Source of the DNA: Desulfovulcanus ferrireducens | GTDB taxonomy: Bacteria; Desulfobacterota; Desulfovibrionia; Desulfovibrionales; Desulfonatronovibrionaceae | Assembly (NCBI RefSeq): GCF_018704065.1 | Contig: NZ_JAGUQP010000014.1 | Coordinates: 1-64,000, forward strand | Reading direction: 5' to 3' | Length of the DNA stretch: 64,000 nt | Shown here: one piece after another, positions 1 to 64,000 of the stretch | How positions within the stretch are numbered: position 1 is the stretch's first letter | Layout: each line of letters begins with the position of its first letter | Notes under the pieces: model-generated | What the model was told of the DNA's origin: nothing | The model's input: only the letters and a program-made list of their open reading frames with translations | The model's database searches: none | Translations under genes and position numbers: made by a program

Positions 1-100
1 CAATCTAGATCACTTAAATTTGCTTGATAACTCTATCTTATCTGCTCTTTTGGTTAAATTTAAACCGGACACTAGTGAAATTACCTTTACTGATAGAAAC
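1..100 (+). promoter_or_regulatory. Putative CRISPR leader (partial)
   Basis: This AT-rich stretch precedes the first repeat and contains no repeat copy. Spacers in the array are at most 42 bp, so a 100-bp repeat-free stretch means the array starts at 101. The decayed repeat is at the other end, which makes this side the leader end. Transcription would run rightward towards cas1. No promoter is singled out, and the leader may extend left of the window. Confidence 0.55.
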
Positions 101-970
101 AATAGAGATGTACCTTTGAGAAAAAAGGATTGAGACCTTCTTAGTTTAATGAAATAAATTCTTTTCATTTTTAATTGCAATAGAGATGTACCTTTGAGAA
201 AAAAGGATTGAGACGAACGCTTGTACGCTTCAAGATTTTTAGTCCACGCCTGCAATAGAGATGTACCTTTGAGAAAAAAGGATTGAGACTAAGCTCTATT
301 CCATATTTAAAGCTAAGAAAACAAGCAGGTTAATAGAGATGTACCTTTGAGAAAAAAGGATTGAGACCTAATTCTCCATTTTCCCAAGCTTCAATTAATG
401 CTTCAATAGAGATGTACCTTTGAGAAAAAAGGATTGAGACTAATTCGCAAAGTTGCCAAGCTTCTCCTTCTGTAAAAGTTGTAATAGAGATGTACCTTTG
501 AGAAAAAAGGATTGAGACAGATTCTTCCCAAGAGTCCATATTCTCTACGTCTGAGTATGAATAGAGATGTACCTTTGAGAAAAAAGGATTGAGACTAAAG
601 TTTTCCCGTTTTTAAATCTTTAAAATAAAAATAGAGATGTACCTTTGAGAAAAAAGGATTGAGACTCAACTTTATATTTTCTTGATTTTACTTTAATTTT
701 ATCAAAATAGAGATGTACCTTTGAGAAAAAAGGATTGAGACCCCTTTTGTTGGTTTTTAGGTAAAGCAGGACTAGATAAAGAATAGAGATGTACCTTTGA
801 GAAAAAAGGATTGAGACTAACCTTCGTTGGTTGAATATATACAGTAAGTAAGTGATAATAGAGATGTACCTTTGAGAAAAAAGGATTGAGACATCAACAA
901 TATTGCCCTTATCATCAATTTTCTGTCCAACAATTATAGAAATGTACCTTTAGGAAAAAAGGATTGGCGC
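101..970 (+). CRISPR. CRISPR array, 12 repeats (last one degenerate), 11 spacers
   Basis: The 36-bp repeat begins AATAGAGATG and ends GGATTGAGAC. Copies start at 101, 179, 254, 332, 405, 483, 560, 630, 706, 782 and 857, with a mutated terminal copy at 935-970 ending GGATTGGCGC. Spacers are 34-42 bp and AT-rich. The repeat 3' end ATTGAGAC resembles the ATTGAAAC handle common in type I and III systems. This and the decayed right-hand repeat set the orientation as plus strand, leader on the left. The relatively long and variable spacers together with the CARF gene downstream fit a type III-associated array, but no effector gene is in view to settle the type. Confidence 0.97.
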
Positions 971-1105
971 TGGTTCTGAGTGGTGCGAGTTGTGGCCTGA
1001 AAAGTTGTTGTGCAAATGTTTGCCAAACATTGAGTTTTCCCCTGGCTAGATTTTTTTTGCTAAAGTCCCCTTGTTTAGAATTATATTGTGCCAGGGGAGA
1101 AGATA

Positions 1106-2242
1106 ATGTCTGTTGTCTATATAACAAAGCCGGGCGTAAAGGTGCACCTGGAAGCCAAGCACCTAGTGGCGAGGGGTGAAAATTTTCAACAAACCATTTA
1201 CACCTTTAACCTGGAGCGTCTTATTCTGGTTGGCAAGGTTGAAATCACCTATGCTGCTTTATCTCATCTTTTACGTAACAACACTTCTGTTATCTTCCTC
1301 ACCAGACAGGGCAACTATCTTGGTTCTTTAAATGGCTCTGATCCGAAAAATGTTTTCCTGCGCGTGTGTCAGTACGAAAAATTGCAGGACAAAGAGTTTA
1401 AACTCAAAACAGCGCGTTCCATAGTGGCCGGCAAGATTAGGAACATGCGCACATTGGCTATGCGCATGGGCAGGACTTTGCGTTCGGAAGAGTGCTCCGG
1501 CATTGCACAGAATTTGTCTCGTTTTTACACTCTTGTTCAATCTGCTGAAAGTGTGGAATCTTTAAGGGGGCTGGAAGGTCAGGCCACGAAAATTTATTTT
1601 CAGGCCCTGCGTCTGGGTTTTGCAAAAGAACTGGAATTTAAGAAGCGCACCAGGCGACCGCCAACTGATCCGGTCAATGCCTGTTTATCGTTTGGTTATA
1701 CTATTTTGATGAATGTTGTGCTTGGAGCTATTTGTGCGGTGGGGCTTGATCCCGCCCTGGGCAATTTGCATGAATTAAGTTATGGTCGTGTGTCCCTGGC
1801 CCTGGATTTAATGGAAGAGTTTCGCACGCCCATTGTGGATATGACAGTGCTGGCCTGTTTTAATTTGGGTATTTTAAAAAAAGACGATTTCTGGCGCGAT
1901 GAGCCAGAAGTAGCAGAAGATGACTGTGAAAGTGGAAAATGGGTAGAGCAGGTGGATATGCTGGCACCGGAGGAGAGTACACAGGAGCAGGCCCGTGCAT
2001 TGGAGAAAGGAGGGGCAGAAGGGCCTGGGGAGGAGGATGCTGGAGTTGTTGGTGTTTTTTTAAAGAAAGAACCAAAGAAGCGTTTTTTAAACCGTCTGGA
2101 AAAGCGCTTGAGCATGCTTTTACATTATCCCAGGTTAGATAAAAAATTAACCTTGCGCCAGGTGATTGAGCGGCAGGCAGAGCATTATGCTTCCTATGTA
2201 CGGGGTGAGTGTAGTCAATATGAGCCTATTGCGCCCAGGTAG
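1106..2242 (+). CDS. cas1: CRISPR-associated endonuclease Cas1 with an acidic insertion
   Basis: Cas1 is the metal-dependent integrase of the spacer-acquisition complex and acts with Cas2. The N-terminal beta domain (about residues 1-90) is followed by the helical catalytic domain with E157 (in EGQATKIYF), H222 (in LHELSYGR) and the acidic pair D234/E237 in LALDLMEEFR, the expected metal ligands. The 378-aa length exceeds the usual ~330 aa because residues ~264-322 form a Glu/Gly-rich low-complexity insert within the helical domain. The ATG at 1106 is preferred over the in-frame GTG at 1088 because AGGGGAGA lies just upstream of it. The gene begins 135 bp after the last CRISPR repeat and is followed by two cas2 genes. 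Confidence 0.95.
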   Translation: MSVVYITKPGVKVHLEAKHLVARGENFQQTIYTFNLERLILVGKVEITYAALSHLLRNNTSVIFLTRQGNYLGSLNGSDPKNVFLRVCQYEKLQDKEFKLKTARSIVAGKIRNMRTLAMRMGRTLRSEECSGIAQNLSRFYTLVQSAESVESLRGLEGQATKIYFQALRLGFAKELEFKKRTRRPPTDPVNACLSFGYTILMNVVLGAICAVGLDPALGNLHELSYGRVSLALDLMEEFRTPIVDMTVLACFNLGILKKDDFWRDEPEVAEDDCESGKWVEQVDMLAPEESTQEQARALEKGGAEGPGEEDAGVVGVFLKKEPKKRFLNRLEKRLSMLLHYPRLDKKLTLRQVIERQAEHYASYVRGECSQYEPIAPR

Positions 2243-2330
2243 GAGGTTATATGTGTAAAGCCTTCACAGAGCTCACCAAATTCGAAATTCGGATTTAAAC
2301 AATTTTTAAATATCCTGTGAGCTTATTTAT

Positions 2331-2606
2331 ATGTTTGTGGTAGTAACTTATGATATTGCTGATCCCAAGCGGTTAAACCGGGTGCATAGGTTGCTCAAGG
2401 ACTATGGCGTGCCAGTGCAATACTCGGTTTTTGAGTGTGATCTTGATTGGGGAAAAATTGATGAGATGTTGTTGCGATTAAAGGCTGAAATGGACATGGA
2501 TGAAGATGCCCTGCTGGTTTATCCTGTTTGTCAGGAGTGCCGCAGAAAAGTGCAGATTTGCGGACAGGGCGAGATTTGGGTGGACAGAGATTGGTGGATT
2601 TACTGA
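2331..2606 (+). CDS. cas2: CRISPR-associated endoribonuclease Cas2 (first copy)
   Basis: This 91-aa protein has the Cas2 ferredoxin-like fold signature: the N-terminal strand MFVVVTYDIAD carries the conserved Asp, followed by a basic helix (PKRLNRVHRLLKDYG), then VQYSVFECDL, the usual second strand. Cas2 dimers bridge two Cas1 dimers during spacer integration. The C-terminus (CQECRRKVQICGQGE) is longer and more Cys-rich than in the smallest family members. Its stop codon overlaps the start of a second cas2 (TGATG), so the two are translationally coupled. Confidence 0.94.
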   Translation: MFVVVTYDIADPKRLNRVHRLLKDYGVPVQYSVFECDLDWGKIDEMLLRLKAEMDMDEDALLVYPVCQECRRKVQICGQGEIWVDRDWWIY

Positions 2607-2884
2607 TGTGGATACTGGTGATTTACGATATTTGCGATGAAAAGCGTTTAAACAAGGTGGCCAGGCTGATGGAAAGCTATGGTCAGCGCGTGCAACGCTC
2701 TGTTTTTGAGTGTGAACTGGATAAAAACGCTTTGAGACGACTTCAGCAACAACTGGCCAGAATTATTAACAAGGATGAAGATGCAGTCAAATTTTTTCGG
2801 CTGTGTAACAGATGCTGGGAAAAATGTGTTGTCCTGGGACAGTGCGCGCGTGCTTTGCCTTTAAAAGAGATAGAGATTATTTGA
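2606..2884 (+). CDS. cas2: CRISPR-associated endoribonuclease Cas2 (second, divergent copy)
   Basis: This second Cas2 of 92 aa starts MWILVIYDICDEKRL and has the same order of elements as its neighbour: strand with Asp, basic helix, then VQRSVFECEL. The two share the YDI-D--RLN--RL pattern but differ at most other positions, so they are diverged paralogues and not a recent duplication. The start ATG at 2606 overlaps the upstream TGA; an in-frame upstream ATG at 2528 lies inside the first cas2 and is unlikely. Two cas2 genes in tandem could give homo- and heterodimers; which one partners with Cas1 cannot be read from sequence. Confidence 0.93.
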   Translation: MWILVIYDICDEKRLNKVARLMESYGQRVQRSVFECELDKNALRRLQQQLARIINKDEDAVKFFRLCNRCWEKCVVLGQCARALPLKEIEII

Positions 2885-2915
2885 AGTTTATTTTTGATTG
2901 ATATATTAGAAATGG

Positions 2916-4043
2916 ATGCGCAAAATACTCCTTTGCCTTTGCGGTTTGACCCCGCAGGTTATTACCGAGACCATTTATGCCCTTGCAGAACTGCAAAAAC
3001 CGGCTTTTATCCCTGATGAAGTCCATGTTATCACTACAGGCACAGGCAAGATGCTAATCATGGAAAAGCTTTTGCATCCTGAACAGGGACGCTTTTATGC
3101 TTTGTGCCGCGAGTATGGGCTGGGTAATATTCATTTTCATGAGTCCACAGTGCATGTTGTTAGTAGGAACGGAGAAGAGGTTCTTGATCTCAGGGATGAA
3201 CTTGAAAATAACATTACAGCGGATTTTATTCTCAATATAGTGCGTAAGCTTTGCTCTGATCCAGGCAGCCAGGTGCATGCTTCGCTGGCCGGGGGGAGGA
3301 AAACCATGAGTTTTTATCTGGGTATGGCCATGCAGTTTTATGCGCGGCCCCAGGATGAACTTTCTCATGTTCTGGTCAACCCGCCCTTTGAAAATCATCC
3401 AGATTTTTTTTATCCGCCTAAAACGCCCAAGGACTATACTGCCTATGACAGGTCAACCGGCAGACTTTATTCCGTAAACAGCCGCAAAGCAAAAATTGTT
3501 TTGGCCAGGATTCCATTTGTCAGGCTACGTGAGCGTCTTACGGAGATGGATACATCTCCTGTTTCTTTTACGAGAAAAGTAGAGTCTGCCCAGGAGAGCA
3601 TTGCAGGGCAGGAATTGCCCTTGCTGTTGATGGACATCGCATCACTGGAGGTGGAATTCAATGGCCGGAAAACCAAGCTTACGCCTGTGGAGGCAGCCAT
3701 TTATACGCAGCTTATCAAGATCAAAAAAAGATGCAAAAAAAGAGCGCGCTGCAAGCATTGTTTTGAATGCTATATAAATCCCTATGATTTGTCCGTGGAA
3801 GAAATTTTGGCTTTCTTGCGCGAGAGATGGGGAACCTTTTCACCCCGGCTGGACTCGATTCAGAAGCGACTGGAATCCAGGCTTGACCTGCGTGACTGGT
3901 TTTTGCAGAACCGCTCTAGGGTTAATCGAAAAATTAGGGCCATAGATCCGGAAGAGAGAGCTTTGATCAAGGCGGTTGGGTCTTATGGAAACAGGGTATA
4001 TGGCATCGGAATAGAAAGGGAAAGGATAGCGCTGAATGGATAG
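2916..4043 (+). CDS. CARF-domain CRISPR accessory protein (Cas_NE0113/TIGR02584-like, Csm6-type)
   Basis: The N-terminal ~200 residues look like a CARF domain: hydrophobic start MRKILLCLCGLTPQ and the loop SLAGGRKTM (GGRKTM at 126-131), the typical ligand-binding motif for cyclic oligoadenylates in this family. The C-terminal part begins with a Cys cluster (C273, C279, C282, C285), a possible zinc site, then a winged-helix-like segment ending NRKIRAI...YGIGI. I see no HEPN R-x4-6-H motif, so a ring nuclease or regulator role is more likely than a Csm6 RNase. CARF proteins act downstream of Cas10, but no cas10 is visible here. The 3' end overlaps bioB by 8 bp. Family assignment is by motif only. 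Confidence 0.8.
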   Translation: MRKILLCLCGLTPQVITETIYALAELQKPAFIPDEVHVITTGTGKMLIMEKLLHPEQGRFYALCREYGLGNIHFHESTVHVVSRNGEEVLDLRDELENNITADFILNIVRKLCSDPGSQVHASLAGGRKTMSFYLGMAMQFYARPQDELSHVLVNPPFENHPDFFYPPKTPKDYTAYDRSTGRLYSVNSRKAKIVLARIPFVRLRERLTEMDTSPVSFTRKVESAQESIAGQELPLLLMDIASLEVEFNGRKTKLTPVEAAIYTQLIKIKKRCKKRARCKHCFECYINPYDLSVEEILAFLRERWGTFSPRLDSIQKRLESRLDLRDWFLQNRSRVNRKIRAIDPEERALIKAVGSYGNRVYGIGIERERIALNG

Positions 4044-5025
4044 TATGCGTAAACTTTTTTTAGATTTGGCTGAGAAAGCCATCCACCAGGACTTATCTGT
4101 CGGGGAGTTGGAGAGTATTGCCCGGGTTAAAGACGAACATGTTTTTGCTTTAATGGCCGGGGCAGACCTTATCCGGGAACACTTTTTTGGCCGGGGGATT
4201 CATCTGTGCACGATCTGCAATGCCAAGTCCGGGCGTTGTTCTGAAGATTGTCACTTTTGTGCCCAATCAGCTCACTTTGAAACCGATGTTCCTAGTTACC
4301 CATTAAAAGACAGCCAGGAATTAATCTCTTTGGGTCAATCCTTAGCAGAAACAGAAGTGCACAGATACTCTCTTGTTACCTCGGGTAAAGGTTTGTCTGC
4401 CACGGAAATTGATCATATCTGTGACGTATTTAATGAGTTAAAAGGTAAAAATATCCATCTTTGTGCCTCGCTGGGAATTATTCATAAGGATGACCTGACA
4501 AGGCTTAAACAGGCAGGACTTTCCAGGTACCACCACAATTTGGAAACAGCAGAAAGTTTTTTCCCGAGTATTTGTACCACCCACGAGTATGCTCAGCGCA
4601 TTCAGACTATAAAGCAGGCCAAAGAAGCAGGGTTGTCAGTATGCTCGGGCGGGATTTTTGGCCTCGGAGAAAGTGATGCCCAGGTAGTTGAACTTGCAAA
4701 GACACTCAAAAGCCTTGATGTAGATGCAGTACCCGTAAATTTCCTGGTCCCGATTCCTGGCACGCCCCTGGAAAACAAGAGTTATCTCACTCCCTTAAGG
4801 TGTTTAAAGATCATCAGTATCCTGCGTTACGTTTTGCCGGACAAGGAAATAATTATTTGTGGCGGACGGGTGCAGAATCTAAAGGAGCTTCATCCCATGG
4901 TCTTTTTTGCAGGAGCAAGTGGGATCATGACCGGGAACTATCTGACCACTACAGGAAGAACATTAGAAGAAGATCTTCAACTTTTAGAAAATCTTGGTTT
5001 TTCACCGCGCGCAAACATCGGTTGA
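4036..5025 (+). CDS. bioB: Biotin synthase BioB
   Basis: A radical-SAM enzyme that inserts sulfur into dethiobiotin in the last step of biotin synthesis. The CxxxCxxC cluster motif is CSEDCHFC at residues 68-75 within CNAKSGRCSEDCHFCAQS, and YHHNLETA (~167-174) is the family signature. The 329-aa length is normal. ATG 4036 overlaps the end of the CARF gene; an alternative ATG at 4045 (MRKLFLDL) would avoid the overlap. The TGA stop lies in the terminal inverted repeat of a MITE (GGTTGAGCG), so the last codons probably derive from that insertion. The other bio genes converge on it from the minus strand. Confidence 0.96.
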   Translation: MDSMRKLFLDLAEKAIHQDLSVGELESIARVKDEHVFALMAGADLIREHFFGRGIHLCTICNAKSGRCSEDCHFCAQSAHFETDVPSYPLKDSQELISLGQSLAETEVHRYSLVTSGKGLSATEIDHICDVFNELKGKNIHLCASLGIIHKDDLTRLKQAGLSRYHHNLETAESFFPSICTTHEYAQRIQTIKQAKEAGLSVCSGGIFGLGESDAQVVELAKTLKSLDVDAVPVNFLVPIPGTPLENKSYLTPLRCLKIISILRYVLPDKEIIICGGRVQNLKELHPMVFFAGASGIMTGNYLTTTGRTLEEDLQLLENLGFSPRANIG

Positions 5026-5169
5026 GCGATTTTCACCCGATGGGTGAGATTGCCACGGGCAGCTTCGCTGCCCTCGCAATGACAATCTCGCCCCTGTCAT
5101 TGCGAGGAGCGAGCGTGAGCGAAGCGACGAAGCAATCTCAAAGTTTGAACTGCAAAAAAACGCTCAATT
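5022..5169. mobile_element. MITE family A, copy 1
   Basis: Ends TTGAGCGATTTTC and AAAAACGCTCAA form terminal inverted repeats. Inside is a palindromic core, GAGATTGCCACGGGCAG with its partner CATTGCGAG...GCAATCTC. The same element recurs near 8.5, 16.7, 29.2, 31.1, 39.1 and 43.4 kb. It has no ORF. Here it fills the gap between convergent bioB and bioC, supplies the bioB stop codon, and may act as a bidirectional terminator. Confidence 0.8.
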
Positions 5170-5176
5170 TAGGTAC

Positions 5177-5926
5177 CTAGACCCCTCCCCACAAATACAA
5201 AACCACATAGGTTACTGGGATTTTGCCTTCTTCTCCAAAAGTCCTCGTATAGATTTTACAAAAATCCAGATATCTTTTTTTGCTTAAAGCCTTTTTTTGC
5301 CGGGTGTATCTGGCCCCGGTCTTTTTATGGCTTTGCAAAAAGTCCCTGACCGATGGATAGTAAATGGTGTAGGTCTTTTTACAGGTGTCAAAGTTAATGT
5401 TCAGGCGAGAAAAAAAATCTATATATGTTTTGGCCTGGGCAAGGGGATAAACCGAGCCAAATCCAGTAACCTCACTGGCATAGGCTAGCTCCTTAAATGT
5501 TCCCCGGACAAAAAAGGCCAGGGCAAATTGGCCGTTTTTTTTTAAATAAGTAAGATTTTCAGCGATACTTTGTACGCCTTTTTGGTACCATTGCATGGTA
5601 GATGAACTCAAAAGGAGGTCGAACGATCCAGGCTTAAACGGCAGCCTTTCTCCATCTGCCTGGATCTGGACAACATCTCTTTCCTGAATGCCTTTTAGCA
5701 TGGCCAGGGAAAGGTCAACTGCTACGTAATACCTACTTTTTAACCTGCTTTTGGCCGCCTCTGTTAAGAGACCTCCGCCAGCACCGATCTCCAGGATCCA
5801 GCCAAAGTCGTTCCTGTTAAGTAATTCAAGACACTCCTTGGCCACTATTTTTTGTATACGGGCCTCTTGTTTGTAAGTATCTTTTGCCTGATCAAAATAT
5901 TTTTGTATCTGTTTTTGCATAAACAA
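5177..5926 (-). CDS. bioC: Malonyl-ACP O-methyltransferase BioC
   Basis: BioC methylates malonyl-ACP to start the pimeloyl chain in biotin synthesis. The SAM-binding motif ILEIGAGGGLLTEA lies near residue 43, followed by VAVDLSLAMLKG and the post-motif LLLSSSTMQWYQ; the latter with its Trp is characteristic of BioC. The start of about residues 1-10 (KQIQKYFDQAKDTY) matches the BioC N-terminus, and 249 aa is a typical length. It overlaps the upstream bioH-like gene by 35 bp and is third in a bioF, bioH-like, bioC transcription unit. Confidence 0.9.
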   Translation of the reverse strand: MFMQKQIQKYFDQAKDTYKQEARIQKIVAKECLELLNRNDFGWILEIGAGGGLLTEAAKSRLKSRYYVAVDLSLAMLKGIQERDVVQIQADGERLPFKPGSFDLLLSSSTMQWYQKGVQSIAENLTYLKKNGQFALAFFVRGTFKELAYASEVTGFGSVYPLAQAKTYIDFFSRLNINFDTCKKTYTIYYPSVRDFLQSHKKTGARYTRQKKALSKKRYLDFCKIYTRTFGEEGKIPVTYVVLYLWGGV

Positions 5927-6521
5927 GCTGCTTTATTGTTTCTTCAGGAATATAATGCCCGGAGGGGACAACAATAAGTTCTGCCTCTGGTAGAAGAGAG
6001 CTTAGTTGTTTAGTTGCACTTAAAGGAACAATTTTATCCTCCTGGCCATGGATAATGAGGACCTTAGATTTCAACTCAGAGATTTCAAATTTAATTTTTG
6101 AACAAGCCAGAAATTCAAGTCCTTCGATTAGACTTGGTATATCCTCTTCTGGCGCTATATATTGTTCTTTAATGCCGCATTTTTTCCAGAATTTGCTCAC
6201 CACCTTGTGCACGTCTTCTTTTATACCCTGGATCATCCTGTCTAAAACCCATCTGGGAGTGAAAGAAGTAAAGTCTAAAAAAGGGGCCAGCAGGAATACG
6301 TTTTTATTTTTAATTTCACTAAGCTGGTGGAGTAAGATATGTGCGCCAGTGGACCAGGCAATAATGGTTGAACCTTTAAAATTCCGGACATGATTAAGTA
6401 TCTTTTCCGGACTATCCTGGACAAAGGGCAGCAAAGACCGGGTGTTCTGGCTCAAGCGGGGATAAAGAAACGGATACCCAGCCCAACCGGAGATAAACAT
6501 TGAGTCTGTTAATGAGTTCAT
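5892..6521 (-). CDS. Alpha/beta hydrolase, probable pimeloyl-ACP methyl ester esterase (BioH/BioG-like)
   Basis: This 209-aa single-domain hydrolase has the nucleophile elbow AWSTGAH, an acid residue in HGQEDKIVP and the catalytic His in SGHYIPEE. Its place between bioF and bioC points to the esterase that releases pimeloyl-ACP from its methyl ester. Whether it is closest to BioH, BioG or another non-orthologous esterase cannot be decided by eye, so no symbol is given. It starts MNSLTDSMFISGWAG; the second Met (MFISGWAG) is also a possible start. Confidence 0.8.
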   Translation of the reverse strand: MNSLTDSMFISGWAGYPFLYPRLSQNTRSLLPFVQDSPEKILNHVRNFKGSTIIAWSTGAHILLHQLSEIKNKNVFLLAPFLDFTSFTPRWVLDRMIQGIKEDVHKVVSKFWKKCGIKEQYIAPEEDIPSLIEGLEFLACSKIKFEISELKSKVLIIHGQEDKIVPLSATKQLSSLLPEAELIVVPSGHYIPEETIKQLVYAKTDTKIF

Positions 6522-6544
6522 TTTTGAGTTCTGAGTTTTGAGTA

Positions 6545-6628
6545 TGGAGATTCTTCGCCCCGCTTTTGGCGGGATGACTTGCTATACTCGTCATTTTGAA
6601 TAGAGCGTAGCAGGGTGAAGATCTCCCA
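6545..6628. repeat. Short palindromic intergenic repeat (GAGATTCTTCGC / GTCATTTTGA type)
   Basis: Between bioF and the bioH-like gene, GGAGATTCTTCGCCCCGC and TCGTCATTTTGAATAGAG followed by GAAGATCTCC form an inverted pair resembling the internal palindrome of elements at 28.75 and 30.75 kb (CGTCATTCTGAG...AATCTCC). It is non-coding and presumably non-autonomous. Confidence 0.55.
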
Positions 6629-6632
6629 AAGT

Positions 6633-7805
6633 TCACAACTGTTTTTTGAGTTCCTCAAAGCTCCGCACAATTTGCTGCAAGTGTTCTTTTTTAAGATCAA
6701 TGCGCAGGGATAGCCGCAGTCGGGAAGTATTTTGGGGCACAGTGGGAGGGCGAATTGCTGCTACATAAAGGCCTTTTGTCAATAAAAATTCTTTCGCCTT
6801 AAGTGTTGTCTCGATATCACCCAGGATAACAGGGATAATCTGGGACCCGGAGTCGCCCAGATCAAAACCCAGCCGATCAAGCTCAGTGCGCAAATACTTG
6901 CCCATATCCAGTAGTTTCTGACCCTGCTTCGGGTTTTGACTGACCAGGTCTATGGCTGCAAGGTTGGCTCCGATTACACCTGGGGGCAAGGCAGTTGAAT
7001 AAATAAAGGGCCTGCCCGTGGTCGTTATCCAATCTATCCACTCTTTTGCGCCGGCCAGATATGCTCCATACGAGCCCAGGGCCTTGCTGAATGTGCCCAT
7101 GTGTATGTCTATTTCCTTTTCCAGGCCCAAGGCATGGGCCAGGCCTCGCCCCTTGCCAAACACTCCTGTGGCGTGTGCTTCGTCAACCACGATGATAACA
7201 TTAAATTTTTTGGCCAGGGAAACAATCTCTTCCAGCCTGGCCAGGTCTCCGTCCATACTGAAGATTGTATCCGTAATTAAAATTTTTTGTGTAGATGAAG
7301 CATGTTTTTTTAATAAATAATGCAGGTGTTCGATATCATTATGCCGGTAACGGATATGTTTGGCCCGGGAAAGAATAATTCCATCTATGATGCTGGCGTG
7401 ATTTAAGCGGTCTGAAAAGATAATAGTTTTTCTTTGAGTCAAGCTGGTTACAAGGCACAAATTAGCCATGTACCCGGAGCCTATGACCAGGGCTTTTTCC
7501 TGTGTTTTAAACCTGGCAACAGCATCTTCCAGTTCGCAGTACAGGGAAAAATTTCCAGTGACCAGACGTGAAGCCGCCGCGGAAGTACCCCAGTGTTTGG
7601 TGGCCTCGCACGCTGCTTTCTTTAATACTTCTGTCTGACTCAGGCCCAGGTAATTATTAGAGGCCAGGTTGAGTAACCTTTTTCCCTTAAAATCAAGATA
7701 TAGGTCCGCGCCATGATCTATATCAGGAATAGACCGCAGCAGATTTTGCTTTTTTAGGTCGTTAAGGGAAGAGCAAAGTTGTTTGTTTATCTGTTTATTG
7801 TCCAC
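6633..7805 (-). CDS. bioF: 8-amino-7-oxononanoate synthase BioF
   Basis: A PLP-dependent alpha-oxoamine synthase that condenses pimeloyl-ACP with alanine. The motifs are LNLASNNYLGLS near the start, the PLP-contacting VVDEAHATGVFG, and the Schiff-base Lys in HMGTFSKALGSYGA (about residue 240). The 390-aa length fits the family. It is the first gene of the minus-strand bio unit. bioA and bioD are not in the window, so the pathway is completed elsewhere or by non-canonical enzymes. Confidence 0.94.
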   Translation of the reverse strand: MDNKQINKQLCSSLNDLKKQNLLRSIPDIDHGADLYLDFKGKRLLNLASNNYLGLSQTEVLKKAACEATKHWGTSAAASRLVTGNFSLYCELEDAVARFKTQEKALVIGSGYMANLCLVTSLTQRKTIIFSDRLNHASIIDGIILSRAKHIRYRHNDIEHLHYLLKKHASSTQKILITDTIFSMDGDLARLEEIVSLAKKFNVIIVVDEAHATGVFGKGRGLAHALGLEKEIDIHMGTFSKALGSYGAYLAGAKEWIDWITTTGRPFIYSTALPPGVIGANLAAIDLVSQNPKQGQKLLDMGKYLRTELDRLGFDLGDSGSQIIPVILGDIETTLKAKEFLLTKGLYVAAIRPPTVPQNTSRLRLSLRIDLKKEHLQQIVRSFEELKKQL

Positions 7806-7891
7806 TGTTTTGTACTTATTTTTCCACTTTTTTCTTGTTTCCTAGCTAAAATTAAGCTACTAATCGCGGGCTAATAATAAAGGGGAAAGAT

Positions 7892-8449
7892 ATGCGATTT
7901 ATCTCTACTGAGTTTCCTGGTTTATTTATTATTGAACCCCGGGTGTTTGAGGATCATCGTGGGTACTTTATGGAGTCCTTTAGCCAGGTTGCCTTTGAAC
8001 AGCAGGGGCTCAATTACAATTTTATCCAGGACAATCATGCCCTTTCAAGAGCCAAAGGGGTCTTACGCGGGCTTCATTTTCAGATCCCTCCCTTTGCCCA
8101 AACCAAGTTGGTCAGGGTGACCAGAGGAGCCGTACTAGATGTGGTCGTAGACTTGCGTCAAGGCTCACCTACCTACGCCAGGTGGTTCAAGATAGAACTT
8201 TCGGCTCGAAATTTCAAACAATTATTGATCCCCAAAGGATTTGCTCATGGGTATATGACATTGGAGGAAAATACAGAATTTCAGTACAAGGTTGATGCAC
8301 CTTATGCCCCTGAGCATGACCGCGGTATATACTATGCAGATCCTGATTTGAATATCACCTGGCCGACAGATAATCCTATTCTTTCGGAAAAAGACAAACA
8401 TCTCCCTCTTTTTCGGGAATTTGACAATCCGTTTGTTTATGAAGGTTAA
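7892..8449 (+). CDS. rfbC: dTDP-4-dehydrorhamnose 3,5-epimerase
   Basis: A cupin-fold epimerase of dTDP-L-rhamnose synthesis (surface polysaccharide). Visible signatures are VFEDHRGYFMESFSQ, the substrate-binding QDNHALSRAKGVLRGLHFQ and the active-site His/Asp region (VVVDLRQGSPT); FAHGYMTLEENTEFQYKV is the usual late motif. The 185-aa length is standard. AAAGGGGAAAG precedes the ATG. The other rhamnose genes (rfbA, B, D) are not here; it stands next to manC, another nucleotide-sugar gene. Confidence 0.95.
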   Translation: MRFISTEFPGLFIIEPRVFEDHRGYFMESFSQVAFEQQGLNYNFIQDNHALSRAKGVLRGLHFQIPPFAQTKLVRVTRGAVLDVVVDLRQGSPTYARWFKIELSARNFKQLLIPKGFAHGYMTLEENTEFQYKVDAPYAPEHDRGIYYADPDLNITWPTDNPILSEKDKHLPLFREFDNPFVYEG

Positions 8450-8474
8450 AATATAAAAAAGTGAAAAGGCTAAG

Positions 8475-8600
8475 TTGAGTTTTTTTGTAGTTTAAATTGA
8501 GATTGCTTCGGTGCTTCGCTCACGCTCACTCCCTCGCAATGACAGGATTTGTGCTATGTCATTGCGAGGGCAGCTTTGCTGCTCGTGGCAATCTCATTCA
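8475..8600. mobile_element. MITE family A, copy 2 (diverged, core inverted)
   Basis: Between rfbC and manC. TTGAGTTTTTTTG at the left is a decayed family A end. The palindromic core is present in the opposite orientation (GAGATTGCTTCG...CGCAATGACA...GTCATTGCGAG...GGCAATCTC). It has no ORF. Confidence 0.65.
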
Positions 8601-8647
8601 ATGTGTTGAATATAAAAATAATATACTGATTTCACGGGAGTTAAATA

Positions 8648-10063
8648 ATGGAAAACGTATTTGCTATTGTCCTGGCAGGCGGGTCGGGAACCAGGCTCTG
8701 GCCTCTGTCCCGGACTCTTTTGCCTAAACAGCTTTTGTCTATAAACGGGAATTTATCCCTGTTGCAGCAGACCATATCCAGGATTTTAAGGTTACTCCCA
8801 CCGGAAAAGATTTTTGTAGTCACCAATGAGGAACATGTATTTGAGGTCAGAAGTCAACTTAAAGAGTTAAGTCCGGACCTGGATGCTCAGGTTTTAAGCG
8901 AGCCTGTAGGCAGAAATACTCTGCCGGCAATTTTACTTGGTCTGGATAAGATTATTGACTTGGAAAAAGAGCCAATCATTGGTGTCTTCCCATCTGACCA
9001 TCAGATTCAGGATGAAAAGACCTGGACAGATGACATGCATATGGCCGCAAGCCTTGCCCAGGATGGCTGGTTTGTGACGTTTGGCATTAAGCCCTACAAG
9101 CCTGAAACAGGCTACGGTTATATAGCCATAGGAGAAGAAATCAAAGAAGGCGCGTTTAAAGTCAAGGCCTTTGTAGAAAAGCCAGATTTGCCCACTGCCC
9201 AAGAATATTTGAAGCAGGGTACATATTATTGGAACAGTGGCATGTTCATGTTTCCAGGGCAAAATTTTATTCAGGCTGTCGAGACTCTGCAACCCGAGCT
9301 GTTTAAGTGGTGGAAAAACAGAAAAGATAAGCCTCTGGAACAGGGATACGGCAGGATCCCCGATATTTCGGTGGACTATGGAATAATGGAAAAGGTGGAT
9401 AATGCCGCGGTTGTCCCGGCTGATTTTGGTTGGGATGACTTGGGTAACTGGGATGCCCTGTACAGGCTGGGGGAGAAGGACGAGAACGGTTGTGTCATAA
9501 GTGGAGATGTCTTGCCTCTGGAGTGTAAAGATAGTCTTTTGTTTTCCACAGGTGGCAAACTTGCTGCCATAGGCCTCAAAGATATGATTGTTGTCCAGAC
9601 CAGGGATGCCACTCTGGTGTGTCCCAAACAAGAGGTACAAAAAGTAAAAAATGTTGTTTCTATCCTGAAGGAGCAGGAGAGCCAACTGGTCGAGGCCCAT
9701 GTGACTGTGAACAGGCCCTGGGGCAGCTATACGGTACTGGAGGAGGGTAAATTCTATAAGATTAAGCGTATCGTAGTTAAGCCAGGAGCTAAACTCAGTC
9801 TGCAAATGCATTACCACAGGAGTGAACACTGGGTAGTGATTAAAGGTACAGCAGAAGTAGTTGTCGGGGACAAAGAGATTTTACTTTGTGAAAATCAATC
9901 AGTGGATATTCCCAAAGCAACCAGGCATAGGTTGGCCAATCCGGGAAAAGTACCAGTAGAAATTATTGAAATCCAGAGCGGACCTTATCTGGAAGAAGAT
10001 GATATTGTTCGCTTTGAGGATGTTTATGGGAGACACAGGGCAAGGAAAAAGGCTGAAGAGTAA
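8648..10063 (+). CDS. manC: Mannose-1-phosphate guanylyltransferase / mannose-6-phosphate isomerase (ManC/AlgA type)
   Basis: A bifunctional enzyme supplying GDP-mannose. The N-terminal nucleotidyltransferase has the pyrophosphorylase motif LAGGSGTRLWPLSR (residues ~10-23) and FVEKPDLPTA. The C-terminal cupin (isomerase) has NRPWGSYTVLEEG and the metal-binding QMHYHRSEHW. The 471-aa length is typical. The start follows CGGGAG at good spacing. Neighbouring rfbC suggests a role in LPS or exopolysaccharide sugars. Confidence 0.95.
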   Translation: MENVFAIVLAGGSGTRLWPLSRTLLPKQLLSINGNLSLLQQTISRILRLLPPEKIFVVTNEEHVFEVRSQLKELSPDLDAQVLSEPVGRNTLPAILLGLDKIIDLEKEPIIGVFPSDHQIQDEKTWTDDMHMAASLAQDGWFVTFGIKPYKPETGYGYIAIGEEIKEGAFKVKAFVEKPDLPTAQEYLKQGTYYWNSGMFMFPGQNFIQAVETLQPELFKWWKNRKDKPLEQGYGRIPDISVDYGIMEKVDNAAVVPADFGWDDLGNWDALYRLGEKDENGCVISGDVLPLECKDSLLFSTGGKLAAIGLKDMIVVQTRDATLVCPKQEVQKVKNVVSILKEQESQLVEAHVTVNRPWGSYTVLEEGKFYKIKRIVVKPGAKLSLQMHYHRSEHWVVIKGTAEVVVGDKEILLCENQSVDIPKATRHRLANPGKVPVEIIEIQSGPYLEEDDIVRFEDVYGRHRARKKAEE

Positions 10064-10289
10064 ATAATTGGGCGTTCAATCATGGACAAAAAGTTGTGTC
10101 TTGTGCCATGTGCTTATTCTGTTGCTCCTCTTGCTTTGTATCTTGAATTTTAAAGATTAAAATTTTGTATAAATACTTCGTGAATTTTTTCCTAAACTCT
10201 TGACACTCAAGTGCTACCTTGCATAGTGTGGCAGGGATTTAGCCTGGTGTATTGGTGTGCAATTTTCAAATTTCAATGAGGAATGTGGT

Positions 10290-10853
10290 ATGGAGGGAAA
10301 AAAAGTGGCAAAAACAAAGAGTTGCGCAGTGCTCCCTTTTGTAACCTTTATTGTTGGTTTTGTGGGTGCGCTCGTCCTCGGTTGGTGGGGATTCCCCAAG
10401 GTGCTGTATAGTGAAAAGGCTCAGCCCATCCGGTTCAGTCACAAGGTTCATGTGGAGGACCAGGCCATGGACTGCGAGCAATGTCATTCTTACAGGGAAG
10501 ACGGCTCGTACGCTGGTCTGCCCACGACTGAACAGTGTGCTGAGTGTCACATGGAAGTGATGGGTGAAGATCCTGATGAGGCAAAATTTGTGGAAGAGTA
10601 TGTCAACGAAGAAAAGGAAGTGCCTTGGCTGGTTTATCAGAAACAGCCAGACAATGTTTACTTCTCCCATATTGCTCACCAGGATTTTGATTGTACCGAA
10701 TGTCACCTGGATGTGGCTAACACTGATACACCGCCTGTCTTTTATGAAAACAAGCTGAGCGGATACAGTAAGCATACAATGAAGATGTGGCAATGTGAGA
10801 GATGCCATGCCCAAAATGGCGCCAGTAATGCCTGTTATATTTGTCATAAATAA
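10290..10853 (+). CDS. qrcA: Menaquinone reductase multihaem cytochrome c subunit QrcA
   Basis: Periplasm-facing cytochrome subunit of the Qrc complex, which passes electrons from periplasmic type I cytochrome c3 to menaquinone. An N-terminal membrane anchor (VLPFVTFIVGFVGALVLGWW) is followed by five CXXCH sites: CEQCH, CAECH, CTECH, CERCH and CYICH. QrcA is usually described as hexahaem, so one site appears missing or non-canonical. ATG 10290 with GAGGAA upstream is preferred to the GTG at 10257. It is the first gene of qrcABCD, 14 bp before qrcB. Confidence 0.92.
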   Translation: MEGKKVAKTKSCAVLPFVTFIVGFVGALVLGWWGFPKVLYSEKAQPIRFSHKVHVEDQAMDCEQCHSYREDGSYAGLPTTEQCAECHMEVMGEDPDEAKFVEEYVNEEKEVPWLVYQKQPDNVYFSHIAHQDFDCTECHLDVANTDTPPVFYENKLSGYSKHTMKMWQCERCHAQNGASNACYICHK

Positions 10854-10867
10854 AGAGGGGTAGAAAT

Positions 10868-12922
10868 ATGGGACTTGATCGCAGAGGATTCATCACATTT
10901 TTAGTTGGCGGCGCAGCCGGTACACTTTTTACCCCTGTGCCCTGGAAGTTGCTCGATGATGTATCCATTTGGAGCCAGAACTGGCCATGGATCCCTAAGT
11001 TAAAATATGGGGCCAAGGGGGTTACTCCTACAACCTGTAAACTGTGTCCTGCAGGTTGTGGATTGGATATCAATACCGTAGGCAAGAGGCCGGTTACTGC
11101 GGAAGGAAACTTCAGTCATCCTTTGAGTCAGGGCGGAATCTGTCCATTAGGGGCTGCTGCTGTTCAACTTTTATATAGCCCTGCCAGAGTGAAAGGGCCA
11201 TTGAAAAATAATGGAGGCAAGTTTGAGTCCATTTCCTGGGATGAGGCCAAGAAAATTTTGGCAGAAAAACTGTCCACCCAGAAAGGCAGTGGCAATGTAG
11301 CCCTTATCAGCGGAGATGAGAATGGCACTGCCAATGAGGTCTTGGCAGCATTTTTAGCTGCTTTGGGCAGTTCTGACTACTATTTTATGCCGAGTGATGC
11401 GACTGCCTATGCCACCGCCTGGAATAAAATTATGGGTGGTCAGGGACAGATTGGCTTTGACCTGGAGAACTCCGATTATGTTCTTATGCTTGGGGCTGAC
11501 CTCTTATCCAGTTGGGGCACAGTGGTCAGAAACCAAAAGGCATTTGGTCAGAAAAAAGGTCAATATATTTACGTAGGCCCGGTACAAACGGGATCAGCAT
11601 CTGTTGCTGACAAATGGGTTCCAGTTCTACCCGGTAAAGAGAGCGTATTTGCCTTAGGTCTGGCTTATTATATCCTGAAAGCAGGAAAAACATGTTCCGC
11701 CAAAGGTTTTGCCGAGTTTAAAGAGTATGTTCTGACCAATTATACACCGTCTAAAGTTCAAGCTTTAACCGGTGTTCCTGCAAATGATATTAAGAAAATA
11801 GCTGCCGAACTTATAGCTGCCAGGAGGCCGGTCGTTGTTTCCGGTTCCGACTTTGGACAGGGAAGCGGTAGCCTGGATATGGTGGCAGGCATTTTCCTGA
11901 ATCTACTTCTGGGCCGTTTGAATCAGCCTGGAGGTCTTGTGGCTCTGCCAAGTGTTCAGGCCGTGGATAAGGCACCTGACTTGAATCAACTTAGACAAAA
12001 CAGCCTGATCAATTTTATTAGTGATGTGCAAAAAGGTGCTAAACGGCCAGATGTTCTGTTTATCTATGAGGCTAATCCTCTGTATGCCTTGCCACAAGGT
12101 GCTCAGGTAGCTTCGGTATTAGATAAGATTCCATTTAAAGTAAGCTTCAGCACTTTTCTCGACGAAACTGCAGCCAAAGCGGATCTGGTTTTACCTACTC
12201 CGCACTTCCTGGAAAGACTTGATGACGCATACACTCCCTTTGGTGCCGGGGCAGTTACTTACAGTGTAAGTACTCCCGTGATTAAGCCTGTTTTTGACGC
12301 CAAACCGACTCCGGATTTTATCCTGGAACTGGCCGGAGCACTGGGAGTTGACCTGGGTATTTCTTCTTTTGAGGATGTTTTGAGTGCCAAAGCTGAAAAG
12401 CTGGGCGCAGATTGGGAAGAATTGCAAGGTGGTCAGGCATACGTAGGGGACAAAAAGGTTTTTCAATCTGCTCTGGCCTTACCAACTCAGATTCTGTCAG
12501 GCGGCCTGAAAATGCCTTCTTCCGAATATCCGATCTATCTTGCTCCAGTGGCCAGGCCTTACATTGGTAATACCAAGCTGGCCACGCCTCCATTTGGAGT
12601 GGTTACAATCCGGGAGAACGAGCTCAAGGGAAAAGATTTTTATGTGCACCTGAACAAGGCTACAGCGAAAAAGCTTGGGCTTAAACAAGATAAGAAAGTC
12701 AAACTTGTTTCAGCCGCAGGTCAGTGCAAGGCCCTGGTCAACATCACTGAAACAGTTATGAATGATGTTGTTGCTGCACCTTTAGGTTTTGGCCACACTG
12801 CCTGGGATGACTTTAGTAAAGGCAAGGGTGATAATGTTTTTAACGTGCTTACCGTGACTCAGGAGAAGCCCACTGGTCTTTATGTGTGGAATAATTCTCA
12901 GGTAAAAGTTGTTAAAGCCTAA
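10868..12922 (+). CDS. qrcB: Menaquinone reductase molybdopterin-oxidoreductase-like subunit QrcB
   Basis: A large subunit related to the molybdopterin oxidoreductase (CISM) family; in characterised Qrc complexes this subunit lacks a molybdenum centre. The N-terminus has a Tat-like DRRGFITFLVGGAAG, then a [4Fe-4S] motif TCKLCPAGC with the fourth Cys in GGICPLG. The C-terminal part carries a MopB-type beta-barrel domain (VTIRENELKGKDFYVHLN). The 684-aa length is typical. It lies between qrcA and qrcC in one transcription unit. Confidence 0.94.
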   Translation: MGLDRRGFITFLVGGAAGTLFTPVPWKLLDDVSIWSQNWPWIPKLKYGAKGVTPTTCKLCPAGCGLDINTVGKRPVTAEGNFSHPLSQGGICPLGAAAVQLLYSPARVKGPLKNNGGKFESISWDEAKKILAEKLSTQKGSGNVALISGDENGTANEVLAAFLAALGSSDYYFMPSDATAYATAWNKIMGGQGQIGFDLENSDYVLMLGADLLSSWGTVVRNQKAFGQKKGQYIYVGPVQTGSASVADKWVPVLPGKESVFALGLAYYILKAGKTCSAKGFAEFKEYVLTNYTPSKVQALTGVPANDIKKIAAELIAARRPVVVSGSDFGQGSGSLDMVAGIFLNLLLGRLNQPGGLVALPSVQAVDKAPDLNQLRQNSLINFISDVQKGAKRPDVLFIYEANPLYALPQGAQVASVLDKIPFKVSFSTFLDETAAKADLVLPTPHFLERLDDAYTPFGAGAVTYSVSTPVIKPVFDAKPTPDFILELAGALGVDLGISSFEDVLSAKAEKLGADWEELQGGQAYVGDKKVFQSALALPTQILSGGLKMPSSEYPIYLAPVARPYIGNTKLATPPFGVVTIRENELKGKDFYVHLNKATAKKLGLKQDKKVKLVSAAGQCKALVNITETVMNDVVAAPLGFGHTAWDDFSKGKGDNVFNVLTVTQEKPTGLYVWNNSQVKVVKA

Positions 12923-12953
12923 ATTCAAGATAAAGATTTAAAAGAGGTAACCC

Positions 12954-13721
12954 ATGCAAGTTAAAGAGTTTAAAGTTAAGTGGGGAATGGTTGTTGATCT
13001 GGACAAATGCACAGGCTGCGGAGCCTGTATGGTTGCTTGCCAGGCAGAAAACAACATCGCCCCCGTAACTGAAGGATCTAATAAATTGCGCACCTTGACA
13101 TGGATGCTCGTATATGAGCTTTCCAATGGCAAAGACTTTCCTGAACATGATATTGCTTACCTCCCACGGCCATGTATGCAATGCGGCAAGCCATCATGTT
13201 CAACTGTTTGTCCTGTAGTGGCGACCACAAAAGATGAAGAAGGCGGTATTGTCAGCCAGATTTATCCTCGTTGTATCGGTTGCCGGTACTGTATGGCTGC
13301 TTGCCCGTACCACGCTCGCTATTTTAACTGGTTTGACCCGGTTTGGCCTGAAGGTATGGACAAGACCTTAAATATTTCTACTTCGGTTAGGCCCCGCGGT
13401 GTAGTAGAAAAATGTACTTTCTGTCACCATCGTTTTGCAGCAGCCAAAGAGAAGGCACGTATGGAAGGCCGTGATCCAATGCATCTGGAAGAAGAAGATT
13501 ATATCCCTGCCTGTGTTGAAGTTTGTCCCACCGGAGCCATTGTCTTTGGTGATTTGAATAACCCTGAACACAAAGTAGCTAAACTGGCAAAAAGCAGGTA
13601 CGCGTTTAGACTACTAGAAAGGCTGGGCACCGATCCCCAGGTTTATTACATGAGCAAAAGGGAATGGGTGCGCAGACAGGGTGATAACTACCTGGAAAAC
13701 GAAAAGACCAAGGGAGAATAG
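12954..13721 (+). CDS. qrcC: Menaquinone reductase iron-sulfur subunit QrcC
   Basis: A ferredoxin-like electron-transfer subunit. Cysteine motifs in order are CTGCGACMVAC (~residue 22), CMQCGKPSCSTVCP, CIGCRYCMAACPYHAR and CTFCHHRF with CVEVCPTGA, consistent with four iron-sulfur clusters as in DmsB/NrfC-type subunits. At 255 aa with no signal peptide it would be carried out with the Tat-exported QrcB. It starts with AGAGGTAACCC-ATG and ends 3 bp before qrcD. Confidence 0.95.
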   Translation: MQVKEFKVKWGMVVDLDKCTGCGACMVACQAENNIAPVTEGSNKLRTLTWMLVYELSNGKDFPEHDIAYLPRPCMQCGKPSCSTVCPVVATTKDEEGGIVSQIYPRCIGCRYCMAACPYHARYFNWFDPVWPEGMDKTLNISTSVRPRGVVEKCTFCHHRFAAAKEKARMEGRDPMHLEEEDYIPACVEVCPTGAIVFGDLNNPEHKVAKLAKSRYAFRLLERLGTDPQVYYMSKREWVRRQGDNYLENEKTKGE

Positions 13722-13724
13722 ACC

Positions 13725-14954
13725 ATGCTGGATAAAGAATGGATACCCGAAGGAGTTGAACGTTGCTCGTTTGGCAAATTTATAGTCTGGCTGGGGCTTA
13801 TCGGAGCTGTTCTGCTCTGGGGTCTCTATGCCACTATAAAAATCTTTGCTAACGGCATAGGGGTAACAGGGCTGGATAATTATTTTGGATTTGGCTTGTG
13901 GATCACCTTTGACCTGGCTGTGATTGCTCTGGGGGCCGGGGCATTTTTCTCCGGATTTTTAAAATACATTATCCGCGTCGATCAACTGAAAAATATCATT
14001 AATCTAGCCGTTATTGTTGGCTTCATTTGCTATTCCGGAGCCATGCTCATTTTAACATTGGATATTGGTCAGCCCTTAAGGGCCTGGTTTGGTTACTGGC
14101 ATCCAAATGTGCATTCAATGCTCACTGAAGTTATTTTTTGTATTACCTGTTACTGCACTGTTCTGATTATAGAGTACATTCCTCTGATTCTTGAAAACAG
14201 AAAATTAAATAAAATTCGTTTTCTCCATCATCTGGCCCATAATTTCCATGTCTACATGCCACTTTTTGCCGGTATTGGAACATTTTTATCCACATTCCAT
14301 CAGGGTTCTCTTGGTGGTATGTACGGTGTCCTTTTTGGTCGTCCCTTTGCTTTTCGTGAAGGCTTTTTTATCTGGCCATGGACATTCTTCCTCTTTGTAT
14401 TCTCTGCTATTGCTTCCGGCCCGGCTTTTACCATGCTTGTAGCCACGCTGATGGAAGTAATAACAGGACGTAAACTGGTTGACTACAAGACAAAGGCATT
14501 AATGGGTAAGATTGCCGGTACACTCCTTGGTGCCTATCTCTTCTTTAAAATTCTGGACACCTGGTTTTGGGCTACTGACACTCTGCCAAGAATGGGCCTG
14601 ACCTTTGACCAGATGTTTAATGATGTTTATGGCCAATGGCTGTTGTGGGCAGAACTCGGTTTGTGTGGTATCATCCCCGCTATCCTGTTGATCGTCCCCA
14701 AGTTCCGCAACATTCCGGCACTTTTGTACATTGGGGCCATCCTGGATTGTATAGGTGTTTGCATCAACCGTTTCGTCTTTACCGTGCAGACAATTGCCCT
14801 TCCGGTCATGCCTTTTGACAAATGGTACTCTTATACACCCAACTGGGCTGAATGGGCCACCACCTTTGAAATCATTGCCTACGGTGCCTTGGTCCTGAGT
14901 CTGTCCTATCGTTACCTGCCTGTATTTCCGCAGGAGAAGAAGTTGAATTCATAA
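13725..14954 (+). CDS. qrcD: Menaquinone reductase integral membrane subunit QrcD (NrfD family)
   Basis: A polytopic NrfD/PsrC-type quinone-interacting subunit of 409 aa with about ten hydrophobic helices, starting after a short hydrophilic N-terminus (IVWLGLIGAVLLWGLYATI). It anchors Qrc and holds the menaquinone site. Its direct coupling to qrcC and the canonical qrcABCD order make the assignment secure. A terminator follows 27 bp after the stop. Confidence 0.95.
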   Translation: MLDKEWIPEGVERCSFGKFIVWLGLIGAVLLWGLYATIKIFANGIGVTGLDNYFGFGLWITFDLAVIALGAGAFFSGFLKYIIRVDQLKNIINLAVIVGFICYSGAMLILTLDIGQPLRAWFGYWHPNVHSMLTEVIFCITCYCTVLIIEYIPLILENRKLNKIRFLHHLAHNFHVYMPLFAGIGTFLSTFHQGSLGGMYGVLFGRPFAFREGFFIWPWTFFLFVFSAIASGPAFTMLVATLMEVITGRKLVDYKTKALMGKIAGTLLGAYLFFKILDTWFWATDTLPRMGLTFDQMFNDVYGQWLLWAELGLCGIIPAILLIVPKFRNIPALLYIGAILDCIGVCINRFVFTVQTIALPVMPFDKWYSYTPNWAEWATTFEIIAYGALVLSLSYRYLPVFPQEKKLNS

Positions 14955-14981
14955 AGTGGTGCTGATTGCTGATTATAGATC

Positions 14982-15014
14982 AAAAAGGTCGCCCAGATGG
15001 GCGGCCTTTTTTTG
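14982..15014 (+). terminator. Rho-independent terminator of qrcABCD
   Basis: The inverted repeat AAAGGTCGCCCA-GAT-GGGCGGCCTTT is followed by a T run. It lies 27 bp downstream of the qrcD stop codon. Confidence 0.9.
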
Positions 15015-15084
15015 TGGATATCCATAAATCAGCATTTCCATGAGTTTATGCACGCCATTAACTTTGGTGGATCCGATGGCTGGA

Positions 15085-15260
15085 GTTTGGTTGAGTAGGT
15101 GAGTAGGGTTGGGATGGATGATATGAAAATGACTTTTGAGACTTTAGAAGCTTGGCCAATGCAGATGGAGTAGAGAGGGTATGGGGTTCCGGAGTAGAAT
15201 TTTTCCCGGATTACCGGCGGATTCAGGATTATTACCACTGCCTAGGGCATCCGCAGCGGA
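15085..15260. repeat. Long direct repeat, left copy (flanks ZIP gene)
   Basis: GGTTGAGTAGGTGAG, then ATGGGGTTCCGGAGTAGAAT, TTCCCGGATTACCGGCGGAT and GGGCATCCGCAGCGG are matched by a diverged copy at 16360-16467. The region between qrcD and the ZIP gene (15015-15530) otherwise contains only this repeat, a transposase remnant and unremarkable sequence. Confidence 0.65.
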
Positions 15261-15426
15261 TGCGCCCCAAAGAAGTAAGCAAGAGGTTAAACTTTAAAAG
15301 AGGGAATCAAGTTAGTTACCACTTACCCCGTATCCCTTAATTCTTATCCCTTAAAAGGTCTACGTGGGTCTGCGGTTAAAGTATAATCTTTCATAAATAG
15401 CAGGTGCAACTAACGGGTGTCCCCGG

Positions 15427-15528
15427 ATGTTTGCCATTGACGGCTGTAAATTACCAGGCAATGCTCCTAAGGAGTGGCGTGGTACCAGGGCTGATTTTAT
15501 GAAAAAGGCAGGTAAGTTAGGAGACTAA
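15427..15528 (+). pseudogene. IS1182-family transposase remnant
   Basis: The 33 codons starting ATGTTTGCCATTGACGGC translate to MFAIDGCKLPGNAPKEWRGT and end KKAGKLGD. FAIDGxKLPxNAxKEWxGT is the recognisable core of IS1182-type DDE transposases, whose full length is ~450-550 aa. Only this fragment is left. Its stop codon is 2 bp upstream of the ZIP gene start, so its 3' end now provides the TTAGGAG ribosome-binding site of that gene. Confidence 0.75.
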
Positions 15529-15530
15529 AA

Positions 15531-16346
15531 ATGATAGATTTCATACAACAATTCAATCCGGTTATGCAGGCGCTCATTGCCACACTCTTTACCTGGAGCG
15601 TAACTGCTGCAGGAGCAGCACTGGTTTTTTTTACAAGAGCTGTAAACCCAAAGATTATGGATTCAATGCTTGGCTTTGCTGCTGGCGTAATGATTGCTGC
15701 AAGTTTCTGGTCTCTTCTCGCCCCGGGGATAGAGATGGCGGGACAGTTGGGACATATACCATGGCTGACCGCAGTCATTGGATTTATGGGCGGTGGGACT
15801 TTTATGAGACTGACTGACAAATTCCTGCCACATCTTCATCCAGGGCTAAGTGTTGATAAAAGTGAAGGGATAAAGACCTCGTGGCAACGAAGTGTCCTTC
15901 TGGTACTTGCCATAACCCTTCACAATATACCTGAGGGTTTAGCTGTCGGTGTTGCTTTTGGAGCTGTAGCAGCTAATCTTTCTTCTGCCACAATTGGAGG
16001 TGCAATTGCTTTGGCAATCGGCATTGGGATTCAAAATTTTCCTGAAGGGGCTGCTGTATCAATACCATTGAGAAGAGACGGGATGACTAAGTGGAAAAGT
16101 TTCTTGATGGGGCAGGCTTCCGGTATAGTTGAACCCATTGCTGGAGTTATCGGAGCACTTTTTGTCCTGAAAATGCAAATGATTCTACCATACGCTCTCT
16201 GTTTTGCTGCAGGAGCCATGATTTTTGTCGTGGTGGAAGAACTAATTCCGGAATCTCAGAGAAATTATGCAAATATCGACTTGGTAACAATGGCAACAAT
16301 GATCGGTTTTTCGGTAATGATGATTCTCGATGTATCTTTTGGGTGA
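15531..16346 (+). CDS. ZIP family metal transporter (GufA/ZupT-like)
   Basis: A divalent-metal (zinc, possibly Fe/Mn) permease of 271 aa with about eight membrane helices. The metal-binding motifs are in the fourth and fifth helices, LHNIPEGLAVGVAFG and QNFPEGAAVSIPL, and a late helix carries VVVEELIPES. The cytoplasmic loop with FLPHLHPGLSVDKSEG is short. It stands alone between repeats and an IS remnant, suggesting local rearrangement around it. Confidence 0.93.
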   Translation: MIDFIQQFNPVMQALIATLFTWSVTAAGAALVFFTRAVNPKIMDSMLGFAAGVMIAASFWSLLAPGIEMAGQLGHIPWLTAVIGFMGGGTFMRLTDKFLPHLHPGLSVDKSEGIKTSWQRSVLLVLAITLHNIPEGLAVGVAFGAVAANLSSATIGGAIALAIGIGIQNFPEGAAVSIPLRRDGMTKWKSFLMGQASGIVEPIAGVIGALFVLKMQMILPYALCFAAGAMIFVVVEELIPESQRNYANIDLVTMATMIGFSVMMILDVSFG

Positions 16347-16359
16347 TAGGTCTAAATTT

Positions 16360-16467
16360 GGGTTGAGTAGGTAGGATGGTCAGTGGATATGGGATTCCGT
16401 AATAGAATTCTCCCCTGATTGCCGCCGGGTTCCGGATTGATAGTACTGCACAGAGCATCTGCACAGG
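16360..16467. repeat. Long direct repeat, right copy
   Basis: GGGTTGAGTAGGTAGGATGG followed by ATGGGATTCCGTAATAGAAT and GCACAGAGCATCTGCACAGG matches 15085-15260 with substitutions and a shorter middle. On the reverse strand both copies read through similar peptides (NPxxIRxxFYxGxPYPL), hinting at decay from an old coding sequence. Confidence 0.6.
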
Positions 16468-16484
16468 TTTGATTTTTAATTATG

Positions 16485-16969
16485 GAGTCTGTGGCCAAGC
16501 CTTACTTAAGAGGACAATTTTTCATAATTATTTTCAATCCTGATTTCTTTCAAGCTCGTGCAAATGCCTGGATCCATCTATGGCTTGCTTGCGGGTAGAG
16601 CATAATGGGATATTTTGGGTAAACAAATAGTCTTTTAATTATACCTACGTTTTGCGATTTTCACACAATGGGTGAGATTGCCACGGACAGCTTCGCTGCC
16701 CTCGCAATGAGGAACTCGCTCCTGTCATTGCGAGGAGCGAGCTTGAGCGAGGCGACGAAGCAATCTCAAAGTTTGAACTGCGAAAAAATCGTTCAATTAA
16801 AACTATATAGATAGTCATGGCAAGTAGTCCTGGATACTTATAGCTTTGTCTCCCCGATGCTCTGCTTATCCGCAAGCTTCGTCAAGGTGGGTTACCCAGC
16901 CCTTTGCAATGCTTTCAAGAAACCAGGCTTTCTAACCTGGTGGTCAAAATGGGGTTTGGCTACAGACTC
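16485..16969. mobile_element. MITE family B, copy 1, interrupted by a family A element
   Basis: Terminal inverted repeats GAGTCTGTGGCCAAGCC and GGTTTGGCTACAGACTC are flanked by a 4-bp target duplication TATG (16481-16484 and 16970-16973). The body matches the copies at 53.1 and 63.1 kb, but about 150 bp of family A sequence (16651-16799) splits it. The remaining gap to the next gene (16974-17184) shows nothing recognisable. Confidence 0.85.
16651..16799. mobile_element. MITE family A, copy 3, nested inside family B
   Basis: It runs from TTTTGCGATTTTCACAC to AAAAAATCGTTCAATT around the usual core (GAGATTGCCACGGACAG...GTCATTGCGAGG). The family B sequence resumes on both sides, so A inserted after B. 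Confidence 0.8.
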
Positions 16970-17184
16970 TATGACAAAAATTTGCTAAATATGAACAAGA
17001 AAAGAGAAAACAATCAGCAGGTGCAATGCCAAAATTAAGGCTTCACAAAGATCAGTGCAAATAGCTGATGCGTCTCATCTGGACGGCTTTCCTGTCTGCA
17101 GCTTACCTTCAATGTTCGGTCCTAAGATGTAAAAGAGGTTGTCCCATTGACGTGAGGAACGCGAAAAATGAAGAGGCGGACTTA

Positions 17185-17937
17185 ATGCCAAGTCAAATAA
17201 TGGGCTATTACAGCTCGCGTAAAGAGAAGCTCCTGAAGGATTTTGACAGAACCTCTGAGTTGATGAAAGGCTCGCTTGTCGCACGATACAACGAGAAATT
17301 CGCCAGTATGCTGCAGAGAGAGGTCCGTCAGGAATATGAGAAGCTCATTCCAGAGATTCCTTACATTAAAAAAGGAGTGCGAGCGAGGGTGTTGAACACC
17401 TTTCTTCTCATCACCGCCCAAGAGCTCGCTGCTTATAAGGCGATGAAGAAACAGGGGAAGCCACCTGCAGAGGCTTGGGAACTATGTCATCAAGCGCTGC
17501 GTTTGAGAGTCGCGAAGATTCCTCGATGGAAGCGGTGGCTGTTGAGGCGTCTCATGTTTTCAGGCCTTATGAGGAAGATTATTGCGAGGCGAGCGAGGCA
17601 ACAGCAAAAGGTCCCTTTTGGCGACTTCGAGGTCGAGTATCTTATTGGCGAGGGGGATGATTTCGATCTGGGCGTCAATTACCTTCAGTGTGGCAATTAC
17701 CGCTTTGTGATGAAACATGGAGGTGAGGCGTTTGCCCCTTACATCTGTATGTCAGACATCGCCTTAAGCGATGCCATGGGATGGGGCCTTATCCGCACCC
17801 AAACGCTTGCCGACGGCTGTCATTATTGCGATTTCCGGTTCAAGAAAGGAGCGGCAACGCAGATTTCCTCGAAAACGCATGAAGTGCAGGACACGATTGA
17901 GAGAATACGCCGCACTGAGGCCGAACACTCGCTTTGA
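17185..17937 (+). CDS. L-2-amino-thiazoline-4-carboxylate hydrolase-like protein (ATC hydrolase family)
   Basis: The 250-aa protein shows the layout of the ATC_hydrolase family: an N-terminal YEKLIPEIPYIKKG block (residues ~49-62), a central helical region and the C-terminal CMSDIALSDAMGWGLIRTQT with paired Cys/His in DGCHYCDFRF. Members are named after a thiazoline ring-opening enzyme but most are uncharacterised. ATG 17185 (MPSQIMGYY) is chosen; the longer frame from 17068 encodes an unlikely N-terminus. The codon usage is more GC-rich than its AT-rich surroundings, possibly acquired. Confidence 0.75.
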   Translation: MPSQIMGYYSSRKEKLLKDFDRTSELMKGSLVARYNEKFASMLQREVRQEYEKLIPEIPYIKKGVRARVLNTFLLITAQELAAYKAMKKQGKPPAEAWELCHQALRLRVAKIPRWKRWLLRRLMFSGLMRKIIARRARQQQKVPFGDFEVEYLIGEGDDFDLGVNYLQCGNYRFVMKHGGEAFAPYICMSDIALSDAMGWGLIRTQTLADGCHYCDFRFKKGAATQISSKTHEVQDTIERIRRTEAEHSL

Positions 17938-18067
17938 AAAAATTCTGCTAGCGCAGATCATAATTTGACAGTAAGGCTAGCTTCTGGAATTTAAACTTAC
18001 AGTTTAAATAATTCACGATTTGATATTCAACACCCAGAGTTCTGGGCTCATAAGAGAGGAGGAAAAT

Positions 18068-18784
18068 ATGAAGAAGATTTTTTTATTTATTTTGTTGGTC
18101 GGTTTTATTGTAGGCTGTGCACCGACCCATCCACTGCCTCAGCCCAGAAGAGTTGTTGACCCCAGTACCATCCAGGGCGCAGTGCATACTGAAAAGTGGG
18201 ATATAGCAGCCTTGCGTTATGTTTATTCAGGCCAGGGGCTGAATTACACCAAAGCAAATCTTGAACCGGTTTTTCTGGTCTTTAAAAATAAAGATTTTGC
18301 CATGCCTGTTGTACGCAAAGATGATGTCCGTGGTATTGGGAAAACAGGCGAATTTTTGCCCTATACGGAAGACGAGGCCTTGCGTCTTGTGTTTGCCTCG
18401 GAGTCTTTTAAGCAAACCACGCGCAATGCCCTGCGCTCAGGCTCTCTGGGTGCGTTTGTAGGGGCAGGTTTAGGTGCCTTGTTTTCTGTCATTGGCGGAG
18501 ACAATGCCCTTTCCGGGGCAGCCATTGGTGCGGGAATTGGCGGAATGGCACTGGGTGTATCATCCGTGCCAGAGGCCGAAAGAAAGTTAAAAGTGATGAT
18601 CGAGCAGGAAATTTACGATTATGCCTGGAAAGAAGATTCTATCCCTGCCAATATTACCCGCATGGGCTACATATACCTGCCAGGCAACCAGGGTATAGAC
18701 CGGATAAGAATCGCGGTCAGGGCGGATGGAGAAATCTATTCTTATGAACTGAAACTTCTGGATCCCCCGTTCACAGCCAAATAA
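18068..18784 (+). CDS. Putative lipoprotein with glycine-zipper segment
   Basis: The lipoprotein signal MKKIFLFILLVGFIVGC has its lipobox Cys at 17. Residues ~125-170 contain Gly/Ala-rich stretches (LGAFVGAGLGALF, GAAIGAGIGGMALG) typical of glycine-zipper membrane segments. The 238-aa product resembles no specific enzyme. GAGAGGAGGAAAAT precedes the ATG at 18068. A terminator separates it from the convergent cbi operon. Function unknown. Confidence 0.8.
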   Translation: MKKIFLFILLVGFIVGCAPTHPLPQPRRVVDPSTIQGAVHTEKWDIAALRYVYSGQGLNYTKANLEPVFLVFKNKDFAMPVVRKDDVRGIGKTGEFLPYTEDEALRLVFASESFKQTTRNALRSGSLGAFVGAGLGALFSVIGGDNALSGAAIGAGIGGMALGVSSVPEAERKLKVMIEQEIYDYAWKEDSIPANITRMGYIYLPGNQGIDRIRIAVRADGEIYSYELKLLDPPFTAK

Positions 18785-18795
18785 AGATAGAGACA

Positions 18796-18822
18796 AAAAA
18801 AGGAGGCTTTGGCCTCTTTGTT
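18796..18822. terminator. Bidirectional terminator between lipoprotein gene and cbi operon
   Basis: The hairpin AGGAGGC-TTT-GGCCTC lies between an A run and a T-rich tail, at the junction of two convergent genes, so it can serve both strands. Confidence 0.65.
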
Positions 18823-19583
18823 TAACCTATCAAGTTTTTTAACTTTTCCACTAAATCGTCGGGATTTAAAAACCTTATCCCTTCAGGTTTATCTGGCCGT
18901 CTGACCATCACTACATAAGCACCAGCCTTTTTGGCGGCTTCAATCTTGGCTGGTACTCCGCCAGCCTGTCCGCTATCCTTGCTTACCATACAGCCGATTT
19001 GATATTTGCGTAAAAGAGACAGGTTCTCCTCTACCGAAAATGGACCCTTGGCGGTAATTATATCCTCCTGTTTTAACCCGGCTCGAAGACATATTTCTTG
19101 TGACTCCTGCCTGGGCAGGACCCTGGCAATGATTTTCAATCCTTTTTTCCGGGCCATTTCAACATAAGGGGCAATATTTTTGGAGCCAATGGTGAGTAGG
19201 ATGGGTCGGTCAAAGGAAGCGGCAAGCATTGCTGCCTCTTTGTGATCGTTTGCCCATACGACTTTGTCGTATGAAATTCTGGTCACAGCCCGCCTGTATG
19301 TAAAATAGGGGAGATTAAGCCTTTGGCATATTTTAAAGGCCTGGAGGGAAATTTCTTGGGCATAGGGGTGGGTGGAGTCAACAACAGCCACAAACTTTTT
19401 ATCAGCAAGGAGTCTAAAAAGTTGTTCTTCACTCAGCGCACCAGTCCGTCTGGTGATGTTTTTGGCTCCTAAATCCAGAGGCTCATCAGTGGCCGTGCTC
19501 ACCAAAACATTATAGCCGGCTAACGCCAGGGTTCTGGCAATCTCTCTGGTCTCTGCCGTGCCTGCCAGATGGAGAATTTTCAT
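18822..19583 (-). CDS. cbiJ: Cobalt-precorrin-6A reductase (CbiJ/CobK)
   Basis: An NAD(P)H-dependent reductase of corrin ring synthesis. It starts MKILHLAGTAETREIA (Rossmann-like, with the family GTxExR motif), contains VVDSTHPYAQEIS and LPYFTYRRA, and near the C-terminus CMVSKDSGQAGGVPAKIEAA, the usual substrate-contacting motif. 253 aa. ATG 19583 is chosen; the upstream frame (MLDVEFQTP) comes from a heptad repeat tract. It is the last gene of the cbi operon. Confidence 0.92.
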   Translation of the reverse strand: MKILHLAGTAETREIARTLALAGYNVLVSTATDEPLDLGAKNITRRTGALSEEQLFRLLADKKFVAVVDSTHPYAQEISLQAFKICQRLNLPYFTYRRAVTRISYDKVVWANDHKEAAMLAASFDRPILLTIGSKNIAPYVEMARKKGLKIIARVLPRQESQEICLRAGLKQEDIITAKGPFSVEENLSLLRKYQIGCMVSKDSGQAGGVPAKIEAAKKAGAYVVMVRRPDKPEGIRFLNPDDLVEKLKNLIG

Positions 19584-19627
19584 ATCACAACACTCACAGA
19601 CTGGTGTCTGGAATTCAACATCCAACA

Positions 19628-20389
19628 TTAATTAAGAGAATATCCCCTGGGCGTGACTAACCAGGGGCCGATTTTCCGGGTCTCGCTGCTGGCAATAATA
19701 ATTGCCGAACGCATGTTTATATCGTGCTCCAGCATGTGCTCCAGGTCGGTGATAATCACCTTTTCCTCGTCAAGAGTTAAGTCAGTACCAATGGAGACCA
19801 GGTTTTTGGGGGAGCGATAAGATAAAAAGATCTCTTGGGCCTTTTGAATTTGCCAGACCCTTTTTTTGCTTTTGGGATTGTACAGGATCGTGGTCATGTC
19901 AGCTTGGGCCACAGCATGGAGTCTTTTTTCGATTACACTCCAGTCCACCAGAAGATCACTTAGACTTATGCAGGCAAAGTCAAGCATGAGCGGGGCACCA
20001 AGCTTGGCTCCCAAGGCCAGACCGGCTGTGACACCGGGCACGATCTCCACGGGTAAAAATTCGTTTTTCTGCCCCAGAATTTCCAGGGCCAGGCCAGCCA
20101 TGCCATAGACCCCGGCATCACCAGAAGAGATCAAGGCCACCCGGTAGCCTGCGAGAGCTTTATCTACAGCCAGATGGCAGCGCTCAACTTCCTTGGTCAT
20201 GGCAGAGGAATAAACTTCCTTTCCCTGTAGCAGATCCTTGATGTGTTCCAGGTAGCGAGGGTACCCGACCACAACATCGCTATTTAATATCGTCTGTTCA
20301 CAGCGGAAAGTGCGGTCTAATCTATGCCCCGGACCTATGCCGACTACAGCAAGTTTTCCTGGGCCAGGGCAATGGTCACTCTGTTGCAT
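19628..20389 (-). CDS. cbiH: Cobalt-precorrin-3B C17-methyltransferase (CbiH/CobJ)
   Basis: A tetrapyrrole methylase family member: KLAVVGIGPGHRLDRT at the SAM-binding start, the central SSGDAGVYGMAGLALE and the loop EIVPGVTAGLALGAKLGAPL; NPKSKKRVWQIQKAQEI is a CbiH hallmark. It catalyses C17 methylation with ring contraction. 253 aa. The 46-bp overlap with cbiG suggests translational coupling. Confidence 0.93.
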   Translation of the reverse strand: MQQSDHCPGPGKLAVVGIGPGHRLDRTFRCEQTILNSDVVVGYPRYLEHIKDLLQGKEVYSSAMTKEVERCHLAVDKALAGYRVALISSGDAGVYGMAGLALEILGQKNEFLPVEIVPGVTAGLALGAKLGAPLMLDFACISLSDLLVDWSVIEKRLHAVAQADMTTILYNPKSKKRVWQIQKAQEIFLSYRSPKNLVSIGTDLTLDEEKVIITDLEHMLEHDINMRSAIIIASSETRKIGPWLVTPRGYSLN

Positions 20390-21123
20390 ATGGTCTTCTC
20401 CAGTATCAACCTGGTTCGCGTTCCGGCCAAAAGAGCAGCAGGCTCGGCAACACCAGGTAGTCCTATTTTTTGCTGGACAAACTCAGACGTGTTAAATTTG
20501 AAGTTGGTTTTTTTTATTTCCTCGGCCGGAATAAACCTGAGCGGTAAATTTAATTTTTGGGCCGCCAAAATAAGGCCGCTCTCGTTCTTTTTCAAGTCAA
20601 CCGACGATAGCATACGCACTGCATCCAGTTTTTTGCCTACTTTATTTAAGGCCATGTGCAAGCAGGTAATAATCTCCTCGGCCTGTACCCCTTTTCTGCA
20701 CCCGATACCGGCTATGACGTCCTTAACGGCCTCGGTCGTGGTGGTAATTATCGGTTCAGCGCCTAATATGTTGGCCACCTGGCAGGCCAGGGCATTTGCG
20801 CCTCCTTCATGACCGCTAAGCAGGCTTATGGCATATCTGGCACCTGCATCCACAACTACCACGGCTGGGTCGTCCAGTTTATTTTTCAGAAAAGGCGCAA
20901 TGGCCCGCACCACTACCCCACAGGGGGCAAAATAGACGATTTTTTTGAAATTTTGAAAAATATCGCCAGAAAGGTCAAAAATGCGCTCAAAATAGCTACA
21001 GCGAAGGCTCTGAGTCTCCCGGGTCCATTTTTGATGGACAAAGATTTCTCCATCTATTTCCGCAGCCAGTTTTTTTGCCAGGTAGGCCCCGGGAAGAGAC
21101 AGACTAACCAAGGCCAGGTTCAC
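20344..21123 (-). CDS. cbiG: Cobalt-precorrin-5A hydrolase CbiG
   Basis: CbiG opens the delta-lactone of cobalt-precorrin-5A. Core N-terminal domain motifs are IVYFAPCGVVVRAIAP and VVVVDAGARYAISLLSGHEGGAN; the C-terminal domain has AGIGCRKGVQAEEI. The 259-aa length is on the short side for CbiG. It uses a GTG start at 21123 inside the end of cbiE (20-bp overlap). Confidence 0.92.
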   Translation of the reverse strand: MNLALVSLSLPGAYLAKKLAAEIDGEIFVHQKWTRETQSLRCSYFERIFDLSGDIFQNFKKIVYFAPCGVVVRAIAPFLKNKLDDPAVVVVDAGARYAISLLSGHEGGANALACQVANILGAEPIITTTTEAVKDVIAGIGCRKGVQAEEIITCLHMALNKVGKKLDAVRMLSSVDLKKNESGLILAAQKLNLPLRFIPAEEIKKTNFKFNTSEFVQQKIGLPGVAEPAALLAGTRTRLILEKTICNRVTIALAQENLL

Positions 21124-21754
21124 TTTTAGCCTCCAGGATTAACATGGCTTGGCCGTTTATGGATTGATTCAAATCAGCCTCTTGGCTGAGCTTGTCCAGC
21201 CTTTCGTTTTCAAGACTTAAATTTTGCACCAAATATACCTCAAAATTTTTATTAAGCTTTGGCCATAATGCTTTAAACCAGGTTAAATCTCTGCCCAATA
21301 AAATAACAACTACTGGATAAGATAAAAGTTCGCTGGCCTCAAATTCAGGTTCGCGGCCGTGTACACTGACGATCTTCGCTTTTGTCCACTCGAGCTTAAG
21401 CCGAGAGAGGGCAAGTTGCACCGAGCTAATTCCCGGGACTAGATGGCAATTTTCCGGGCCAAATTTGTGCACAACCTTCTGGCTAAAACTAAAACAGCCG
21501 GGGTCGCCACTGACGAGCACGGCTATCTTTTGGTCTTTAAAACTGGTCTCTATGAACTCAAGGGCTTGGTCTATGTCCGCACCTAAAGAAAATAGCCGGC
21601 CTTTAAACTCTGGAAAAAGCTCAAGTAGCCTGGGAGCACCAACCAGAATATCTGCTTTCTCCACTTCTTTTAGCGCGGCCAAAGTTAGAAAATCTTTGTC
21701 CCCCGGTCCGCAGCCAATAATAGAGATTTTGGGTTTATTGAGCTTGTTGATCAT
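21104..21754 (-). CDS. cbiE: Cobalt-precorrin-7 C5-methyltransferase CbiE
   Basis: A tetrapyrrole methylase of 216 aa with SIIGCGPGDKDFLTLAA, VLVSGDPGCFSFS and LVPGISSVQLALSRL. It matches the stand-alone CbiE half of CobL: no CbiT decarboxylating domain is fused, and no cbiT gene is present in this operon. Order cbiD-E-G. Confidence 0.9.
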   Translation of the reverse strand: MINKLNKPKISIIGCGPGDKDFLTLAALKEVEKADILVGAPRLLELFPEFKGRLFSLGADIDQALEFIETSFKDQKIAVLVSGDPGCFSFSQKVVHKFGPENCHLVPGISSVQLALSRLKLEWTKAKIVSVHGREPEFEASELLSYPVVVILLGRDLTWFKALWPKLNKNFEVYLVQNLSLENERLDKLSQEADLNQSINGQAMLILEAKSEPGLG

Positions 21755-21772
21755 GATGCGACTTGGACGATA

Positions 21773-22828
21773 TCAAAGGTTCTTGCCTAAAATTTCACCT
21801 TTTAGGTTGATTAAAACAACTTGTAAGAGAGGAACAGTACTTAGCCTTTGCTGTACCTTTTCGAATACCTGCTTGGCCAGGTGGTTGCCAATAACCTGTC
21901 GCTCTTTGGCTGCCAGACAGGAAAATCCTCCTTCCACGGTAGTCACATCTGTAAGTTTGATGCCCAGTACCTGTTTTACTGCGGCTAGAAATATGGGCAC
22001 TGCTGAAGGAGAATTTTGGCTATGAGTCTGAAAGTGGCCGTTTATAAATTTTAAAAGTTTTCCAGCATGGCCGAGGATAGTTACTTTTCTAAAGTCATAG
22101 TTTTTGAGCTTGTCCAGAGCATAGGCCCATTCATTACTTACCTCAACAACTATATCCGCATTAAACCCAAGGCTCGTTGCAGCCCTGTTCCCGATATTTC
22201 CCGGCACCAGGACCAGTTCCCTGTAGCCCATTTCCCAAACCATATTTATATTTAAGCCTATGGTTTCTTTAATGGCCGCTACGGAATAGGGTCTGACCAC
22301 ACCAGTGGTGCCCAAAATCGAGATGCCACCCTTAATGCCTAAACGGGGATTAAAGGTCTTGTGAGCAACTTCTTCGCCGCAGGGAATGGAGATTTTTATT
22401 TGCACACCTAAAGCAGTTACTTCCCTGATGGCCTGGATGATCATCTGTCTTGGAACGGGATTTATGGCTGGCTCACCCACTGGTACTGGCAGGCCTGGTC
22501 TGGTCACTACGCCTAAACCTTTGCCGCGGACGAACTCAATTCTATTGCCTTCGCTGTTAAATCTTGCCTGTACATGAACCTCCAGACCGTGAGTTACGTC
22601 CGGGTCATCGCCGGCATCCTTTTCTACCCAGGCGCAGGCCAAATTATCCTGCTTGCTCCACCCTTTAATAGGGACCTTGATTTTTTTGCCCGTGGGCAGG
22701 GTAATTTCAACTGCCTGAACTTCATCTTTGTCCACGCTGCCGCTAAGTAGTAAAACTGCAGCCTTGGCCGCGGCAGCTGCACACGTGCCAGTGCTCAGGC
22801 CTGTTTTTAACTTGCTCTTTACCGGCAT
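21773..22828 (-). CDS. cbiD: Cobalt-precorrin-5B C1-methyltransferase CbiD
   Basis: CbiD methylates C1 in the anaerobic pathway. Typical N-terminus LKTGLSTGTCAAAAAKAA, then GLGVVTRPGLPVPVGEPAINPVPR (key block at residues ~115-137), ILGTTGVVRPYS and ILGHAGKLLKF. 351 aa is standard. It lies downstream of cbiL with a ~160-bp gap that contains a MITE. Confidence 0.95.
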   Translation of the reverse strand: MPVKSKLKTGLSTGTCAAAAAKAAVLLLSGSVDKDEVQAVEITLPTGKKIKVPIKGWSKQDNLACAWVEKDAGDDPDVTHGLEVHVQARFNSEGNRIEFVRGKGLGVVTRPGLPVPVGEPAINPVPRQMIIQAIREVTALGVQIKISIPCGEEVAHKTFNPRLGIKGGISILGTTGVVRPYSVAAIKETIGLNINMVWEMGYRELVLVPGNIGNRAATSLGFNADIVVEVSNEWAYALDKLKNYDFRKVTILGHAGKLLKFINGHFQTHSQNSPSAVPIFLAAVKQVLGIKLTDVTTVEGGFSCLAAKERQVIGNHLAKQVFEKVQQRLSTVPLLQVVLINLKGEILGKNL

Positions 22829-22894
22829 ACCTTCTTCCAGACCTCTTTTCCTCTTAACCTTTTAGCTCCTTCGTCTTTTCACCTCTTCTCTTTT

Positions 22895-23020
22895 GAGCCA
22901 GTGGACACACCCTATTTTAACCGCTGATTGAAAGTCTTTGTACCAGCATGACCAGCATGAAAGAAATCAGGACTGGAATAAACCATGGGGATTAAGTTGA
23001 AAAGGTGTGGTCACAGGCTC
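22895..23020. mobile_element. MITE family B, copy 2 (internally deleted)
   Basis: Ends GAGCCAGTGGACACACCCT and AGGTGTGGTCACAGGCTC are inverted repeats flanked by a TTTT duplication (22891-22894, 23021-23024). Only the outer ~60 bp of each arm are kept. The right arm overlaps the end of cbiL, whose stop codon (22992-22994) lies within the element. Confidence 0.8.
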
Positions 23021-23768
23021 TTTTATGGTTATTCCACTTTCTTCTTCCAATATTCACAATCACTGTGGCCAGGTAGCCGGGCATGGATTTCAAGGCCTGG
23101 GCCAGGTCTTCACAGACAAACTCTTTATCTTCCTGTTCTACATAACAGACCATTTTGGCCCTATGTTCCAATCCATGTTTTTTAAGAAGAGCGTAAAGCT
23201 CGGAAATTTTCTTGCCCACCTTATATAACACCAGTGTTTCACATCTGGTAAGGCATTTCTCCACTTCCTGCATGTCTGTGCCAGGAACGAGCAAAAGTCT
23301 ATCTTCCTGCATGGTCAGAGGATAACCAAGCTTTGCACTCACGGCCTGAAATGCAGTGATGCCGGGCACCACATGGATCATCGAGCGATGCATTCTTTTG
23401 GATAAAAGGTGCAGAAGATAGCAACTGGTGCTATAGACCAGCGGATCACCAAGTGTGACCTGCACCACTATTTGGTTTTGATTGCATCGTTTAACAACCA
23501 ACGAGGCCATTTTCTCCCATGACGTCCATGTCTTTTGTTCATCCCTATCCATAGGATAGACATGCTCGACTATTTCCTGGCGATCAAGCCATGGCTTGAT
23601 CGCCTCTAAAGCGAGGCTGGTTTTAGAACGGGCTGAACAGGGGCAGATGATCACATCTGCCCCTTTAATCATGTTCACAGCCCTGATAGTCAAAAGGTCT
23701 GGCGCACCCGGGCCAACACCCAGGGCATAAAAATGTCCTTTCTCAGGATAAGTAACATATCGATGCAT
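22992..23768 (-). CDS. cbiL: Cobalt-factor II / precorrin-2 C20-methyltransferase CbiL
   Basis: A tetrapyrrole methylase with FYALGVGPGAPDLLTIRAV, the regions VTLGDPLVYST and HVVPGITAFQAVSAKLG, and LVLYKVGKK near the C-terminus. 258 aa. It acts early, after cobalt insertion by CbiK, whose gene is directly upstream. The last nine residues (RACDHTFST) are encoded by the inserted MITE, so the native C-terminus has been replaced. Confidence 0.93.
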   Translation of the reverse strand: MHRYVTYPEKGHFYALGVGPGAPDLLTIRAVNMIKGADVIICPCSARSKTSLALEAIKPWLDRQEIVEHVYPMDRDEQKTWTSWEKMASLVVKRCNQNQIVVQVTLGDPLVYSTSCYLLHLLSKRMHRSMIHVVPGITAFQAVSAKLGYPLTMQEDRLLLVPGTDMQEVEKCLTRCETLVLYKVGKKISELYALLKKHGLEHRAKMVCYVEQEDKEFVCEDLAQALKSMPGYLATVIVNIGRRKWNNHKRACDHTFST

Positions 23769-23812
23769 AAACTGATACGTCCTGTAGATGCGGGGTAACC
23801 CCCTTTCGTACT

Positions 23813-24700
23813 TTAAAGTTGGTCCACTACAGTTTTTAAGTGTTCGACCCAGATATCTACAATCTGATCATATTCAGCCGTGCCTTTAAGTACCGGTATA
23901 CATTCTATTCCTTGTGCAGTGAGCACTGATTTCCAGGAGTCTGGTTCATCTCCGGCCATATCGTTGCGGGCATGGTCACCAGCCACAGACATAAACGGAA
24001 GGAGATACGCCTTTTTTATTCCGCGGCTTTTTAGTTCCTTGACAGTATCCTCAAGGGATGGCGCACCTTCTACAGTGCCCACGAAAATATTTTTGTCCTT
24101 TTGCCACAAGTAATATTGCAGGGCCGGATAACAGGCATTGGCCGAATGGTACGACCCATGCCCCATGTAAAGAACTGCCTCTTCCTGTTTTCTTTGTGCC
24201 GGGATGTTTTTGAGCAAGGCCTGAACTGTTTTTTGAAAATCTTCGTGTGTTGCCAATAACGGATGACCTACCAGGATTTTTTGTATGCCCTTGGGCAGAC
24301 CTGAAAAGCTTTGTGCCACCTGGACCAGATAATCATATTCCGCGCCTGGAATAGTGTGCAATGATTGCACAGCCACATGGGTAAAGCCTTCATCCATCAT
24401 TTTGGCCAGGGCCTGGGCCGGAGAAAGGAGTTTTTGCCCTTTCTTAGCCAATTTATGGCGGATAATCTTTGACGTATAGGCCCAGTACACAGGTATGCCC
24501 GGAAAGGCCTGACGCACTTTTTTTTCTATATTGGTGAAGGCTTTTTGAGCCTGCGTATAAGTCGTGCCGAAAGCCACCAATAAAATACCTATTTTTTTCT
24601 CTTGCTTATGGCCATGAGCAAGGACATCACTTGCCAAGGTAAGTAAGAAAAAAAGTCCCACCACAACGGGTAAAACCCGCAATCCCAAAAAATTACGCAT
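23813..24700 (-). CDS. cbiK: Exported sirohydrochlorin cobaltochelatase CbiK (CbiKP type)
   Basis: A chelatase that can insert cobalt (or iron) into sirohydrochlorin. Chelatase motifs are LLVAFGTTYTQAQKAF (start of the mature part), SLHTIPGAEYDY with the catalytic His, and MGHGSYHSANACYP with the second metal His. The N-terminal ~28 residues (hydrophobic VLPVVVGLFFLLTLASDVLA) form a cleavable Sec signal, as in the periplasmic CbiK of Desulfovibrio. First gene behind the cobalamin riboswitch. A periplasmic chelatase heading a cytoplasmic pathway leaves open its real role (haem or metal handling). Confidence 0.93.
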   Translation of the reverse strand: MRNFLGLRVLPVVVGLFFLLTLASDVLAHGHKQEKKIGILLVAFGTTYTQAQKAFTNIEKKVRQAFPGIPVYWAYTSKIIRHKLAKKGQKLLSPAQALAKMMDEGFTHVAVQSLHTIPGAEYDYLVQVAQSFSGLPKGIQKILVGHPLLATHEDFQKTVQALLKNIPAQRKQEEAVLYMGHGSYHSANACYPALQYYLWQKDKNIFVGTVEGAPSLEDTVKELKSRGIKKAYLLPFMSVAGDHARNDMAGDEPDSWKSVLTAQGIECIPVLKGTAEYDQIVDIWVEHLKTVVDQL

Positions 24701-24939
24701 AATAAACCTCCCAAAATTTTTTTGGGGCTAATAACTAAATGGTGTATATGGGGATAAATGCGACAGGCCTGCTAGGTAGCTTATAGCTTCTTTTAGCCGG
24801 GCACTCAAATTTTATGTAGTTTGGGCGCCCGGTATCAATTTTTCTTCGTTTTGAAGCTGAAGCTTTGAGCTTGATCGTTCCCAGCAGGTAGTCATACACC
24901 CGGCCTCCTGAACAAAGCCCCCGTTGTTCAGGAGAAAAG

Positions 24940-25092
24940 GATATCTTTTGGCAGGTCTTCCGGCTCATCCCATCAGCCTCGGCCTTCCCATCCATTTTGA
25001 GAACTCAAAATAGGACAGTGGCGCACACGGAGACTGACTTTTGTGGGAATCACGGCGGCGGGACCGCTCCCGATTTTCACGGGATTCCCTAT
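24940..25092 (-). ncRNA. Cobalamin (B12) riboswitch
   Basis: Read on the minus strand it contains GGGAATCCCGTGAAAATCGG, GAGCGGTCCCGCCGCCGTGA, GCCACTGTC, GGGAAGGCCGA and the B12 box GAGCCGGAAGACCTGCC, in the canonical order. It lies ~240 bp upstream of cbiK and should repress the cbi operon when cobalamin is abundant. Just downstream, CTCCTGAAC and GTTCAGGAG (24905-24937) form a 9-bp hairpin that may belong to the expression platform. The rest of 24701-24904 shows no other feature. Confidence 0.95.
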
Positions 25093-25172
25093 TAAGCTTT
25101 ACAAGCACCAAAAGATAAAATGAACAGTGACATTTTTTTAGCTCAGGACGCAGAGGAAAGCAAGGGAATTAG

Positions 25173-25236
25173 TTGAGTGGTCGAGTAGTCGAGTGGTTGA
25201 GTGGTTGAGTGGGAGAGTGGGTGAGTGGGGTGGTGG
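25173..25236. repeat. 8-bp tandem repeat (TTGAGTGG-like, 8 units)
   Basis: Eight imperfect units run TTGAGTGG, TCGAGTAG, TCGAGTGG, TTGAGTGG, TTGAGTGG, GAGAGTGG, GTGAGTGG, GGTGGTGG. It lies between the riboswitch and the EamA gene. The rest of the 25093-25286 gap is unremarkable. Confidence 0.85.
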
Positions 25237-25286
25237 GAGTCTGGAAGTTGAGGCGGTTCAGTCCATCCAAGCTAAACGAAATTGAA

Positions 25287-26141
25287 TCAGGCCGTCATCA
25301 GGAAAACTCCTGCCAGCATGATCATGGCCCCGCAAAGCCTTAGCTTTAAATCCTTTTCCTTAAAGACTAGTGCACCAATAATCACCCCGAAAACAATGCT
25401 TAATCGCTTGATGGCTATTACATAAGGTACCAAGCCGATGTTTACTGCTGACATTTGGGAAATGAGCCCCATTGCTGTAAATAGTCCGATTAGGCTCAGC
25501 AAAAAGATGTTTTTTCTGGAGCCAAGGGAAATACTTTTTTGCTGTTTGAATAAAAGCAAGGTCAGGCCGGAAGCAATAAATGCTTGAACGCAAAAGGCCC
25601 AGAAAAAAGGGGATGTCTCCCTTATGCCCATTTTATCCACATTGGCGGCGATGCTCCAGATAAGGGCTACACAAAGCATAAGCCTGGGGCCTTTTTCTGA
25701 AAACAGTCCCTTGATGGGCCCCCAAAAGCCAGGTTTTGAGCTGCCTAAAATATATGAACCCAGAAAAATCAGAAACACGCCCAAAAAACCAGTAGGTTCT
25801 GGCTTGTCGCCGACCATGAGCGGAGAAGTAAAGAGCAAAAAAATCGGCGTAAAACTAAGGAGAGGCAGGGTCAGGGATAGGTCAGAGGCTTGGATGGCCC
25901 GGATATACAGGATCGTGGCCAGGATATTTAATCCGCCTCCAAGGGCCAGGATCCCCAAAAAACGCAGACTTAAATATTCAGGGACAGGGGTTATGAAACT
26001 TAAAGGAAGGAGAAACGGCAGGGAAAAGGCCTTCCATGCCCAGGCAATGACCAGAAAATTATTACCCTGTAGTCCCTTTTTGCAGAGGCCATCTTTAATG
26101 GCCTCGCAAAGGGCGGTAAACAAAGAGAGAACAATCCACAT
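25287..26141 (-). CDS. EamA/DMT-family membrane transporter
   Basis: The 284-aa protein has ten predicted helices arranged as two EamA repeats: residues ~1-130 (ending GVFLIFLGSYILG) and ~150-284 (ending LCGAMIMLAGVFLMTA). Drug/metabolite superfamily; the substrate cannot be deduced. The gene is isolated between the cbi operon leader and mscS, with no operon partner that hints at a substrate. Confidence 0.85.
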   Translation of the reverse strand: MWIVLSLFTALCEAIKDGLCKKGLQGNNFLVIAWAWKAFSLPFLLPLSFITPVPEYLSLRFLGILALGGGLNILATILYIRAIQASDLSLTLPLLSFTPIFLLFTSPLMVGDKPEPTGFLGVFLIFLGSYILGSSKPGFWGPIKGLFSEKGPRLMLCVALIWSIAANVDKMGIRETSPFFWAFCVQAFIASGLTLLLFKQQKSISLGSRKNIFLLSLIGLFTAMGLISQMSAVNIGLVPYVIAIKRLSIVFGVIIGALVFKEKDLKLRLCGAMIMLAGVFLMTA

Positions 26142-26229
26142 CAGTTCGGTTAGTATGCAGGTTTCGGGCCCAGGTGAGGGTATTTAATAAAGTTATTCAC
26201 GTGAAGGACACATTATGAACAAGCCTGGT

Positions 26230-27435
26230 TTATATCCTGCGATCTACCAGGGCGTTGCGCTGATAGGCCCTCAAATGAAATTCTGGCAAGGCAGCCAGGA
26301 TATGGTCAAAAATATCGGCCTGAATAGCCTCGTAATTGGCCCAATTTGTATCATTCACAAAGCAGTAAATCTCCAGTGGCAGACCTTTATCCGCCGTAGG
26401 CTGTAGATGACGCACGATCAGGGTCAGGTCTTGTCTGATATTGGGATGGGACTTAAGATAAGCCAGGATATAGGCCCGCAAGGTACCCAGGTTTGTCAGG
26501 CGCCGGCCATTGAGCACTGATTCCGGACTGGCTCCTACATTTTTATTGTGCTCCTCGATTTCTATCCTTTTTTGCTCCAGATAACTTTTGAGAATATCTA
26601 TTTTTGATAAACGCTCCATGAGCTCGTCGTCCAGAAACTTGATGCTGGACTGGTCTATTAAAATAGATCTTTTAATCCTGCGCGCTCCGGCCTCTTCCAT
26701 CCCCCGCCAGTTTTTAAAGGAATGATCCAAAAACTTAAATGTAGGGATTGCCACAATGGTCTTGTCAAAATTTTGCACTTTGACTGTATGCAGGGCAATA
26801 TCAATGACATCGCCGTCAGCTCCAAACGCAGGCATCTCAATCCAGTCACCTTTTCGCAAAAGATCGTAACTGGCAATTTGAATGCTGGCCACAAAGGATA
26901 AAACCGTATCCTTAAAAATGAGCATGAGCACAGCGGTCAAAGCACCAATTCCACTTATCAGGCCCCAGGGAGATTTATCCAGGATAATGGAGATAAGAAA
27001 AATTCCCCCAATAATATAGACAAAAATTTTGACTAGTTGCAGATAACCTTTGATGGGGCGCCTGGCTGAAATGGGGTAGGTATTGTAGATGTCAACAAAG
27101 GAATCGAGAAGTTTGTTTACGACAAGAATAATAATAAAGGTTACATAAATAGAGACAATTTTCTGGCCATAGGAAAACAATGTGGGGAGGGCCTTTAGAC
27201 CATAATAAAAGACCATGGCCGGGATCAGTAAGATCAACTGGTTAAACACCTTGTTCTTGATCAATACATCGTCCCATTTGGTCTTGGTCTTTGTAAGAAT
27301 TTTATTGATCAAACCGAGCAGGTATTTTTGGCTCACTACATAACTTAACCAGCTGACAATAAAGACAAAGGCTAATTTAACCAGGTCGATACCGTAAGGG
27401 ATATTCGCTAATCCATCCCAGATTTTATCCAGCAT
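26230..27435 (-). CDS. Mechanosensitive ion channel family protein (YbdG-like MscS)
   Basis: 401 aa. About five N-terminal membrane helices are followed by the MscS core: GLISGIGALTAVLMLIFKDT (pore helix region) and SYDLLRKGDWIEMPAFGADG, the beta domain start, then VPNYKF-like IPTFKFLDHSFKNW. The large C-terminal domain with an insertion (EEHNKNVGASPESVLNGR) resembles the YbdG subfamily of osmotic-downshock channels. It stands alone between EamA and alr. Confidence 0.88.
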   Translation of the reverse strand: MLDKIWDGLANIPYGIDLVKLAFVFIVSWLSYVVSQKYLLGLINKILTKTKTKWDDVLIKNKVFNQLILLIPAMVFYYGLKALPTLFSYGQKIVSIYVTFIIILVVNKLLDSFVDIYNTYPISARRPIKGYLQLVKIFVYIIGGIFLISIILDKSPWGLISGIGALTAVLMLIFKDTVLSFVASIQIASYDLLRKGDWIEMPAFGADGDVIDIALHTVKVQNFDKTIVAIPTFKFLDHSFKNWRGMEEAGARRIKRSILIDQSSIKFLDDELMERLSKIDILKSYLEQKRIEIEEHNKNVGASPESVLNGRRLTNLGTLRAYILAYLKSHPNIRQDLTLIVRHLQPTADKGLPLEIYCFVNDTNWANYEAIQADIFDHILAALPEFHLRAYQRNALVDRRI

Positions 27436-27481
27436 AACTTCTTTTACCTCTTAAACTTTTAGCCTTTCTGAACATCGTGTT

Positions 27482-28603
27482 TTACTCATATTCCCTGGTG
27501 TTTTGCCCTAGTAGACAAAAAACCTCATAGGTGATGGTTCCCCACCATTTGGCCAGCTCTTCCGGCAGGATTTTCTCTTTACCCTGTCCACCCAAGACAT
27601 AGGCCAGGTCCCCCGGCCTGGTCTGCGGAATATGGCTTATGTCTATGGCTGTGAGTTGCATACAGACGCGGCCGATAACGGGGGCTCTTCTGCCATGGAC
27701 AAGCATCCATCCTTTGTTGGACAGAGCGCGGGAGTAATTGTCTGCATAGCCACAGGCAACAAGAGCCACTTGCATGTCTCGCGGGGCAGTAAAAGTTTGA
27801 CCATAACTTATACTTTGTCCTCTGGACAGGTCATGTACGGACAGGACCGGGGCCGTGACCTCCATTGCCGGAGTAAGCTTCTGTCCCTTTGCCTCCCACT
27901 TGGTTCCCCAAAATGGATTGGAGCCGTACAGGGAAATCCCCGGACGTTGGCCATCATAATGAAGTTCAGGGTAGGCCAGTAGGCCGGCAGAATTGACCAG
28001 AACCCGGGCAAACGAAAGGCCCCCTTTGTGCAGGTCCAGGCAAATCGTATCAAATTTCTTGCCCTGGGCCAGGACAAATTCCTTGGTTTCCGGATCATCA
28101 GCCGTGGCCAGGTGAGAGCAGACCATCTTTACTCGCACGTGGGGCATGGATTTAAGCTTGTTGATAAGTTTTGGCACGTCGTCCCTGGTAAAGCCTAGTC
28201 TGGCCATGCCCGTATCAAATTTAAGGGCGATACTTACCTGCCTGTCATTTCCAATATATTCTTGCAAGTAAGCCATCTGTTCCCACGTATAGATAAAAGG
28301 CATGATTTTATGGGGCACAATCTTTTCATAGTCTTCTTTTGTCACAGGTCCGAGTAAAGAAATGATCTCCCCGTCAAAAGGAACCTCCCGCAAAACCACT
28401 GCCTCATCAACGGTACCAACAGCCAGGATTTTGGCCCCGGCCTGGGCCAGAGTCGTGGCCACAGGGGCCAGCCCATGTCCGTAGGCATCAGCTTTGATCA
28501 CAGGGATAGGGTTAGGGGCCATGGTTTTCAAAAACAAAAAATTTGCCCTGATCTTTGACAGATTTATCCTTGTTTTTACCAAATTATACCAGATAGTAGA
28601 CAT
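27482..28603 (-). CDS. alr: Alanine racemase
   Basis: A PLP-dependent racemase providing D-alanine for peptidoglycan. The Schiff-base Lys lies in PIPVIKADAYGHG (~residue 39), the substrate region in RPGISLYGSNPF and the catalytic Tyr in the QSISYGQTF motif; GRVCMQLTAID is the usual C-terminal signature. 373 aa. Last minus-strand gene before the plus-strand cassette island; where an integron integrase might have been expected, only this gene is found. Confidence 0.95.
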   Translation of the reverse strand: MSTIWYNLVKTRINLSKIRANFLFLKTMAPNPIPVIKADAYGHGLAPVATTLAQAGAKILAVGTVDEAVVLREVPFDGEIISLLGPVTKEDYEKIVPHKIMPFIYTWEQMAYLQEYIGNDRQVSIALKFDTGMARLGFTRDDVPKLINKLKSMPHVRVKMVCSHLATADDPETKEFVLAQGKKFDTICLDLHKGGLSFARVLVNSAGLLAYPELHYDGQRPGISLYGSNPFWGTKWEAKGQKLTPAMEVTAPVLSVHDLSRGQSISYGQTFTAPRDMQVALVACGYADNYSRALSNKGWMLVHGRRAPVIGRVCMQLTAIDISHIPQTRPGDLAYVLGGQGKEKILPEELAKWWGTITYEVFCLLGQNTREYE

Positions 28604-28717
28604 ATTTGCTCACTTTAATCCAGTAGATTTTGTTTTGCTGTATATTTTTTCTCTTTTGGTTTGTAAACCATTATTATGCCAACGAAAACAGTTCTTGCCC
28701 ATGTCCTCCATTTGATC

Positions 28718-28867
28718 GGGTGGACCCGCTAGCGTTCTAACTCAAAAGTATTTTCCACTTTTCGTCATTCTAAGGGAGCGGAAGGACCGAAGGATCTCCT
28801 GCCGTAGCGAACGGGATTCTTCGCTTTGCTCAGAATGACGTAATCAGAGCAACTAGCTGATGCACCC
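28718..28867. mobile_element. MITE family E, copy 1
   Basis: 150 bp with ~25-bp inverted ends, GGGTGGACCCGCTAG and CTAGCTGATGCACCC, enclosing a second palindrome CGTCATTCTAAG...CTCAGAATGACG. It is matched almost base for base at 30703-30852. No ORF. 28604-28717 before it shows nothing. Confidence 0.8.
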
Positions 28868-28994
28868 GACAAGACCTATGTAACATTTGAGATGGTTCAG
28901 GTTTTTAAATCGATTAATATCCTTGATTTCAGTAAAAAGGTAATGGTCGTTTTAATCCTTGCCTTCGGGAAGGGATGTTGCGAAAATAGTGTAC

Positions 28995-29562
28995 GTCATG
29001 ATTCCGTTTGACTTCCCACCTTATCTCACAACGCATTAAAATAACATAAAATCAGACCCCATCCTAATATCTAACCCCTAAATAATTAAGCGATTTTTAA
29101 TTGAGTTTTACATTAACTATTTGGAATAAAAGTAGATTTTAAGCCAGCGATTTTCACTCAATAGGTGAGATTGCCACGGGCAGCTCCGCTGCCCTCGCAA
29201 TGACAATCTCGCCCCTGTCATTGCGAGCGGAACAAAGTGGAGCGAAGCAATCTCAAAGTTTGAACTGCAAAAAAATCGCGCAAGTTAGGATTTAACTTAC
29301 TTTTAATCTTTCACGTCTCACGCAGTACGCTTTAAAAGAATAATTAAGAGAAGCGAGCCAATTTTTATATTATTATATTAGGTTGGCAAAAAGGAAGTTT
29401 TTTTAGATCTAATAATTCCTATGGAAAGTTTTAATTTTTACGCTAACCATTGAGTATAATATGTAATTTTAATGCAGGTGGTCTGATTAATAAAAATTTT
29501 ATATTGTCATAAAGTCTTTTTTTTATTTTTTTCTTGTTATAAAGGTGAGTTGATGTTATCTT
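28995..29562 (+). promoter_or_regulatory. Repeat D, copy 1, with conserved promoter
   Basis: It begins at TTTGACTTCCCACCTTATC, contains an inserted family A element, continues with CTCACGCAGTACGCTTTAA and AGCGAGCCAATTTTT, and ends in a promoter: TTGTTA (29534-29539), 17 bp, TATCTT (29557-29562). The same order of blocks occurs in five more copies at 31, 33.3, 34.5, 39.2 and 44.7 kb. It lies ~100 bp upstream of a lipoprotein gene. Confidence 0.75.
29088..29285. mobile_element. MITE family A, copy 4 (long form), inside repeat D1
   Basis: AAGCGATTTTTAATTGAG at the left, a second GCGATTTTCACTC, the core GAGATTGCCACGGGCAG, and AAAAAATCGCGCAAGTT at the right. The long form has ~55 bp of extra sequence at its left, as do copies 6 and 7. 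Confidence 0.75.
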
Positions 29563-29663
29563 CTTTGGAATTCCTTTAGGGGAAAGGATTTGTGTTAAGT
29601 ATCTTAAATTTATCTAATTTATGTTAGATCTCTGAATGTATCGAGGGGATCTGAGGAGGAAGC

Positions 29664-30239
29664 ATGTATTCTATAGCCAAACGAAAAGGCCAGTATTTTC
29701 TGCTTTTGCCGCTTGTACTCTTTATTGTAGGCTGTCATTTATGGAACTCAAACAATAATACACAGTCTAATGAAGCAGTCGTAGAGGCTAGGCAGAAAAT
29801 CGCGCAGTATAAAGAAGAGGCTACGCTATTGGCCTCACGCATTAAGCGTCAATATGAAGGTAATGAAAACACGCAGAACTATATCAAGGCCCGGGATTTG
29901 TACGATATTGCTATGACTCAGAATAACAGCTGGGTGACTTCGTTGAAGCTTGGCATCGCAAATAATGAAGACCTAGAAAAGACGCAAGCGTTTAAAGACA
30001 AGGCAAAGTCTGCCGCTGAGGCCTCTAAGACATTTAGAGAATTTGGTAATAGTGTAATGCCTAAGACTAAGATGGTTGGGGTATCATATATAGTGGTGAG
30101 CAACCTCATAGGATTACTAGTCGAGAATGGGCTCGTTATATGGAATAACTACAGGGGAGAGCAAGAAGCGGCCAGAGTAGCCGCAGCAGAGCGAACCGAG
30201 AAGGAACTTAGATGGTCTAGGTGGGAAGACATTAAGTAA
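29664..30239 (+). CDS. Hypothetical lipoprotein (first cassette gene)
   Basis: 191 aa with a lipoprotein signal ending LVLFIVGC (Cys ~29), a charged coiled-coil-like region (residues 40-70) and a C-terminal amphipathic or membrane segment MVGVSYIVVSNLIGLLVENG. No family recognised. Strong GAGGAGG site before the ATG. Repeat D1 supplies a promoter upstream, and an attC-like site follows 17 bp after the stop, as expected for an integron cassette. Confidence 0.7.
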   Translation: MYSIAKRKGQYFLLLPLVLFIVGCHLWNSNNNTQSNEAVVEARQKIAQYKEEATLLASRIKRQYEGNENTQNYIKARDLYDIAMTQNNSWVTSLKLGIANNEDLEKTQAFKDKAKSAAEASKTFREFGNSVMPKTKMVGVSYIVVSNLIGLLVENGLVIWNNYRGEQEAARVAAAERTEKELRWSRWEDIK

Positions 30240-30256
30240 TCACGCCAATGAAAACG

Positions 30257-30428
30257 ATCTAACCCTTCATTCCAACCGACCGGCTCCGCCAGCGGCTGGG
30301 TCCACATAATGAGCCTATAGAAAAACGCCAAAATGGCTGTTTTTCTGGAATTCGGGAATAGTAGTAATTTCATGTAGTTACAAACCCATAAGTTGTGAAA
30401 AATGATTTTTTCTACAGACTCGTTGGGC
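30257..30428 (+). other. attC-like site, interrupted by MITE C
   Basis: R''-like ATCTAAC (30257-30263) is followed by CCTTCATTCCAACCGACCGG, a small palindrome and, after an inserted 111-bp element, R' GTTGGGC (30422-30428), matching GTTRRRY. The sequence before the insertion is very similar in style to known ~60-bp attC sites. It lies directly after the lipoprotein gene. Confidence 0.6.
30311..30421. mobile_element. MITE family C, copy 1
   Basis: Ends GAGCCTATAGAAAAA and TTTTTTCTACAGACTC are terminal inverted repeats. The body shares GAATTCGGGAATAG and AGTTACAAACCCATAA with copies at 37.3 and 40.3 kb. 111 bp, non-coding. Confidence 0.75.
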
Positions 30429-30449
30429 TCTAAATAAATGGAGGAGGTA

Positions 30450-30548
30450 ATGTATTATCCAAAAGGCAAGAAGGAAATTTTCCAAAAGTTCCTTCAATTA
30501 GCGTATAAAAAATTGGTGATGAATAGATTTTTTCATACGGGTTATTAA
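30450..30548 (+). CDS. Small ORF, 32 aa
   Basis: ATG with an excellent GGAGGAGG 7-bp upstream, coding MYYPKGKKEIFQKFLQLAYK and ending NRFFHTGY. It lies directly after the attC-like site, where a cassette gene would begin. It may be the truncated start of a longer gene whose remainder was lost when E2/D2 arrived. The following 150 bp hold no feature apart from a tiny reverse reading frame. Confidence 0.35.
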   Translation: MYYPKGKKEIFQKFLQLAYKKLVMNRFFHTGY

Positions 30549-30702
30549 AAGGTTATAGGTATAGGTTTCCTGAAGGGCGGAGTCTTTACGAATTGCAACC
30601 TAGGCAACCTCAATAATCACATAGCGTAGGTACTTGTTTTGCCTGTAAGTAATTCCTCTGTCATGATAATTTTCTCCTGATGAATATTGAAGAGACAAGA
30701 CA

Positions 30703-30852
30703 GGGTGCATCCGCTAGTGTTCTAGCTCAAAAGTATTTTTCACCTCTCGTCATTCTGAGGGAGCGGAACGACCGAAGAATCTCCTACCGTAGCGAATGAG
30801 ATTCTTTGCTTTGCTCAGAATGACGTAATCAGAGCAACTAGCGGATGCACCC
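30703..30852. mobile_element. MITE family E, copy 2
   Basis: GGGTGCATCCGCTAGTGTTC at the left and GCAACTAGCGGATGCACCC at the right form near-perfect inverted ends around CGTCATTCTGAG...CTCAGAATGACG. Same length as copy 1; both are followed by the same ~130 bp and then repeat D. Confidence 0.82.
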
Positions 30853-30984
30853 GACAAGACCTATGTAAGATTTGAGATGGCTCAGGTTTTTAAATCGATT
30901 AATATCTTTGATTTCAGTAAAAAGGTAATAGTCGTTTTAATCCTCCCCTTCGGAAAAGGATGCTGCGAAAATAATAAGCGTTCA

Positions 30985-31494
30985 TGATTTCGTTTGACTT
31001 CCCACCTTATCTCACAACGCATTAAAATAACATAAAATCAGAACCCATCCTAATATCTAACCCCTAAATTAAGCGATTTTCACTCGATAGTTGAGATTGC
31101 CACGGGCAGCTCCGCTGCCCTCGCAATGACAGGATGTGCGCTATGTCATTGCGAGGAGCGTTAGCCTTGATGCAATCTCAAACTTTAAACTGCAAAAAAA
31201 TCGCGCAAGTTAGGATTTAACTTGTTTTAATCTTTCACGTCTCACGCAGTACGCTTTAAAAGAATAATTAAAAGAAGCGAGCCAATTTTTTATTTAAAAT
31301 ATTATGATTATATTAGGTCGATGAAAAGGAATTTTTTGGGCTAACTTATTTCTATGGAAAGTTTTAATTTTTACGCTAACCATTTAAGATAATATGTAAT
31401 TTTTATACAGATAGTCTGGTTAACTTGATTTTTTGATTGTCAAAAAGCCTATTTTTTATTTTATCTTAATACAAAAGTAAGTTAGGGTTATTTT
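30985..31494 (+). promoter_or_regulatory. Repeat D, copy 2, with conserved promoter
   Basis: Same blocks as copy 1, including a family A insertion. Promoter: TTAATA (31466-31471), 17 bp, TATTTT (31489-31494). It lies ~125 bp upstream of the HPP gene. With E2 it forms a ~780-bp direct repeat of 28718-29500. Confidence 0.72.
31069..31211. mobile_element. MITE family A, copy 5 (short form), inside repeat D2
   Basis: From TTAAGCGATTTTCACTCG to AAAAAAATCGCGCAAG, with the core GAGATTGCCACGGGCAG and GTCATTGCGAGGAGCG. It lacks the extra ~55 bp seen in copy 4. Confidence 0.75.
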
Positions 31495-31619
31495 AATTAA
31501 ATATTATTAAACCATATTAATTTATGTTAGCCAGTATCATAAACGACTAGTTTAATGTGTAATCTTATCAGATAGAAGTATCACTTATATTCTTTATAGG
31601 TGGTAGATGGAGATGTTTT

Positions 31620-32156
31620 ATGAACTACTTTGACAAAATGAAAGGCGTAAAAAGAAGTCCGCCGCTTGTAAATTTATCTGAAATTTTTTGGTCCTGGGTC
31701 GGCGCTTTTTCAGGCATCTCATCTGTTGCATATGTTCATTACAATCTCCTAGGACAAACGGATTTAGTTATGATAATAGGCTCTTTTGGGGCTTCAGCAG
31801 TTCTTATTTATGGGGTTATAGAAAGTCCTTTAGCTCAACCCAGAAACCTAATAGGTGGCCATATTTTTTCGGCTATAATAGGTGTAGCCGCCTATCAGCT
31901 ATTTCATAGCCATATGTGGCTTTCTGCGGCGGTTGCCGTTGCGACAGCTATTGCTATCATGCATGCTACAAAAACCCTTCATCCTCCAGGAGGGGCTACG
32001 GCATTAATTGCGGTAATCGGAAGCCAAAAGATTCATGACCTTGGTTATCTTTATGCAGTTATACCTGTTGGCTTGGGAGCGGTCATCATGTTGATTGTTG
32101 CACTTTTGGTAAACAATATCCCCAAAAGTCGCAGATACCCACAGTTTTGGTTATAA
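31620..32156 (+). CDS. HPP family integral membrane protein
   Basis: 178 aa, four membrane helices, with the HPP family core: SFGASAVLIYGVIESPLAQP, RNLIGGHIFSAIIGV and the His-Pro-Pro motif TLHPPGGATALIAVIG. Some family members are linked to nitrite transport, most are uncharacterised. GGTGGTAGATGGAG precedes the start. An attC-like site ends the unit ~100 bp downstream, and repeat D2 is the likely promoter. Confidence 0.9.
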   Translation: MNYFDKMKGVKRSPPLVNLSEIFWSWVGAFSGISSVAYVHYNLLGQTDLVMIIGSFGASAVLIYGVIESPLAQPRNLIGGHIFSAIIGVAAYQLFHSHMWLSAAVAVATAIAIMHATKTLHPPGGATALIAVIGSQKIHDLGYLYAVIPVGLGAVIMLIVALLVNNIPKSRRYPQFWL

Positions 32157-32258
32157 AGTGTTAAATTCACCGTAACTTTCGGTCCACCGCTAATGGAACT
32201 AAAAGAAGAAAAGTTATGATAACTTCTGGCTATTGTTGCCTAATTTAAAGAAAATGCG

Positions 32259-32331
32259 GTCTAATCAGTCGTTGAAGTCAGATGTGCGAAGGCTAGCGTT
32301 TTTATACGCCGCTGAACTTAATGTATTAGGC
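32259..32331 (+). other. attC-like site
   Basis: Left arm GTCTAATCAGTCGTTGAAG and right arm CTGAACTTAATGTATTAGGC are imperfectly complementary (GTCTAAT/ATTAGGC, GAAGTCAG/CTGAACTT) with a central stem-loop. The R' box reads ATTAGGC, not GTTRRRY. It lies between the HPP and wrbA genes. Confidence 0.55.
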
Positions 32332-32401
32332 AAAAAGATGTCAGCAATGGCAAAAATTATGAATAAATACCAGGCGGTTAAGTTATTATAAGGAGAGGAA
32401 T

Positions 32402-32998
32402 ATGAAGAAGATTTTGGTGCTGTATTATTCAATGTATGGTCACACTGAAACAATGGCAAAAGCGGTTGCCGAAGGGGTAGGTTCAGTTGATAGTATTGAG
32501 GTAACGGTAAAAAGAGTGCCTGAGCTTGTGCCCGAAGAAGTCGCTCGTAAAGCCGGTGCCAAAATGGATCAGGAAGCTTCCGTAGCTGACCCCAAAGAAC
32601 TAGATAAATACGATGCCATTATTTTTGGTTCTCCAACTAGATTCGGGAACATGGCATCTCAAATGCGTAATTTTTTAGATCAAACAGGATCCTTATGGCT
32701 CAAAGGTGCCTTGGTAGGAAAGATAGGCAGTGTCTTTACAAGTACTGGTACTGGTGGAGGAAACGAAACAACGATCCAATCATTTCATACAACACTATTT
32801 CATCACGGTATGGTTGTCGTTGGTTTGCCATATTCTTGTCAAGATTTACTGGATATATCTCAGGCAAGAGGCGGATCTCCATTAGGTGCCGGGACGCTAG
32901 CGGGTATTGACGGTTCAAGGCAGCCATCTGAAACTGAGCTTTCTATGGCAAAATTTCAAGGTAAGCATGTTGCCGAGATAACAAAAAGAATGACATAA
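32402..32998 (+). CDS. wrbA: NAD(P)H:quinone oxidoreductase, WrbA family
   Basis: A flavodoxin-like FMN enzyme for two-electron quinone reduction. The FMN phosphate loop is [12 protein letters not shown] (residues ~8-19); [20 protein letters not shown] and [11 protein letters not shown] are the flavin-contacting signatures of type IV quinone reductases. 198 aa. AAGGAGAGG before the ATG. A cassette between two attC-like sites; plausible role in oxidative or quinone stress. Confidence 0.95.
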
Positions 32999-33002
32999 AA
33001 TT

Positions 33003-33058
33003 GCCTAACGATGAGGCATATCCGGACAGGACGTATCCAGTGTCTATACCTGTTGAGG
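33003..33058 (+). other. attC-like site (short, weak)
   Basis: R''-like GCCTAAC (33003-33009), overlapping just past the wrbA stop, and GTTGAGG (33052-33058). The arms GCCTAACGATGAGGCATA and TATACCTGTTGAGG pair imperfectly. 56 bp. Downstream, 33120-33175 has two further small hairpins (TTCGGCAgatgTTGCCGAA, ACGGCCttataGGCCGT). Confidence 0.4.
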
Positions 33059-33209
33059 TAAAGTTTAATTCTCTTCTTTTTTTAACCGCAGACCCACGCA
33101 GACTAACGCAGACATTTTTGTTCGGCAGATGTTGCCGAACAAGAACCTGACGGCCTTATAGGCCGTGTTTAAGCTTAGTAGCAATCACTTTCTGGGGTGA
33201 TGATAGCCG

Positions 33210-33422
33210 TTCCGATTTTTTATTTGAAATATTATGATATTAGGTCGCTGAAAAGGAAGTTTTTTAGGGCAACTACATTTTAGGAGAAACTTGAATTTTT
33301 ACGTTAACCATATAAGATGATATGTAATTATAATTCAGTTAGTTTGAATGGGCAAAATTTTAGAAAGTCAAAAAAGTTTATTTTTTATTTTCCTTGCTAT
33401 AAAAATTAATTAATGCTAATTG
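33210..33422 (+). promoter_or_regulatory. Repeat D, copy 3 (3' half only)
   Basis: It starts within the ATTTTTTATTTGAAATATTA block and keeps the rest of D. Promoter-like TTGCTA (33394-33399), 17 bp, TAATTG (33417-33422). It leads into a gene fragment. Confidence 0.65.
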
Positions 33423-33443
33423 TTTTGAATAACATTTAGGATA

Positions 33444-33561
33444 ATGCATATATCGACAAAATGATTACGTTTTAATACTTGAAGTAAGAAATGGTTCTTA
33501 CGGTTGGTTGCCAAAGGACGCGTGGGATTGGATAAGTGAAAATGTGCTACGTTAAAACATT
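33444..33561 (+). pseudogene. Truncated/frameshifted gene fragment
   Basis: ATG at 33444 opens a frame of only six codons, but the overlapping frame continues as DYVLILEVRNGSYGWLPKD and ends AWDWISENVLR. The composition looks protein-like, so a frameshifted remnant of a cassette gene is likely. 33562-33804 after it contains VCR-like sequence (GACTCCCGCTTAAAGTTT, AATGTTGTTGC) and hairpins in the 5' leader of the next gene. Confidence 0.35.
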
Positions 33562-33804
33562 TAAATAAGAGCATGCACCCGCCTACAAATCGGCGCTTTT
33601 CCGGCCGCTTGACTCCCGCTTAAAGTTTCGTGTTTTCAAAATGTTGTTGCCCAGCAATGTTAGCGCCAGGCGATGACTGTCGCTATTTGTTGCTGTTGTT
33701 ATCAAAAAATAGCCAATGTATGGCTGATCGCTATCGATTAATTTGTGTGGTTGGTTATTAGATAGCGTTTTATCTATCAAGCCGCAGAAAAAAAGGAGTG
33801 TTTT

Positions 33805-34077
33805 ATGAATATGTATGTTGGCAATCTTGCCTTCAGCGTGACCGAAGATGATCTGAATACTGCATTCTCAGAATTCGGAGAAGTAGAAAGTGTGAACATT
33901 ATAACGGAAAAGTACTCAGGACAGTCAAAAGGTTTTGGCTTTGTTGAAATGTCAGACAATTCAGAAGCTGATAAAGCGATAAAAGCCTTGAATGGAACCG
34001 AACTGAAAGGGCGCGAAATAAAAGTAAACCAGGCAAAACCTCGTGGCGAGCGTTCCTCGCGCAAACCAAGATATTAA
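33805..34077 (+). CDS. RNA recognition motif (RRM) RNA-binding protein
   Basis: 90 aa forming a single RRM: RNP2 is MYVGNLAF (residues 3-10) and RNP1 is SKGFGFVEM (~40-48), followed by a short basic tail RGERSSRKPRY. Small bacterial proteins of this sort resemble cyanobacterial cold-inducible Rbp proteins. AAAGGAGTG precedes the ATG. The long leader with hairpins could allow post-transcriptional control. Cassette followed directly by an attC-like site. Confidence 0.95.
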   Translation: MNMYVGNLAFSVTEDDLNTAFSEFGEVESVNIITEKYSGQSKGFGFVEMSDNSEADKAIKALNGTELKGREIKVNQAKPRGERSSRKPRY

Positions 34078-34147
34078 CACCTGACAAGTGCATCAAGACT
34101 GACAGCTAGGCCATTGGCCTAGCTGCAGCTTATGCTGGCCGTTGTGA
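34072..34147 (+). other. attC-like site
   Basis: It overlaps the RRM stop codon. TATTAAC then ACCTGACAAGTGCATC pairs imperfectly with CAGCTTATGCTGGCCGTT; the centre is a perfect 10-bp hairpin CAGCTAGGCC-ATT-GGCCTAGCTG. The terminal box GTTGTGA deviates from GTTRRRY. 34148-34317 downstream has only small hairpins (CTAGCCCGTAAGGGCTAAG, CTGCCACTCGGTGGCAG). Confidence 0.5.
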
Positions 34148-34317
34148 TAGTAGAAAAGCCAGATTTTTATATAAACTAGCCCGTAAGGGCTAAGATCTAA
34201 GATTTTTATCTGCCACTCGGTGGCAGGAAAAGAAAACTTTGAGCCTTCCTGCCCTGTTGAATCCTGCCTTCTGGCAGTCAAGAAATGAAAAGGGTGCAGC
34301 GAAAAAAAACAGTATGC

Positions 34318-34715
34318 TCTCATCATTTCGTTAGACTACCCGCCTTATCTCTCAACATATTAAAATAACAGAGAATCTGAATTTATTCTTGTTGGTAATG
34401 CAACATCGTCAAAATTATATCTAAAAGCAAGTTTTGCTTCACCTTTAATTTTTAACGTCTCAAGCAGTACGCTTTAAAAGAATAATTAAAAGAAGCGAGC
34501 CAATTTTTTATTTGAAATATTATGATTATATTAGGTTGGCGAAAAAGAAGTTTTTTAGGTTTAATAATTTCTATAGAAAGTTTTAATTTTTACGTTAACC
34601 ATCTAAGATGATATATGATTTTAATATAGATGCCCTTATTAATCGTAATTATAGAGCTCCAATAAACCTATTTTTTTTATTTTTTCTTGATACAAAGATA
34701 AATTGATGTTAGAAT
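34318..34715 (+). promoter_or_regulatory. Repeat D, copy 4 (no MITE insertion), with conserved promoter
   Basis: Complete D without family A: GTTAGACTACCCGCCTTATC, CTCAAGCAGTACGCTTTAA, AGCGAGCCAATTTTTTATT, TTTTTACGTTAACCATC. The promoter is the best of the six: TTGATA (34687-34692), 17 bp, TAGAAT (34710-34715). It lies 110 bp upstream of two tiny ORFs. Confidence 0.78.
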
Positions 34716-34824
34716 AGCAAATATTACTTATGAATCTAAATTTATGTGCTAGAAATACATGAAAAAAATAGAGATTTAAGATATAAATAAATGCTCGCTC
34801 TCATATAAAGAGTTCTATGGTCTT

Positions 34825-34998
34825 ATGGACGAGCTTTTATTTAAGATTTTTGGACGTCTCACAAAAGAAATTCTAAAATTTGTACTCTTTAACGATGAGG
34901 TTGTGAATGTTTTGAAAAAAGTTCTTAAAGCTCCTAGTTACATAATTCACAGTATTTTCATCGAAAACTCGGAGTTACTTTTAAATAAAGAAGGATGA
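34825..34998 (+). CDS. Small ORF, 57 aa (first of a tiny two-gene cassette)
   Basis: MDELLFKIFGRLTKEILKFV continues to a C-terminus ENSELLLNKEG. Alternating hydrophobic and charged residues suggest amphipathic helices. It is one base apart from the next ORF (TGA-A-ATG), so they are probably coupled. Promoter D4 is upstream and an attC lies after the pair. No family recognised; a toxin-antitoxin pair is possible but not shown. Confidence 0.5.
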   Translation: MDELLFKIFGRLTKEILKFVLFNDEVVNVLKKVLKAPSYIIHSIFIENSELLLNKEG

Positions 34999-34999
34999 A

Positions 35000-35149
35000 A
35001 TGAATTTTTATCAGAGGTTAAAAGCTATTAGAAATACAATCAATTCAGCATACCAATTGCTAAGTCAGGTCGTAGAAAGCCTAATGGAATCAAAGAGGTT
35101 AGAGTCTAATAAGATATTTAATAATATCGAAAGAAGATATGAAATGTAA
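35000..35149 (+). CDS. Small ORF, 49 aa (second of a tiny two-gene cassette)
   Basis: MNFYQRLKAIRNTINSAYQL...FNNIERRYEM, a mostly helical, charged peptide. The AAGAAGG ribosome-binding site lies inside the end of the previous ORF. Its stop codon is 3 bp before a well-formed attC, the usual spacing in cassettes, which supports that it is a real gene. Confidence 0.5.
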   Translation: MNFYQRLKAIRNTINSAYQLLSQVVESLMESKRLESNKIFNNIERRYEM

Positions 35150-35151
35150 CT

Positions 35152-35223
35152 TTCTAACATAGCGCATCCACTTTGACCTCAAAAGCCTTGTGGCTTTGGC
35201 GTACGTGATGCGCACCGTTAAAC
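35152..35223 (+). other. attC site (well-formed)
   Basis: TTCTAAC (R'') ... GTTAAAC (R', matches GTTRRRY). Arms AACATAGCGCATCCACTT and ACGTGATGCGCACCGTT are complementary except for unpaired bases, as in attC. The central hairpin AAAGCC-TTGT-GGCTTT closes the site. 72 bp, between two unrelated cassette genes. Confidence 0.75.
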
Positions 35224-35257
35224 AACCAAACCGTGCCGTAAAAAGGAGGGACAAGTC

Positions 35258-35926
35258 ATGGAAGAATTATTCGTCTTTAGACTCAACAAATTAAAAATTC
35301 TGGACAGTCGTGAGTGGGGACCTGGCGAACTTAAGATACTAAGTTTCATTACAGGTGAAGACGTGAACCTTCCCGTGTTGGATGATCTTCAGCGCACAAC
35401 AGATCCGGAGCGAAAAAAACAACTGATCAAGGTCGCTACCCAATCGGTTCTGAGTTCAAAGGTTTTAATGCAACTGGACAACGTAAGAGACGGTCATCAA
35501 ATGACATTCGGTGACACAGGATACGCACTGTATACCGCTCAAAAGATACCGGAATCGTTCAACTGGCGTCTAATAATCCTTGAGATTGACGAAGATGTAA
35601 ACAATCTAGGACGAAAGCTAGACAATGTGATTAACGCTCCGGAATTCGATGGTTTCGTGGGCAACGTTTTAGCTCTGGCCAGCGCTGCAGCGAATCCTGC
35701 TGCTGTAGCTGGAGTTGCTATTGCAAAGTACGTGTTTGGCATAATTGCAGATACGATGATTGAAAACAAAGACGACCAGGTGGGTCTAGTTTATCAGTCG
35801 TTTACTCGAGAAGAACATTACCCCCACGGAGAGAGAAAGCGTGATAATGTTCCGGACCTGAGCAATAACGTGCTGGTTGACTATTCGATTTTCGGGACGA
35901 CTTACGAGAGACCTAAAGTTGCCTAA
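35258..35926 (+). CDS. Hypothetical protein (cassette gene)
   Basis: 222 aa. The N-terminal half (VFRLNKLKILDSREWGPGEL) looks like a beta-rich domain; the middle holds a hydrophobic Ala-rich segment (VLALASAAANPAAVAGVAIA), probably a buried or membrane-associated helix; the C-terminus ends VLVDYSIFGTTYERPKVA. I recognise no family. AAAAAGGAGGGAC precedes the ATG, 34 bp after the upstream attC. Its stop codon overlaps a GCCTAAC box. Confidence 0.75.
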   Translation: MEELFVFRLNKLKILDSREWGPGELKILSFITGEDVNLPVLDDLQRTTDPERKKQLIKVATQSVLSSKVLMQLDNVRDGHQMTFGDTGYALYTAQKIPESFNWRLIILEIDEDVNNLGRKLDNVINAPEFDGFVGNVLALASAAANPAAVAGVAIAKYVFGIIADTMIENKDDQVGLVYQSFTREEHYPHGERKRDNVPDLSNNVLVDYSIFGTTYERPKVA

Positions 35927-36005
35927 CCATTAGGATTAATCAGACCGCAAACTGCGGAGCACATATTTCAAAAGGCTGCAGCCCTGTTGTCGGTCTGATT
36001 AATCC
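35921..36005 (+). other. attC-like inverted repeat (no clear R')
   Basis: GCCTAAC (35921-35927) overlaps the stop codon and is followed by a perfect 15-bp inverted repeat, GGATTAATCAGACCG / CGGTCTGATTAATCC, enclosing 43 bp. No GTTRRRY follows. It may be a degenerate attC or a strong structured terminator. 36006-36348 after it shows only a right-end remnant of MITE C (TTTTTTTCTACAAACTC, ~36261-36277). Confidence 0.4.
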
Positions 36006-36348
36006 ACACCTTGAAATTGTAGATAAGCAATTTTTTTATATTGCTGTTGTATTGTCTTATTCTTGAACTAAGAAAATTACATCAATTCGGCCTTGGATTT
36101 GGATGTCAGGTTAAAATTTTAGCTGAGTGTTCTTGTTTTTAGACCGGAAGTTGCAAACAAATTAGGAAAAAATAAGTAAATAATCAGCTCAGAATCCATT
36201 TTCACAAAGATTAGTCTGAAAGCCGCTGTTCAAATAGGCGGGAAGTAAACGTTGTATTTGTTTTTTTCTACAAACTCGGTAGCTCTGTTAATTGAAACTG
36301 CGGCGCACAGGACGCTTCAACGAATTTTCTGTAGGGAGGTATTTTTAG

Positions 36349-36693
36349 ATGAAGGAAAACTGTGAATTACAAGCGCAGCTTACGTTCAGGATAGTGGTTA
36401 TCGGAATCGCGTTCCTTTTGATTGCATTCGTTGTCTCTGTCCTTGTTTTCAAGAACTCGGAAAATCCGGCAGAAAGCATCGTCGCTGTGTTGGGAGCCGT
36501 TACAGGAGTGCTGGGGTCGCTAGTCGGCTATGTGGCGGGTCAGGCAGGAAAGGAGAAGGCAGAGGAGCGTGCTTCTAAAGCCGAACGTCAACTGACAGCA
36601 GTTGTCGATAAGGGTGGGCAAGGCATATTAGAGCAAGCCAGGGAGGCCTACCCTGACATATTTAATATAGTGAGGGATAGACAAAATGTATAA
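36349..36693 (+). CDS. Small membrane protein, two helices (cassette gene)
   Basis: 114 aa. TM1 FRIVVIGIAFLLIAFVVSVL (~13-32) and TM2 VAVLGAVTGVLGSLVGYVAG (~47-66), then a basic helical tail KEKAEERASKAERQL and a segment VVDKGGQGILEQAREAYPD. Strong GTAGGGAGG site. Overlaps the next gene by 8 bp. The tail segment is duplicated downstream. Function unknown. Confidence 0.65.
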   Translation: MKENCELQAQLTFRIVVIGIAFLLIAFVVSVLVFKNSENPAESIVAVLGAVTGVLGSLVGYVAGQAGKEKAEERASKAERQLTAVVDKGGQGILEQAREAYPDIFNIVRDRQNV

Positions 36694-37060
36694 ACATATC
36701 GAGGATAACGGAGATATTCATATGCTTGTAAACAGCAAAGGTGAAACATTGCTTGTATGCGCTGAATGTGGGCGGAGATGGCATGGAAGGGTTATCTCGT
36801 TCAAAGACGATAAGCCGCCGAGTCATCCCCAGAAGTACTTCGCTAAGCTGCATTCTGCTGGTTCAGCAGTTGTCGATAAGGGTGGGCAAGGCATATTAGA
36901 GCAAGCCAGGGGGGGCTACCCTGACATATTTAAATAATATAGTGAGGGGTAGACAAAATGTATAAACATATCGAGGATAACGGAGATATTCATATGCTTT
37001 AAATAGCAAAGGTGAAACATTGCTTGTATGCGCTGAATGTGGGGGGAGATGGTATGGAGA
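36599..37060. repeat. Tandem duplication, ~268-bp unit
   Basis: GCAGTTGTCGATAAGGGTGG at ~36599 recurs at ~36867, and the following ~180 bp are repeated with few changes (through ATGTATAAACATATCGAGG and GTATGCGCTGAATGTGGG). The second unit has lost one G. Confidence 0.85.
36686..36937 (+). CDS. Small protein with C-terminus replaced by a tandem duplication
   Basis: 83 aa, MYKHIEDNGDIHMLVNSKGE..., with a CAEC pair. After about residue 57 the frame runs into a second copy of the upstream gene's tail (VVDKGGQGILEQAR again), so its own C-terminus has been replaced. The intact C-terminus is probably the one still readable in the frameshifted copy downstream. No family recognised. Confidence 0.5.
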   Translation: MYKHIEDNGDIHMLVNSKGETLLVCAECGRRWHGRVISFKDDKPPSHPQKYFAKLHSAGSAVVDKGGQGILEQARGGYPDIFK

Positions 37061-37178
37061 GTTCACCCCGTTCAATGACGATAAGACAAATACTACCCGG
37101 CAGTACTTTGCTGAGCTGCTTTCTGCTAATCCAGAGCTTCTTGTGAGTTTGAATATAGACTTGGACAAATTATTATAG
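36958..37178 (+). pseudogene. Frameshifted second copy of the 36686 gene
   Basis: Starts MYKHIEDNGDIHML, then stops because CTTGTAAACAGC of the first copy has become CTTTAAATAGC (one base lost). Past the shift the frame reads NSKGETLLVCAECGGRW and ends LVSLNIDLDKLL, giving a ~73-aa original protein. An attC follows 11 bp later, so this copy keeps the native 3' end of the cassette. Confidence 0.75.
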
Positions 37179-37188
37179 TTTTATGAAG

Positions 37189-37362
37189 AGCTAACGAGCC
37201 AATTAAGGCGTCTCCTCGCTACGCTCGGTCCGCTTATTGGTGACGTTGAGCCTGTAGAAAACACCCAAAATAACCGATTTTCTGAAATTCGGGAATAGGA
37301 ATTTCAGGTAGTTATAAGTCCATAAATTGTAAAAAAGGGTTTTTTCTACAGACTCGTTAGGG
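37189..37362 (+). other. attC site, interrupted by MITE C at GTT
   Basis: Left arm GCTAACGAGCCAATTAAGGCG and right arm CGCTTATTGGTGACGTT are complementary with unpaired bases; the loop is a hairpin TCGCTACGCTCGG. After the GTT (37245-37247) a 108-bp element starts; it is followed by GTTAGGG (37356-37362). Removing the element and one GTT restores ACGTTAGGG, a near match to R'. Confidence 0.7.
37248..37355. mobile_element. MITE family C, copy 2
   Basis: GAGCCTGTAGAAAACACCC at the left and GGGTTTTTTCTACAGACTC at the right form the inverted ends, and GTT is repeated on both flanks. No ORF. Confidence 0.78.
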
Positions 37363-37370
37363 GGATAAAA

Positions 37371-37952
37371 ATGAAATACAATGCTGATGTTTTCTGTGTA
37401 CAGTTTCCGATCGTCAAACAATTTATTTATCACTTGATATGCTACAGGGAATTAAACCGTGTCCTCCAGGATCTTGACCTTAAGAACGAATTCTGGACAT
37501 ACACCTCAAATGCTCACCTTTTGCAATGCACCATTTTATGGTGCATGGTTTTCGGTTCAGATGGATGCAATCGGACACATTGGAAGAATTTATGTGGTTC
37601 AGATTCTGTCAAGCTTAAAGATAGCTTTAGGCAAGGTCTCTTCAAGTCGACAAAATTAAACCAGGAAACTTGGCAGGTGTATTGGAATAAGATGAATAGT
37701 TTCAGAGGTGGTTATGCCGCCCATCGGGAACTAGAATTTACTGATCCCGTTCCAGATTTTACTACTGCTCAAGAAGTCGCTTACTTTTACGATCAATGGA
37801 TTCGTGAGGTGATTCTTCCAGATGTTTTTGATGAGCCGCCTTTAAAAAAATCAGCGTTTAAAATACAGCAGGAAATTAGGCCATTAGCTGTGCATTTTCT
37901 ATCAGAAACTTATCTATTAAAATTCCACGCCAAGCAAAACGCTGGACACTGA
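37371..37952 (+). CDS. Hypothetical protein (cassette gene)
   Basis: 193 aa, soluble, rich in aromatics, with CTILWCMVFGSDGCNRTHWK (residues ~54-73) as its most distinctive block and RGGYAAHRELEF in the middle. The all-alpha look and the R..H-type spacing recall HEPN-like proteins, but I cannot place it in a family. It starts a few bases after the attC/MITE C junction, and its last codons overlap the next attC. Confidence 0.72.
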   Translation: MKYNADVFCVQFPIVKQFIYHLICYRELNRVLQDLDLKNEFWTYTSNAHLLQCTILWCMVFGSDGCNRTHWKNLCGSDSVKLKDSFRQGLFKSTKLNQETWQVYWNKMNSFRGGYAAHRELEFTDPVPDFTTAQEVAYFYDQWIREVILPDVFDEPPLKKSAFKIQQEIRPLAVHFLSETYLLKFHAKQNAGH

Positions 37953-38004
37953 CTGGCAAAATTCGCTACGCTCGTTTGTCAGCAGGTCAGCGCTGGTGTT
38001 ATGC
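37934..38004 (+). other. attC site
   Basis: GCAAAAC then AACGCTGGACACTGACTGGC pairs with GTCAGCAGGTCAGCGCTGG...GTT; the loop holds TTCGCTACGCTCG, the same hairpin motif as in the previous attC. The R' box GTTATGC is the variant found in VCR-like repeats. It overlaps the end of the upstream ORF; the next gene starts 20 bp later. Confidence 0.68.
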
Positions 38005-38023
38005 ATTTTAGGACCTAGCTCAC

Positions 38024-38881
38024 ATGGTTTTATGGCTAAAAATACCGCTTGTTCTCGTTGCCCTGGGCATTTTGGCTTTGATATTGGCCGCATGGATTGG
38101 AACAGTTATCTGGGACAAATCAACATCTCGCCTTGTTGAAACGCTTTCAGCATCTCAGGAGAACCATTCACAAGATAGAGTTAATTTCAAGGAACTTAAT
38201 AGCTTGCCGGAGCCTGTAGCAAGGTATTTTCGTCTTGTTTTAAAGGAGGGGCAGCCAATAATTCGTTCCGTCAAGCTTTCCCAAAAAGGAGAATTCCGGA
38301 CAAGACCAACGGACAAAAAATGGGCCAATATGGAAGCAGTGCAGCATTTTACAGCAAGAGGCCGGGGGTTCGTTTGGGATGCTAGTATTCGAATGATGCC
38401 ACTTTTGACGGTGCGTGTTCGTGATACATATGTAAAAGGACAAGGGTTTATGACTGCTAAGCTTATGTCCTTAATAACCGTGGTTGATGAACACGATAAA
38501 TCAGAGCTAAACGGTGCTGCTCTCCAACGATATCTGGCTGAAGCGGTCTGGTTCCCTACAGCACTTCTTCCCAGTCAAGGTGTAGAGTGGAGCGAGATAA
38601 ATAATCACACAGCCAGGGCAACTCTCAGGGATTACAATACATCGGTATCACTGGAGTTTCATTTTAACCAGGTCGGCGAGATCGTAGGAATTTACACTCC
38701 GGGTAGATATCGTGAGGTAAATGGAAAGTACGAGCTGACACCCTGGTCTGGTCAATATAGAAGGTATGAAGAACGAAATGGTATCCGAATTCCTCTGGAA
38801 GGGGAAGTTAAATGGGAGTTATCTAGCGGCAGCTTTCCATATTGGAAGGGAGAGCTTGTTGAGATTGAGTATGTCTTTTAA
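38024..38881 (+). CDS. DUF6544-like membrane-anchored protein (cassette gene)
   Basis: 285 aa with one N-terminal helix (LVLVALGILALILAAWIGTV) and an outer beta-rich domain. LPEPVARYFRLVLKEGQ, the block ARGRGFVWDASIRMMPLL and RRYEERNGIRIPLEGEVKW match the pattern of proteins annotated DUF6544 (function unknown). A partial attC-like sequence (GCATAACATGGCGTTC, 38909-38924) follows and is cut by repeat D5. Confidence 0.8.
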   Translation: MVLWLKIPLVLVALGILALILAAWIGTVIWDKSTSRLVETLSASQENHSQDRVNFKELNSLPEPVARYFRLVLKEGQPIIRSVKLSQKGEFRTRPTDKKWANMEAVQHFTARGRGFVWDASIRMMPLLTVRVRDTYVKGQGFMTAKLMSLITVVDEHDKSELNGAALQRYLAEAVWFPTALLPSQGVEWSEINNHTARATLRDYNTSVSLEFHFNQVGEIVGIYTPGRYREVNGKYELTPWSGQYRRYEERNGIRIPLEGEVKWELSSGSFPYWKGELVEIEYVF

Positions 38882-38949
38882 GCGAACGCCGACATACAAA
38901 AAGAGAATTGCATAACATGGCGTTCACCTGACCGCTATTCCTCTGCTCT

Positions 38950-39523
38950 TCATTGCGCCTTTTGACTACCCGCCTTATCTCACAACAGATTAAAATAACA
39001 TAAAATTTGAACCCTTCCTTATATCTAACACCTAAGTTGAGCGATTTTTAATTGAGTTTTTCGTTAACCTTTTGGAATAAAATTAGATTTTGAGCCAGCG
39101 ATTTTCACTCAATAGGTGAGATTGCCACGGGCAGCTTCACTGCCCTCGCAATGACAATCTCGCCCCTGTCATTGCGAGCTTAAGCAAAGTGGAGCGAAGC
39201 AATCTCAAACTTTGGACTGCAAAAAAATCGCACAAGTTAGGATTTAACTTGTTTTTAACTTTTCACATCTCACGCAGTACCCTTTAAAAAAATTACGAGA
39301 AGCGAATTAGTTTTTTACTGGAAATAATGTTATTATATTAAGTTGGTGAAAAGTAAGTTTTAAGGCTAACTAACTTCTAGTAATAATTTAAATTTTTACA
39401 TTAATCGTTTAAAATGATGGTATAAGTTTAATACAGGTGATCTGATTAATAATGGTTTTAAATTATCATAAAAGCCATTCTTCTCATTTTTTACTTGAAA
39501 TAAAAATGAGTTAATCTTATAAA
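38950..39523 (+). promoter_or_regulatory. Repeat D, copy 5, with conserved promoter
   Basis: TTTTGACTACCCGCCTTATC at the left, a family A insertion, CTCACGCAGTACCCTTTAA, and the promoter TTGAAA (39495-39500), 17 bp, TATAAA (39518-39523). It begins within what looks like an attC-like sequence after the DUF6544 gene, and lies ~120 bp before the YaiI-like gene. Confidence 0.75.
39037..39238. mobile_element. MITE family A, copy 6 (long form), inside repeat D5
   Basis: TTGAGCGATTTTTAATTGAG to AAAAAAATCGCACAAG, with core GAGATTGCCACGGGCAG. Same insertion point in D as copies 4 and 5. Confidence 0.78.
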
Positions 39524-39643
39524 AAATAAGTATTAAATGACACATAAATTTATCTTGTTGGTATGTAACATACAGCGGATACAACAGAAGGTAGGCGAGT
39601 TTTGAGGTTTCCAAAAGCGAATATAGCAGGAAAAGATAATTTA

Positions 39644-40096
39644 TTGCGAATTTGGGTCGACGCCGATGCATGCCCAAACGTTATTAAAGAGATCCTATTT
39701 CGTGCAGCTGTAAGAGTACAAGTCATTATCACTTTAGTGGCCAACCGGTCGCTGAGAATACCCCACTCACGTTTTATCAAGAACGTCCAAGTGCCACCCG
39801 GTTTCGATGTTGCAGATAACCACATCGTTCAACAAGTACGCCCAGGGGATCTGGTTATTACCGCAGATATTCCTCTTGCTGCCGCCATTATTGAAAAAGG
39901 AGGCCACGCACTTAACCCTCGAGGTGAACTTTATACAACTGATAATATCCGGCAGCGCTTGGCAATGCGTGATTTTGGGGAAGAGTTAAGAAGTACGGGA
40001 GTGGATACCGGTGGTCCATCACCTTTTAGCCGGCGCGACCGCCAAATTTTTGCTAGTAAACTAGATTGTTTTCTAGCTAAGTGCAAAATTGCGTAA
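39644..40096 (+). CDS. YaiI/YqxD family protein (DUF188)
   Basis: A 150-aa PIN-like fold family. It starts [18 protein letters not shown] with the conserved Asp pair; DIVQ-like [24 protein letters not shown] (key Asp in ITADIPLA) and [21 protein letters not shown] are family signatures, with [17 protein letters not shown] at the end. TTG 39644 with AGGAAAAG upstream gives the usual length; an upstream TTG at 39602 adds 14 residues. Predicted nuclease-like, unproven. Confidence 0.92.
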
Positions 40097-40356
40097 AGGG
40101 TTGCAAATGCACATATCAATGGCATGCAGCTGACCGCATTTGCCCTCGGTGGTTTTTTGAAGCCTTGTCTCCCGCATGAAGTTTGGTGCAATTTTAAAGT
40201 TGTTTGCTCCGCGTGTTTGGCGCAGCTTACGCCTATACGTTGAGCCTGTTGAAAATCTCCAAAATGGGCGATTTTTTGAAAATTGGACATAGTAATTTCA
40301 GCTAGTTACAAGCCCATAAATCGCAAAAGATGGATTTTTTTACAGACTCGTTGTGT
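40088..40356 (+). other. Long VCR-like attC candidate, interrupted by MITE C at GTT
   Basis: After the YaiI stop come GCATTTGCCCTCGGTGGTTT, TGAAGTTTGGTGCAATTTTA and GTTTGCTCCGCGTG, in the style of ~125-bp VCR-type sites, ending ACGCCTATACGTT (40239-40241). MITE C starts there, followed by GTTGTGT (40350-40356). The arms are less clear than in the shorter sites. Confidence 0.45.
40242..40349. mobile_element. MITE family C, copy 3
   Basis: GAGCCTGTTGAAAATC to GGATTTTTTTACAGACTC, flanked by GTT on both sides. Shares AGTTACAAGCCCATAAATCG with copy 1. 108 bp. Confidence 0.75.
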
Positions 40357-40445
40357 GGAATGAGGTGGCATGCAAAGACTTTAATAAAATTAGTTGAACA
40401 AATAGATATTCATATTAGAAATAGAACCTAAAAATAGGGGAATAA

Positions 40446-40904
40446 ATGAAGAAAATATTGACCGTCTTGGGGGGTATTTTTGTTGTTCTTGTAATTGTGA
40501 GCATTATTGGATTTCTAATATTGAACTATTTCGGTAATAATTTAGATACAGAAAGTATGGCTTATGTTGATGAAAATATACCCAAAATTATTAGTGCATG
40601 GGATTCAAATGAATTAATCAACCAAGCAAGTCCTGAATTACTCCAAGTTATGTCTAAAGAAAAAATAGAATATTTTTTTAAATTTTTTTCAGATAGGTTG
40701 GGTTCATTAAAAGAATATAAAGGTTCTAAAGGTAAGGCAAATATTTTTATAACTACAGGAGAAGGGAAAGTAATTACTGCCGCATACTTAGCCGAGGCAT
40801 TATTTGAAAAAGCTCCTTCGACGATCCAAATTCGCATAATAAAACATGACGACAAATGGCAGATTTTAGAGTTTCGTGTAAATTCCGATGCTCTTATCCC
40901 ATAA
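40446..40904 (+). CDS. Hypothetical membrane-anchored protein (cassette gene)
   Basis: 152 aa. One N-terminal helix (VLGGIFVVLVIVSIIGFLIL), then an exported domain with NIPKIISAWDSNELINQASP and RIIKHDDKWQILEFRVNSD. This pattern of a short helix bundle followed by a beta sheet resembles NTF2-like extracytoplasmic domains, but no family is assigned. ATAGGGGAATAA precedes the ATG. Followed by a VCR-like attC candidate. Confidence 0.72.
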   Translation: MKKILTVLGGIFVVLVIVSIIGFLILNYFGNNLDTESMAYVDENIPKIISAWDSNELINQASPELLQVMSKEKIEYFFKFFSDRLGSLKEYKGSKGKANIFITTGEGKVITAAYLAEALFEKAPSTIQIRIIKHDDKWQILEFRVNSDALIP

Positions 40905-40930
40905 CTGTTTGATTTAATGATATCTTTTGC

Positions 40931-41061
40931 ACACAACAAGGCTTTGTATCCTGAATGCGTTCCTGCTGGCATGTTGCCTTTAACGAGTATCGAATAAGCC
41001 CTAAACGTCATGCCCGTTTTCGCGTTCGGGGGGATGCGTCCGGTGAGCGTGGCCGTTAGTT
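40931..41061 (+). other. attC candidate, VCR-like length
   Basis: ACACAACAAGGCTTTG at the left and GAGCGTGGCCGTTAGTT at the right pair partly (CAACAAGGC / GGCCGTTAG). The centre contains CATGCCCGTTTTCGCG and GGGGGGATGCG. R' reads GTTAGTT. 131 bp. It lies between two unrelated genes at the expected place. Confidence 0.45.
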
Positions 41062-41114
41062 GAAACATATATAATGTTCAAAAACATAGGGGTAGAAAAG
41101 ATGAGATTAGAAGT

Positions 41115-41309
41115 ATGAAAGGTGCAAATCGTGTAAATATAAAGCCAGGTTTGCGGGTTTTAATTGTATTAAAGAAGGACCAGCGAACAGGAAAACTAAC
41201 GGAAGGAATAGTGAAAGGTATTCTGACAAAATCTTCTACTCATCACCATGGTATTAAAGTCCGCTTAGAAAGTGGTGAAATTGGGCGAATTAAAGAAATG
41301 TTAGGTTAA
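41115..41309 (+). CDS. YwbE family protein (DUF2196)
   Basis: 64 aa. NIKPGLRVLIVLKKDQRTGK, LTEGIVKGILTKSSTHHHGI and KVRLESGEIGRIKEML cover the whole small beta-barrel family. Function unknown; broadly spread in bacteria. GGGGTAGAAAAG lies upstream. A GGCTAAC half-box (41334-41340) follows, but no complete attC is recognisable. Confidence 0.92.
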   Translation: MKGANRVNIKPGLRVLIVLKKDQRTGKLTEGIVKGILTKSSTHHHGIKVRLESGEIGRIKEMLG

Positions 41310-41484
41310 GGGTGTCAAATAATAAAAGGCAATGGCTAACAACTGGATGACCTCGGGTTTGCTGTAAGCTATTTGCTAGTATGAATTGCAAACTAAATAT
41401 TGAATAAAAAATTTATTTCCTGACTACAACAGAGTATGGGGTGAAAGATAGGCCGCTAATTTCCGGTTGTAGGAATAGGTTGTA

Positions 41485-42165
41485 ATGATAATGGGTGGCA
41501 AATTACAGGCGAAACTGAATTTTAAAAGCCAAACTTGTCCATTATGCAAAAAAGCGGAGCTTAGCAAAATCCACAAGGACAGGCGCCGTGACTATTTTCT
41601 TTGCCAGGCGTGTAAATTAGTCTTTGTGCCATCGGCGCAGTTTTTATCTGCGAAAGATGAAAAGGCCGAATATGATTTGCACCGCAACTCTCCGGATGAT
41701 CAAGGCTATCGTCATTTTTTAAGCCGCTTATTCATCCCCCTGCAAGAAGTTTTGGCACCCGGAAGTCATGGCCTGGATTTTGGTTCCGGCCCCGGTCCTA
41801 CGCTTTCTATCATGTTTGAGGAAGCCGGACATTCCATGGTAATCTATGACCGTTTTTATGCGCAAAATCCACTTGTGCTGGAAAATCAATACGACTTTAT
41901 TACTGCTACCGAAGTGGTGGAGCACCTGCATGACCCGAAAAAAGAGATGGATAGATTGTGGGGTTGCTTGAAGCCGGGTGGCTGGCTGGGCATAATGACC
42001 AAGTTGGTTTTTGACCGTGAGGCGTTTGCACATTGGCACTATAAAAACGATCCTACCCATGTCTGTTTTTTTGCCCGGTCGACGTTTGAATGGATAGCCG
42101 ACCAGTGGCAGGCTAAGCTGACTTTTGTTGGTAAAGACGTGATTCTTTTTTACAAAAAGAATTAG
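41485..42165 (+). CDS. Class I SAM-dependent methyltransferase with N-terminal zinc ribbon
   Basis: 226 aa. CPLC (residues ~18-21) and CQAC (~40-43) form a zinc-ribbon-like pair; the methyltransferase domain follows with GLDFGSGPGPTLSIMFEEAG (motif I), MVIYDRFY, FITATEVVEHLHDPKKEM (post-I) and LKPGGWLGIMTKL. Substrate unknown. Plus-strand cassette-like context; downstream, GAAGGTCA and TTTTGACCTTC (42193-42256) form an inverted pair that may be a diverged attC. Confidence 0.88.
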   Translation: MIMGGKLQAKLNFKSQTCPLCKKAELSKIHKDRRRDYFLCQACKLVFVPSAQFLSAKDEKAEYDLHRNSPDDQGYRHFLSRLFIPLQEVLAPGSHGLDFGSGPGPTLSIMFEEAGHSMVIYDRFYAQNPLVLENQYDFITATEVVEHLHDPKKEMDRLWGCLKPGGWLGIMTKLVFDREAFAHWHYKNDPTHVCFFARSTFEWIADQWQAKLTFVGKDVILFYKKN

Positions 42166-42321
42166 GAAAAGAGCTTTATCTGTGAAGGTCATAAAAAAGA
42201 CAGCTATCAAAGCGGCTGCACCTGCGTTCCAATGCGCCCGGTGAGTTTTGACCTTCGGAGGAAAACAATGTAAACGTGCTAGTTCTTTTTATCGCTCTAA
42301 ATTAGATATTCGTTACCTGCC

Positions 42322-43221
42322 ATGGATAATTTTATCATCATTATAGCATACCTCCTTATAGGTATATTGTTGCGCCGAATATCTCGATTCCCGGATGAAA
42401 CGGGAAATGTACTTAATCTGTTCGTTATTTATGTCTCCTTGCCAGCCCTGGTTTTACTAAAGATCCCAGAATTAACTTTTTCAAAAGAACTATTGGTTCC
42501 TACATTAATGCCATGGGCAATGCTCTTATTGTCTGCTTTTGTGGTTATAATTTTATCTAAAATTCTAAAATGGGACAGAGAAGTTACAGGCGCTCTTTTG
42601 CTTCTAGTGCCACTGGGCAACACTTCATTTCTCGGCATCCCTATGGTGAAGGCTTTTTTTGGGGATCAAGCTGTTTCTTATGCTGTGCTTTATGATCAAT
42701 TAGGCTCCTTTCTGGCTCTGGCCACGTATGGTTCCTTGATCCTGGCATTATATGGGCAGCGTAAAAGCACTCCCTCAATATATGATGTAGCTAAAAAAAT
42801 AATCACTTTTCCCCCTTTTATTGCGCTTGCTCTTGCATTTCTTCTCAAATCTTTTTCATACCCGATTATCATAAATTCTCTCCTTCAAACCCTGGCGGCA
42901 ACACTGGTGCCGGTAGTGATGATTGCGGTAGGGTTTCAATTTACCTTGCGTTTAAGAAAACAAGTGGTCTCGCCTCTTTGCATTGGACTTGCGATTAAAC
43001 TTGTTGCCGCGCCTCTTGCTGCCCTTTTTATATCCAAACTCTTTGGTTTTAGCGGACCTGCCGCAAAGGTCTCAATTTTTGAAGCGGGTATGCCCCCAAT
43101 GGTATCAGCGGGTGCCTTGGCTATCCTGGCCGGTCTTTCTCCTGCCCTGACTGCAGCGCTGGTGGGGCTGGGTATTATTTTGAGCTTTGCTACACTTCCA
43201 TTATTATACCAATTCCTGTAA
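42322..43221 (+). CDS. AEC family transporter (auxin efflux carrier-like)
   Basis: 299 aa, about ten helices in two halves with the polar crossover motifs VPLGNTSFLGIPMVKAFFG (residues ~94-112) and EAGMPPMVSAGALAILAGL near the C-terminus. Bacterial AEC proteins export or import small carboxylates (e.g. malate); substrate not deducible. Starts at ATG 42322 in MDNFIIIIAYLLIGI. Confidence 0.93.
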   Translation: MDNFIIIIAYLLIGILLRRISRFPDETGNVLNLFVIYVSLPALVLLKIPELTFSKELLVPTLMPWAMLLLSAFVVIILSKILKWDREVTGALLLLVPLGNTSFLGIPMVKAFFGDQAVSYAVLYDQLGSFLALATYGSLILALYGQRKSTPSIYDVAKKIITFPPFIALALAFLLKSFSYPIIINSLLQTLAATLVPVVMIAVGFQFTLRLRKQVVSPLCIGLAIKLVAAPLAALFISKLFGFSGPAAKVSIFEAGMPPMVSAGALAILAGLSPALTAALVGLGIILSFATLPLLYQFL

Positions 43222-43268
43222 TTACTTATTATGATTAATTTTTGTCGTGAGATTAAGATAAACTTAAG

Positions 43269-43470
43269 TTGAGCGATTTTTAATTTAGACTTACATTAAA
43301 AACATTGGAATAAAAGTAGATTTTGAGCCAGCGACTTTCACCCAATGGGTGAGATTGCCACGGGCAGCGTAGCTGCCCTCGCAATGACAATCTCGCCCCT
43401 GTTATTGCGAGCTTAAGCAAAGTGGAGTGAAGCAATCTCAAAGTTTGAACTACAAAAAAATCGCTCAATT
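43269..43470. mobile_element. MITE family A, copy 7 (long form, best-preserved ends)
   Basis: TTGAGCGATTTTTAATTTAG at the left and AAAAAAATCGCTCAA at the right are clear inverted ends. It is a free-standing copy, not inside D. The rest of the 43222-43599 gap holds only a remnant of a family C right end (GCTTTTTCTACAATCACGTGAGG). Confidence 0.82.
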
Positions 43471-43599
43471 TAGGGTAAAGTAATCCAGGGTCAGAACCGG
43501 ATGAGGGGCATGAACCCCCATATCACCAAAGCCATATCTCCATAAAACATTACTCAAAAAACCAGGGTTTATTTTCATAATTGCTTTTTCTACAATCAC

Positions 43600-44403
43600 G
43601 TGAGGCGTATTTTGGGAAAGTCAACGAGGGATGGACATCAAAGATTTCGAAAAATTTTTACTATATATAGCGTCGCATTAATTGGCGTTCTCTTTGTGCT
43701 GCTTGCGCCACCAATCCCCCAAGACCCTGAATACCACAACTTTTCTGACCAGCGAACAATGATTGGAATCCCTCATTTTTGGAATGTGGTTACAAGCCTG
43801 CCTTTTCTTGTTGTAGGTATCATTGGTTTACTCACACTATTACACAGGAAATCTTTGAAATATTCACGTTCACTATTAAAATGTTATCTGGTTTTTTATG
43901 CTGCTACTTGTGCTATAGGGATTGGTTCGGCCTATTATCATTTGCATCCAACTAATGAAACTCTGGTGTGGGATAGATTGCCAATGACAGTAGCGTTTAT
44001 GGCTTTTTTTTCCATTATCATTGGAGAGTATATTTCTGAAAAAACAGGGAAAAGGCTGTTTCTGCCACTAATTATTGCAGGTATTATTTCTGTAGCATAT
44101 TGGTACTTTACGGAGAAGTACGGTCACGGTGATCTTCGTCCATATGCTCTGGTGCAGTACTTGCCACTTTTTCTAATCCCAATGATTTTAGTCATGTTTC
44201 GTTCGCGATTTTTACGTAGTAAATACATTTGGATTATGCTGGGTGTTTATGTTTTTGCAAAGGTTTTTGAAATATGGGATGGATATATGTACAATCTTAC
44301 CGTTTTCATGGGAGGTCATTCTATCAAGCATGTTTTGGCCGCACTCGTGCCCTTGATTTTTATTGTCGCGCTTAAGAAACAAAATGATAACGAAGCCAAC
44401 TAG
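43600..44403 (+). CDS. CREST/alkaline-ceramidase-like membrane protein
   Basis: 267 aa, seven predicted helices. The block GIGSAYYHLHPTNETLVWDR followed by LPMTVAFMAFF, and the late HSIKHVLAALVPL with conserved His, are the signature of the CREST superfamily of membrane hydrolases (ceramidase/PAQR-like). GTG at 43600 is taken as start; a Met further in would truncate the first helix. Plus-strand cassette-like gene. Enzymatic activity is inferred only from the metal-ligand pattern. Confidence 0.78.
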   Translation: MRRILGKSTRDGHQRFRKIFTIYSVALIGVLFVLLAPPIPQDPEYHNFSDQRTMIGIPHFWNVVTSLPFLVVGIIGLLTLLHRKSLKYSRSLLKCYLVFYAATCAIGIGSAYYHLHPTNETLVWDRLPMTVAFMAFFSIIIGEYISEKTGKRLFLPLIIAGIISVAYWYFTEKYGHGDLRPYALVQYLPLFLIPMILVMFRSRFLRSKYIWIMLGVYVFAKVFEIWDGYMYNLTVFMGGHSIKHVLAALVPLIFIVALKKQNDNEAN

Positions 44404-44531
44404 TCTATTTTTGTACTTTTAAATATGGTATGGTTAGAAACTAGAGTAATCAGGGGATGCAACCATTTTGTTTCTCGCCTTCCAGAATTCAGGAATGGAA
44501 AATAGGGCAGTGAAATCATCTATTGCCCATG

Positions 44532-44830
44532 TTTCCGTTTAACTTCCTGCCTTGTCTTGTAACATATTTAGATTGATAAAAATCAAAAAACTTTATTTGG
44601 AATGCAAAAGGGGCAAGATTATATCTACAAACAAGACGTCACCTATTTTTATTCCTCATGTCTCACGCCGTACTCTTAAAAGATGTAAAAGAAGTCACCA
44701 AACTTTGTTGAAAACAGTGTGATTATATTATGTTGGTTAATGTAAATTTTTTATAATTTAAATATATATCAGCGTTAGATAAATTTATTTGTCAATTTTC
44801 CTTGACTAAGAAAGTGCTTAACAATAATAG
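44532..44830 (+). promoter_or_regulatory. Repeat D, copy 6 (diverged), with conserved promoter
   Basis: TTTAACTTCCTGCCTTGTC, CTCACGCCGTACTCTTAAAAG and GTGATTATATTATGTTGG recall the other copies but are more diverged. Promoter TTGACT (44802-44807), 17 bp, TAATAG (44825-44830), 67 bp before the next start codon. 44404-44531 before it shows nothing else. Confidence 0.62.
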
Positions 44831-44896
44831 GCAAAAGTTCTTGGAGCCATATAAATCTATGTTCTGCTCTCAGATGACTTGATTAATGGAGTAACA

Positions 44897-45427
44897 ATGA
44901 CCGACGTTATTTTAGAGAGTTTACGCGCAATGATAATTGGTTCGATATTTTTCTTTTTGTTCTTCAGTCGCGACGTGAAAGAAGTGCGTAAGATTGATGG
45001 GTGGTTTCATATTGTGATAGGGTTTGCTCTGATTTTTTGGGGAACGATAATCGATGTAACTGACGATTTCGAGAGTCTGAACCGTTTTATTATTGTCGGA
45101 GATACCGAGTTCAGGTCTTATTTGGAAAATGTTGTGGGCTATCTTTTTGGCTTCTTATTCCTCGCTATAGGCATTTGGAAGTGGCTGCCTAAGATTGTTG
45201 AGCAAGACAAACAAAACAAACAACAACTCAACAAGGCGATTGAAGAGGTTAAGGTTCTGAGCGGACTGTTGCCAATTTGCTCTTCATGTAAAAAAATCCG
45301 CGATGATAAAGGCTATTGGAATCAACTTGAAGCTTACATCAGTAAGTATTCTGAAGCTGAGTTTACTCACGGACTGTGCCCGGAATGTGCCAAAGCACTT
45401 TATCCTGGTATAAAATACAAAAAATGA
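44897..45427 (+). CDS. Membrane protein with C-terminal Cys-rich 'CSSCKKIR' domain
   Basis: 176 aa. Three hydrophobic segments (ILESLRAMIIGSIFFFLFF, IVIGFALIFWGTIIDV, VVGYLFGFLFLAIGIW) lead to a coiled-coil linker (DKQNKQQLNKAIEEVK) and the domain LPICSSCKKIRDDKGYWNQL...HGLCPECAKALYP. That C-terminal motif commonly ends sensory kinases and response regulators, so a signalling role without a kinase domain is plausible. ATG 44897 is preferred over TTG 44879. Last plus-strand gene of the island. Confidence 0.75.
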   Translation: MTDVILESLRAMIIGSIFFFLFFSRDVKEVRKIDGWFHIVIGFALIFWGTIIDVTDDFESLNRFIIVGDTEFRSYLENVVGYLFGFLFLAIGIWKWLPKIVEQDKQNKQQLNKAIEEVKVLSGLLPICSSCKKIRDDKGYWNQLEAYISKYSEAEFTHGLCPECAKALYPGIKYKK

Positions 45428-45544
45428 GTTTAGATTAATTAAACTAGTTACGATTTAATCTGATATACTCCCGGAAAAGAATACCCTGTTAGATTTTACA
45501 TTGACTAGTACCGTTTCTACTCACGGCACTATTTATCGAATCCT

Positions 45545-47305
45545 TTAATCCGTTCGCTCACTGTTCCACCCGCGCAATTTATAATATTCCCCAAGCATAT
45601 ATTCAAATTCTTCTTTGTTCAGGCTCTGGCCGTCTGGCAGGGCTTCGCTGTGCAGCCGCTTTGGAAGGCGGTCATGTTCGGGTTTTAGGCCTTCACGCAG
45701 GTTAAATTGCCGTGTCATATCGGCAATGGATGCGGCTATGTTTTTCAAATCCTCTTTGGTGACGGAAAGACCGGTCACCAGGTGTACGAGTTTGGCCAGC
45801 TCTTCCCAGGAATACAGGTCGCGGTAGAAACGACACAGGATCAAGCTGTCAAAGATGGTCAGCCTGTCTTCATAATCGATCAACATCTCGGCCTTGCCTT
45901 TAACTGCGTCAGGCGAGATATGTCCGGCCAGTTCCGGCTTGTAAAAAGTGCTACGCAGATGGCAGGCGCCGCGATCTGCTACAGCATAGGCCAGGCCCAT
46001 GCCTTTGAGCACTCTTGGGTCATATCCGGCCGGTTCCAGACCTTTGACGTGGATGGCCAAGTCTTCTAGGCCCCAGGTTCTGGCAGCAAAAACAATGCCC
46101 TCGGCCAGGACAGAGCCGATTCCTCTGCGCATGGCTATATCCTTTAGCAGGTCGGCCACGGCCTGAGCCTGGCCGTAATCAATGGGATATTTTACTTTGC
46201 CCCGCCTGACCGCCTCAATGGTAAAGGCACAAAGATTTCCGCCAGTTATGGTATCCAGCCCCAGACGATCACAGAGGTCGTTTAAATAGGCGATCTGGTC
46301 CATCTCCTCAATCATACATAGCCCGCCAAAGGCATAAATGGTCTCGTATTCGGGTCCCTCAATGGTCAGGCCCTGGTGAGGACCGCTTTTTATTTTTGCC
46401 TTGCGGCTACAGGCCATAAAACATTTGGCACATGCGTGTGGGGTAACCTGATGTTCTTTATGATATGTCTCGCCACTGATCTTTTCCCAATGTGCACATG
46501 TACCTTGTTGCCAGTAACGGCTCGGGAATGCCCCGACAGTGTTCATCATGGCTACCATCATGGTCGTGCCCAGGGTTTTGTAAGCCTTGACCCCGGGATT
46601 ATTCTTATTGGTGCTTACAAACTTTTTGCTATAGGCGGCCAGGTCCCTGGAGCTATATAGTGGACGTCTGAAGTCGCCCTGGAAAACAATGGCTTTGAGT
46701 TTTTTGGCGCCCATTACCGCACCGACGCCGGTTCGTCCTGCAGAGCGCCAGTAGTCGTTTTCAATTACAGCCAGCCGGACCAGGTTTTCGCCAGCCGGAC
46801 CAATAACGACTGCTCCGGGATTGCGGTATCCGGGTTTGTTGAGACTAAACCTGGCCTTGGCTTCGTCTTCGGTTTTATAGCTGTCCAGTCCCCAGAGCTC
46901 TGAGGCGTCAAAAAAAGTGCAACCATCAGGATGAATGGACAGGGCAGTTGGTTTTTTGCTCTGGCCCTTGATGACCACGGCGTCGACACCGATAGAATCC
47001 ATAGCCTCTGGCACTTTGCCCCCGGCATACGATTCCGTATAGAATCCGGTTAACGGGGACTTGGTAAACACGCCATAACGGCTTCCTCCCCAGATAAGGC
47101 TCTGGGTAACAGGTCCGGTGGTAAAAATCAGGTGGTTTTCCGGCCCCAGGGGATCGGTTCCGGGCGGATTCATTGTTAAAAGGAGATAAGTGCCAAGGCC
47201 TTTGCCTCCAAGGTGGGCAGCCAGGATATCATCAGGGATTGATTCAAAGGTATAAGATTGATCGTCAAGATTGATGACAATAATGCGGCCATAAAATCCA
47301 AACAT
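45545..47305 (-). CDS. Tungsten aldehyde:ferredoxin oxidoreductase (AOR family)
   Basis: 586 aa. The N-terminal domain begins MFGFYGRIIVINL and contains GGSRYGVFTKSPLTGFYTES, a pterin-binding region; ENDYWRSAGRTGVGAVMGAKK is the classical AOR block. The [4Fe-4S] ligands are CAKCFMAC (C-x2-C-x3-C) and the fourth Cys in DSLILCRFYRD. Oxidises aldehydes to carboxylates with ferredoxin. Stands alone, first minus-strand gene right of the cassette island. Confidence 0.93.
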   Translation of the reverse strand: MFGFYGRIIVINLDDQSYTFESIPDDILAAHLGGKGLGTYLLLTMNPPGTDPLGPENHLIFTTGPVTQSLIWGGSRYGVFTKSPLTGFYTESYAGGKVPEAMDSIGVDAVVIKGQSKKPTALSIHPDGCTFFDASELWGLDSYKTEDEAKARFSLNKPGYRNPGAVVIGPAGENLVRLAVIENDYWRSAGRTGVGAVMGAKKLKAIVFQGDFRRPLYSSRDLAAYSKKFVSTNKNNPGVKAYKTLGTTMMVAMMNTVGAFPSRYWQQGTCAHWEKISGETYHKEHQVTPHACAKCFMACSRKAKIKSGPHQGLTIEGPEYETIYAFGGLCMIEEMDQIAYLNDLCDRLGLDTITGGNLCAFTIEAVRRGKVKYPIDYGQAQAVADLLKDIAMRRGIGSVLAEGIVFAARTWGLEDLAIHVKGLEPAGYDPRVLKGMGLAYAVADRGACHLRSTFYKPELAGHISPDAVKGKAEMLIDYEDRLTIFDSLILCRFYRDLYSWEELAKLVHLVTGLSVTKEDLKNIAASIADMTRQFNLREGLKPEHDRLPKRLHSEALPDGQSLNKEEFEYMLGEYYKLRGWNSERTD

Positions 47306-47368
47306 GTTTGCTCCTTAAAGATAGTAGTTGAGGATCTTTTTACAACTACTCAATCCAGCCAGCTTCCA

Positions 47369-49075
47369 CTATTCCACCTGTAAGATTTCCTTAATATTTA
47401 GGTCTATACTTACAAGACCGTTATAAAGTGAGAGTTTTGGGGTGAAGGCAATGGTTATGGATTTATTTTCCAGGTTGTTCTGGCCCCATTTTTCGCCTTT
47501 GCGCCAGACCTGCCCCCTCAGCGTGATTTTTCTTTGTTCGTCGCGCAAAAATAGTCCCAGATGTTTACCTTGACCAAAGAGTTTCTGTTTCTGGACGCGT
47601 AAATCTTTGCCCAAAAAAACTGGTCTGGGATTACCAGGTCCAAAGGGTTGGAGCAGCTCCAGTTCTTTTAAAAGCGTTGGCGTCAGGTCCTTGAAATTAA
47701 GACAGGCGTCGAGGACAATCCTGGGTTTCACGGGCTCTGGCCCTAATTCTTCTATTACCTGCCGGTTAAAAAGAGATTTTAATTGATCCAGGTTTTCAGG
47801 AAGCAAACTTAAGCCTGCTGCCTGCCTGTGTCCGCCAAAACCATGCAGAACATGACTTAAACCAGAGAGCCCCTGGTAGAGGTCAAATTCAGGGATGCTG
47901 CGACCGGAGCCCTTTAGCAGCCCGTTTTCTTTGGTTAAAATCAGGCATGGCCGGTAGAATTCATCCACAATGCGCGAGGCCACAATGCCAATCACTCCGG
48001 GATGCCAATCCGGAGAGTATAGGACCAGGCCTTGTTTAGCCTTTATCTGGGTTAGATGCGCTGCCTGTTCCCTGGCCTGCTCAAGGATTTCATCTTCTAT
48101 TTTTTTCCTGTCTGTGTTTAATCTGTCCAGTTGCCTGGCCAGGGTGCGGGCGGTTTGTATATCTTCAGTTAAAAGTAGTTCCAGGGCAAGTTCCGGCTGG
48201 CCAATGCGACCGGCAGCGTTGATCCTGGGGGCCAGGATGTAGCCTACATCACCAGAGCCCAGGCTGGACGACTCTCCCAGGCCGCTAACCTCTTTTAAAG
48301 CCCTGATTCCCGGCCTTCTGGCTTCATTTAAAAGAAGAAGGCCGTTTTTGACCAGGATACGGTTCTCGCCGGTCAGGTCGACAATATCCGCAATGGTTCC
48401 CAGGGCCACCAGGTCCAGAAACTGCCGGATATCCAGCTTGTCTCCCGGTAGGACGGTGTTTAGGGCTGCACAAAGAAGAAAGGCTACGCCTACACCTGCC
48501 AGCTCAGGACAGGGACAGGAGCTGAGTTTTGGGTTGACGATAATATCGGCCGGGGGAAGGTCTTTTTGGGGCAGATGGTGGTCTGTAACAATTAATTTGA
48601 GTCCCAACTCTTTAGCTCTGGCAATTTCAGCATGGCTGGAAATGCCGCAGTCAACAGTTATCAGGGTCTTGACTCCTTGCCCTGCCAGTTGTTCCAGTCC
48701 TTCAATATTTAAGCCATAGCCGCTCTCAAGGCGGTTAGGGATATAATGGTCAATCTTGTATTCGCGGCGGGAGAAAAAATCTTTGACCATGGCCGTGGCT
48801 GTAATTCCATCCACGTCATAGTCGCCCCAGACCGCCAGCTTTTCCCCACGAGTTATACTCTGGGCCACAAGCCTGGCTGCGGAAAGCAGGTTAGGCCAGT
48901 TTTCAAGTGGGCTTAAATAGCGCAGGCCAGGGTTTAGAAAAAAGTGCATTTGTGAGAGGGTTGTGAGGCCTCTTTGATATAAAAGCTGGGCCAGAAGGGG
49001 AGATATATTTAGTTTTTGGGCCCAGGAATAAAGCTTGGCCGGGTTGTCTGGCTGGTCCCTTAGTTCCCAGTACAT
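47369..49075 (-). CDS. recJ: Single-stranded-DNA-specific exonuclease RecJ
   Basis: 568 aa, a DHH-family 5'-3' exonuclease for recombination and mismatch repair. Motifs are VWGDYDVDGITATAMV (motif I), TVDCGISSHAEI, the DHH motif IVTDHHLPQ, and the DHHA1 region GFGGHRQAAGLSL, with an OB-like C-terminal domain. Start MYWELRDQ at 49075 is chosen; GTG at 49102 would add nine residues. Confidence 0.95.
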   Translation of the reverse strand: MYWELRDQPDNPAKLYSWAQKLNISPLLAQLLYQRGLTTLSQMHFFLNPGLRYLSPLENWPNLLSAARLVAQSITRGEKLAVWGDYDVDGITATAMVKDFFSRREYKIDHYIPNRLESGYGLNIEGLEQLAGQGVKTLITVDCGISSHAEIARAKELGLKLIVTDHHLPQKDLPPADIIVNPKLSSCPCPELAGVGVAFLLCAALNTVLPGDKLDIRQFLDLVALGTIADIVDLTGENRILVKNGLLLLNEARRPGIRALKEVSGLGESSSLGSGDVGYILAPRINAAGRIGQPELALELLLTEDIQTARTLARQLDRLNTDRKKIEDEILEQAREQAAHLTQIKAKQGLVLYSPDWHPGVIGIVASRIVDEFYRPCLILTKENGLLKGSGRSIPEFDLYQGLSGLSHVLHGFGGHRQAAGLSLLPENLDQLKSLFNRQVIEELGPEPVKPRIVLDACLNFKDLTPTLLKELELLQPFGPGNPRPVFLGKDLRVQKQKLFGQGKHLGLFLRDEQRKITLRGQVWRKGEKWGQNNLENKSITIAFTPKLSLYNGLVSIDLNIKEILQVE

Positions 49076-49112
49076 TGTCAGTGAGCAGCAATCATTTATC
49101 ACTATAATGGAT

Positions 49113-49913
49113 TCAGCTGGTTATGGTATTGATGGTGCCTTCTGGAATGAGGCGTTTTTTTTCTAAAAATTCAATGAATTTTTTTGCCTCTTCCAGATCC
49201 GGATTGAGTTCCAGGGCCTTTTTGAGATGGGCTAATGTCTGATCAATTTTGTTTTGGCCAAAATATGCCCGAGCAATATTGTAATGCAGGTTTTCATCAT
49301 TCGGACTCAGTTCCAATGCCCGGCTATAATAGTCTACAGCCTGGTCATACATCTTTTGCTTACGCAGATTTATACCAAACTCATTGAATAAATGCTTGTG
49401 TTCGGCCTCAAAGGCAGCATCTAATTTGACCAGTCGTTCAAAGATGTCATTGGCCTTTTCTTTGTCTCCTCTTTCCAGATAAGTAAGCCCCAGGCCAAAA
49501 TTGGCACGGATGTTTTCTTCGTCAATATTTAAAGCATTCTTGTACTCAAATTCAGCGCTGTAAGTTTCGCCTCGTTTACGGTGTCGATCGGCCCGGGCAA
49601 TGGTTTTGTTTAGTTCACGCATTTTGGGGTAAACCGTGTAGGTGTAAAACTCTGGTTCCGGAGAAAATTTGTCCAGAAATTCATCCTTAGAGATGAGCTT
49701 CTTTGGACCGGAAGGGACGTAATTGACGTTGAGTGGCTGGACTTCTATCATGTCATTCTCGACTTCTTTGGCAAACCAGTAATTTTTCTGGATGGTCTTT
49801 CTCTGGGTGGTCCCGGTACCTACCTTCATGAGGGTTTGGAGAGAAAAGACTCCTTTGATTTTGTTGTGTTCTTCTTCTTTTTTTTGTGTATTTAAGTTTG
49901 CGTCATTAGCCAT
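49113..49913 (-). CDS. Tetratricopeptide repeat protein
   Basis: 266 aa. An N-terminal ~100-residue part (GVFSLQTLMKVGTGTTQRKT) is followed by at least three TPR units, e.g. AEFEYKNALNIDEENIRANFG, QAVDYYSRALELSPNDENLH and QTLAHLKKALELNPDLEEAK, each with the helix-turn-helix TPR pattern. ATG 49913 has GGAGATAAACTC upstream and starts 4 bp after pyrF ends, so they are co-transcribed. Probably a scaffold protein; partner unknown. Confidence 0.85.
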   Translation of the reverse strand: MANDANLNTQKKEEEHNKIKGVFSLQTLMKVGTGTTQRKTIQKNYWFAKEVENDMIEVQPLNVNYVPSGPKKLISKDEFLDKFSPEPEFYTYTVYPKMRELNKTIARADRHRKRGETYSAEFEYKNALNIDEENIRANFGLGLTYLERGDKEKANDIFERLVKLDAAFEAEHKHLFNEFGINLRKQKMYDQAVDYYSRALELSPNDENLHYNIARAYFGQNKIDQTLAHLKKALELNPDLEEAKKFIEFLEKKRLIPEGTINTITS

Positions 49914-49917
49914 GAGT

Positions 49918-50625
49918 TTATCTCCTTGTAGCCGGATGAATTTCCTTTTGAAAGAGCCTGGCTGCTCTAACCGGGTCTTGGGCACAGGTAATCGGTCGAC
50001 CAACTACCAGAAAATTGGCGCCCAACTTAACCGCTTCCCCAGGAGACATGGTTCTTTTCTGGTCATCACTTTTTTGGTCCAACCGGATACCAGGAGTCAG
50101 GTAATATAAACCAGGTTCAAGTTTTGCTTTTAAAAGGGCAAGCTCCTGGGCAGAACAGACCACTCCGTCCACCCCCCAGTTCTGACCCTTTTGGGCCAGA
50201 TCCAGAACTACCCGGGAAATCTCTCTGCTTTCAGGCCAGGGCAAGTCTTTTCTTTCCAGGCTTGTGAGTATGGTTACTCCTAGGACGAGAGGCTTATGTT
50301 CATTCTCTCCTTGCCCCAGTTCTCTGCCTTTTAATGCTGCCCTGATCATAGACTCCCCACCCAGAAGATGGACAGTGAGCATGTCTATGCCGAGTGCTGT
50401 AGCACTGCGCACGGCTCCCAGGACTGTATTGGGAATATCCAGAAATTTAAGGTCTAAAAAGATATTGAAACCAAGAGCTTTTAGTTCTTTGGTTACCTCC
50501 GGTCCATAACGTGTGTATAGTTCCAGGCCAATTTTTAGCCATTTAACTTCATTTTTGAGCTGTTTGGCCAGGGATAGCGCCTGACTTTTTTTACTGAAAT
50601 CCAATGCAACTATAAGTTCAGCCAT
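49918..50625 (-). CDS. pyrF: Orotidine-5'-phosphate decarboxylase
   Basis: 235 aa. Last step of UMP synthesis. LIVALDFSKKSQALSLAKQL at the start and the catalytic Lys-Asp array in FLDLKFLDIPNTV (residues ~57-69); PGIRLDQKSDDQKR and LVVGRPIT are the phosphate-binding motifs. Standard length. In a minus-strand series with gmk and the TPR gene. Confidence 0.95.
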   Translation of the reverse strand: MAELIVALDFSKKSQALSLAKQLKNEVKWLKIGLELYTRYGPEVTKELKALGFNIFLDLKFLDIPNTVLGAVRSATALGIDMLTVHLLGGESMIRAALKGRELGQGENEHKPLVLGVTILTSLERKDLPWPESREISRVVLDLAQKGQNWGVDGVVCSAQELALLKAKLEPGLYYLTPGIRLDQKSDDQKRTMSPGEAVKLGANFLVVGRPITCAQDPVRAARLFQKEIHPATRR

Positions 50626-50637
50626 GGTATTCCTGAT

Positions 50638-51261
50638 TTATTCTTGTTTCAAAATATTTTCTGGTAAATGGGGGCGAAAACACGGCCTTAACTTTTCAGC
50701 AACAACAATGGAGCGTAGTTGTTCATAGGCTTTATTCAGGTCATCGTTTATAAGCCAGTAATCAAAAAAATGACTTTGGCTTATTTCAGCCTTGGCATTT
50801 TCAAGTCTTTTAGCAATAGTTTTTTCGTCATCCGTGCCCCGTTTTTGCAGACGCTCTTTTAGAGCCTCAAAAGATGGTGGAAAAATAAAGACATAACAAC
50901 CTAGGCCCAGACTTTCTTTTAATTGTCTGGCTCCCTGGACATCGATATCAAAAACAAGATCCTGTCCCTGCTGAAGAGCTCTTAAGGTCATTTCTTTGGG
51001 GGTGCCGTAAAAATTGCTATGAACCAGGGCCCATTCAGCAAAGAAGTCTTTTTGCTTTAAACGCAAAAATTCATCTTTAGACACGAAAAAATAATCCCGG
51101 CCATGTACCTCACCTGGCCGTGGTTTCCTGGTGGTATAGGAGATGGAGAAATTAAGCTCAGGAAAATCTTTTCTAAGCATGGAAATAAGGGTGCTTTTCC
51201 CTGTGCCTGAAGGAGCACTGATGACCAGAAGCAGGCCCTTGCTTTCGCTATTTTTTTTCAT
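50638..51261 (-). CDS. gmk: Guanylate kinase
   Basis: 207 aa. Phosphorylates GMP to GDP. P-loop [15 protein letters not shown] (~residues 14-28), GMP-binding [20 protein letters not shown], lid region [17 protein letters not shown]. The ATG at 51261 (MKKNSES) overlaps the end of the remA-like gene; an ATG two codons upstream (51267) is equally possible. gmk beside a RemA/DUF370 gene and yicC is a widespread arrangement. Confidence 0.94.
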
Positions 51262-51520
51262 TCTCATCTTCTTCCTGTTCTAGACGTTGGGCAATGGTTT
51301 CCGGCTGGATAGCCGAAAGAATAACATGGTTGGAGTCAGCAATGATGATCGACCTGGTCTTACGTCCCTGGGTAGCATCAATAAGCCGGTGGTCGTCCCG
51401 CGCATCCTCCCGCAACCTGCGCATAGGAGAAGATGTGGGATTAACAATGGCCACAACCCTGGACCTGACCACATAGTTGCCAAAACCAATATTGATAAGT
51501 TTCTGTTTTTGTTTGGACAT
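51248..51520 (-). CDS. RemA-like regulatory protein (DUF370)
   Basis: 90 aa. [20 protein letters not shown] and the R-rich [20 protein letters not shown] match the DUF370/RemA family, DNA-binding regulators in Bacillus. The usual yicC - DUF370 - gmk order is kept. Start at MSKQKQKL (51520); ATG 51526 is two codons upstream. Overlaps gmk by 14 bp. Targets in this organism unknown. Confidence 0.92.
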
Positions 51521-51630
51521 ACGCAATAGAAGAAGTTGAGAAGTCGGGAAGATAAGAAGTTTGGAGAATAAGGATGAGATCGTCCTGTCTTCTTAACTTC
51601 CCATCTTCCCAACTTCCTATTTTCTTGATT

Positions 51631-52512
51631 TTATTCCAGATTCTGTGCCTGTTCGCGGCATTTTTCCAACTCGGCTTTAAAGTCAACGGCAATTCGGTTC
51701 ATTTCTATATTGTGGCATTTGTTGCTGCAAGTATTTATTTCTCTGAATGTTTCCTGGAGCATAAAATCCAATTTACGGCCAATTTCTCCTGGTTTGTCAA
51801 TCAGTTCTTGCATGCTATTAAGGTGACTTTTAAGTCGAGTGAGTTCTTCAGACACATCCAGACGATCGGCAAGCAAGGCAAGTTCCTGGAGCATCCTGGA
51901 TTCATCTGTTTGTATAGAATATTCCTGGAGAAGTTTGTCTACCCGTTGTTTGAGCTCGGCATAGCGATTCTCGGCATTGTCAGTGGCCAGTTCTTCCAGC
52001 TTGTAGACAAGGTCGCTAAGCTTGCTCAGGCGCGTCTTTAAATCCTCAGCCAGGGCAACACCTTCTTGAAGTTTACTTTTATCCCAGTCTATCAAGGCAT
52101 TTTTTAGAGTTTTATGGAGGTCTTCTTTTAGGGCAGGGTCGATTTCTCCGCCTTTATCCCGCCACAAATTGGATAAATTTAAAAATCTATTTAAGTCCGG
52201 GCGAAACTCAGTGTTTGTTTCCTCGGCGAGGTTAGCTAGTTGCCCGAGCATGGCCACGGCCGTAGCCCGGTCAAAAGTTAAACCCAAAAGGGAAGGATCT
52301 AGAATTTGCAGGTTTAAATATAATTCAACTCTTCCTCTTAAGGCGTGATCCCTGACGACCTTCTCCCATTCTGGTTGCAATGCGTTCAGGCTGTGTGGAG
52401 TTTTCCATTTCAGATCCAAAAAGCGGCTATTTACACTCTTTATCTCCCAGGAAATGGCCCACTTTTCGGTTTGCATCTGAGCCTGTCCAAATCCTGTCAT
52501 GCTTTTAGCCAT
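51631..52512 (-). CDS. yicC: YicC/YloC family endoribonuclease
   Basis: 293 aa. N-terminal MTGFGQAQ with SWEIKSVNSRFLDLKWK, the YicC-like domain, and the C-terminal DUF1732 region ELTRLKSHLNSMQELI through GRKLDFMLQETFREINTCSNK. Characterised homologues cleave RNA. Overlaps the DUF4416 gene by 8 bp and precedes remA-like and gmk, the commonly conserved order. Confidence 0.94.
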   Translation of the reverse strand: MAKSMTGFGQAQMQTEKWAISWEIKSVNSRFLDLKWKTPHSLNALQPEWEKVVRDHALRGRVELYLNLQILDPSLLGLTFDRATAVAMLGQLANLAEETNTEFRPDLNRFLNLSNLWRDKGGEIDPALKEDLHKTLKNALIDWDKSKLQEGVALAEDLKTRLSKLSDLVYKLEELATDNAENRYAELKQRVDKLLQEYSIQTDESRMLQELALLADRLDVSEELTRLKSHLNSMQELIDKPGEIGRKLDFMLQETFREINTCSNKCHNIEMNRIAVDFKAELEKCREQAQNLE

Positions 52513-53056
52513 TTTTAATACACTCCTTGTGGTATTGTTCTCTTATTTTTCGCAAATGTATTTTTACTTTTTCTGAAGCATAGTCGGGAAAAGTCCAGGG
52601 CAGATTTTGAAAGTCGCCTTTGGTAAAAATGAGAGTTAAATCAGCCCAGATGCCATCTCTTAAGTAAATGCGGTGGGTAAAGTTTTTGCCTGTGGCCAGA
52701 ACCAATCGTTCATGGGTCAGGATGCCGGGGTCTAAGTTGAAAATGCGCTTGTTGCCGGGTGTACTGTTGGTGGTTTGCGCGTACTCGTTTTCAATGGAGT
52801 TGGTCCAGAGTTTGATTTCAGGCAGGATATCGAGTGGGACCAGGGGAGAGAAACTGAGTATACGTCTGAATATGGGGGTCCCCAGTTCCTCATCATAGTA
52901 TCTGGTTTCGGTGAAAGGGATAAGCTCACTTTGATAGTCAACTCTCCCCATTTTCTTTTCCAGGGTCGATAAAAGTCCTGGCCAAAATAATTCCCACTTG
53001 GCGCTTAAGATTGAGAGAATAAGTTTGCCTGGTTTTGGTATTTGGGGAGTGCTCAT
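52505..53056 (-). CDS. DUF4416 family protein
   Basis: 183 aa. KLILSILSAKWELFWPGLLS, VDYQSELIPFTETRYYDEELG and LDPGILTHERLVLATGKNFTHR cover the whole family, which is typical of Desulfobacterota. No catalytic role is known. First gene of the yicC-gmk-pyrF set, right after MITE B copy 3, whose outer end is 56 bp upstream of its start. Confidence 0.9.
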   Translation of the reverse strand: MSTPQIPKPGKLILSILSAKWELFWPGLLSTLEKKMGRVDYQSELIPFTETRYYDEELGTPIFRRILSFSPLVPLDILPEIKLWTNSIENEYAQTTNSTPGNKRIFNLDPGILTHERLVLATGKNFTHRIYLRDGIWADLTLIFTKGDFQNLPWTFPDYASEKVKIHLRKIREQYHKECIKNG

Positions 53057-53111
53057 TTTTCCTTCAATTATAATTATTTCTATTTCTTTTAATTTGACTC
53101 ATATCTCTTTA

Positions 53112-53429
53112 GAGCCTGTAGTCGAATCTTTTTATCAACTTAATTTCCCTGGTTTATTTCAGTCTTGGTTTCTTTCATGCTGGTACAAAGACTTGGACCC
53201 ATCTAAAGCTTGCTTGCGGACAGAGCATAAAGGGATATTTTGGGTAAGCAAATATTCTTTTTATTACCGATGGTTATGGCAAATATCGCAAAGTGTTTAG
53301 CTCATTCACCCCGATGCTCTGTCTTTTTCGCAAGCAAAACTCAAGATTGGGTTGCCCAAGTTGTTTGTAATGCATTTCAGAAACCAAGACTTTCAATCTG
53401 CGCTTAAAATATGGTTTGGCCATAGGCTC
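53112..53429. mobile_element. MITE family B, copy 3 (complete fold-back element)
   Basis: GAGCCTGTAGTCGAATC and GTTTGGCCATAGGCTC form the ends, with TTTA duplicated on both sides (53108-53111, 53430-53433). The two halves are imperfect inverted repeats for most of the 318 bp (e.g. GTCTTGGTTTCTTTCATGC with GCATTTCAGAAACCAAGAC; GCTTGCGGACAGAGCAT with ATGCTCTGTCTTTTTCGCAAGC), so the transcript could fold into one long hairpin. The mtaB stop codon lies in the duplication. Confidence 0.9.
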
Positions 53430-53430
53430 T

Positions 53431-54726
53431 TTATAATTCAACATCCAACATCCAACATTCAACATTAATCCCTTTTGGCTTGGCCTTAATTATTTGCCTG
53501 GCACAAAGGGATGGGTCGGGATTTTTGAGCCTGGCCTGGACATAATACTCGGTCATCCCCTGGTTTTCATTTTCCACTACCAGATGTACCTGGGGCAGTT
53601 TTACGAGTTTATTTAAAAACAATGTTTTCTTTTTTTGGATTAATTCTCTTAGGGCTGCAGCACGTTCTTTTTTGACGCTGGCCGGGATTTGATCGGGAAA
53701 CCTGGCTGCGGGCGTACCCGGTCTTTTTGAATAAGGGAAAACATGGGCGTAAGACAAGGGGATGTGTGCGCAAAAATCATAAGTGGTTTGAAAATCCTTT
53801 TCGGTTTCTCCCGGAAATCCAACGAGGATGTCCATCCCCAGTCCAAAGAGAGGCCAGATATCTTTTAATTGATGGACAAACTTTTCAAGTGATTGTGGAC
53901 GATAGTGTCCTCTTCCCATGCGTTTCAAGACATTTAAACTTGCACTCTGCATGGATATGTGCAGATGGGGGCAGACCAGACTAGACTGACTTAAAACGTT
54001 CAGGGCCTTGTCTGTCAATTCTGACGGTTCCAGGGAGCTGATGCGTATCCTCGCCTTTCCCTGCCATTCAGGGCCGAAATGTTGCTGAATCTGCAGGAGC
54101 AGATCCCAGAAATCTATTTTGGGAGTCAAATCACGGCCAAATTGTCTCAGATTAATGCCACCAAGGGAAATTTCACGCACGCCGCTGTTAAAGAGCCGCT
54201 CAATTTCATCTAAGATAGCCTTTGGAGGTCTGCTGCGGCTGGGTCCACGAGTCAGGGGCACGATGCAGTAGGTACATTTATGGCTGCAACCGTCTTGAAT
54301 TTTGACCACTGCCCTGGCCCGAAAGTAGTTGGAAATTTCAAGGGCAAAGGAGCAAGAGGTAAAGGGTAAGGAGTGAGAAGAGGTCGAGCAAAGAATATTT
54401 TCGGGTTGCAAAAAGAGATTTTTTTGTGACTGGGGAATAATCGTGTGGACTTCTTTTAATTTTTTTAATTCTTCAGCCATAACCTCGGCTGCACAGCCAG
54501 TAACTATAATTCTGGTATCAGCCACAAGCTTTGCCAACTGGCGCAGCAATTTTTTTAAGTCCCGTACAGCCCTGGCAGTTACAGCGCAACTATTGACAAT
54601 TATAACCTCAGCCTCTTGCGGGGTTGCAACTAGGTCATATCCTTTTTTTTGCCACGCCTCTGTTATAGCCTGGGTTTCATACTGGTTAATTTTGCACCCT
54701 AAAGTGGTTATGTAAAACTTACTCAT
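53431..54726 (-). CDS. mtaB: tRNA t6A37 methylthiotransferase MtaB
   Basis: A radical-SAM enzyme converting t6A37 to ms2t6A. N-terminal MTTase domain with TTLGCKINQYETQ and VNSCAVTARA; the radical SAM CxxxCxxC is CSHKCTYC (within DGCSHKCTYCIVP); the C-terminal TRAM-like domain is short. 431 aa. The C-terminal GINVECWMLDVEL is encoded by a heptanucleotide repeat tract and ends in the target duplication of MITE B. ATG 54726 chosen; 54744 is also possible. Confidence 0.93.
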   Translation of the reverse strand: MSKFYITTLGCKINQYETQAITEAWQKKGYDLVATPQEAEVIIVNSCAVTARAVRDLKKLLRQLAKLVADTRIIVTGCAAEVMAEELKKLKEVHTIIPQSQKNLFLQPENILCSTSSHSLPFTSCSFALEISNYFRARAVVKIQDGCSHKCTYCIVPLTRGPSRSRPPKAILDEIERLFNSGVREISLGGINLRQFGRDLTPKIDFWDLLLQIQQHFGPEWQGKARIRISSLEPSELTDKALNVLSQSSLVCPHLHISMQSASLNVLKRMGRGHYRPQSLEKFVHQLKDIWPLFGLGMDILVGFPGETEKDFQTTYDFCAHIPLSYAHVFPYSKRPGTPAARFPDQIPASVKKERAAALRELIQKKKTLFLNKLVKLPQVHLVVENENQGMTEYYVQARLKNPDPSLCARQIIKAKPKGINVECWMLDVEL

Positions 54727-54830
54727 CGTCTCTTTCATGTTCAAAGTTCAACGTTCAATATTCAATGTTTTCCTAATGTAAAATCTGCTTATTGTTCCTA
54801 TAGTTTTTTCATAATTTCAATCCGCAATCC

Positions 54831-55898
54831 TCAAATCTTGAGCCCCGAACCTTGAACGTTGAACTTTGAACTTCTAATAATCCCCGCTCCAAGGACCTGT
54901 CCTTGAGGTGAAAAGATGGCTGCCACCTGGCCTGGGGTTGGTTTTTTTTGCGGTTCTAAGAAATGGATATGCAGGTTATTATCTTTAATCTCTACCCATC
55001 CTTTTTTTGCCTTTTGTCTGTACCTGGTCTGGACCAGAATTTCTTCCGGCCACTTGGCAGGGGGGACCAGAAAGTTAACATTCTGGGCTATGCATCCTTT
55101 AGACCATAATTCTTCTTCCGGGCCAACAATAAGGGTGTTCCGGGCCAGGTCTTTGTTGATGACATAGAGCGGATGTTTATATGCAACGCCTATTCCTCTA
55201 CGTTGTCCCAATGTATATCGCCACAGCCCCTTGTGCGTTCCCAGAACTTCACCTTTGCTGGTTTTAATGGGACCTGGGCCAGGAAGTTTTACTCCTCTTT
55301 GGAGGAGAAACGCACGGTAGTCATCTTCAATAAAGCAGATTTCATTACTCTCTCTGGAGATGACAGGCTGGAGTCCCTTTTGCTCCAGTACCCGGTATAC
55401 ATCTTTTTTGGACCAGGAAGCCAGAGGGAAAACAACGTTCTCAAATCTGTGTTTTGGCACAAGAGAAAGAAAATAACTCTGATTCTTTGAGCTGTCCTTT
55501 GCCCACCACAGGGTGGGCTGATCGTCTATGATTTTTACTTCAGCATAGTGACCCGTAGCCATTTTTCGGGCACCAAGGCCAAGTGCTTTATCCAGAAGCA
55601 GGCCAAACTTCATCGTGGCATTGCACAAGGCACAAGGGTTGGGAGTATAGCCCTTAATGTAAGTATGCACAAAAGGCGAAATAACCTCCTGCTCAAACTC
55701 GTGTGAGAGATCAAGAATGTGCAGGTTTACCTGCAGGCTGCGACAAATCTTTTCTATTTTTTTGCCCAGTTGAATAAGCTCATCCGAGGGAGGCAGGAAG
55801 TGGGCGTGGACAGCAAAAACATCATGGCCCTGTTCTTTGAGGAGTAGCAGGGCCATGAGACTATCTGCTCCACCACTGAGAGCAACAGCTATTTTCAT
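54831..55898 (-). CDS. mnmA: tRNA-specific 2-thiouridylase MnmA
   Basis: 355 aa. The ATP-pyrophosphatase loop is VALSGGADSLMALLLL; the catalytic Cys pair lies in NPCALCNATMKFG (~residue 92) and SNEICFIEDDYRAF (~190). TLGQRRGIGVAYKHPLYV begins the central domain. The GGADS loop differs from the usual SGGVDSSV, and the last ~13 residues (SSKFNVQGSGLKI) come from an intergenic heptad tract. Works with a cysteine desulfurase not in this window. Confidence 0.92.
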   Translation of the reverse strand: MKIAVALSGGADSLMALLLLKEQGHDVFAVHAHFLPPSDELIQLGKKIEKICRSLQVNLHILDLSHEFEQEVISPFVHTYIKGYTPNPCALCNATMKFGLLLDKALGLGARKMATGHYAEVKIIDDQPTLWWAKDSSKNQSYFLSLVPKHRFENVVFPLASWSKKDVYRVLEQKGLQPVISRESNEICFIEDDYRAFLLQRGVKLPGPGPIKTSKGEVLGTHKGLWRYTLGQRRGIGVAYKHPLYVINKDLARNTLIVGPEEELWSKGCIAQNVNFLVPPAKWPEEILVQTRYRQKAKKGWVEIKDNNLHIHFLEPQKKPTPGQVAAIFSPQGQVLGAGIIRSSKFNVQGSGLKI

Positions 55899-56065
55899 GA
55901 TTTAGGTATATGGGTTAATGTGTATATGAGTTTATGGGTTAATGGGTACATGGGTTAATAATGGGTGTAGCCCATTATGTCCTAGTGTTGCACGCTCTGT
56001 TGAATAGGATTCCCTTCGGCAGATTACACAGGGCCCGGACCCCATCCACTCATCCTCCCATCCAC

Positions 56066-57529
56066 TCATATACCCAATGGATAACCAGGACCTGGCAGGG
56101 CTTGTTCCAGGACGTGGCAGACCCGGAAGATAATTTCTTCTCCAAAGGCCGGTCCGAAAAACTGCATGCCCACGGGCATGTTCGTTTCCTGGCCTAGGCC
56201 TACCGGCAAAGTCAGCCCGGGCAGTCCGCTAAGATTTAGAGAAATAGTAAAAATGTCGGTTAGATACATTTGTAATGGGTCGTCTATGTTTTCACCCAGT
56301 CTAAAGGCGGTGGTGGGTGCAACAGGAGCGCAAATAAGATCACAATTTTTTAGTGCATCTAAATAGTCCTGGCGGATAAGCCGTCGCACCTGAGCTGCCT
56401 TTTTATAATAGGCATCGTAATATCCGGCAGAAAGGACATAAGTCCCTAGCATGATCCTTCGCTTGACCTCTTCACCAAAACCTTTTGAGCGGGAGCGGAG
56501 ATACATCTCTATCAGTTCTGTGGCATCTTTGTCCCGATAGCCAAAACGTACTCCATCGTACCTGGCCAGGTTGGATGATGCCTCGGCCATTGCAATGATG
56601 TAGTAAGTGGCAATAGCATAGGGAGTATGTTTTAGATTGATGGGTACAATTTCTGCGCCTAATTCTTTGGCCTTGTTCAAGGCCTGTTCACAACAATCTT
56701 TAACCTCCGGGCTTAAGCCTTCTCTCCAATATTCAGAAGGGTATCCCAGGCGTATCCCCTTGAGGTCATTCGCCTTCTGCAAGCTCTGAACATAATCAGG
56801 CACATCTTTCTGACTGCTTGTGGAGTCTTTGGGATCATGGCCGGCAATTACTTGCAGCATGAGCGCTGCATCCTGGACTGACCTGGTCATGGGGCCGGCC
56901 TGGTCCAGTGATGAGCCATAGGCAATGAGTCCGAAACGCGAGACCCGGCCATAGGTTGGCTTTAAACCAACAATACCGCAAAAACCAGAAGGTTGACGAA
57001 TAGACCCGCCAGTATCAGTACCTATTGAAGCAAAAGCTTGTGCTGCGGCCACACTGGCTGCTGAACCGCCACTGGAACCACCGGGAACCCTGGTTAAATC
57101 CCAGGGGTTTTTGGTGGGGCCAAATGCGGAATTTTCCGTGGACGAGCCCATGGCAAATTCATCCATATTGGTTTTACCCAGGATGATGCTTCCGGCCTGT
57201 TTTAGCTTTTCCACTAGAGTTGCGTCATAACAGGGGGTGAAATTTTCCAGGATTTTTGAAGCACAGGTAGTGCGTAATCCTTTGGTGGCAATGACATCTT
57301 TGATGACGATAGGTACACCCCATAATGGTTTGTCCGGGTCAGGCCCCTGGTTGTCCATCTGTTTTGCCTGCTCAAGTGCCTGTTCCGCACAGGTGGTAAT
57401 CAGTGCGTTTAGTTGTGGCTCAGTCTTTTCAATTACTTGCAGACATTCAGTTACGACCTCTTTAACGCTGGCTTCTCTGCGAAGCAAAATGTCTCTGATT
57501 TGGGTAAGATTTTTTATCGCAAGTTCCAT
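56066..57529 (-). CDS. gatA: Asp/Glu-tRNA amidotransferase subunit A
   Basis: 487 aa. An amidase-signature enzyme that frees ammonia from glutamine to convert misacylated Glu-tRNA(Gln)/Asp-tRNA(Asn). The Ser-cisSer-Lys triad is visible: Lys in [10 protein letters not shown], and the two Ser in [15 protein letters not shown] with [13 protein letters not shown]. Downstream of gatC; gatB is not adjacent. Confidence 0.95.
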
Positions 57530-57638
57530 TTTTGCTCTCGTCTTATAAGGTTTATAGTTTTTGTGTCGTTTGATGTTCTACAGGGTAGTGGAACAGCGCG
57601 CCACGTCCCTACACAGGCGCCTACTTTACATCCCCAGG

Positions 57639-57923
57639 TTAAATAATTCTGGGGACAATAAGATACTGGCCGTCGTCTTCAGGGGCATTGGCCAGTAATT
57701 CCTCGCGTGTGAATTTTTTTTCGACAACGTCTTCCCGAAGTACGGTGGTCTGGTCTACTGGTGAATAAAGTGGCTCTACATCTGTGGTCTCAAGCTCATT
57801 TAATTTTTGCATATACTCTATAATGCTGGATAATTGTCCTGCAAATTGGTCGAGTTTATTTTCTTCCAGGGATAGCCTGGACAGAGTGGCGATTTTTGCA
57901 ACGTCTTCTTTACTAATACTCAT
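57639..57923 (-). CDS. gatC: Asp/Glu-tRNA amidotransferase subunit C
   Basis: 94 aa. ISKEDVAKIATLSRLSLEEN at the start and the conserved late motif EPLYSPVDQTTVLREDVVEK; stabilises the GatA-GatB interface. It is 110 bp upstream of gatA in the same orientation. Confidence 0.95.
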   Translation of the reverse strand: MSISKEDVAKIATLSRLSLEENKLDQFAGQLSSIIEYMQKLNELETTDVEPLYSPVDQTTVLREDVVEKKFTREELLANAPEDDGQYLIVPRII

Positions 57924-57934
57924 TTTTTTCTCCT

Positions 57935-59914
57935 TTACTGGACAAGTTGTTCAGAATCCGGGGTTTGGACAGTACTATTTTGTTCAAGTCTTAACTTTTC
58001 TAGTCTCTGGGCCCGTCTTTCGGTCCTGAATTCTATCTTTGCTTCAATACTTGTCATGTTTGCAGGAATAAGACCTGAACTTGAAGGTTGAAATACAAAA
58101 AGATCCTGGCTCGCTTGACCATGCTCATCCCAGGATATGGGGGCCATGGTCCAGTCCATGTCCTGAATCTGAGCCAATATTTGATTGATCTTTGAAGAGC
58201 GCCAGGAGTCTGATAGCGTCCCAAGCATAGTTGAAAATCGGACAAAATCAAAGCCCAGAGCAACCCAGAAGTCCGGCTCGCCCTGGACGGTCTGGTCGAG
58301 CAGTTTTTTTAGCTGGGTCACTTTTGCCCCATGGTTTTCTGGCCACCATGCCCCGGGCACCAGGGCCAGGGAAAAATAGTGTACTTCCAACTCCTTGGGG
58401 TTAAACCCTTGTGCCCATAACATGGGGCCCAGGAAAAGGAGCCGGTTTTCGTCGTAGAAAAAGAATTGGGGAATTATAGCCCTGACCCGTGACAGGGAGT
58501 CCGGGATAAATACGGCTTGAAAGTCTGGATCAGGGTTTTGCAAGGGATCGTTCTTGTCCTTAATATTTAAAAAAGAGGCGACTATTTTCCCCCATTTGGT
58601 GGGCTGATCCGGTGGATAGCTCTTAAGACCGGTAATTTTAGCCCCCAATTTGGAAGATTCTTCCCAGAATATCTTGGCCATTTTCCGACCGTAATTTTCT
58701 TCCGGATAGAGAATAGCCAAGTTGGTAAAATTTAGATCTAGAATGACTTTTTTGATTAAGGCCCGAACCTGGTCTCTGGGGCTGGGAAAAAATCGCCACC
58801 CGGCTTGACCTTCTTGCTCTATAGTAGGCAGAAAGGTGAAAAAAAGCTTACGCTCATTTTCGCCGAGTTTTGTTAGCTCTTCCCAGTTTTTTTTCAGAAG
58901 CGGCCCCCCAAAAATAAGAGTTTCGCTTTCATTGTGCAGGACGTTTTGCCAGTCAGGCGCGTTTGTATTTATGGTCTTGATTTTTATTTGCACGCCATCT
59001 TGTAGAAGTGCCCATTGAGCCAGACTTGCTCCCCGCAAAATCTTCCATCCGATTGTTGCATAAGGACCACTTAGAGGGAGGGTCAGTCCTATGGTTTGAC
59101 TTGGTTTACCCAACTTTTTTTCCCAGAAATTAAACTCAGCTAAAAAGGGCTCTACATCTGTAAATTTTCCGTTTTGAATAAGACTGTTTAAATTGGGCCA
59201 GATACGTGGCCAGCAGGAGTTATCAGCTTTGAGTTTCTGAATAGAATAGACCCAAAAGACAATATTTTGCGGGAAGTCCCATTTTTGGGCCGGGTCCAGA
59301 GTTAATTTAATGGTCTGGAGTTCTGCCGGTGCGAGTTGTTCTAAGAAATTAGCCAGATGAGTTTCCAGGGCAATTTTGGACTCGTTGTCACTGGCTTGTT
59401 CATGCAACTCTTTATATACTTGCAGGGCCTGATCCCAATTTTTTTGGGCGAAATAATGTTTGGCCAAAACATAGCCAGCCTCAAGCCTTAACGAGAACGG
59501 ATAGTTATTGTTGACTATCAGTCTGGACAGGTATTCTTCATAGACAGAGTCAGACTGGGTTTGTTTCAGGGCCCGGGAGTAAAGCTTGTGCCAATGCCAG
59601 GAGTTTTTTACCTGAGGCGTGAGCTTAGCCCAATGTTTGAGTGCTGTTAGTGCCTGGTGATAGTCTTTATTGTGCATGGCACTTAAGGCCAGTCTTTCCC
59701 AGGCGGTTATTCTGATTTTCTGGTCCAGGTCAGGCGTAAGAAGAATTTGAGCATATAGTTTCTGGCTCAAAGTAAAATTTTTACCTTCCCATGCCTGGTC
59801 GGCCTTTTGGATTAAAAGGGCAGCTTCTGGCATGGGGTGCATGAGGCTTTTTTTCGGAGCGCAGGCTGTTAAAAATAGAATCAGGCAAAAGATAGATATT
59901 TTTACTAGTTTCAT
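57935..59914 (-). CDS. LpoA-like lipoprotein / penicillin-binding protein activator
   Basis: 659 aa. The signal LVKISIFCLILFLTAC has its lipobox Cys at 18. The N-terminal half is TPR-like helices (e.g. AWEGKNFTLSQKLYAQILL, DQALQVYKELHEQA); the second half is a periplasmic-binding-protein fold beginning TIGLTLPLSGPYATIGWKIL, as in LpoA, which stimulates PBP1A. ATG 59914 is chosen; the longer frame from 59998 would place the signal internally. Starts gatC-gatA side of a minus-strand unit. Confidence 0.82.
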   Translation of the reverse strand: MKLVKISIFCLILFLTACAPKKSLMHPMPEAALLIQKADQAWEGKNFTLSQKLYAQILLTPDLDQKIRITAWERLALSAMHNKDYHQALTALKHWAKLTPQVKNSWHWHKLYSRALKQTQSDSVYEEYLSRLIVNNNYPFSLRLEAGYVLAKHYFAQKNWDQALQVYKELHEQASDNESKIALETHLANFLEQLAPAELQTIKLTLDPAQKWDFPQNIVFWVYSIQKLKADNSCWPRIWPNLNSLIQNGKFTDVEPFLAEFNFWEKKLGKPSQTIGLTLPLSGPYATIGWKILRGASLAQWALLQDGVQIKIKTINTNAPDWQNVLHNESETLIFGGPLLKKNWEELTKLGENERKLFFTFLPTIEQEGQAGWRFFPSPRDQVRALIKKVILDLNFTNLAILYPEENYGRKMAKIFWEESSKLGAKITGLKSYPPDQPTKWGKIVASFLNIKDKNDPLQNPDPDFQAVFIPDSLSRVRAIIPQFFFYDENRLLFLGPMLWAQGFNPKELEVHYFSLALVPGAWWPENHGAKVTQLKKLLDQTVQGEPDFWVALGFDFVRFSTMLGTLSDSWRSSKINQILAQIQDMDWTMAPISWDEHGQASQDLFVFQPSSSGLIPANMTSIEAKIEFRTERRAQRLEKLRLEQNSTVQTPDSEQLVQ

Positions 59915-60019
59915 GGGGTTCATTGGGTTAATTGATGATTGAAATTCAAGGGAAGCCCTATGTGCCTGCCCTTGAGTCCTTTTTGTTAATTGATTCAACT
60001 TTTGGAGTTAATTTACGAT

Positions 60020-60250
60020 CACATTTCCTTCAATGCTAACAAAGACTTGGACACATCTAAGGCTTGCTTGCGGGCTGTGCATAAAGGGGTTTTTTAGTTG
60101 AATGTTATTCAAAGCTTTTTCTGTATTCATGATATATTTCGCAATTTTTGTGAGGTAGTCTCCCTATGCACATCTTTTCCGCAGGCTTCGCCAAGATGTG
60201 TTGCCCAAGCCGTCTGTAATGCATTTCAGAAAATGCGCTCTCCAAAAGTG
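60020..60250. mobile_element. MITE family B, copy 4 (degenerate)
   Basis: ACAAAGACTTGGACACATC, GGCTTGCTTGCGGGC, GCCCAAGCCGTCTGTAATGC and ATTTCAGAAA match inner segments of family B in the right order, but the terminal repeats are not recognisable. It fills the 59915-60346 gap between dnaK and the LpoA-like gene together with a terminator. Confidence 0.65.
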
Positions 60251-60346
60251 TTGAAATTATCGCGAGTTAGACAACTCCGAAAGTTGATTTAATTGAGTTA
60301 AAAAAAGTAGTTAATCCTTTAGTCATGAAAATTATGACCAGAAATT

Positions 60347-60380
60347 AAAAAGGCCTGGTTCAATGTCCAGGCCTTAGGTT
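60347..60380 (-). terminator. Rho-independent terminator of dnaK
   Basis: Read on the minus strand: AAGGCCTGG-ACATTGAA-CCAGGCC followed by TTTTTAA. Located 34 bp past the dnaK stop. Confidence 0.9.
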
Positions 60381-60413
60381 ATAGGTAGGGGTTTTACAAA
60401 CTGTCAAGGAGTG

Positions 60414-62336
60414 CTATTTGACTTCGGTGTAGTCAGCATCAACTACATCATCGTCACCAGACTGGGTTCCGGTTTGACCGCCGGCCTGACTGGCCTTGGC
60501 GCCTCCAGGTTCCCCGGTCTGGGCGCCACCTTCTGTTTTCTGGGCATAAAGTTTTTCAGCCAGTTTATGCGAGGCCTGGGCCAGTTCATCGGTTGCCCGA
60601 CGGATGGCCTCCTCGTCATCGCCCTCCATGGCTTTCTTCAGGGCTTCAATTTTATTTTCAATTTCTCCCTTTAGAGTGCTGTCGATATTGTCACCCAGGT
60701 CGCGCAAGGACTTTTCTGTTGTGTAGATCAAGGTGTCAGCGTGGTTTCTGGCCTCAATAAGTTTTTGTTTTTTCTTATCCTCTTCTGCATGGGCCTCGGC
60801 TTCCTTGATAAGCTTCTGGATTTCCTCTTCGGATAAACCGCTGGAAGCCGTAATGCGGATGGACTGCTCTTTTCCTGTACCCAGGTCTTTGGCCGAGACA
60901 TTGACAATACCGTTAGCATCGATGTCAAAGGTAACCTCAATTTGCGGTACCCCTCTGGGTGCAGGTGGAATTCCGGTAAGTTCAAACCTGCCAAGAGTCA
61001 TATTGTCCGCAGCCATTGGTCTTTCACCCTGCAGAACGTGGATAGATACTGAGGGCTGGTTGTCTGCGGCTGTGGTAAAGATCTGGCTCTTGCGCGTTGG
61101 AATGGTGGTGTTGCGCTCAATGAGTTTGGTAAAGACGCCGCCCATGGTCTCGATACCCAGAGAGAGCGGAGTAACGTCAAGTAGAAGAACATCTTTCACG
61201 TCACCGGTCAGGATACCGCCCTGAATGGCTGCGCCCATAGCCACAACTTCATCCGGGTTTACGCTCTTGTTGGGCTCTTTACCAAAGAATTCAGCCACCT
61301 TTTTCTGAACCAGAGGCATACGGGTCATGCCGCCAACCAGGATGACCTCATCAATGTCAGAAGGCTTAAGACCTGCGTCTTCTAAAGCTTTTCTGCATGG
61401 TTCAACAGTCCTTTCCACCAGGTCTTCCACCAACTTTTCCAGCTTGCCCCGGGTAAGTTTTATATTCAAGTGTTTCGGACCGGTCTGGTCGGCCGTGATA
61501 AAGGGCAAGTTAATCTCGGTTTCCATGGTGGAAGAGAGTTCTTTTTTAGCCTTTTCAGCCGCCTCTTTCAGCCGTTGCAGGGCCATGCGGTCCTGGCTTA
61601 AGTCTATACCGTTTTCTTTTTTGAACTCATCGACAATGTAGTTGATAATTCTCTGGTCGAAGTCCTCACCACCCAAAAAGGTGTCACCATTGGTAGCCCG
61701 AACTTCAACCACATTATCTCCGACTTCCAGAATAGAGATGTCGAAGGTACCGCCACCTAAGTCGAAAACAGCGATCTTCTCGTTAACCTTTTTGTCCGAA
61801 CCATAAGCCAGTGAAGCAGCAGTAGGCTCGTTGATTATCCTCTTTACATCCAGACCGGCAATGCGGCCAGCATCTTTGGTTGCTTGGCGCTGACTGTCGT
61901 TAAAGTATGCCGGAACAGTGATAACAGCTTCCGTGACCTTTTCTCCCAAGTAGGCCTCTGCATCGCTCTTGAGTTTCTGCAGGATCATGGCAGAGATTTC
62001 AGCCGGGCTGTATTTTTTGTCGCCTACCTGAACATAGGCGTCCCCATTGGGTCCGGGGACAATTTTATATGGACATCTTTGTTTCCATTTTTCTATGGCC
62101 GGATCATCAAACTTGCGGCCCATAAGCCTTTTGACGGCAAAGATTGTCTTTTCCGGATTAGTAACAGCCTGTCTTTTGGCAATTTCGCCAACCAGCCTTT
62201 CCTTCTCGGTAAAGGCCACAATAGATGGAGTCGTGCGTCCACCTTCAGGATTGGTAATACATTTGGCATCTTTGCCTTCCATTACATAGACGCAGCTGTT
62301 TGTAGTTCCCAAGTCTATACCGATTATTTTTCCCAT
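60414..62336 (-). CDS. dnaK: Chaperone DnaK (Hsp70)
   Basis: 640 aa. Nucleotide-binding domain signatures are [33 protein letters not shown] and [17 protein letters not shown]; the substrate domain follows, with the acidic C-terminal tail ending DADYTEVK. Third in the hrcA-grpE-dnaK order; 80 bp after grpE, with AGGAGGCTAATGTT before its ATG. Confidence 0.97.
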
Positions 62337-62415
62337 AACATTAGCCTCCTATTTTGAAAGAAATTTTTCAGTTTTTATTCATAAGTCCGTTAACGCAGAA
62401 GTAAAGGGATATAGA

Positions 62416-63009
62416 TTATTTTTTCTCACTTTTTTTGCTGACCATAACTCTGGCTGGTCTGAGCAAACGGTCATGAAGTTTATATCCTTTTTGCATGAGC
62501 TGGCATACCATGCCTTCTTCCATATCTTCACGCTCTTCCTGAGCCATGGCCTCGTGTATATTGGGGTCAAACTTTTCCCCTTCCTCACCCACTGGTTCAA
62601 GACCATGTTTTTTTAAGGTTTCTTTAAACATCTTCAGGGTCATTTCTACCCCTTGCAGCAGGTCCTTGCATGCCTCTGTCTTTTGGCCGTGTGTGATGGC
62701 CAGTTCCAGGTTGTCCATAATTGGTAAGATATCCTCAATAATGGTAGAAGTGGCAAATTTACAAAATTCTTCCTTCTCTCTAATAAGTCTTTTCTTTAAA
62801 TTTTCTGAATCTGCCAGAATACGTAATACTTCCTGCTGCTTGCCCTTTAATTGCTCACATTCCGAGCAAAATTTTTCCTCGCAAATTTTTTTCAACTCTT
62901 CGTCTTTTAAAGTTATATCTTTAGTTTCCTGAGTTTGTGGCCGTTCTTTTTTATCAACGGGCTGTGTATTTTGGGTTTCTTGTTGTTTTTCCTTATCCAT
63001 ATTATCCAT
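62416..63009 (-). CDS. grpE: Nucleotide exchange factor GrpE
   Basis: 197 aa. A charged, disordered N-terminus (~residues 1-45), a long coiled coil, then the GrpE core VEMTLKMFKETLKKHGLEPV and the motif FDPNIHEAMAQ; VCQLMQKGYKLHDRLLRPARV is the terminal signature. ATG 63009 (MDNMDKEK) is used; 63000 is possible. A MITE separates it from hrcA. Confidence 0.95.
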   Translation of the reverse strand: MDNMDKEKQQETQNTQPVDKKERPQTQETKDITLKDEELKKICEEKFCSECEQLKGKQQEVLRILADSENLKKRLIREKEEFCKFATSTIIEDILPIMDNLELAITHGQKTEACKDLLQGVEMTLKMFKETLKKHGLEPVGEEGEKFDPNIHEAMAQEEREDMEEGMVCQLMQKGYKLHDRLLRPARVMVSKKSEKK

Positions 63010-63066
63010 TCCCTTTCCTCCGATGTTATATTTTTATGTAGAGATGCACAGCCGCGCGTCCCTACA

Positions 63067-63381
63067 GAGCCTGTGGCCGAACCTTTTTATCAACTTAATT
63101 TCCATGATTTATTTTAGTCTTGTTTTCTTTCATGCTGGTACAAAGACTTGGACCCATCTAAGCTTGCTTGCGGACAGAGCATAATGGGATATTTTGGGTA
63201 AATAAGTATTCTTTTTATTATCGATAGTTATGGTCAATATAGCAAAGTATTCAGCCCATTCATCCCGATGCTCTGTTCTTCCGCAAGCATCACTAAGATT
63301 GGGTTACCCAAGCCGTTTGTAATGCATTTCAGAAACCAAGGCTTTCAATCAACGATTAAAATAGGGGTTGCCCACAGGTTC
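63067..63381. mobile_element. MITE family B, copy 5, between hrcA and grpE
   Basis: GAGCCTGTGGCCGAACC and GGTTGCCCACAGGTTC are inverted ends; the body (GTCTTGTTTTCTTTCATGC, GCTTGCGGACAGAGCATAA, GGGTTACCCAAGCCGTTTG) matches copy 3 closely. 315 bp. Flanks TACA/TGCA would be a mutated target duplication. It occupies almost all of the hrcA-grpE spacer. Confidence 0.88.
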
Positions 63382-63397
63382 TGCAAACCTTTCACGA

Positions 63398-64000
63398 CTA
63401 AAAGTGTTTGCGGAATATTTGACTAAGTATTTTAGCCATCAAGTCAACCGTTGGAATGACTTTTGAATAATCCATGCGCATGGGACCAATAACGCTGACC
63501 ACACCTAAAGTATCATCTTTTATGCTGTAAGGTGATGATATAACACTATATTCTTGCAACTCTTCTAAGTTTTGCTCTTCACCCAGGATGATATTTAATC
63601 CTCTGGATTCGATGGTCTTATCTAATAATTGCAAAAGCTTAGATTTTTCCTCTAAGATTTTGAATAGATCGCGCATAGCATTGATGTCGGAAAGTTCTTC
63701 ACCCTCTAAGAGATTGATTGTTCCTTCTACAAAAACCTGGCGGTTGTTCGCTTCAAAGGTGTCCTGGGCCAGCTTGAGTGCTTTTTTATAGAGGTGCTCA
63801 AATTCCAGGTGTGCTTTTTTCATTTGCTCTAATATTTCTTCGCGTACCTGGTACAGGGTTCTACCCTGAAAGGAATCATTTAAGAAATTGCTATACTTGA
63901 TTAATTCATCGGCAGTGATATCTTTATCAACTTGAATAACCTTGTTTTGAATTAGCCCGCCATCCAGAACCAGAACAGACATAACCAAGCCGGGTCTAAG
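63398..64000 (-). CDS. hrcA: Heat-inducible transcription repressor HrcA (C-terminal part, gene runs off the window)
   Basis: The ~200 residues present include MSVLVLDGGLIQNKVIQVD, the inserted dimerisation region (GTINLLEGEELSDINAMRD) and the hallmark VVSVIGPMRMDYSKVIPTVD near the C-terminus. HrcA represses grpE/dnaK by binding CIRCE. The N-terminal winged helix and any CIRCE lie beyond 64000, where the frame is still open. Confidence 0.93.
   Translation of the reverse strand, partial: LRPGLVMSVLVLDGGLIQNKVIQVDKDITADELIKYSNFLNDSFQGRTLYQVREEILEQMKKAHLEFEHLYKKALKLAQDTFEANNRQVFVEGTINLLEGEELSDINAMRDLFKILEEKSKLLQLLDKTIESRGLNIILGEEQNLEELQEYSVISSPYSIKDDTLGVVSVIGPMRMDYSKVIPTVDLMAKILSQIFRKHF

Follow-up and report, generated by a model that had tools for sequence, protein, structure and literature searches.

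Is the non-coding sequence that recurs ahead of mostly unrelated genes between recJ and alr of Desulfovulcanus ferrireducens a reiterated promoter? A sequence-only reading of the 64,000-nucleotide stretch analysed here (the window) had described six copies of this repeat, D, each with a conserved promoter at the same place, within an integron array. We found cassette-like genes together with an aldehyde ferredoxin oxidoreductase gene in the block that separates recJ from alr, while the two genes abut in congener G001, the single congener compared. The GC content of the array is 39.3 % compared with 45.3 % and 45.1 % in the flanks.

28590..47374, no strand assigned: block of about 18.8 kb between recJ and alr, ends placed by eye

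Examination of the alr loci of 18 other relatives, mostly as 1.5-kb flanks, did not find recJ beside alr, G001 being the only genome with the pairing. With the adjacency seen in G001 alone the change is not polarised, and gain of the block in this genome is inferred, short of proof. A search of 199 genomes of the order for the ORF5 protein returned two besides its own, G270 (72 % identity) and, weakly, G209; the sequence upstream of the G270 homologue, read by eye, contains no D-like leader. PADLOC gave no match for ten proteins of the block.

The claim of six copies was borne out, all of them being homologous, on the plus strand and at the positions originally given. Without an inserted element described below D is about 400 bp long, AT-rich (copies 25-33 % GC) and non-coding. 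With C2 (31.2 kb) as reference the other five copies in the window matched at E 1e-6 to 5e-68, and beyond the window copies a search of the same genome at E up to 0.01 gave a single match of 22 bases on contig 3. The proposed scan for further copies, when run as a sequence profile, revealed a seventh, 5′-truncated copy on another contig of the genome (G000:C5:1360-1499, minus strand, E 9e-9). All seven have the orientation of the gene assigned as the next one downstream, and these genes are mostly unrelated to one another.

28990..29625, plus strand: D copy C1, with the inserted element at about 29076-29289 and TTGTTA-17-TATCTT at 29534-29562; next ORF at 29664
30976..31531, plus strand: D copy C2, with a shortened inserted element at about 31063-31214 and TTAATA-17-TATTTT at 31466-31494; next gene TM_HPP at 31620
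33212..33440, plus strand: D copy C3, 5′-truncated, TTGCTA-17-TAATTG at 33394-33422; the first plus-strand ORF of at least 70 aa downstream starts at 33805 and encodes an RRM protein, and a Chlorobi-RRM RNA lies in the interval
34280..34752, plus strand: D copy C4, without the inserted element, TTGATA-17-TAGAAT at 34687-34715, the top-scoring promoter-like site among the copies
38950..39560, plus strand: D copy C5, with the inserted element at about 39031-39241 and TTGAAA-17-TATAAA at 39495-39523; next gene of the YaiI/YqxD family at 39602
44500..44865, plus strand: D copy C6, more diverged than any other window copy, without the inserted element and internally shortened, TTGACT-17-TAATAG at 44802-44830; next ORF at 44879 (TTG start) or 44897 (ATG start)

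Both strings that had been quoted as ordered blocks shared by the copies are present, but neither is exact in all six window copies. CTCACGCAGTACGCTTTAA is exact in two, differs by one base in two and by three bases in the 44.7-kb copy, and is missing from the truncated copy at 33.2 kb, while AGCGAGCCAATTTTT is exact in three and has 4, 5 and 6 mismatches in the others. Sequence at the 5′ end has been lost from C3 and from the seventh copy, and a search of the genome with the 5′ part of D returned four window copies and a 29-bp match on contig 18, nothing else. The 3′ end is clearly kept in six of the seven copies; C6, where retention is weakest, keeps it by local alignment to two of the six others. 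The stretch of about 150-214 bp that lengthens C1, C2 and C5 (29.0, 31.0 and 38.95 kb) is a separate insertion, a MITE-like inverted-repeat element with inverted ends, the core of which also occurs at 5.0, 8.5 and 16.7 kb and which has a solitary copy within the block.

43261..43474, plus strand: solitary copy of the MITE-like element found in C1, C2 and C5

D is absent from the relatives searched. A sequence profile with stricter filters found no convincing copy in 347 other genomes of the order, the three other genomes at E 9e-4 to 4e-3 being near chance for that many genomes. The best match among 17 other genomes of the family had an E of 0.0115, BLASTN against 60 relatives gave one 24-bp match and nothing more, and in a class-level search, again of 348 genomes, one of the same weak matches recurred and no further group was added; the weak profile matches lie in G035, G315, G344 and G006. 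A pattern scan of genome contigs returned two isolated matches with similarity to D over at most about 40 bp, and D was not found in viral contigs (0 in two scans), plasmids or phages.

All six −35/−10 pairs originally quoted are present with a spacing of exactly 17 bp, and the seventh copy contains TTGATA-17-TATTTT. The common pattern is TTG..A, 17 bp and TA...., and a TG precedes the −10 by one base in four of the six copies aligned (the seventh included and C6, at 44.5 kb, left out), and no indel falls between the hexamers in these alignable copies. The statement that the hexamers hold proved too strong, mean pairwise identity in the same six copies being 0.79 for the −35, 0.69 for the spacer and 0.59 for the −10, so that the spacer is conserved to the same degree as the two hexamers combined. 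Within the −10 the first two bases alone are invariant, positions 3-6 vary and the last T is present in four of the six. Identity drops past the −10, from 0.69 in the spacer to 0.49 over the following 30 columns. The putative promoter stands out little against an identity of 0.60 in the 60 columns preceding the −35 and of 0.68 in columns 4-110. The next candidate gene begins 382 nt (C3), 284 nt (C4) and 242 nt (seventh copy) past the −10.

When a one-base shift is allowed, the quoted site has the highest mean sigma-70 score among 176 aligned plus-strand positions of the 3′ half (5.9 at the neighbouring column and 5.7 at the exact column, the best minus-strand position reaching 4.9). Of 200 column-shuffled alignments 6.5 % reached as high a score as the real one at its best position. 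A consensus scan passed the quoted site in one of the six window copies (C4, 34.7 kb), and the region has no excess of promoter-like sites, 39 being observed and 43.9 (sd 6.7) expected from shuffled sequence. C6 is unaligned at the promoter in global alignments, whereas in local alignment its tail matches C3 and C4, where 1.0 % and 0.2 % of 500 single-base shuffles did as well, but not, at that level, the other four copies (67 %, 13 %, 10 % and 15 %). A common position of the promoter-like pair is clear for the alignable copies, and for C6 depends on local alignment to C3 and C4. The broader claim of a reiterated promoter retains a sense-oriented leader before different genes and a top-ranking common sigma-70 site, but not special conservation or a surplus of sites.

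Taken together these features suggest that D is a duplicated AT-rich cassette leader within a degenerate cassette-like block, its 3′ end most likely being a weak sigma-70 promoter, a reading to which we assign a probability of about 0.5. The role of the 3′ end is plausible and moderately supported, rather than demonstrated, because the gene-proximal end tends to be the least conserved part of D; the promoter-bearing end ranks last of four segments in five of six copy pairs. A possible but clearly less probable alternative is that D is no more than a passive relic. In that case intergenic DNA would have been multiplied by recombination or when adjacent cassettes were duplicated, and its promoter-like strings would be chance products of AT-rich sequence. 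The count of sites relative to shuffled sequence, the low GC of the copies and the about equal conservation of hexamers and spacer would all fit such a relic, as would the duplication-like relationship of C1 and C2 (29 and 31 kb), which share an upstream repeat of 271 nt at 91 % identity and are 98 % identical over the 88 nt with which D begins. A relic accounts less well for a 3′ segment that is just 62-74 % alike among four copies yet clearly retained in six with no indel between the hexamers, and for the coincidence of the proposed site with the best common sigma-70 match.

Another candidate for the conserved function is the centre of D, located about 160-250 bp upstream of the promoter-like pair.

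31237..31318, plus strand: central core of D as it lies in C2, matched by C4 at 98 % identity

Outside this core C2 and C4 are 73 % (5′ segment) and 64 % (3′ segment) identical, and sliding identity is highest at the core in the C1-C4 and C2-C4 pairs, as would be expected of a protein-binding or recombination site to which the 3′ end was incidental. We consider this unlikely, as the core is mostly missing from C3 (33.2 kb) and the seventh copy, that of C5 (39 kb) is just 72-80 % identical to those of three other copies, and gene conversion could yield the same peak of identity.

Conservation of D as a structured RNA transcribed from the other strand had been named as an outcome that would undo the promoter interpretation. 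It was looked for on both strands and rejected as hardly credible, fold energies, z scores and Rfam all being unsupportive. The plus-strand consensus folds weakly (−4.5 kcal/mol, with some G-U tolerant pairs) and the best single fold, C1 on the plus strand, has a z of −1.87 with 6 of 200 shuffles as good. However the minus-strand consensus has an energy of 0, z ranges from −1.9 to +0.8 over six plus-strand and five minus-strand stretches and from −1.9 to +0.9 over alignments of six regions on both strands, and Rfam gave no match within D at E up to 1. An inverted repeat of at least 25 nt joining the two ends of D was looked for and not found. A short-arm search of five copies, retaining at most the five longest pairs per copy among the matches listed, gave short imperfect pairs joining the 5′ and middle parts of D, for example 29033-29048 with 29460-29475 (16 nt, 94 %) and 34357-34378 with 34606-34627 (22 nt, 77 %). 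As these arms lie inside the homology and none at its ends, D may still be a transposable element, though this is unproven.

The integron label was not established. A whole-genome search (98.64 % complete) with the integron integrase model TIGR02249 gave no match over the cut-off of 265 bits, loss in assembly gaps being possible; the two best genes have split matches of 80.5 + 51.6 and 76.6 + 75.1 bits with a gap at about model positions 178-242. One attC-like site is clear, its bottom strand forming the stems of the R and L boxes (z −2.8, matched by 2 of 200 shuffles), and it begins just beyond a small ORF downstream of C4, with no clear attC-like site between C4 and that ORF.

35000..35149, plus strand: small ORF of 49 codons, ending two bases before the attC-like site
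35152..35223, plus strand: clear attC-like site

A second candidate at 37189-37251 has a z of −0.4, a hairpin at 35918-36012 a z of −5.3 without the R′ GTT, and four further candidates z of −1.5 to +0.6. Strict counting gave 8 attC-like sites in the region, 9 in its reverse complement and 1-11 in ten shuffles, so there is no surplus, and looser counting gave 68 and 66 in the region and its reverse complement.

As an AT-rich leader upstream of cassette-like genes D could also be viewed as a displaced attI-like leader, in which case the array would have received copies of the Pc and attachment site from an integron since lost, and truncated attI sites are described within mobile-integron arrays (PMC12901181). 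We regard this as very improbable and rejected D as attI, as by eye the GTTRRRY crossover motif has no constant position in the 3′ ends of the different copies. In addition, homology continues upstream of the sole perfect GTTAGAC, in C4, no integrase exceeds the cut-off, and the displaced attI1 types reported in that source are 14-18 nt long.

Under the duplicated-leader interpretation D would have arrived along with the cassette-like genes that now form an old and degenerate block separating recJ from alr, its 3′ end acting as a weak sigma-70 promoter in the sense direction of the next gene. The copies probably spread, and were partly homogenised, through duplication and recombination between repeats, and three of them carry the inserted MITE-like element. 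We propose that transcription starting at such sites could serve the genes of the block locally without a single array promoter.

Promoters within cassette arrays are not new and were already published for Vibrio in 2010 (PMC2945992) and 2024 (PMC11014356). A gene-less promoter cassette is a unit that lacks an ORF and has attC recombination points as its boundaries. Those of Vibrio superintegrons (Blanco et al. 2024, PMC11014356) resemble D as in-array non-coding stretches able to drive neighbouring cassettes, and their promoters are described there as not predictable in silico. Unlike them D is one homologous sequence reiterated in a block without an integrase, and at least once is apparently in one unit with a small ORF. 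In Vibrio sp. DAT722 (Michael and Labbate 2010, PMC2945992) cassettes are likewise expressed from promoters inside the array, which in that account are diverse whereas here a single leader is repeated. CALINs are clusters of attC sites without an integrase (PMC8618304), with at least two attC sites as the membership criterion. The block shares with them cassette-like genes in one orientation and no integrase over the cut-off in the genome, but has one clear attC-like site, the rest being degenerate or within what chance gives. Mobile integrons also have leader-derived pieces inside their arrays, the delta-attI gene cassettes (PMC12901181), but as described these are pieces of attI1 or attI2, while D spans about 400 bp and holds no crossover motif. 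Our literature search did not find a repeated homologous promoter leader in a cassette array, which is no proof of its absence from print.

Arrays without an integrase call for an explanation of the expression and exchange of genes that lie far from any Pc. The present evidence, from one genome, is for a repeat that plausibly holds a promoter. That D is a portable promoter-plus-homology module, one leader copied before unrelated cassettes of an integrase-less array, seems doubtful; if true, the leaders would give the array local expression and, by recombining with one another, would reshuffle it, and a reiterated common leader would answer both expression and exchange with one sequence.

D, a non-coding block, is a real repeat, private to one genome among those searched. 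All six copies placed in the window by the sequence-only reading were recovered there on the + strand (C1 to C6, at 29.0, 31.0, 33.2, 34.3, 39.0 and 44.5 kb). Searching the whole genome (2.59 Mb, 60 contigs) with a single copy as query returned, besides these six, a 22-base match on contig 3, and a sequence profile made from the six identified a seventh copy on the minus strand of contig 5 (1360-1499), close to the contig end (E 9e-9); beyond these seven, no profile match in the genome was better than E 0.07. BLASTN of 60 relatives gave nothing past a 24-bp match, the profile reached a best E of 0.0115 in 17 other family genomes and, across the order's 347 other genomes, gave three weak matches at E 9e-4 to 4e-3 but no convincing copy, and none was found in plasmids and phages or, using two patterns, in viral contigs.

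The seventh copy lies upstream of a gene, on its coding strand, and on its other side comes a tRNA-Val gene in the opposite orientation. At the DNA level the downstream gene shares 87% identity with the window ORF at 35258-35926, the one that comes after C4, and one gene family is thus found downstream of D at two loci. The 222-aa protein (35258-35926; L076:277-1032; L093:6301-6963) had no Pfam, NCBIfam or PADLOC match. Its homologue in G270, a relative in the order, shows 72% identity and adjoins a gene that by eye resembles a patatin-like phospholipase.

In the sole congener in our searches (G001) alr and recJ abut; in the window they are parted by ~18.8 kb (about 28590-47374) with a GC content of 39.3% versus 45.3% and 45.1% in the flanks. 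By eye, recJ in the window stops at a codon within the adjoining DNA and not at the congener's stop. recJ was not found beside alr in the alr loci of 18 other relatives, so the direction of change (gain of the block here) is inferred. Array genes include TM_HPP, a WrbA-like quinone oxidoreductase, an RRM protein, DUF6920, YaiI/YqxD, a methyltransferase and a membrane transporter, and for five of the 14 proteins scanned Pfam gave nothing at E up to 0.001. A well-defined integron setting was not supported: no integron integrase scored over the cut-off in the genome, a single attC-like site was clear, and counts of such sites fell inside the shuffle range, the reverse strand being about equal. 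Four more candidates chosen by eye had z from -1.5 to +0.6. We term the block cassette-like rather than an integron.

attC-like features and repeats in the window
35152-35223, clear attC-like site, z -2.8
37189-37251, attC-like candidate, boxes present, fold unremarkable, z -0.4
35918-36012, strong hairpin without R′ GTT, z -5.3
29033-29048 / 29460-29475, inverted arms in D, 94% over 16 nt
34357-34378 / 34606-34627, inverted arms in D, 77% over 22 nt
28718-28988 and 30703-30973, 271-nt repeat, 91% identical, immediately upstream of C1 and C2
30310-30427, 37247-37361 and 40241-40355, ~115-bp inverted-repeat element, ends GAGCCTGTAGAAAA / TTTTCTACAGACTC
36596-37085, direct duplication over adjoining small ORFs, period ~270 bp, 97% over 70 nt and 88% over 86 nt
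22895-23003, 53104-53430, 60039-60232 and 63059-63382, further dispersed repeat family in the window flanks, both orientations

Leaving the insertion aside, D spans some 420 nt in C4, from about TTTGACTNCCCNCCTTATCTC to about AATTTATGTT, and weaker homology continues in the upstream direction. Imperfect inverted arms of the ATTAAAATAACATA / TATGTAATTTTAAT type pair the 5′ part of D with its middle, possibly a chance product of AT-rich DNA. C3 and the seventh copy are without the 5′ part, and C6 is shortened internally. One common point inside C1, C2 and C5 is occupied by an element of 150-214 bp whose inverted ends are CCTAAGTTGAGCG .. CGCNCAAGTTAGG and whose core is CATTGCGAG. This element is missing from C4 and C6 and also occurs solitary at about 43.26-43.47 kb, its core being found again at 5.0, 8.5 and 16.7 kb; it is a MITE-like insertion, separate from D. 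The first part of the 271-nt repeat resembles another MITE by eye. The ~115-bp element, limited to its three copies in a genome search at E up to 0.01, is possibly a MITE targeting cassette recombination sites. GTT lies at both sides in two of its copies, one at the R′ GTT of the candidate at 37189-37251; the remaining copy has AAT left and GTT right.

Near the 3′ end of each copy a -35/-10-like pair spaced 17 bp had been proposed as a conserved promoter. Every quoted string checks out, and the corresponding pair in the seventh copy reads TTGATA-17-TATTTT. C1-C5 and the seventh copy were aligned over their 3′ parts, C6 being excluded because it gave no global alignment, and each aligned position was scored on both strands, with a 1-base shift allowed, using a sigma-70 weight matrix. 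With a mean of 5.9, the proposed site outranked all others on the + strand, where the next distinct one scored 4.9, and it also exceeded the - strand maximum of 4.9, although column-shuffled alignments gave an equal or better + strand maximum in 6.5% of 200 trials. A consensus scan of both strands from 28.6 to 45.5 kb found no excess of promoter-like sites (39, with 43.9 expected from shuffles, sd 6.7); of the quoted pairs, only the one in C4 passed. Mean pairwise identity in the alignment was 0.79 for the -35, 0.69 for the spacer and 0.59 for the -10; the 60 columns preceding the site were at 0.60 and the 30 following it at 0.49. With D divided into four segments, the one ending at the -10 was least conserved in five of six pairs among C1, C2, C4 and C5 (62-74%); the central core reaches 98% identity (C2-C4). 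The C6 3′ tail aligns locally to C3 and C4 (equalled by 1.0% and 0.2% of shuffles); C1, C2, C5 and the seventh copy were not matched at that level. Site scores, shuffles and segment conservation together make a weak promoter at the 3′ end of D plausible, not demonstrated, and constraint may be stronger on something within the core.

A structured RNA was not supported on either strand. The consensus fold of D reached -4.5 kcal/mol on the + strand and none was obtained on the - strand; single folds of six plus-strand and five minus-strand stretches gave z from -1.9 to +0.8, with C1 on the + strand folding best (6/200 shuffles as good), and alignment folds of six regions on both strands lay between -1.9 and +0.9. 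Rfam gave no match within D. Its single match, Chlorobi-RRM RNA (RF01697, 33706-33777; 45 bits, the same as the gathering score as printed), lies outside D in the cassette-like block, directly 5′ of the RRM-domain gene at 33805.

Cassette-borne promoters inside an array have been reported in Vibrio sp. DAT722 (PMC2945992). A second report (PMC11014356) describes sense promoter activity, not matched by in silico prediction, for most of 29 gene-less cassettes from four Vibrio superintegrons, and cites two gene-less Treponema integron cassettes with promoter activity. In the literature looked through we found no description of one homologous leader reiterated before mostly unrelated genes, the arrangement that sets D apart from the Vibrio and Treponema cases. 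D would be a variant of a known phenomenon, that of promoters inside cassette arrays.

Follow-up and report, generated by a model that had tools for sequence, protein, structure and literature searches.

Integron cassettes mostly encode proteins of unknown function, and ORFan cassettes are common. Gene finders readily overlook very small ORFs. A CALIN, as defined in IntegronFinder 2.0, has two or more attC sites and lacks intI (PMC9024848). The integron of Vibrio cholerae includes toxin-antitoxin cassettes with their own promoters (PMC11023631), and gene-less cassettes that promote downstream cassettes are also known in Vibrio (PMC11014356).

Here, we analyzed a window of 64,000 nucleotides, which is the whole stretch of Desulfovulcanus ferrireducens DNA under study and to which all positions refer. 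It contains an array, from about 28.6 to 45.5 kb, of cassette-like genes that lie nearly all on the plus strand and are flanked by conserved chromosomal genes. A segment of this array had been read as a cassette from the sequence only, and the finding there of a promoter-like site, two small ORFs and an attC, in that order, supports that reading. See Table 1 for the coordinates of all features. We interpret the segment as a self-promoted orphan cassette; its products would be a small helical protein and, probably, a translationally coupled helical partner. We put the probability of this interpretation at about 0.5. The clear punctuation of the locus (promoter, two coupled ORFs, attC) makes it a clean candidate in the search for small proteins. 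A functional pair would be a new small two-protein module, and a non-functional one would be one more ORFan cassette.

Table 1. Positions of the cassette features and of the gene that follows them.
Feature	Position	Strand	Description
Repeated leader ("D" element)	34320..34775	+	Direct repeats D1, D4-D9, D12; own-genome DNA search; edges approximate
Putative sigma-70-like promoter	34687..34715	+	TTGATA-N17-TAGAAT, extended -10 (TG); consensus scan, 10/12 matches
ORF1	34825..34998	+	57 aa, predicted three-helix small protein; codon signal, AF2, weak ribosome-binding site
Ribosome-binding-like site of ORF2	34990..34995	+	GAAGGA, within the 3' end of ORF1; anti-SD pairing
ORF2	35000..35149	+	49 aa, one long helix predicted; less certain to be coding
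attC	35152..35223	+	R'' TTCTAAC ... GTTAAAC R'; L stem GCGCATC/GATGCGC with bulged base
Next cassette gene	35258..35926	+	222 aa; follows attC; paralogue on contig C5

The attC site expected at the 3' end of the cassette has both the R''/R' and the L''/L' stems as well as the bulged base, and it stands as claimed. The bottom strand folds into an R stem, an L stem carrying the bulged base, and an inner stem-loop, with a z score of -2.8 and 2 of 200 shuffles as stable. The first base of R'' departs from RYYYAAC. In shuffled 17-kb arrays, the paired-box score of the site came up 0.25 times per array; therefore, a chance attC-like site directly after an ORF is unlikely. The 5' boundary of the cassette would be expected at the GTTRRRY core of a preceding attC. 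There are two candidates, a GTTAGAC at 34331 and, at 34079-34157, a hairpin whose R boxes are unpaired, and neither passed the scan. The site at 35152-35223 is the one clear attC in the array. Other sites, 37188-37254 among them, have attC-like boxes, fold weakly and look decayed, and a stricter scan, whose cut-off was too high, found no site in the array. The segment at 32222-32338 has GCCTAAT...ATTAGGC ends that pair perfectly and depart from the AAC/GTT core; it may be a decayed attC in which both arms have changed to match.

A search of the genome, which is 98.6% complete, with the integron-integrase model TIGR02249 gave no match over the cut-off. The best two matches below it are proteins of 307 and 324 aa, which we read as XerC/XerD-type proteins. 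IntI was detected above the cut-off in 2 of 18 genomes of the same family. Because the genome has no gene over the integron-integrase cut-off, the array is best read as a CALIN, that is, a cassette cluster without its integrase, with one clean attC only against the threshold of two given above. Like a CALIN, it has several cassette-like genes in one orientation, compact ORF content up to the attC, and an attC with R and L stems and a bulged base. However, only one attC passes the scan cleanly here, two tiny ORFs take the place of one gene, and a promoter-bearing leader lies inside the cassette and is repeated across cassettes.

Next, we considered the ORF pair. Both tiny ORFs are present as claimed, and the one-base gap between them (TGA-A-ATG) was borne out. 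The gap between the ORF2 stop codon and the attC is 2 bp and not the 3 bp that had been given. Among 3000 dinucleotide shuffles of 34720-35151, none gave an adjacent pair of ATG ORFs with 40 or more codons each, and 0.1% gave such a pair when GTG and TTG starts were allowed. The pair is above chance, at about 0.001 on dinucleotide shuffles. A frameshift fusion of ORF1 and ORF2 was considered unlikely, as there is a stop at 34982 in the frame of ORF2 and the overlap is only about 15 nt.

The length of ORF1 has a P value of 0.0046. Under a codon model for which the array's own genes were the training set, ORF1 scored 0.294 per codon, higher than all off-frame windows and than 92% of left-out true windows, with a likelihood ratio of about 134. 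The signal drops to P 0.056 when the genes of an AT-rich relative are used as the training set. The ribosome-binding site of ORF1 is poor, with a calculated anti-SD pairing of -2.4 kcal/mol. A single-sequence AlphaFold2 model of ORF1 has three helices with a pLDDT of 82.5, and the corresponding model of ORF2 is one 46-residue helix with a pLDDT of 96.8, although single-sequence models of short AT-rich ORFs such as these may come out helical by default. The first helix of ORF1 is amphipathic (P 0.0055 on shuffles). Fold searches with ORF1 gave no significant match in the PDB (best E 2.8) or among viral models (best E 1.5).

ORF2 scored -0.019 under the array-gene model, which is no better than off-frame (likelihood ratio about 0.5). 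Another codon test gave P 0.48, and the P value is 0.80 when the AT-rich relative's genes are used for training. Since codon usage is of the coding type in ORF1 and no better than off-frame in ORF2, ORF1 is the better-supported gene of the pair and looks like a real gene. ORF2 may instead be a chance frame between ORF1 and the attC, which would leave ORF1 as the sole gene; its lack of codon signal under both models agrees with this, but we consider it somewhat unlikely. ORF2 starts one base past the ORF1 stop, has a Shine-Dalgarno site, and ends just before the attC, with a joint chance of about 0.001. The ribosome-binding site described ahead of the second ATG is indeed present, with a calculated anti-SD pairing of -5.5 kcal/mol. 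For an ORF that fills the slot ahead of the attC, P is 0.0077, and it falls to 0.00135 if the ORF must also have a ribosome-binding site of about the quality seen in ORF2. Support for ORF2 thus consists of its position, its ribosome-binding site, and its fit to the attC, and its coding status is less certain. Because ORF2 has no codon-usage signal, "two peptides" is less secure as a description of the cassette than "one peptide and a plausible second."

In the interpretation we prefer, an integron-type gene cassette, sitting in a cluster in a genome without a detectable integron integrase, would bring its own leader with a sigma-70-type promoter, as the consensus match and the repetition of the leader suggest. 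Transcription would begin near 34722 and give a short transcript with both ORF1 and ORF2, and the helical ORF2 peptide would be made by termination-reinitiation at its own Shine-Dalgarno site. The two helical products may form one complex that acts on a host target, and the cassette may have been retained as accessory, lineage-restricted content.

The consensus scan places the promoter-like site 110 bp upstream of ORF1, as claimed. It had also been called the best of the D promoters, which holds for the -10 element: in an alignment of seven leader copies, it is the best -10, and the promoter-like site sits at the same place in the other copies. As a class, sigma-70-like matches are not enriched in the stretch scanned (4 found vs 4.7 expected). 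The leader is about 450 bp long and is also found ahead of the genes at 29664, 31620 and 39602, and in part ahead of 33805 and 44879. Full or partial copies lie at 28718-29620, 30703-31540, 33212-33430, 34320-34775, 38950-39550, 43260-43490 and 44530-44860, and the own-genome DNA search found one on contig C5 (L022:1294-1438), ahead of a gene. Some copies have an extra hairpin repeat, GCCACGGGCAGCTCCGCTGCCC, and a GTTAGAC/GTTTGAC motif at the start of the leader resembles an attC core. A 37-bp match to the leader in one relative was rejected as AT-rich chance. The genes preceded by the leader include what we take to be an HPP-type membrane protein and a DUF188-like protein. The repeated promoter leader may be a more general finding than the ORF pair.

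The C5 copy of the leader precedes a paralogue of the 222-aa gene, at 89% identity, with no ORF1-ORF2 between them; therefore, ORF1-ORF2 fills the gene slot behind the leader. The same arrangement would suit a cassette with no protein product, either one that serves as a promoter for the 222-aa gene downstream or a decayed remnant, and we found no forward terminator from the promoter-like site to 35400. Like the gene-less promoter cassettes of Vibrio (PMC11014356), this cassette has a putative promoter that reads towards downstream cassettes. Unlike them, it contains non-random ORFs, one of which has coding codon usage, and the codon signal of ORF1 together with the non-random pair makes the absence of any product very unlikely. 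The cassette could both encode peptides and drive the downstream gene.

The statement that neither peptide matches a known family stood up in Pfam, PHROGs, NCBIfam, PADLOC and the PDB, where there was no credible match. The homology search that the sequence-only reading had called for likewise gave no credible relative of either peptide in the databases covered. No paralogues of ORF1 or ORF2 were found in their own genome. Among 348 genomes of the order and 395 of the phylum, we found weak matches only, with E 5e-4 at best and 22-45% identity; these are read as chance, as most lie inside longer unrelated frames. Nothing credible was found in GTDB species contigs, IMG/VR, plasmid records or phage records, the last with one match at E=2. 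A joined ORF1+ORF2 query was used in the GTDB, order, phylum, and some plasmid and phage searches, which may cost sensitivity. PDB sequences and PADLOC gave no match, and matches at E 0.016-0.08 in PHROGs, Pfam and NCBIfam were treated as noise. No noncoding RNA family was found.

A toxin-antitoxin or phage-defense role had been guessed for the pair, which would then stabilize the array or protect the host. As in the toxin-antitoxin cassettes of V. cholerae (PMC11023631), two small ORFs are adjacent and a putative promoter lies inside the cassette, and the two peptides differ in net charge, ORF1 being near neutral and ORF2 basic (pI 6.5 and 9.7). However, we found no match to a family of toxins or antitoxins, by sequence or by fold, of the kind that defines type II systems, and the family and structure searches above leave the guess without support. 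ORF1 is also not clearly transmembrane, with a Kyte-Doolittle maximum of 1.19. Furthermore, unlike in V. cholerae, the leader with the promoter is common to other cassettes. Because this same leader precedes ordinary genes, the promoter is no clue to a toxin-antitoxin role. We therefore regard such a role as quite unlikely. Very unlikely, in our view, is a module of two very small helical proteins that has not been described before, for example a new toxin-antitoxin or anti-phage pair, whose expression starts from a leader that spreads from cassette to cassette and provides each with a promoter of its own.

The surroundings of the cassette have several features of their own. The 222-aa gene has no Pfam match. 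Its homologues in two genomes of the same order (72-75% identity) adjoin a patatin-like or hydrolase-like gene, hinting that it may have an effector-associated role. The segment 36349-37085 contains a 114-aa ORF with a weak SLATT-like two-transmembrane match, followed by a tandem near-duplicate segment with a period of about 271 bp and 88-98% identity. Finally, a repeated element, roughly 115 bp long and bounded by the inverted ends GAGYCTGTAGAAAA, occurs at 30310-30425, 37247-37361 and 40241-40355, at attC-like ends and with GTT on both sides in two of its three copies; it is possibly a MITE that targets attC.
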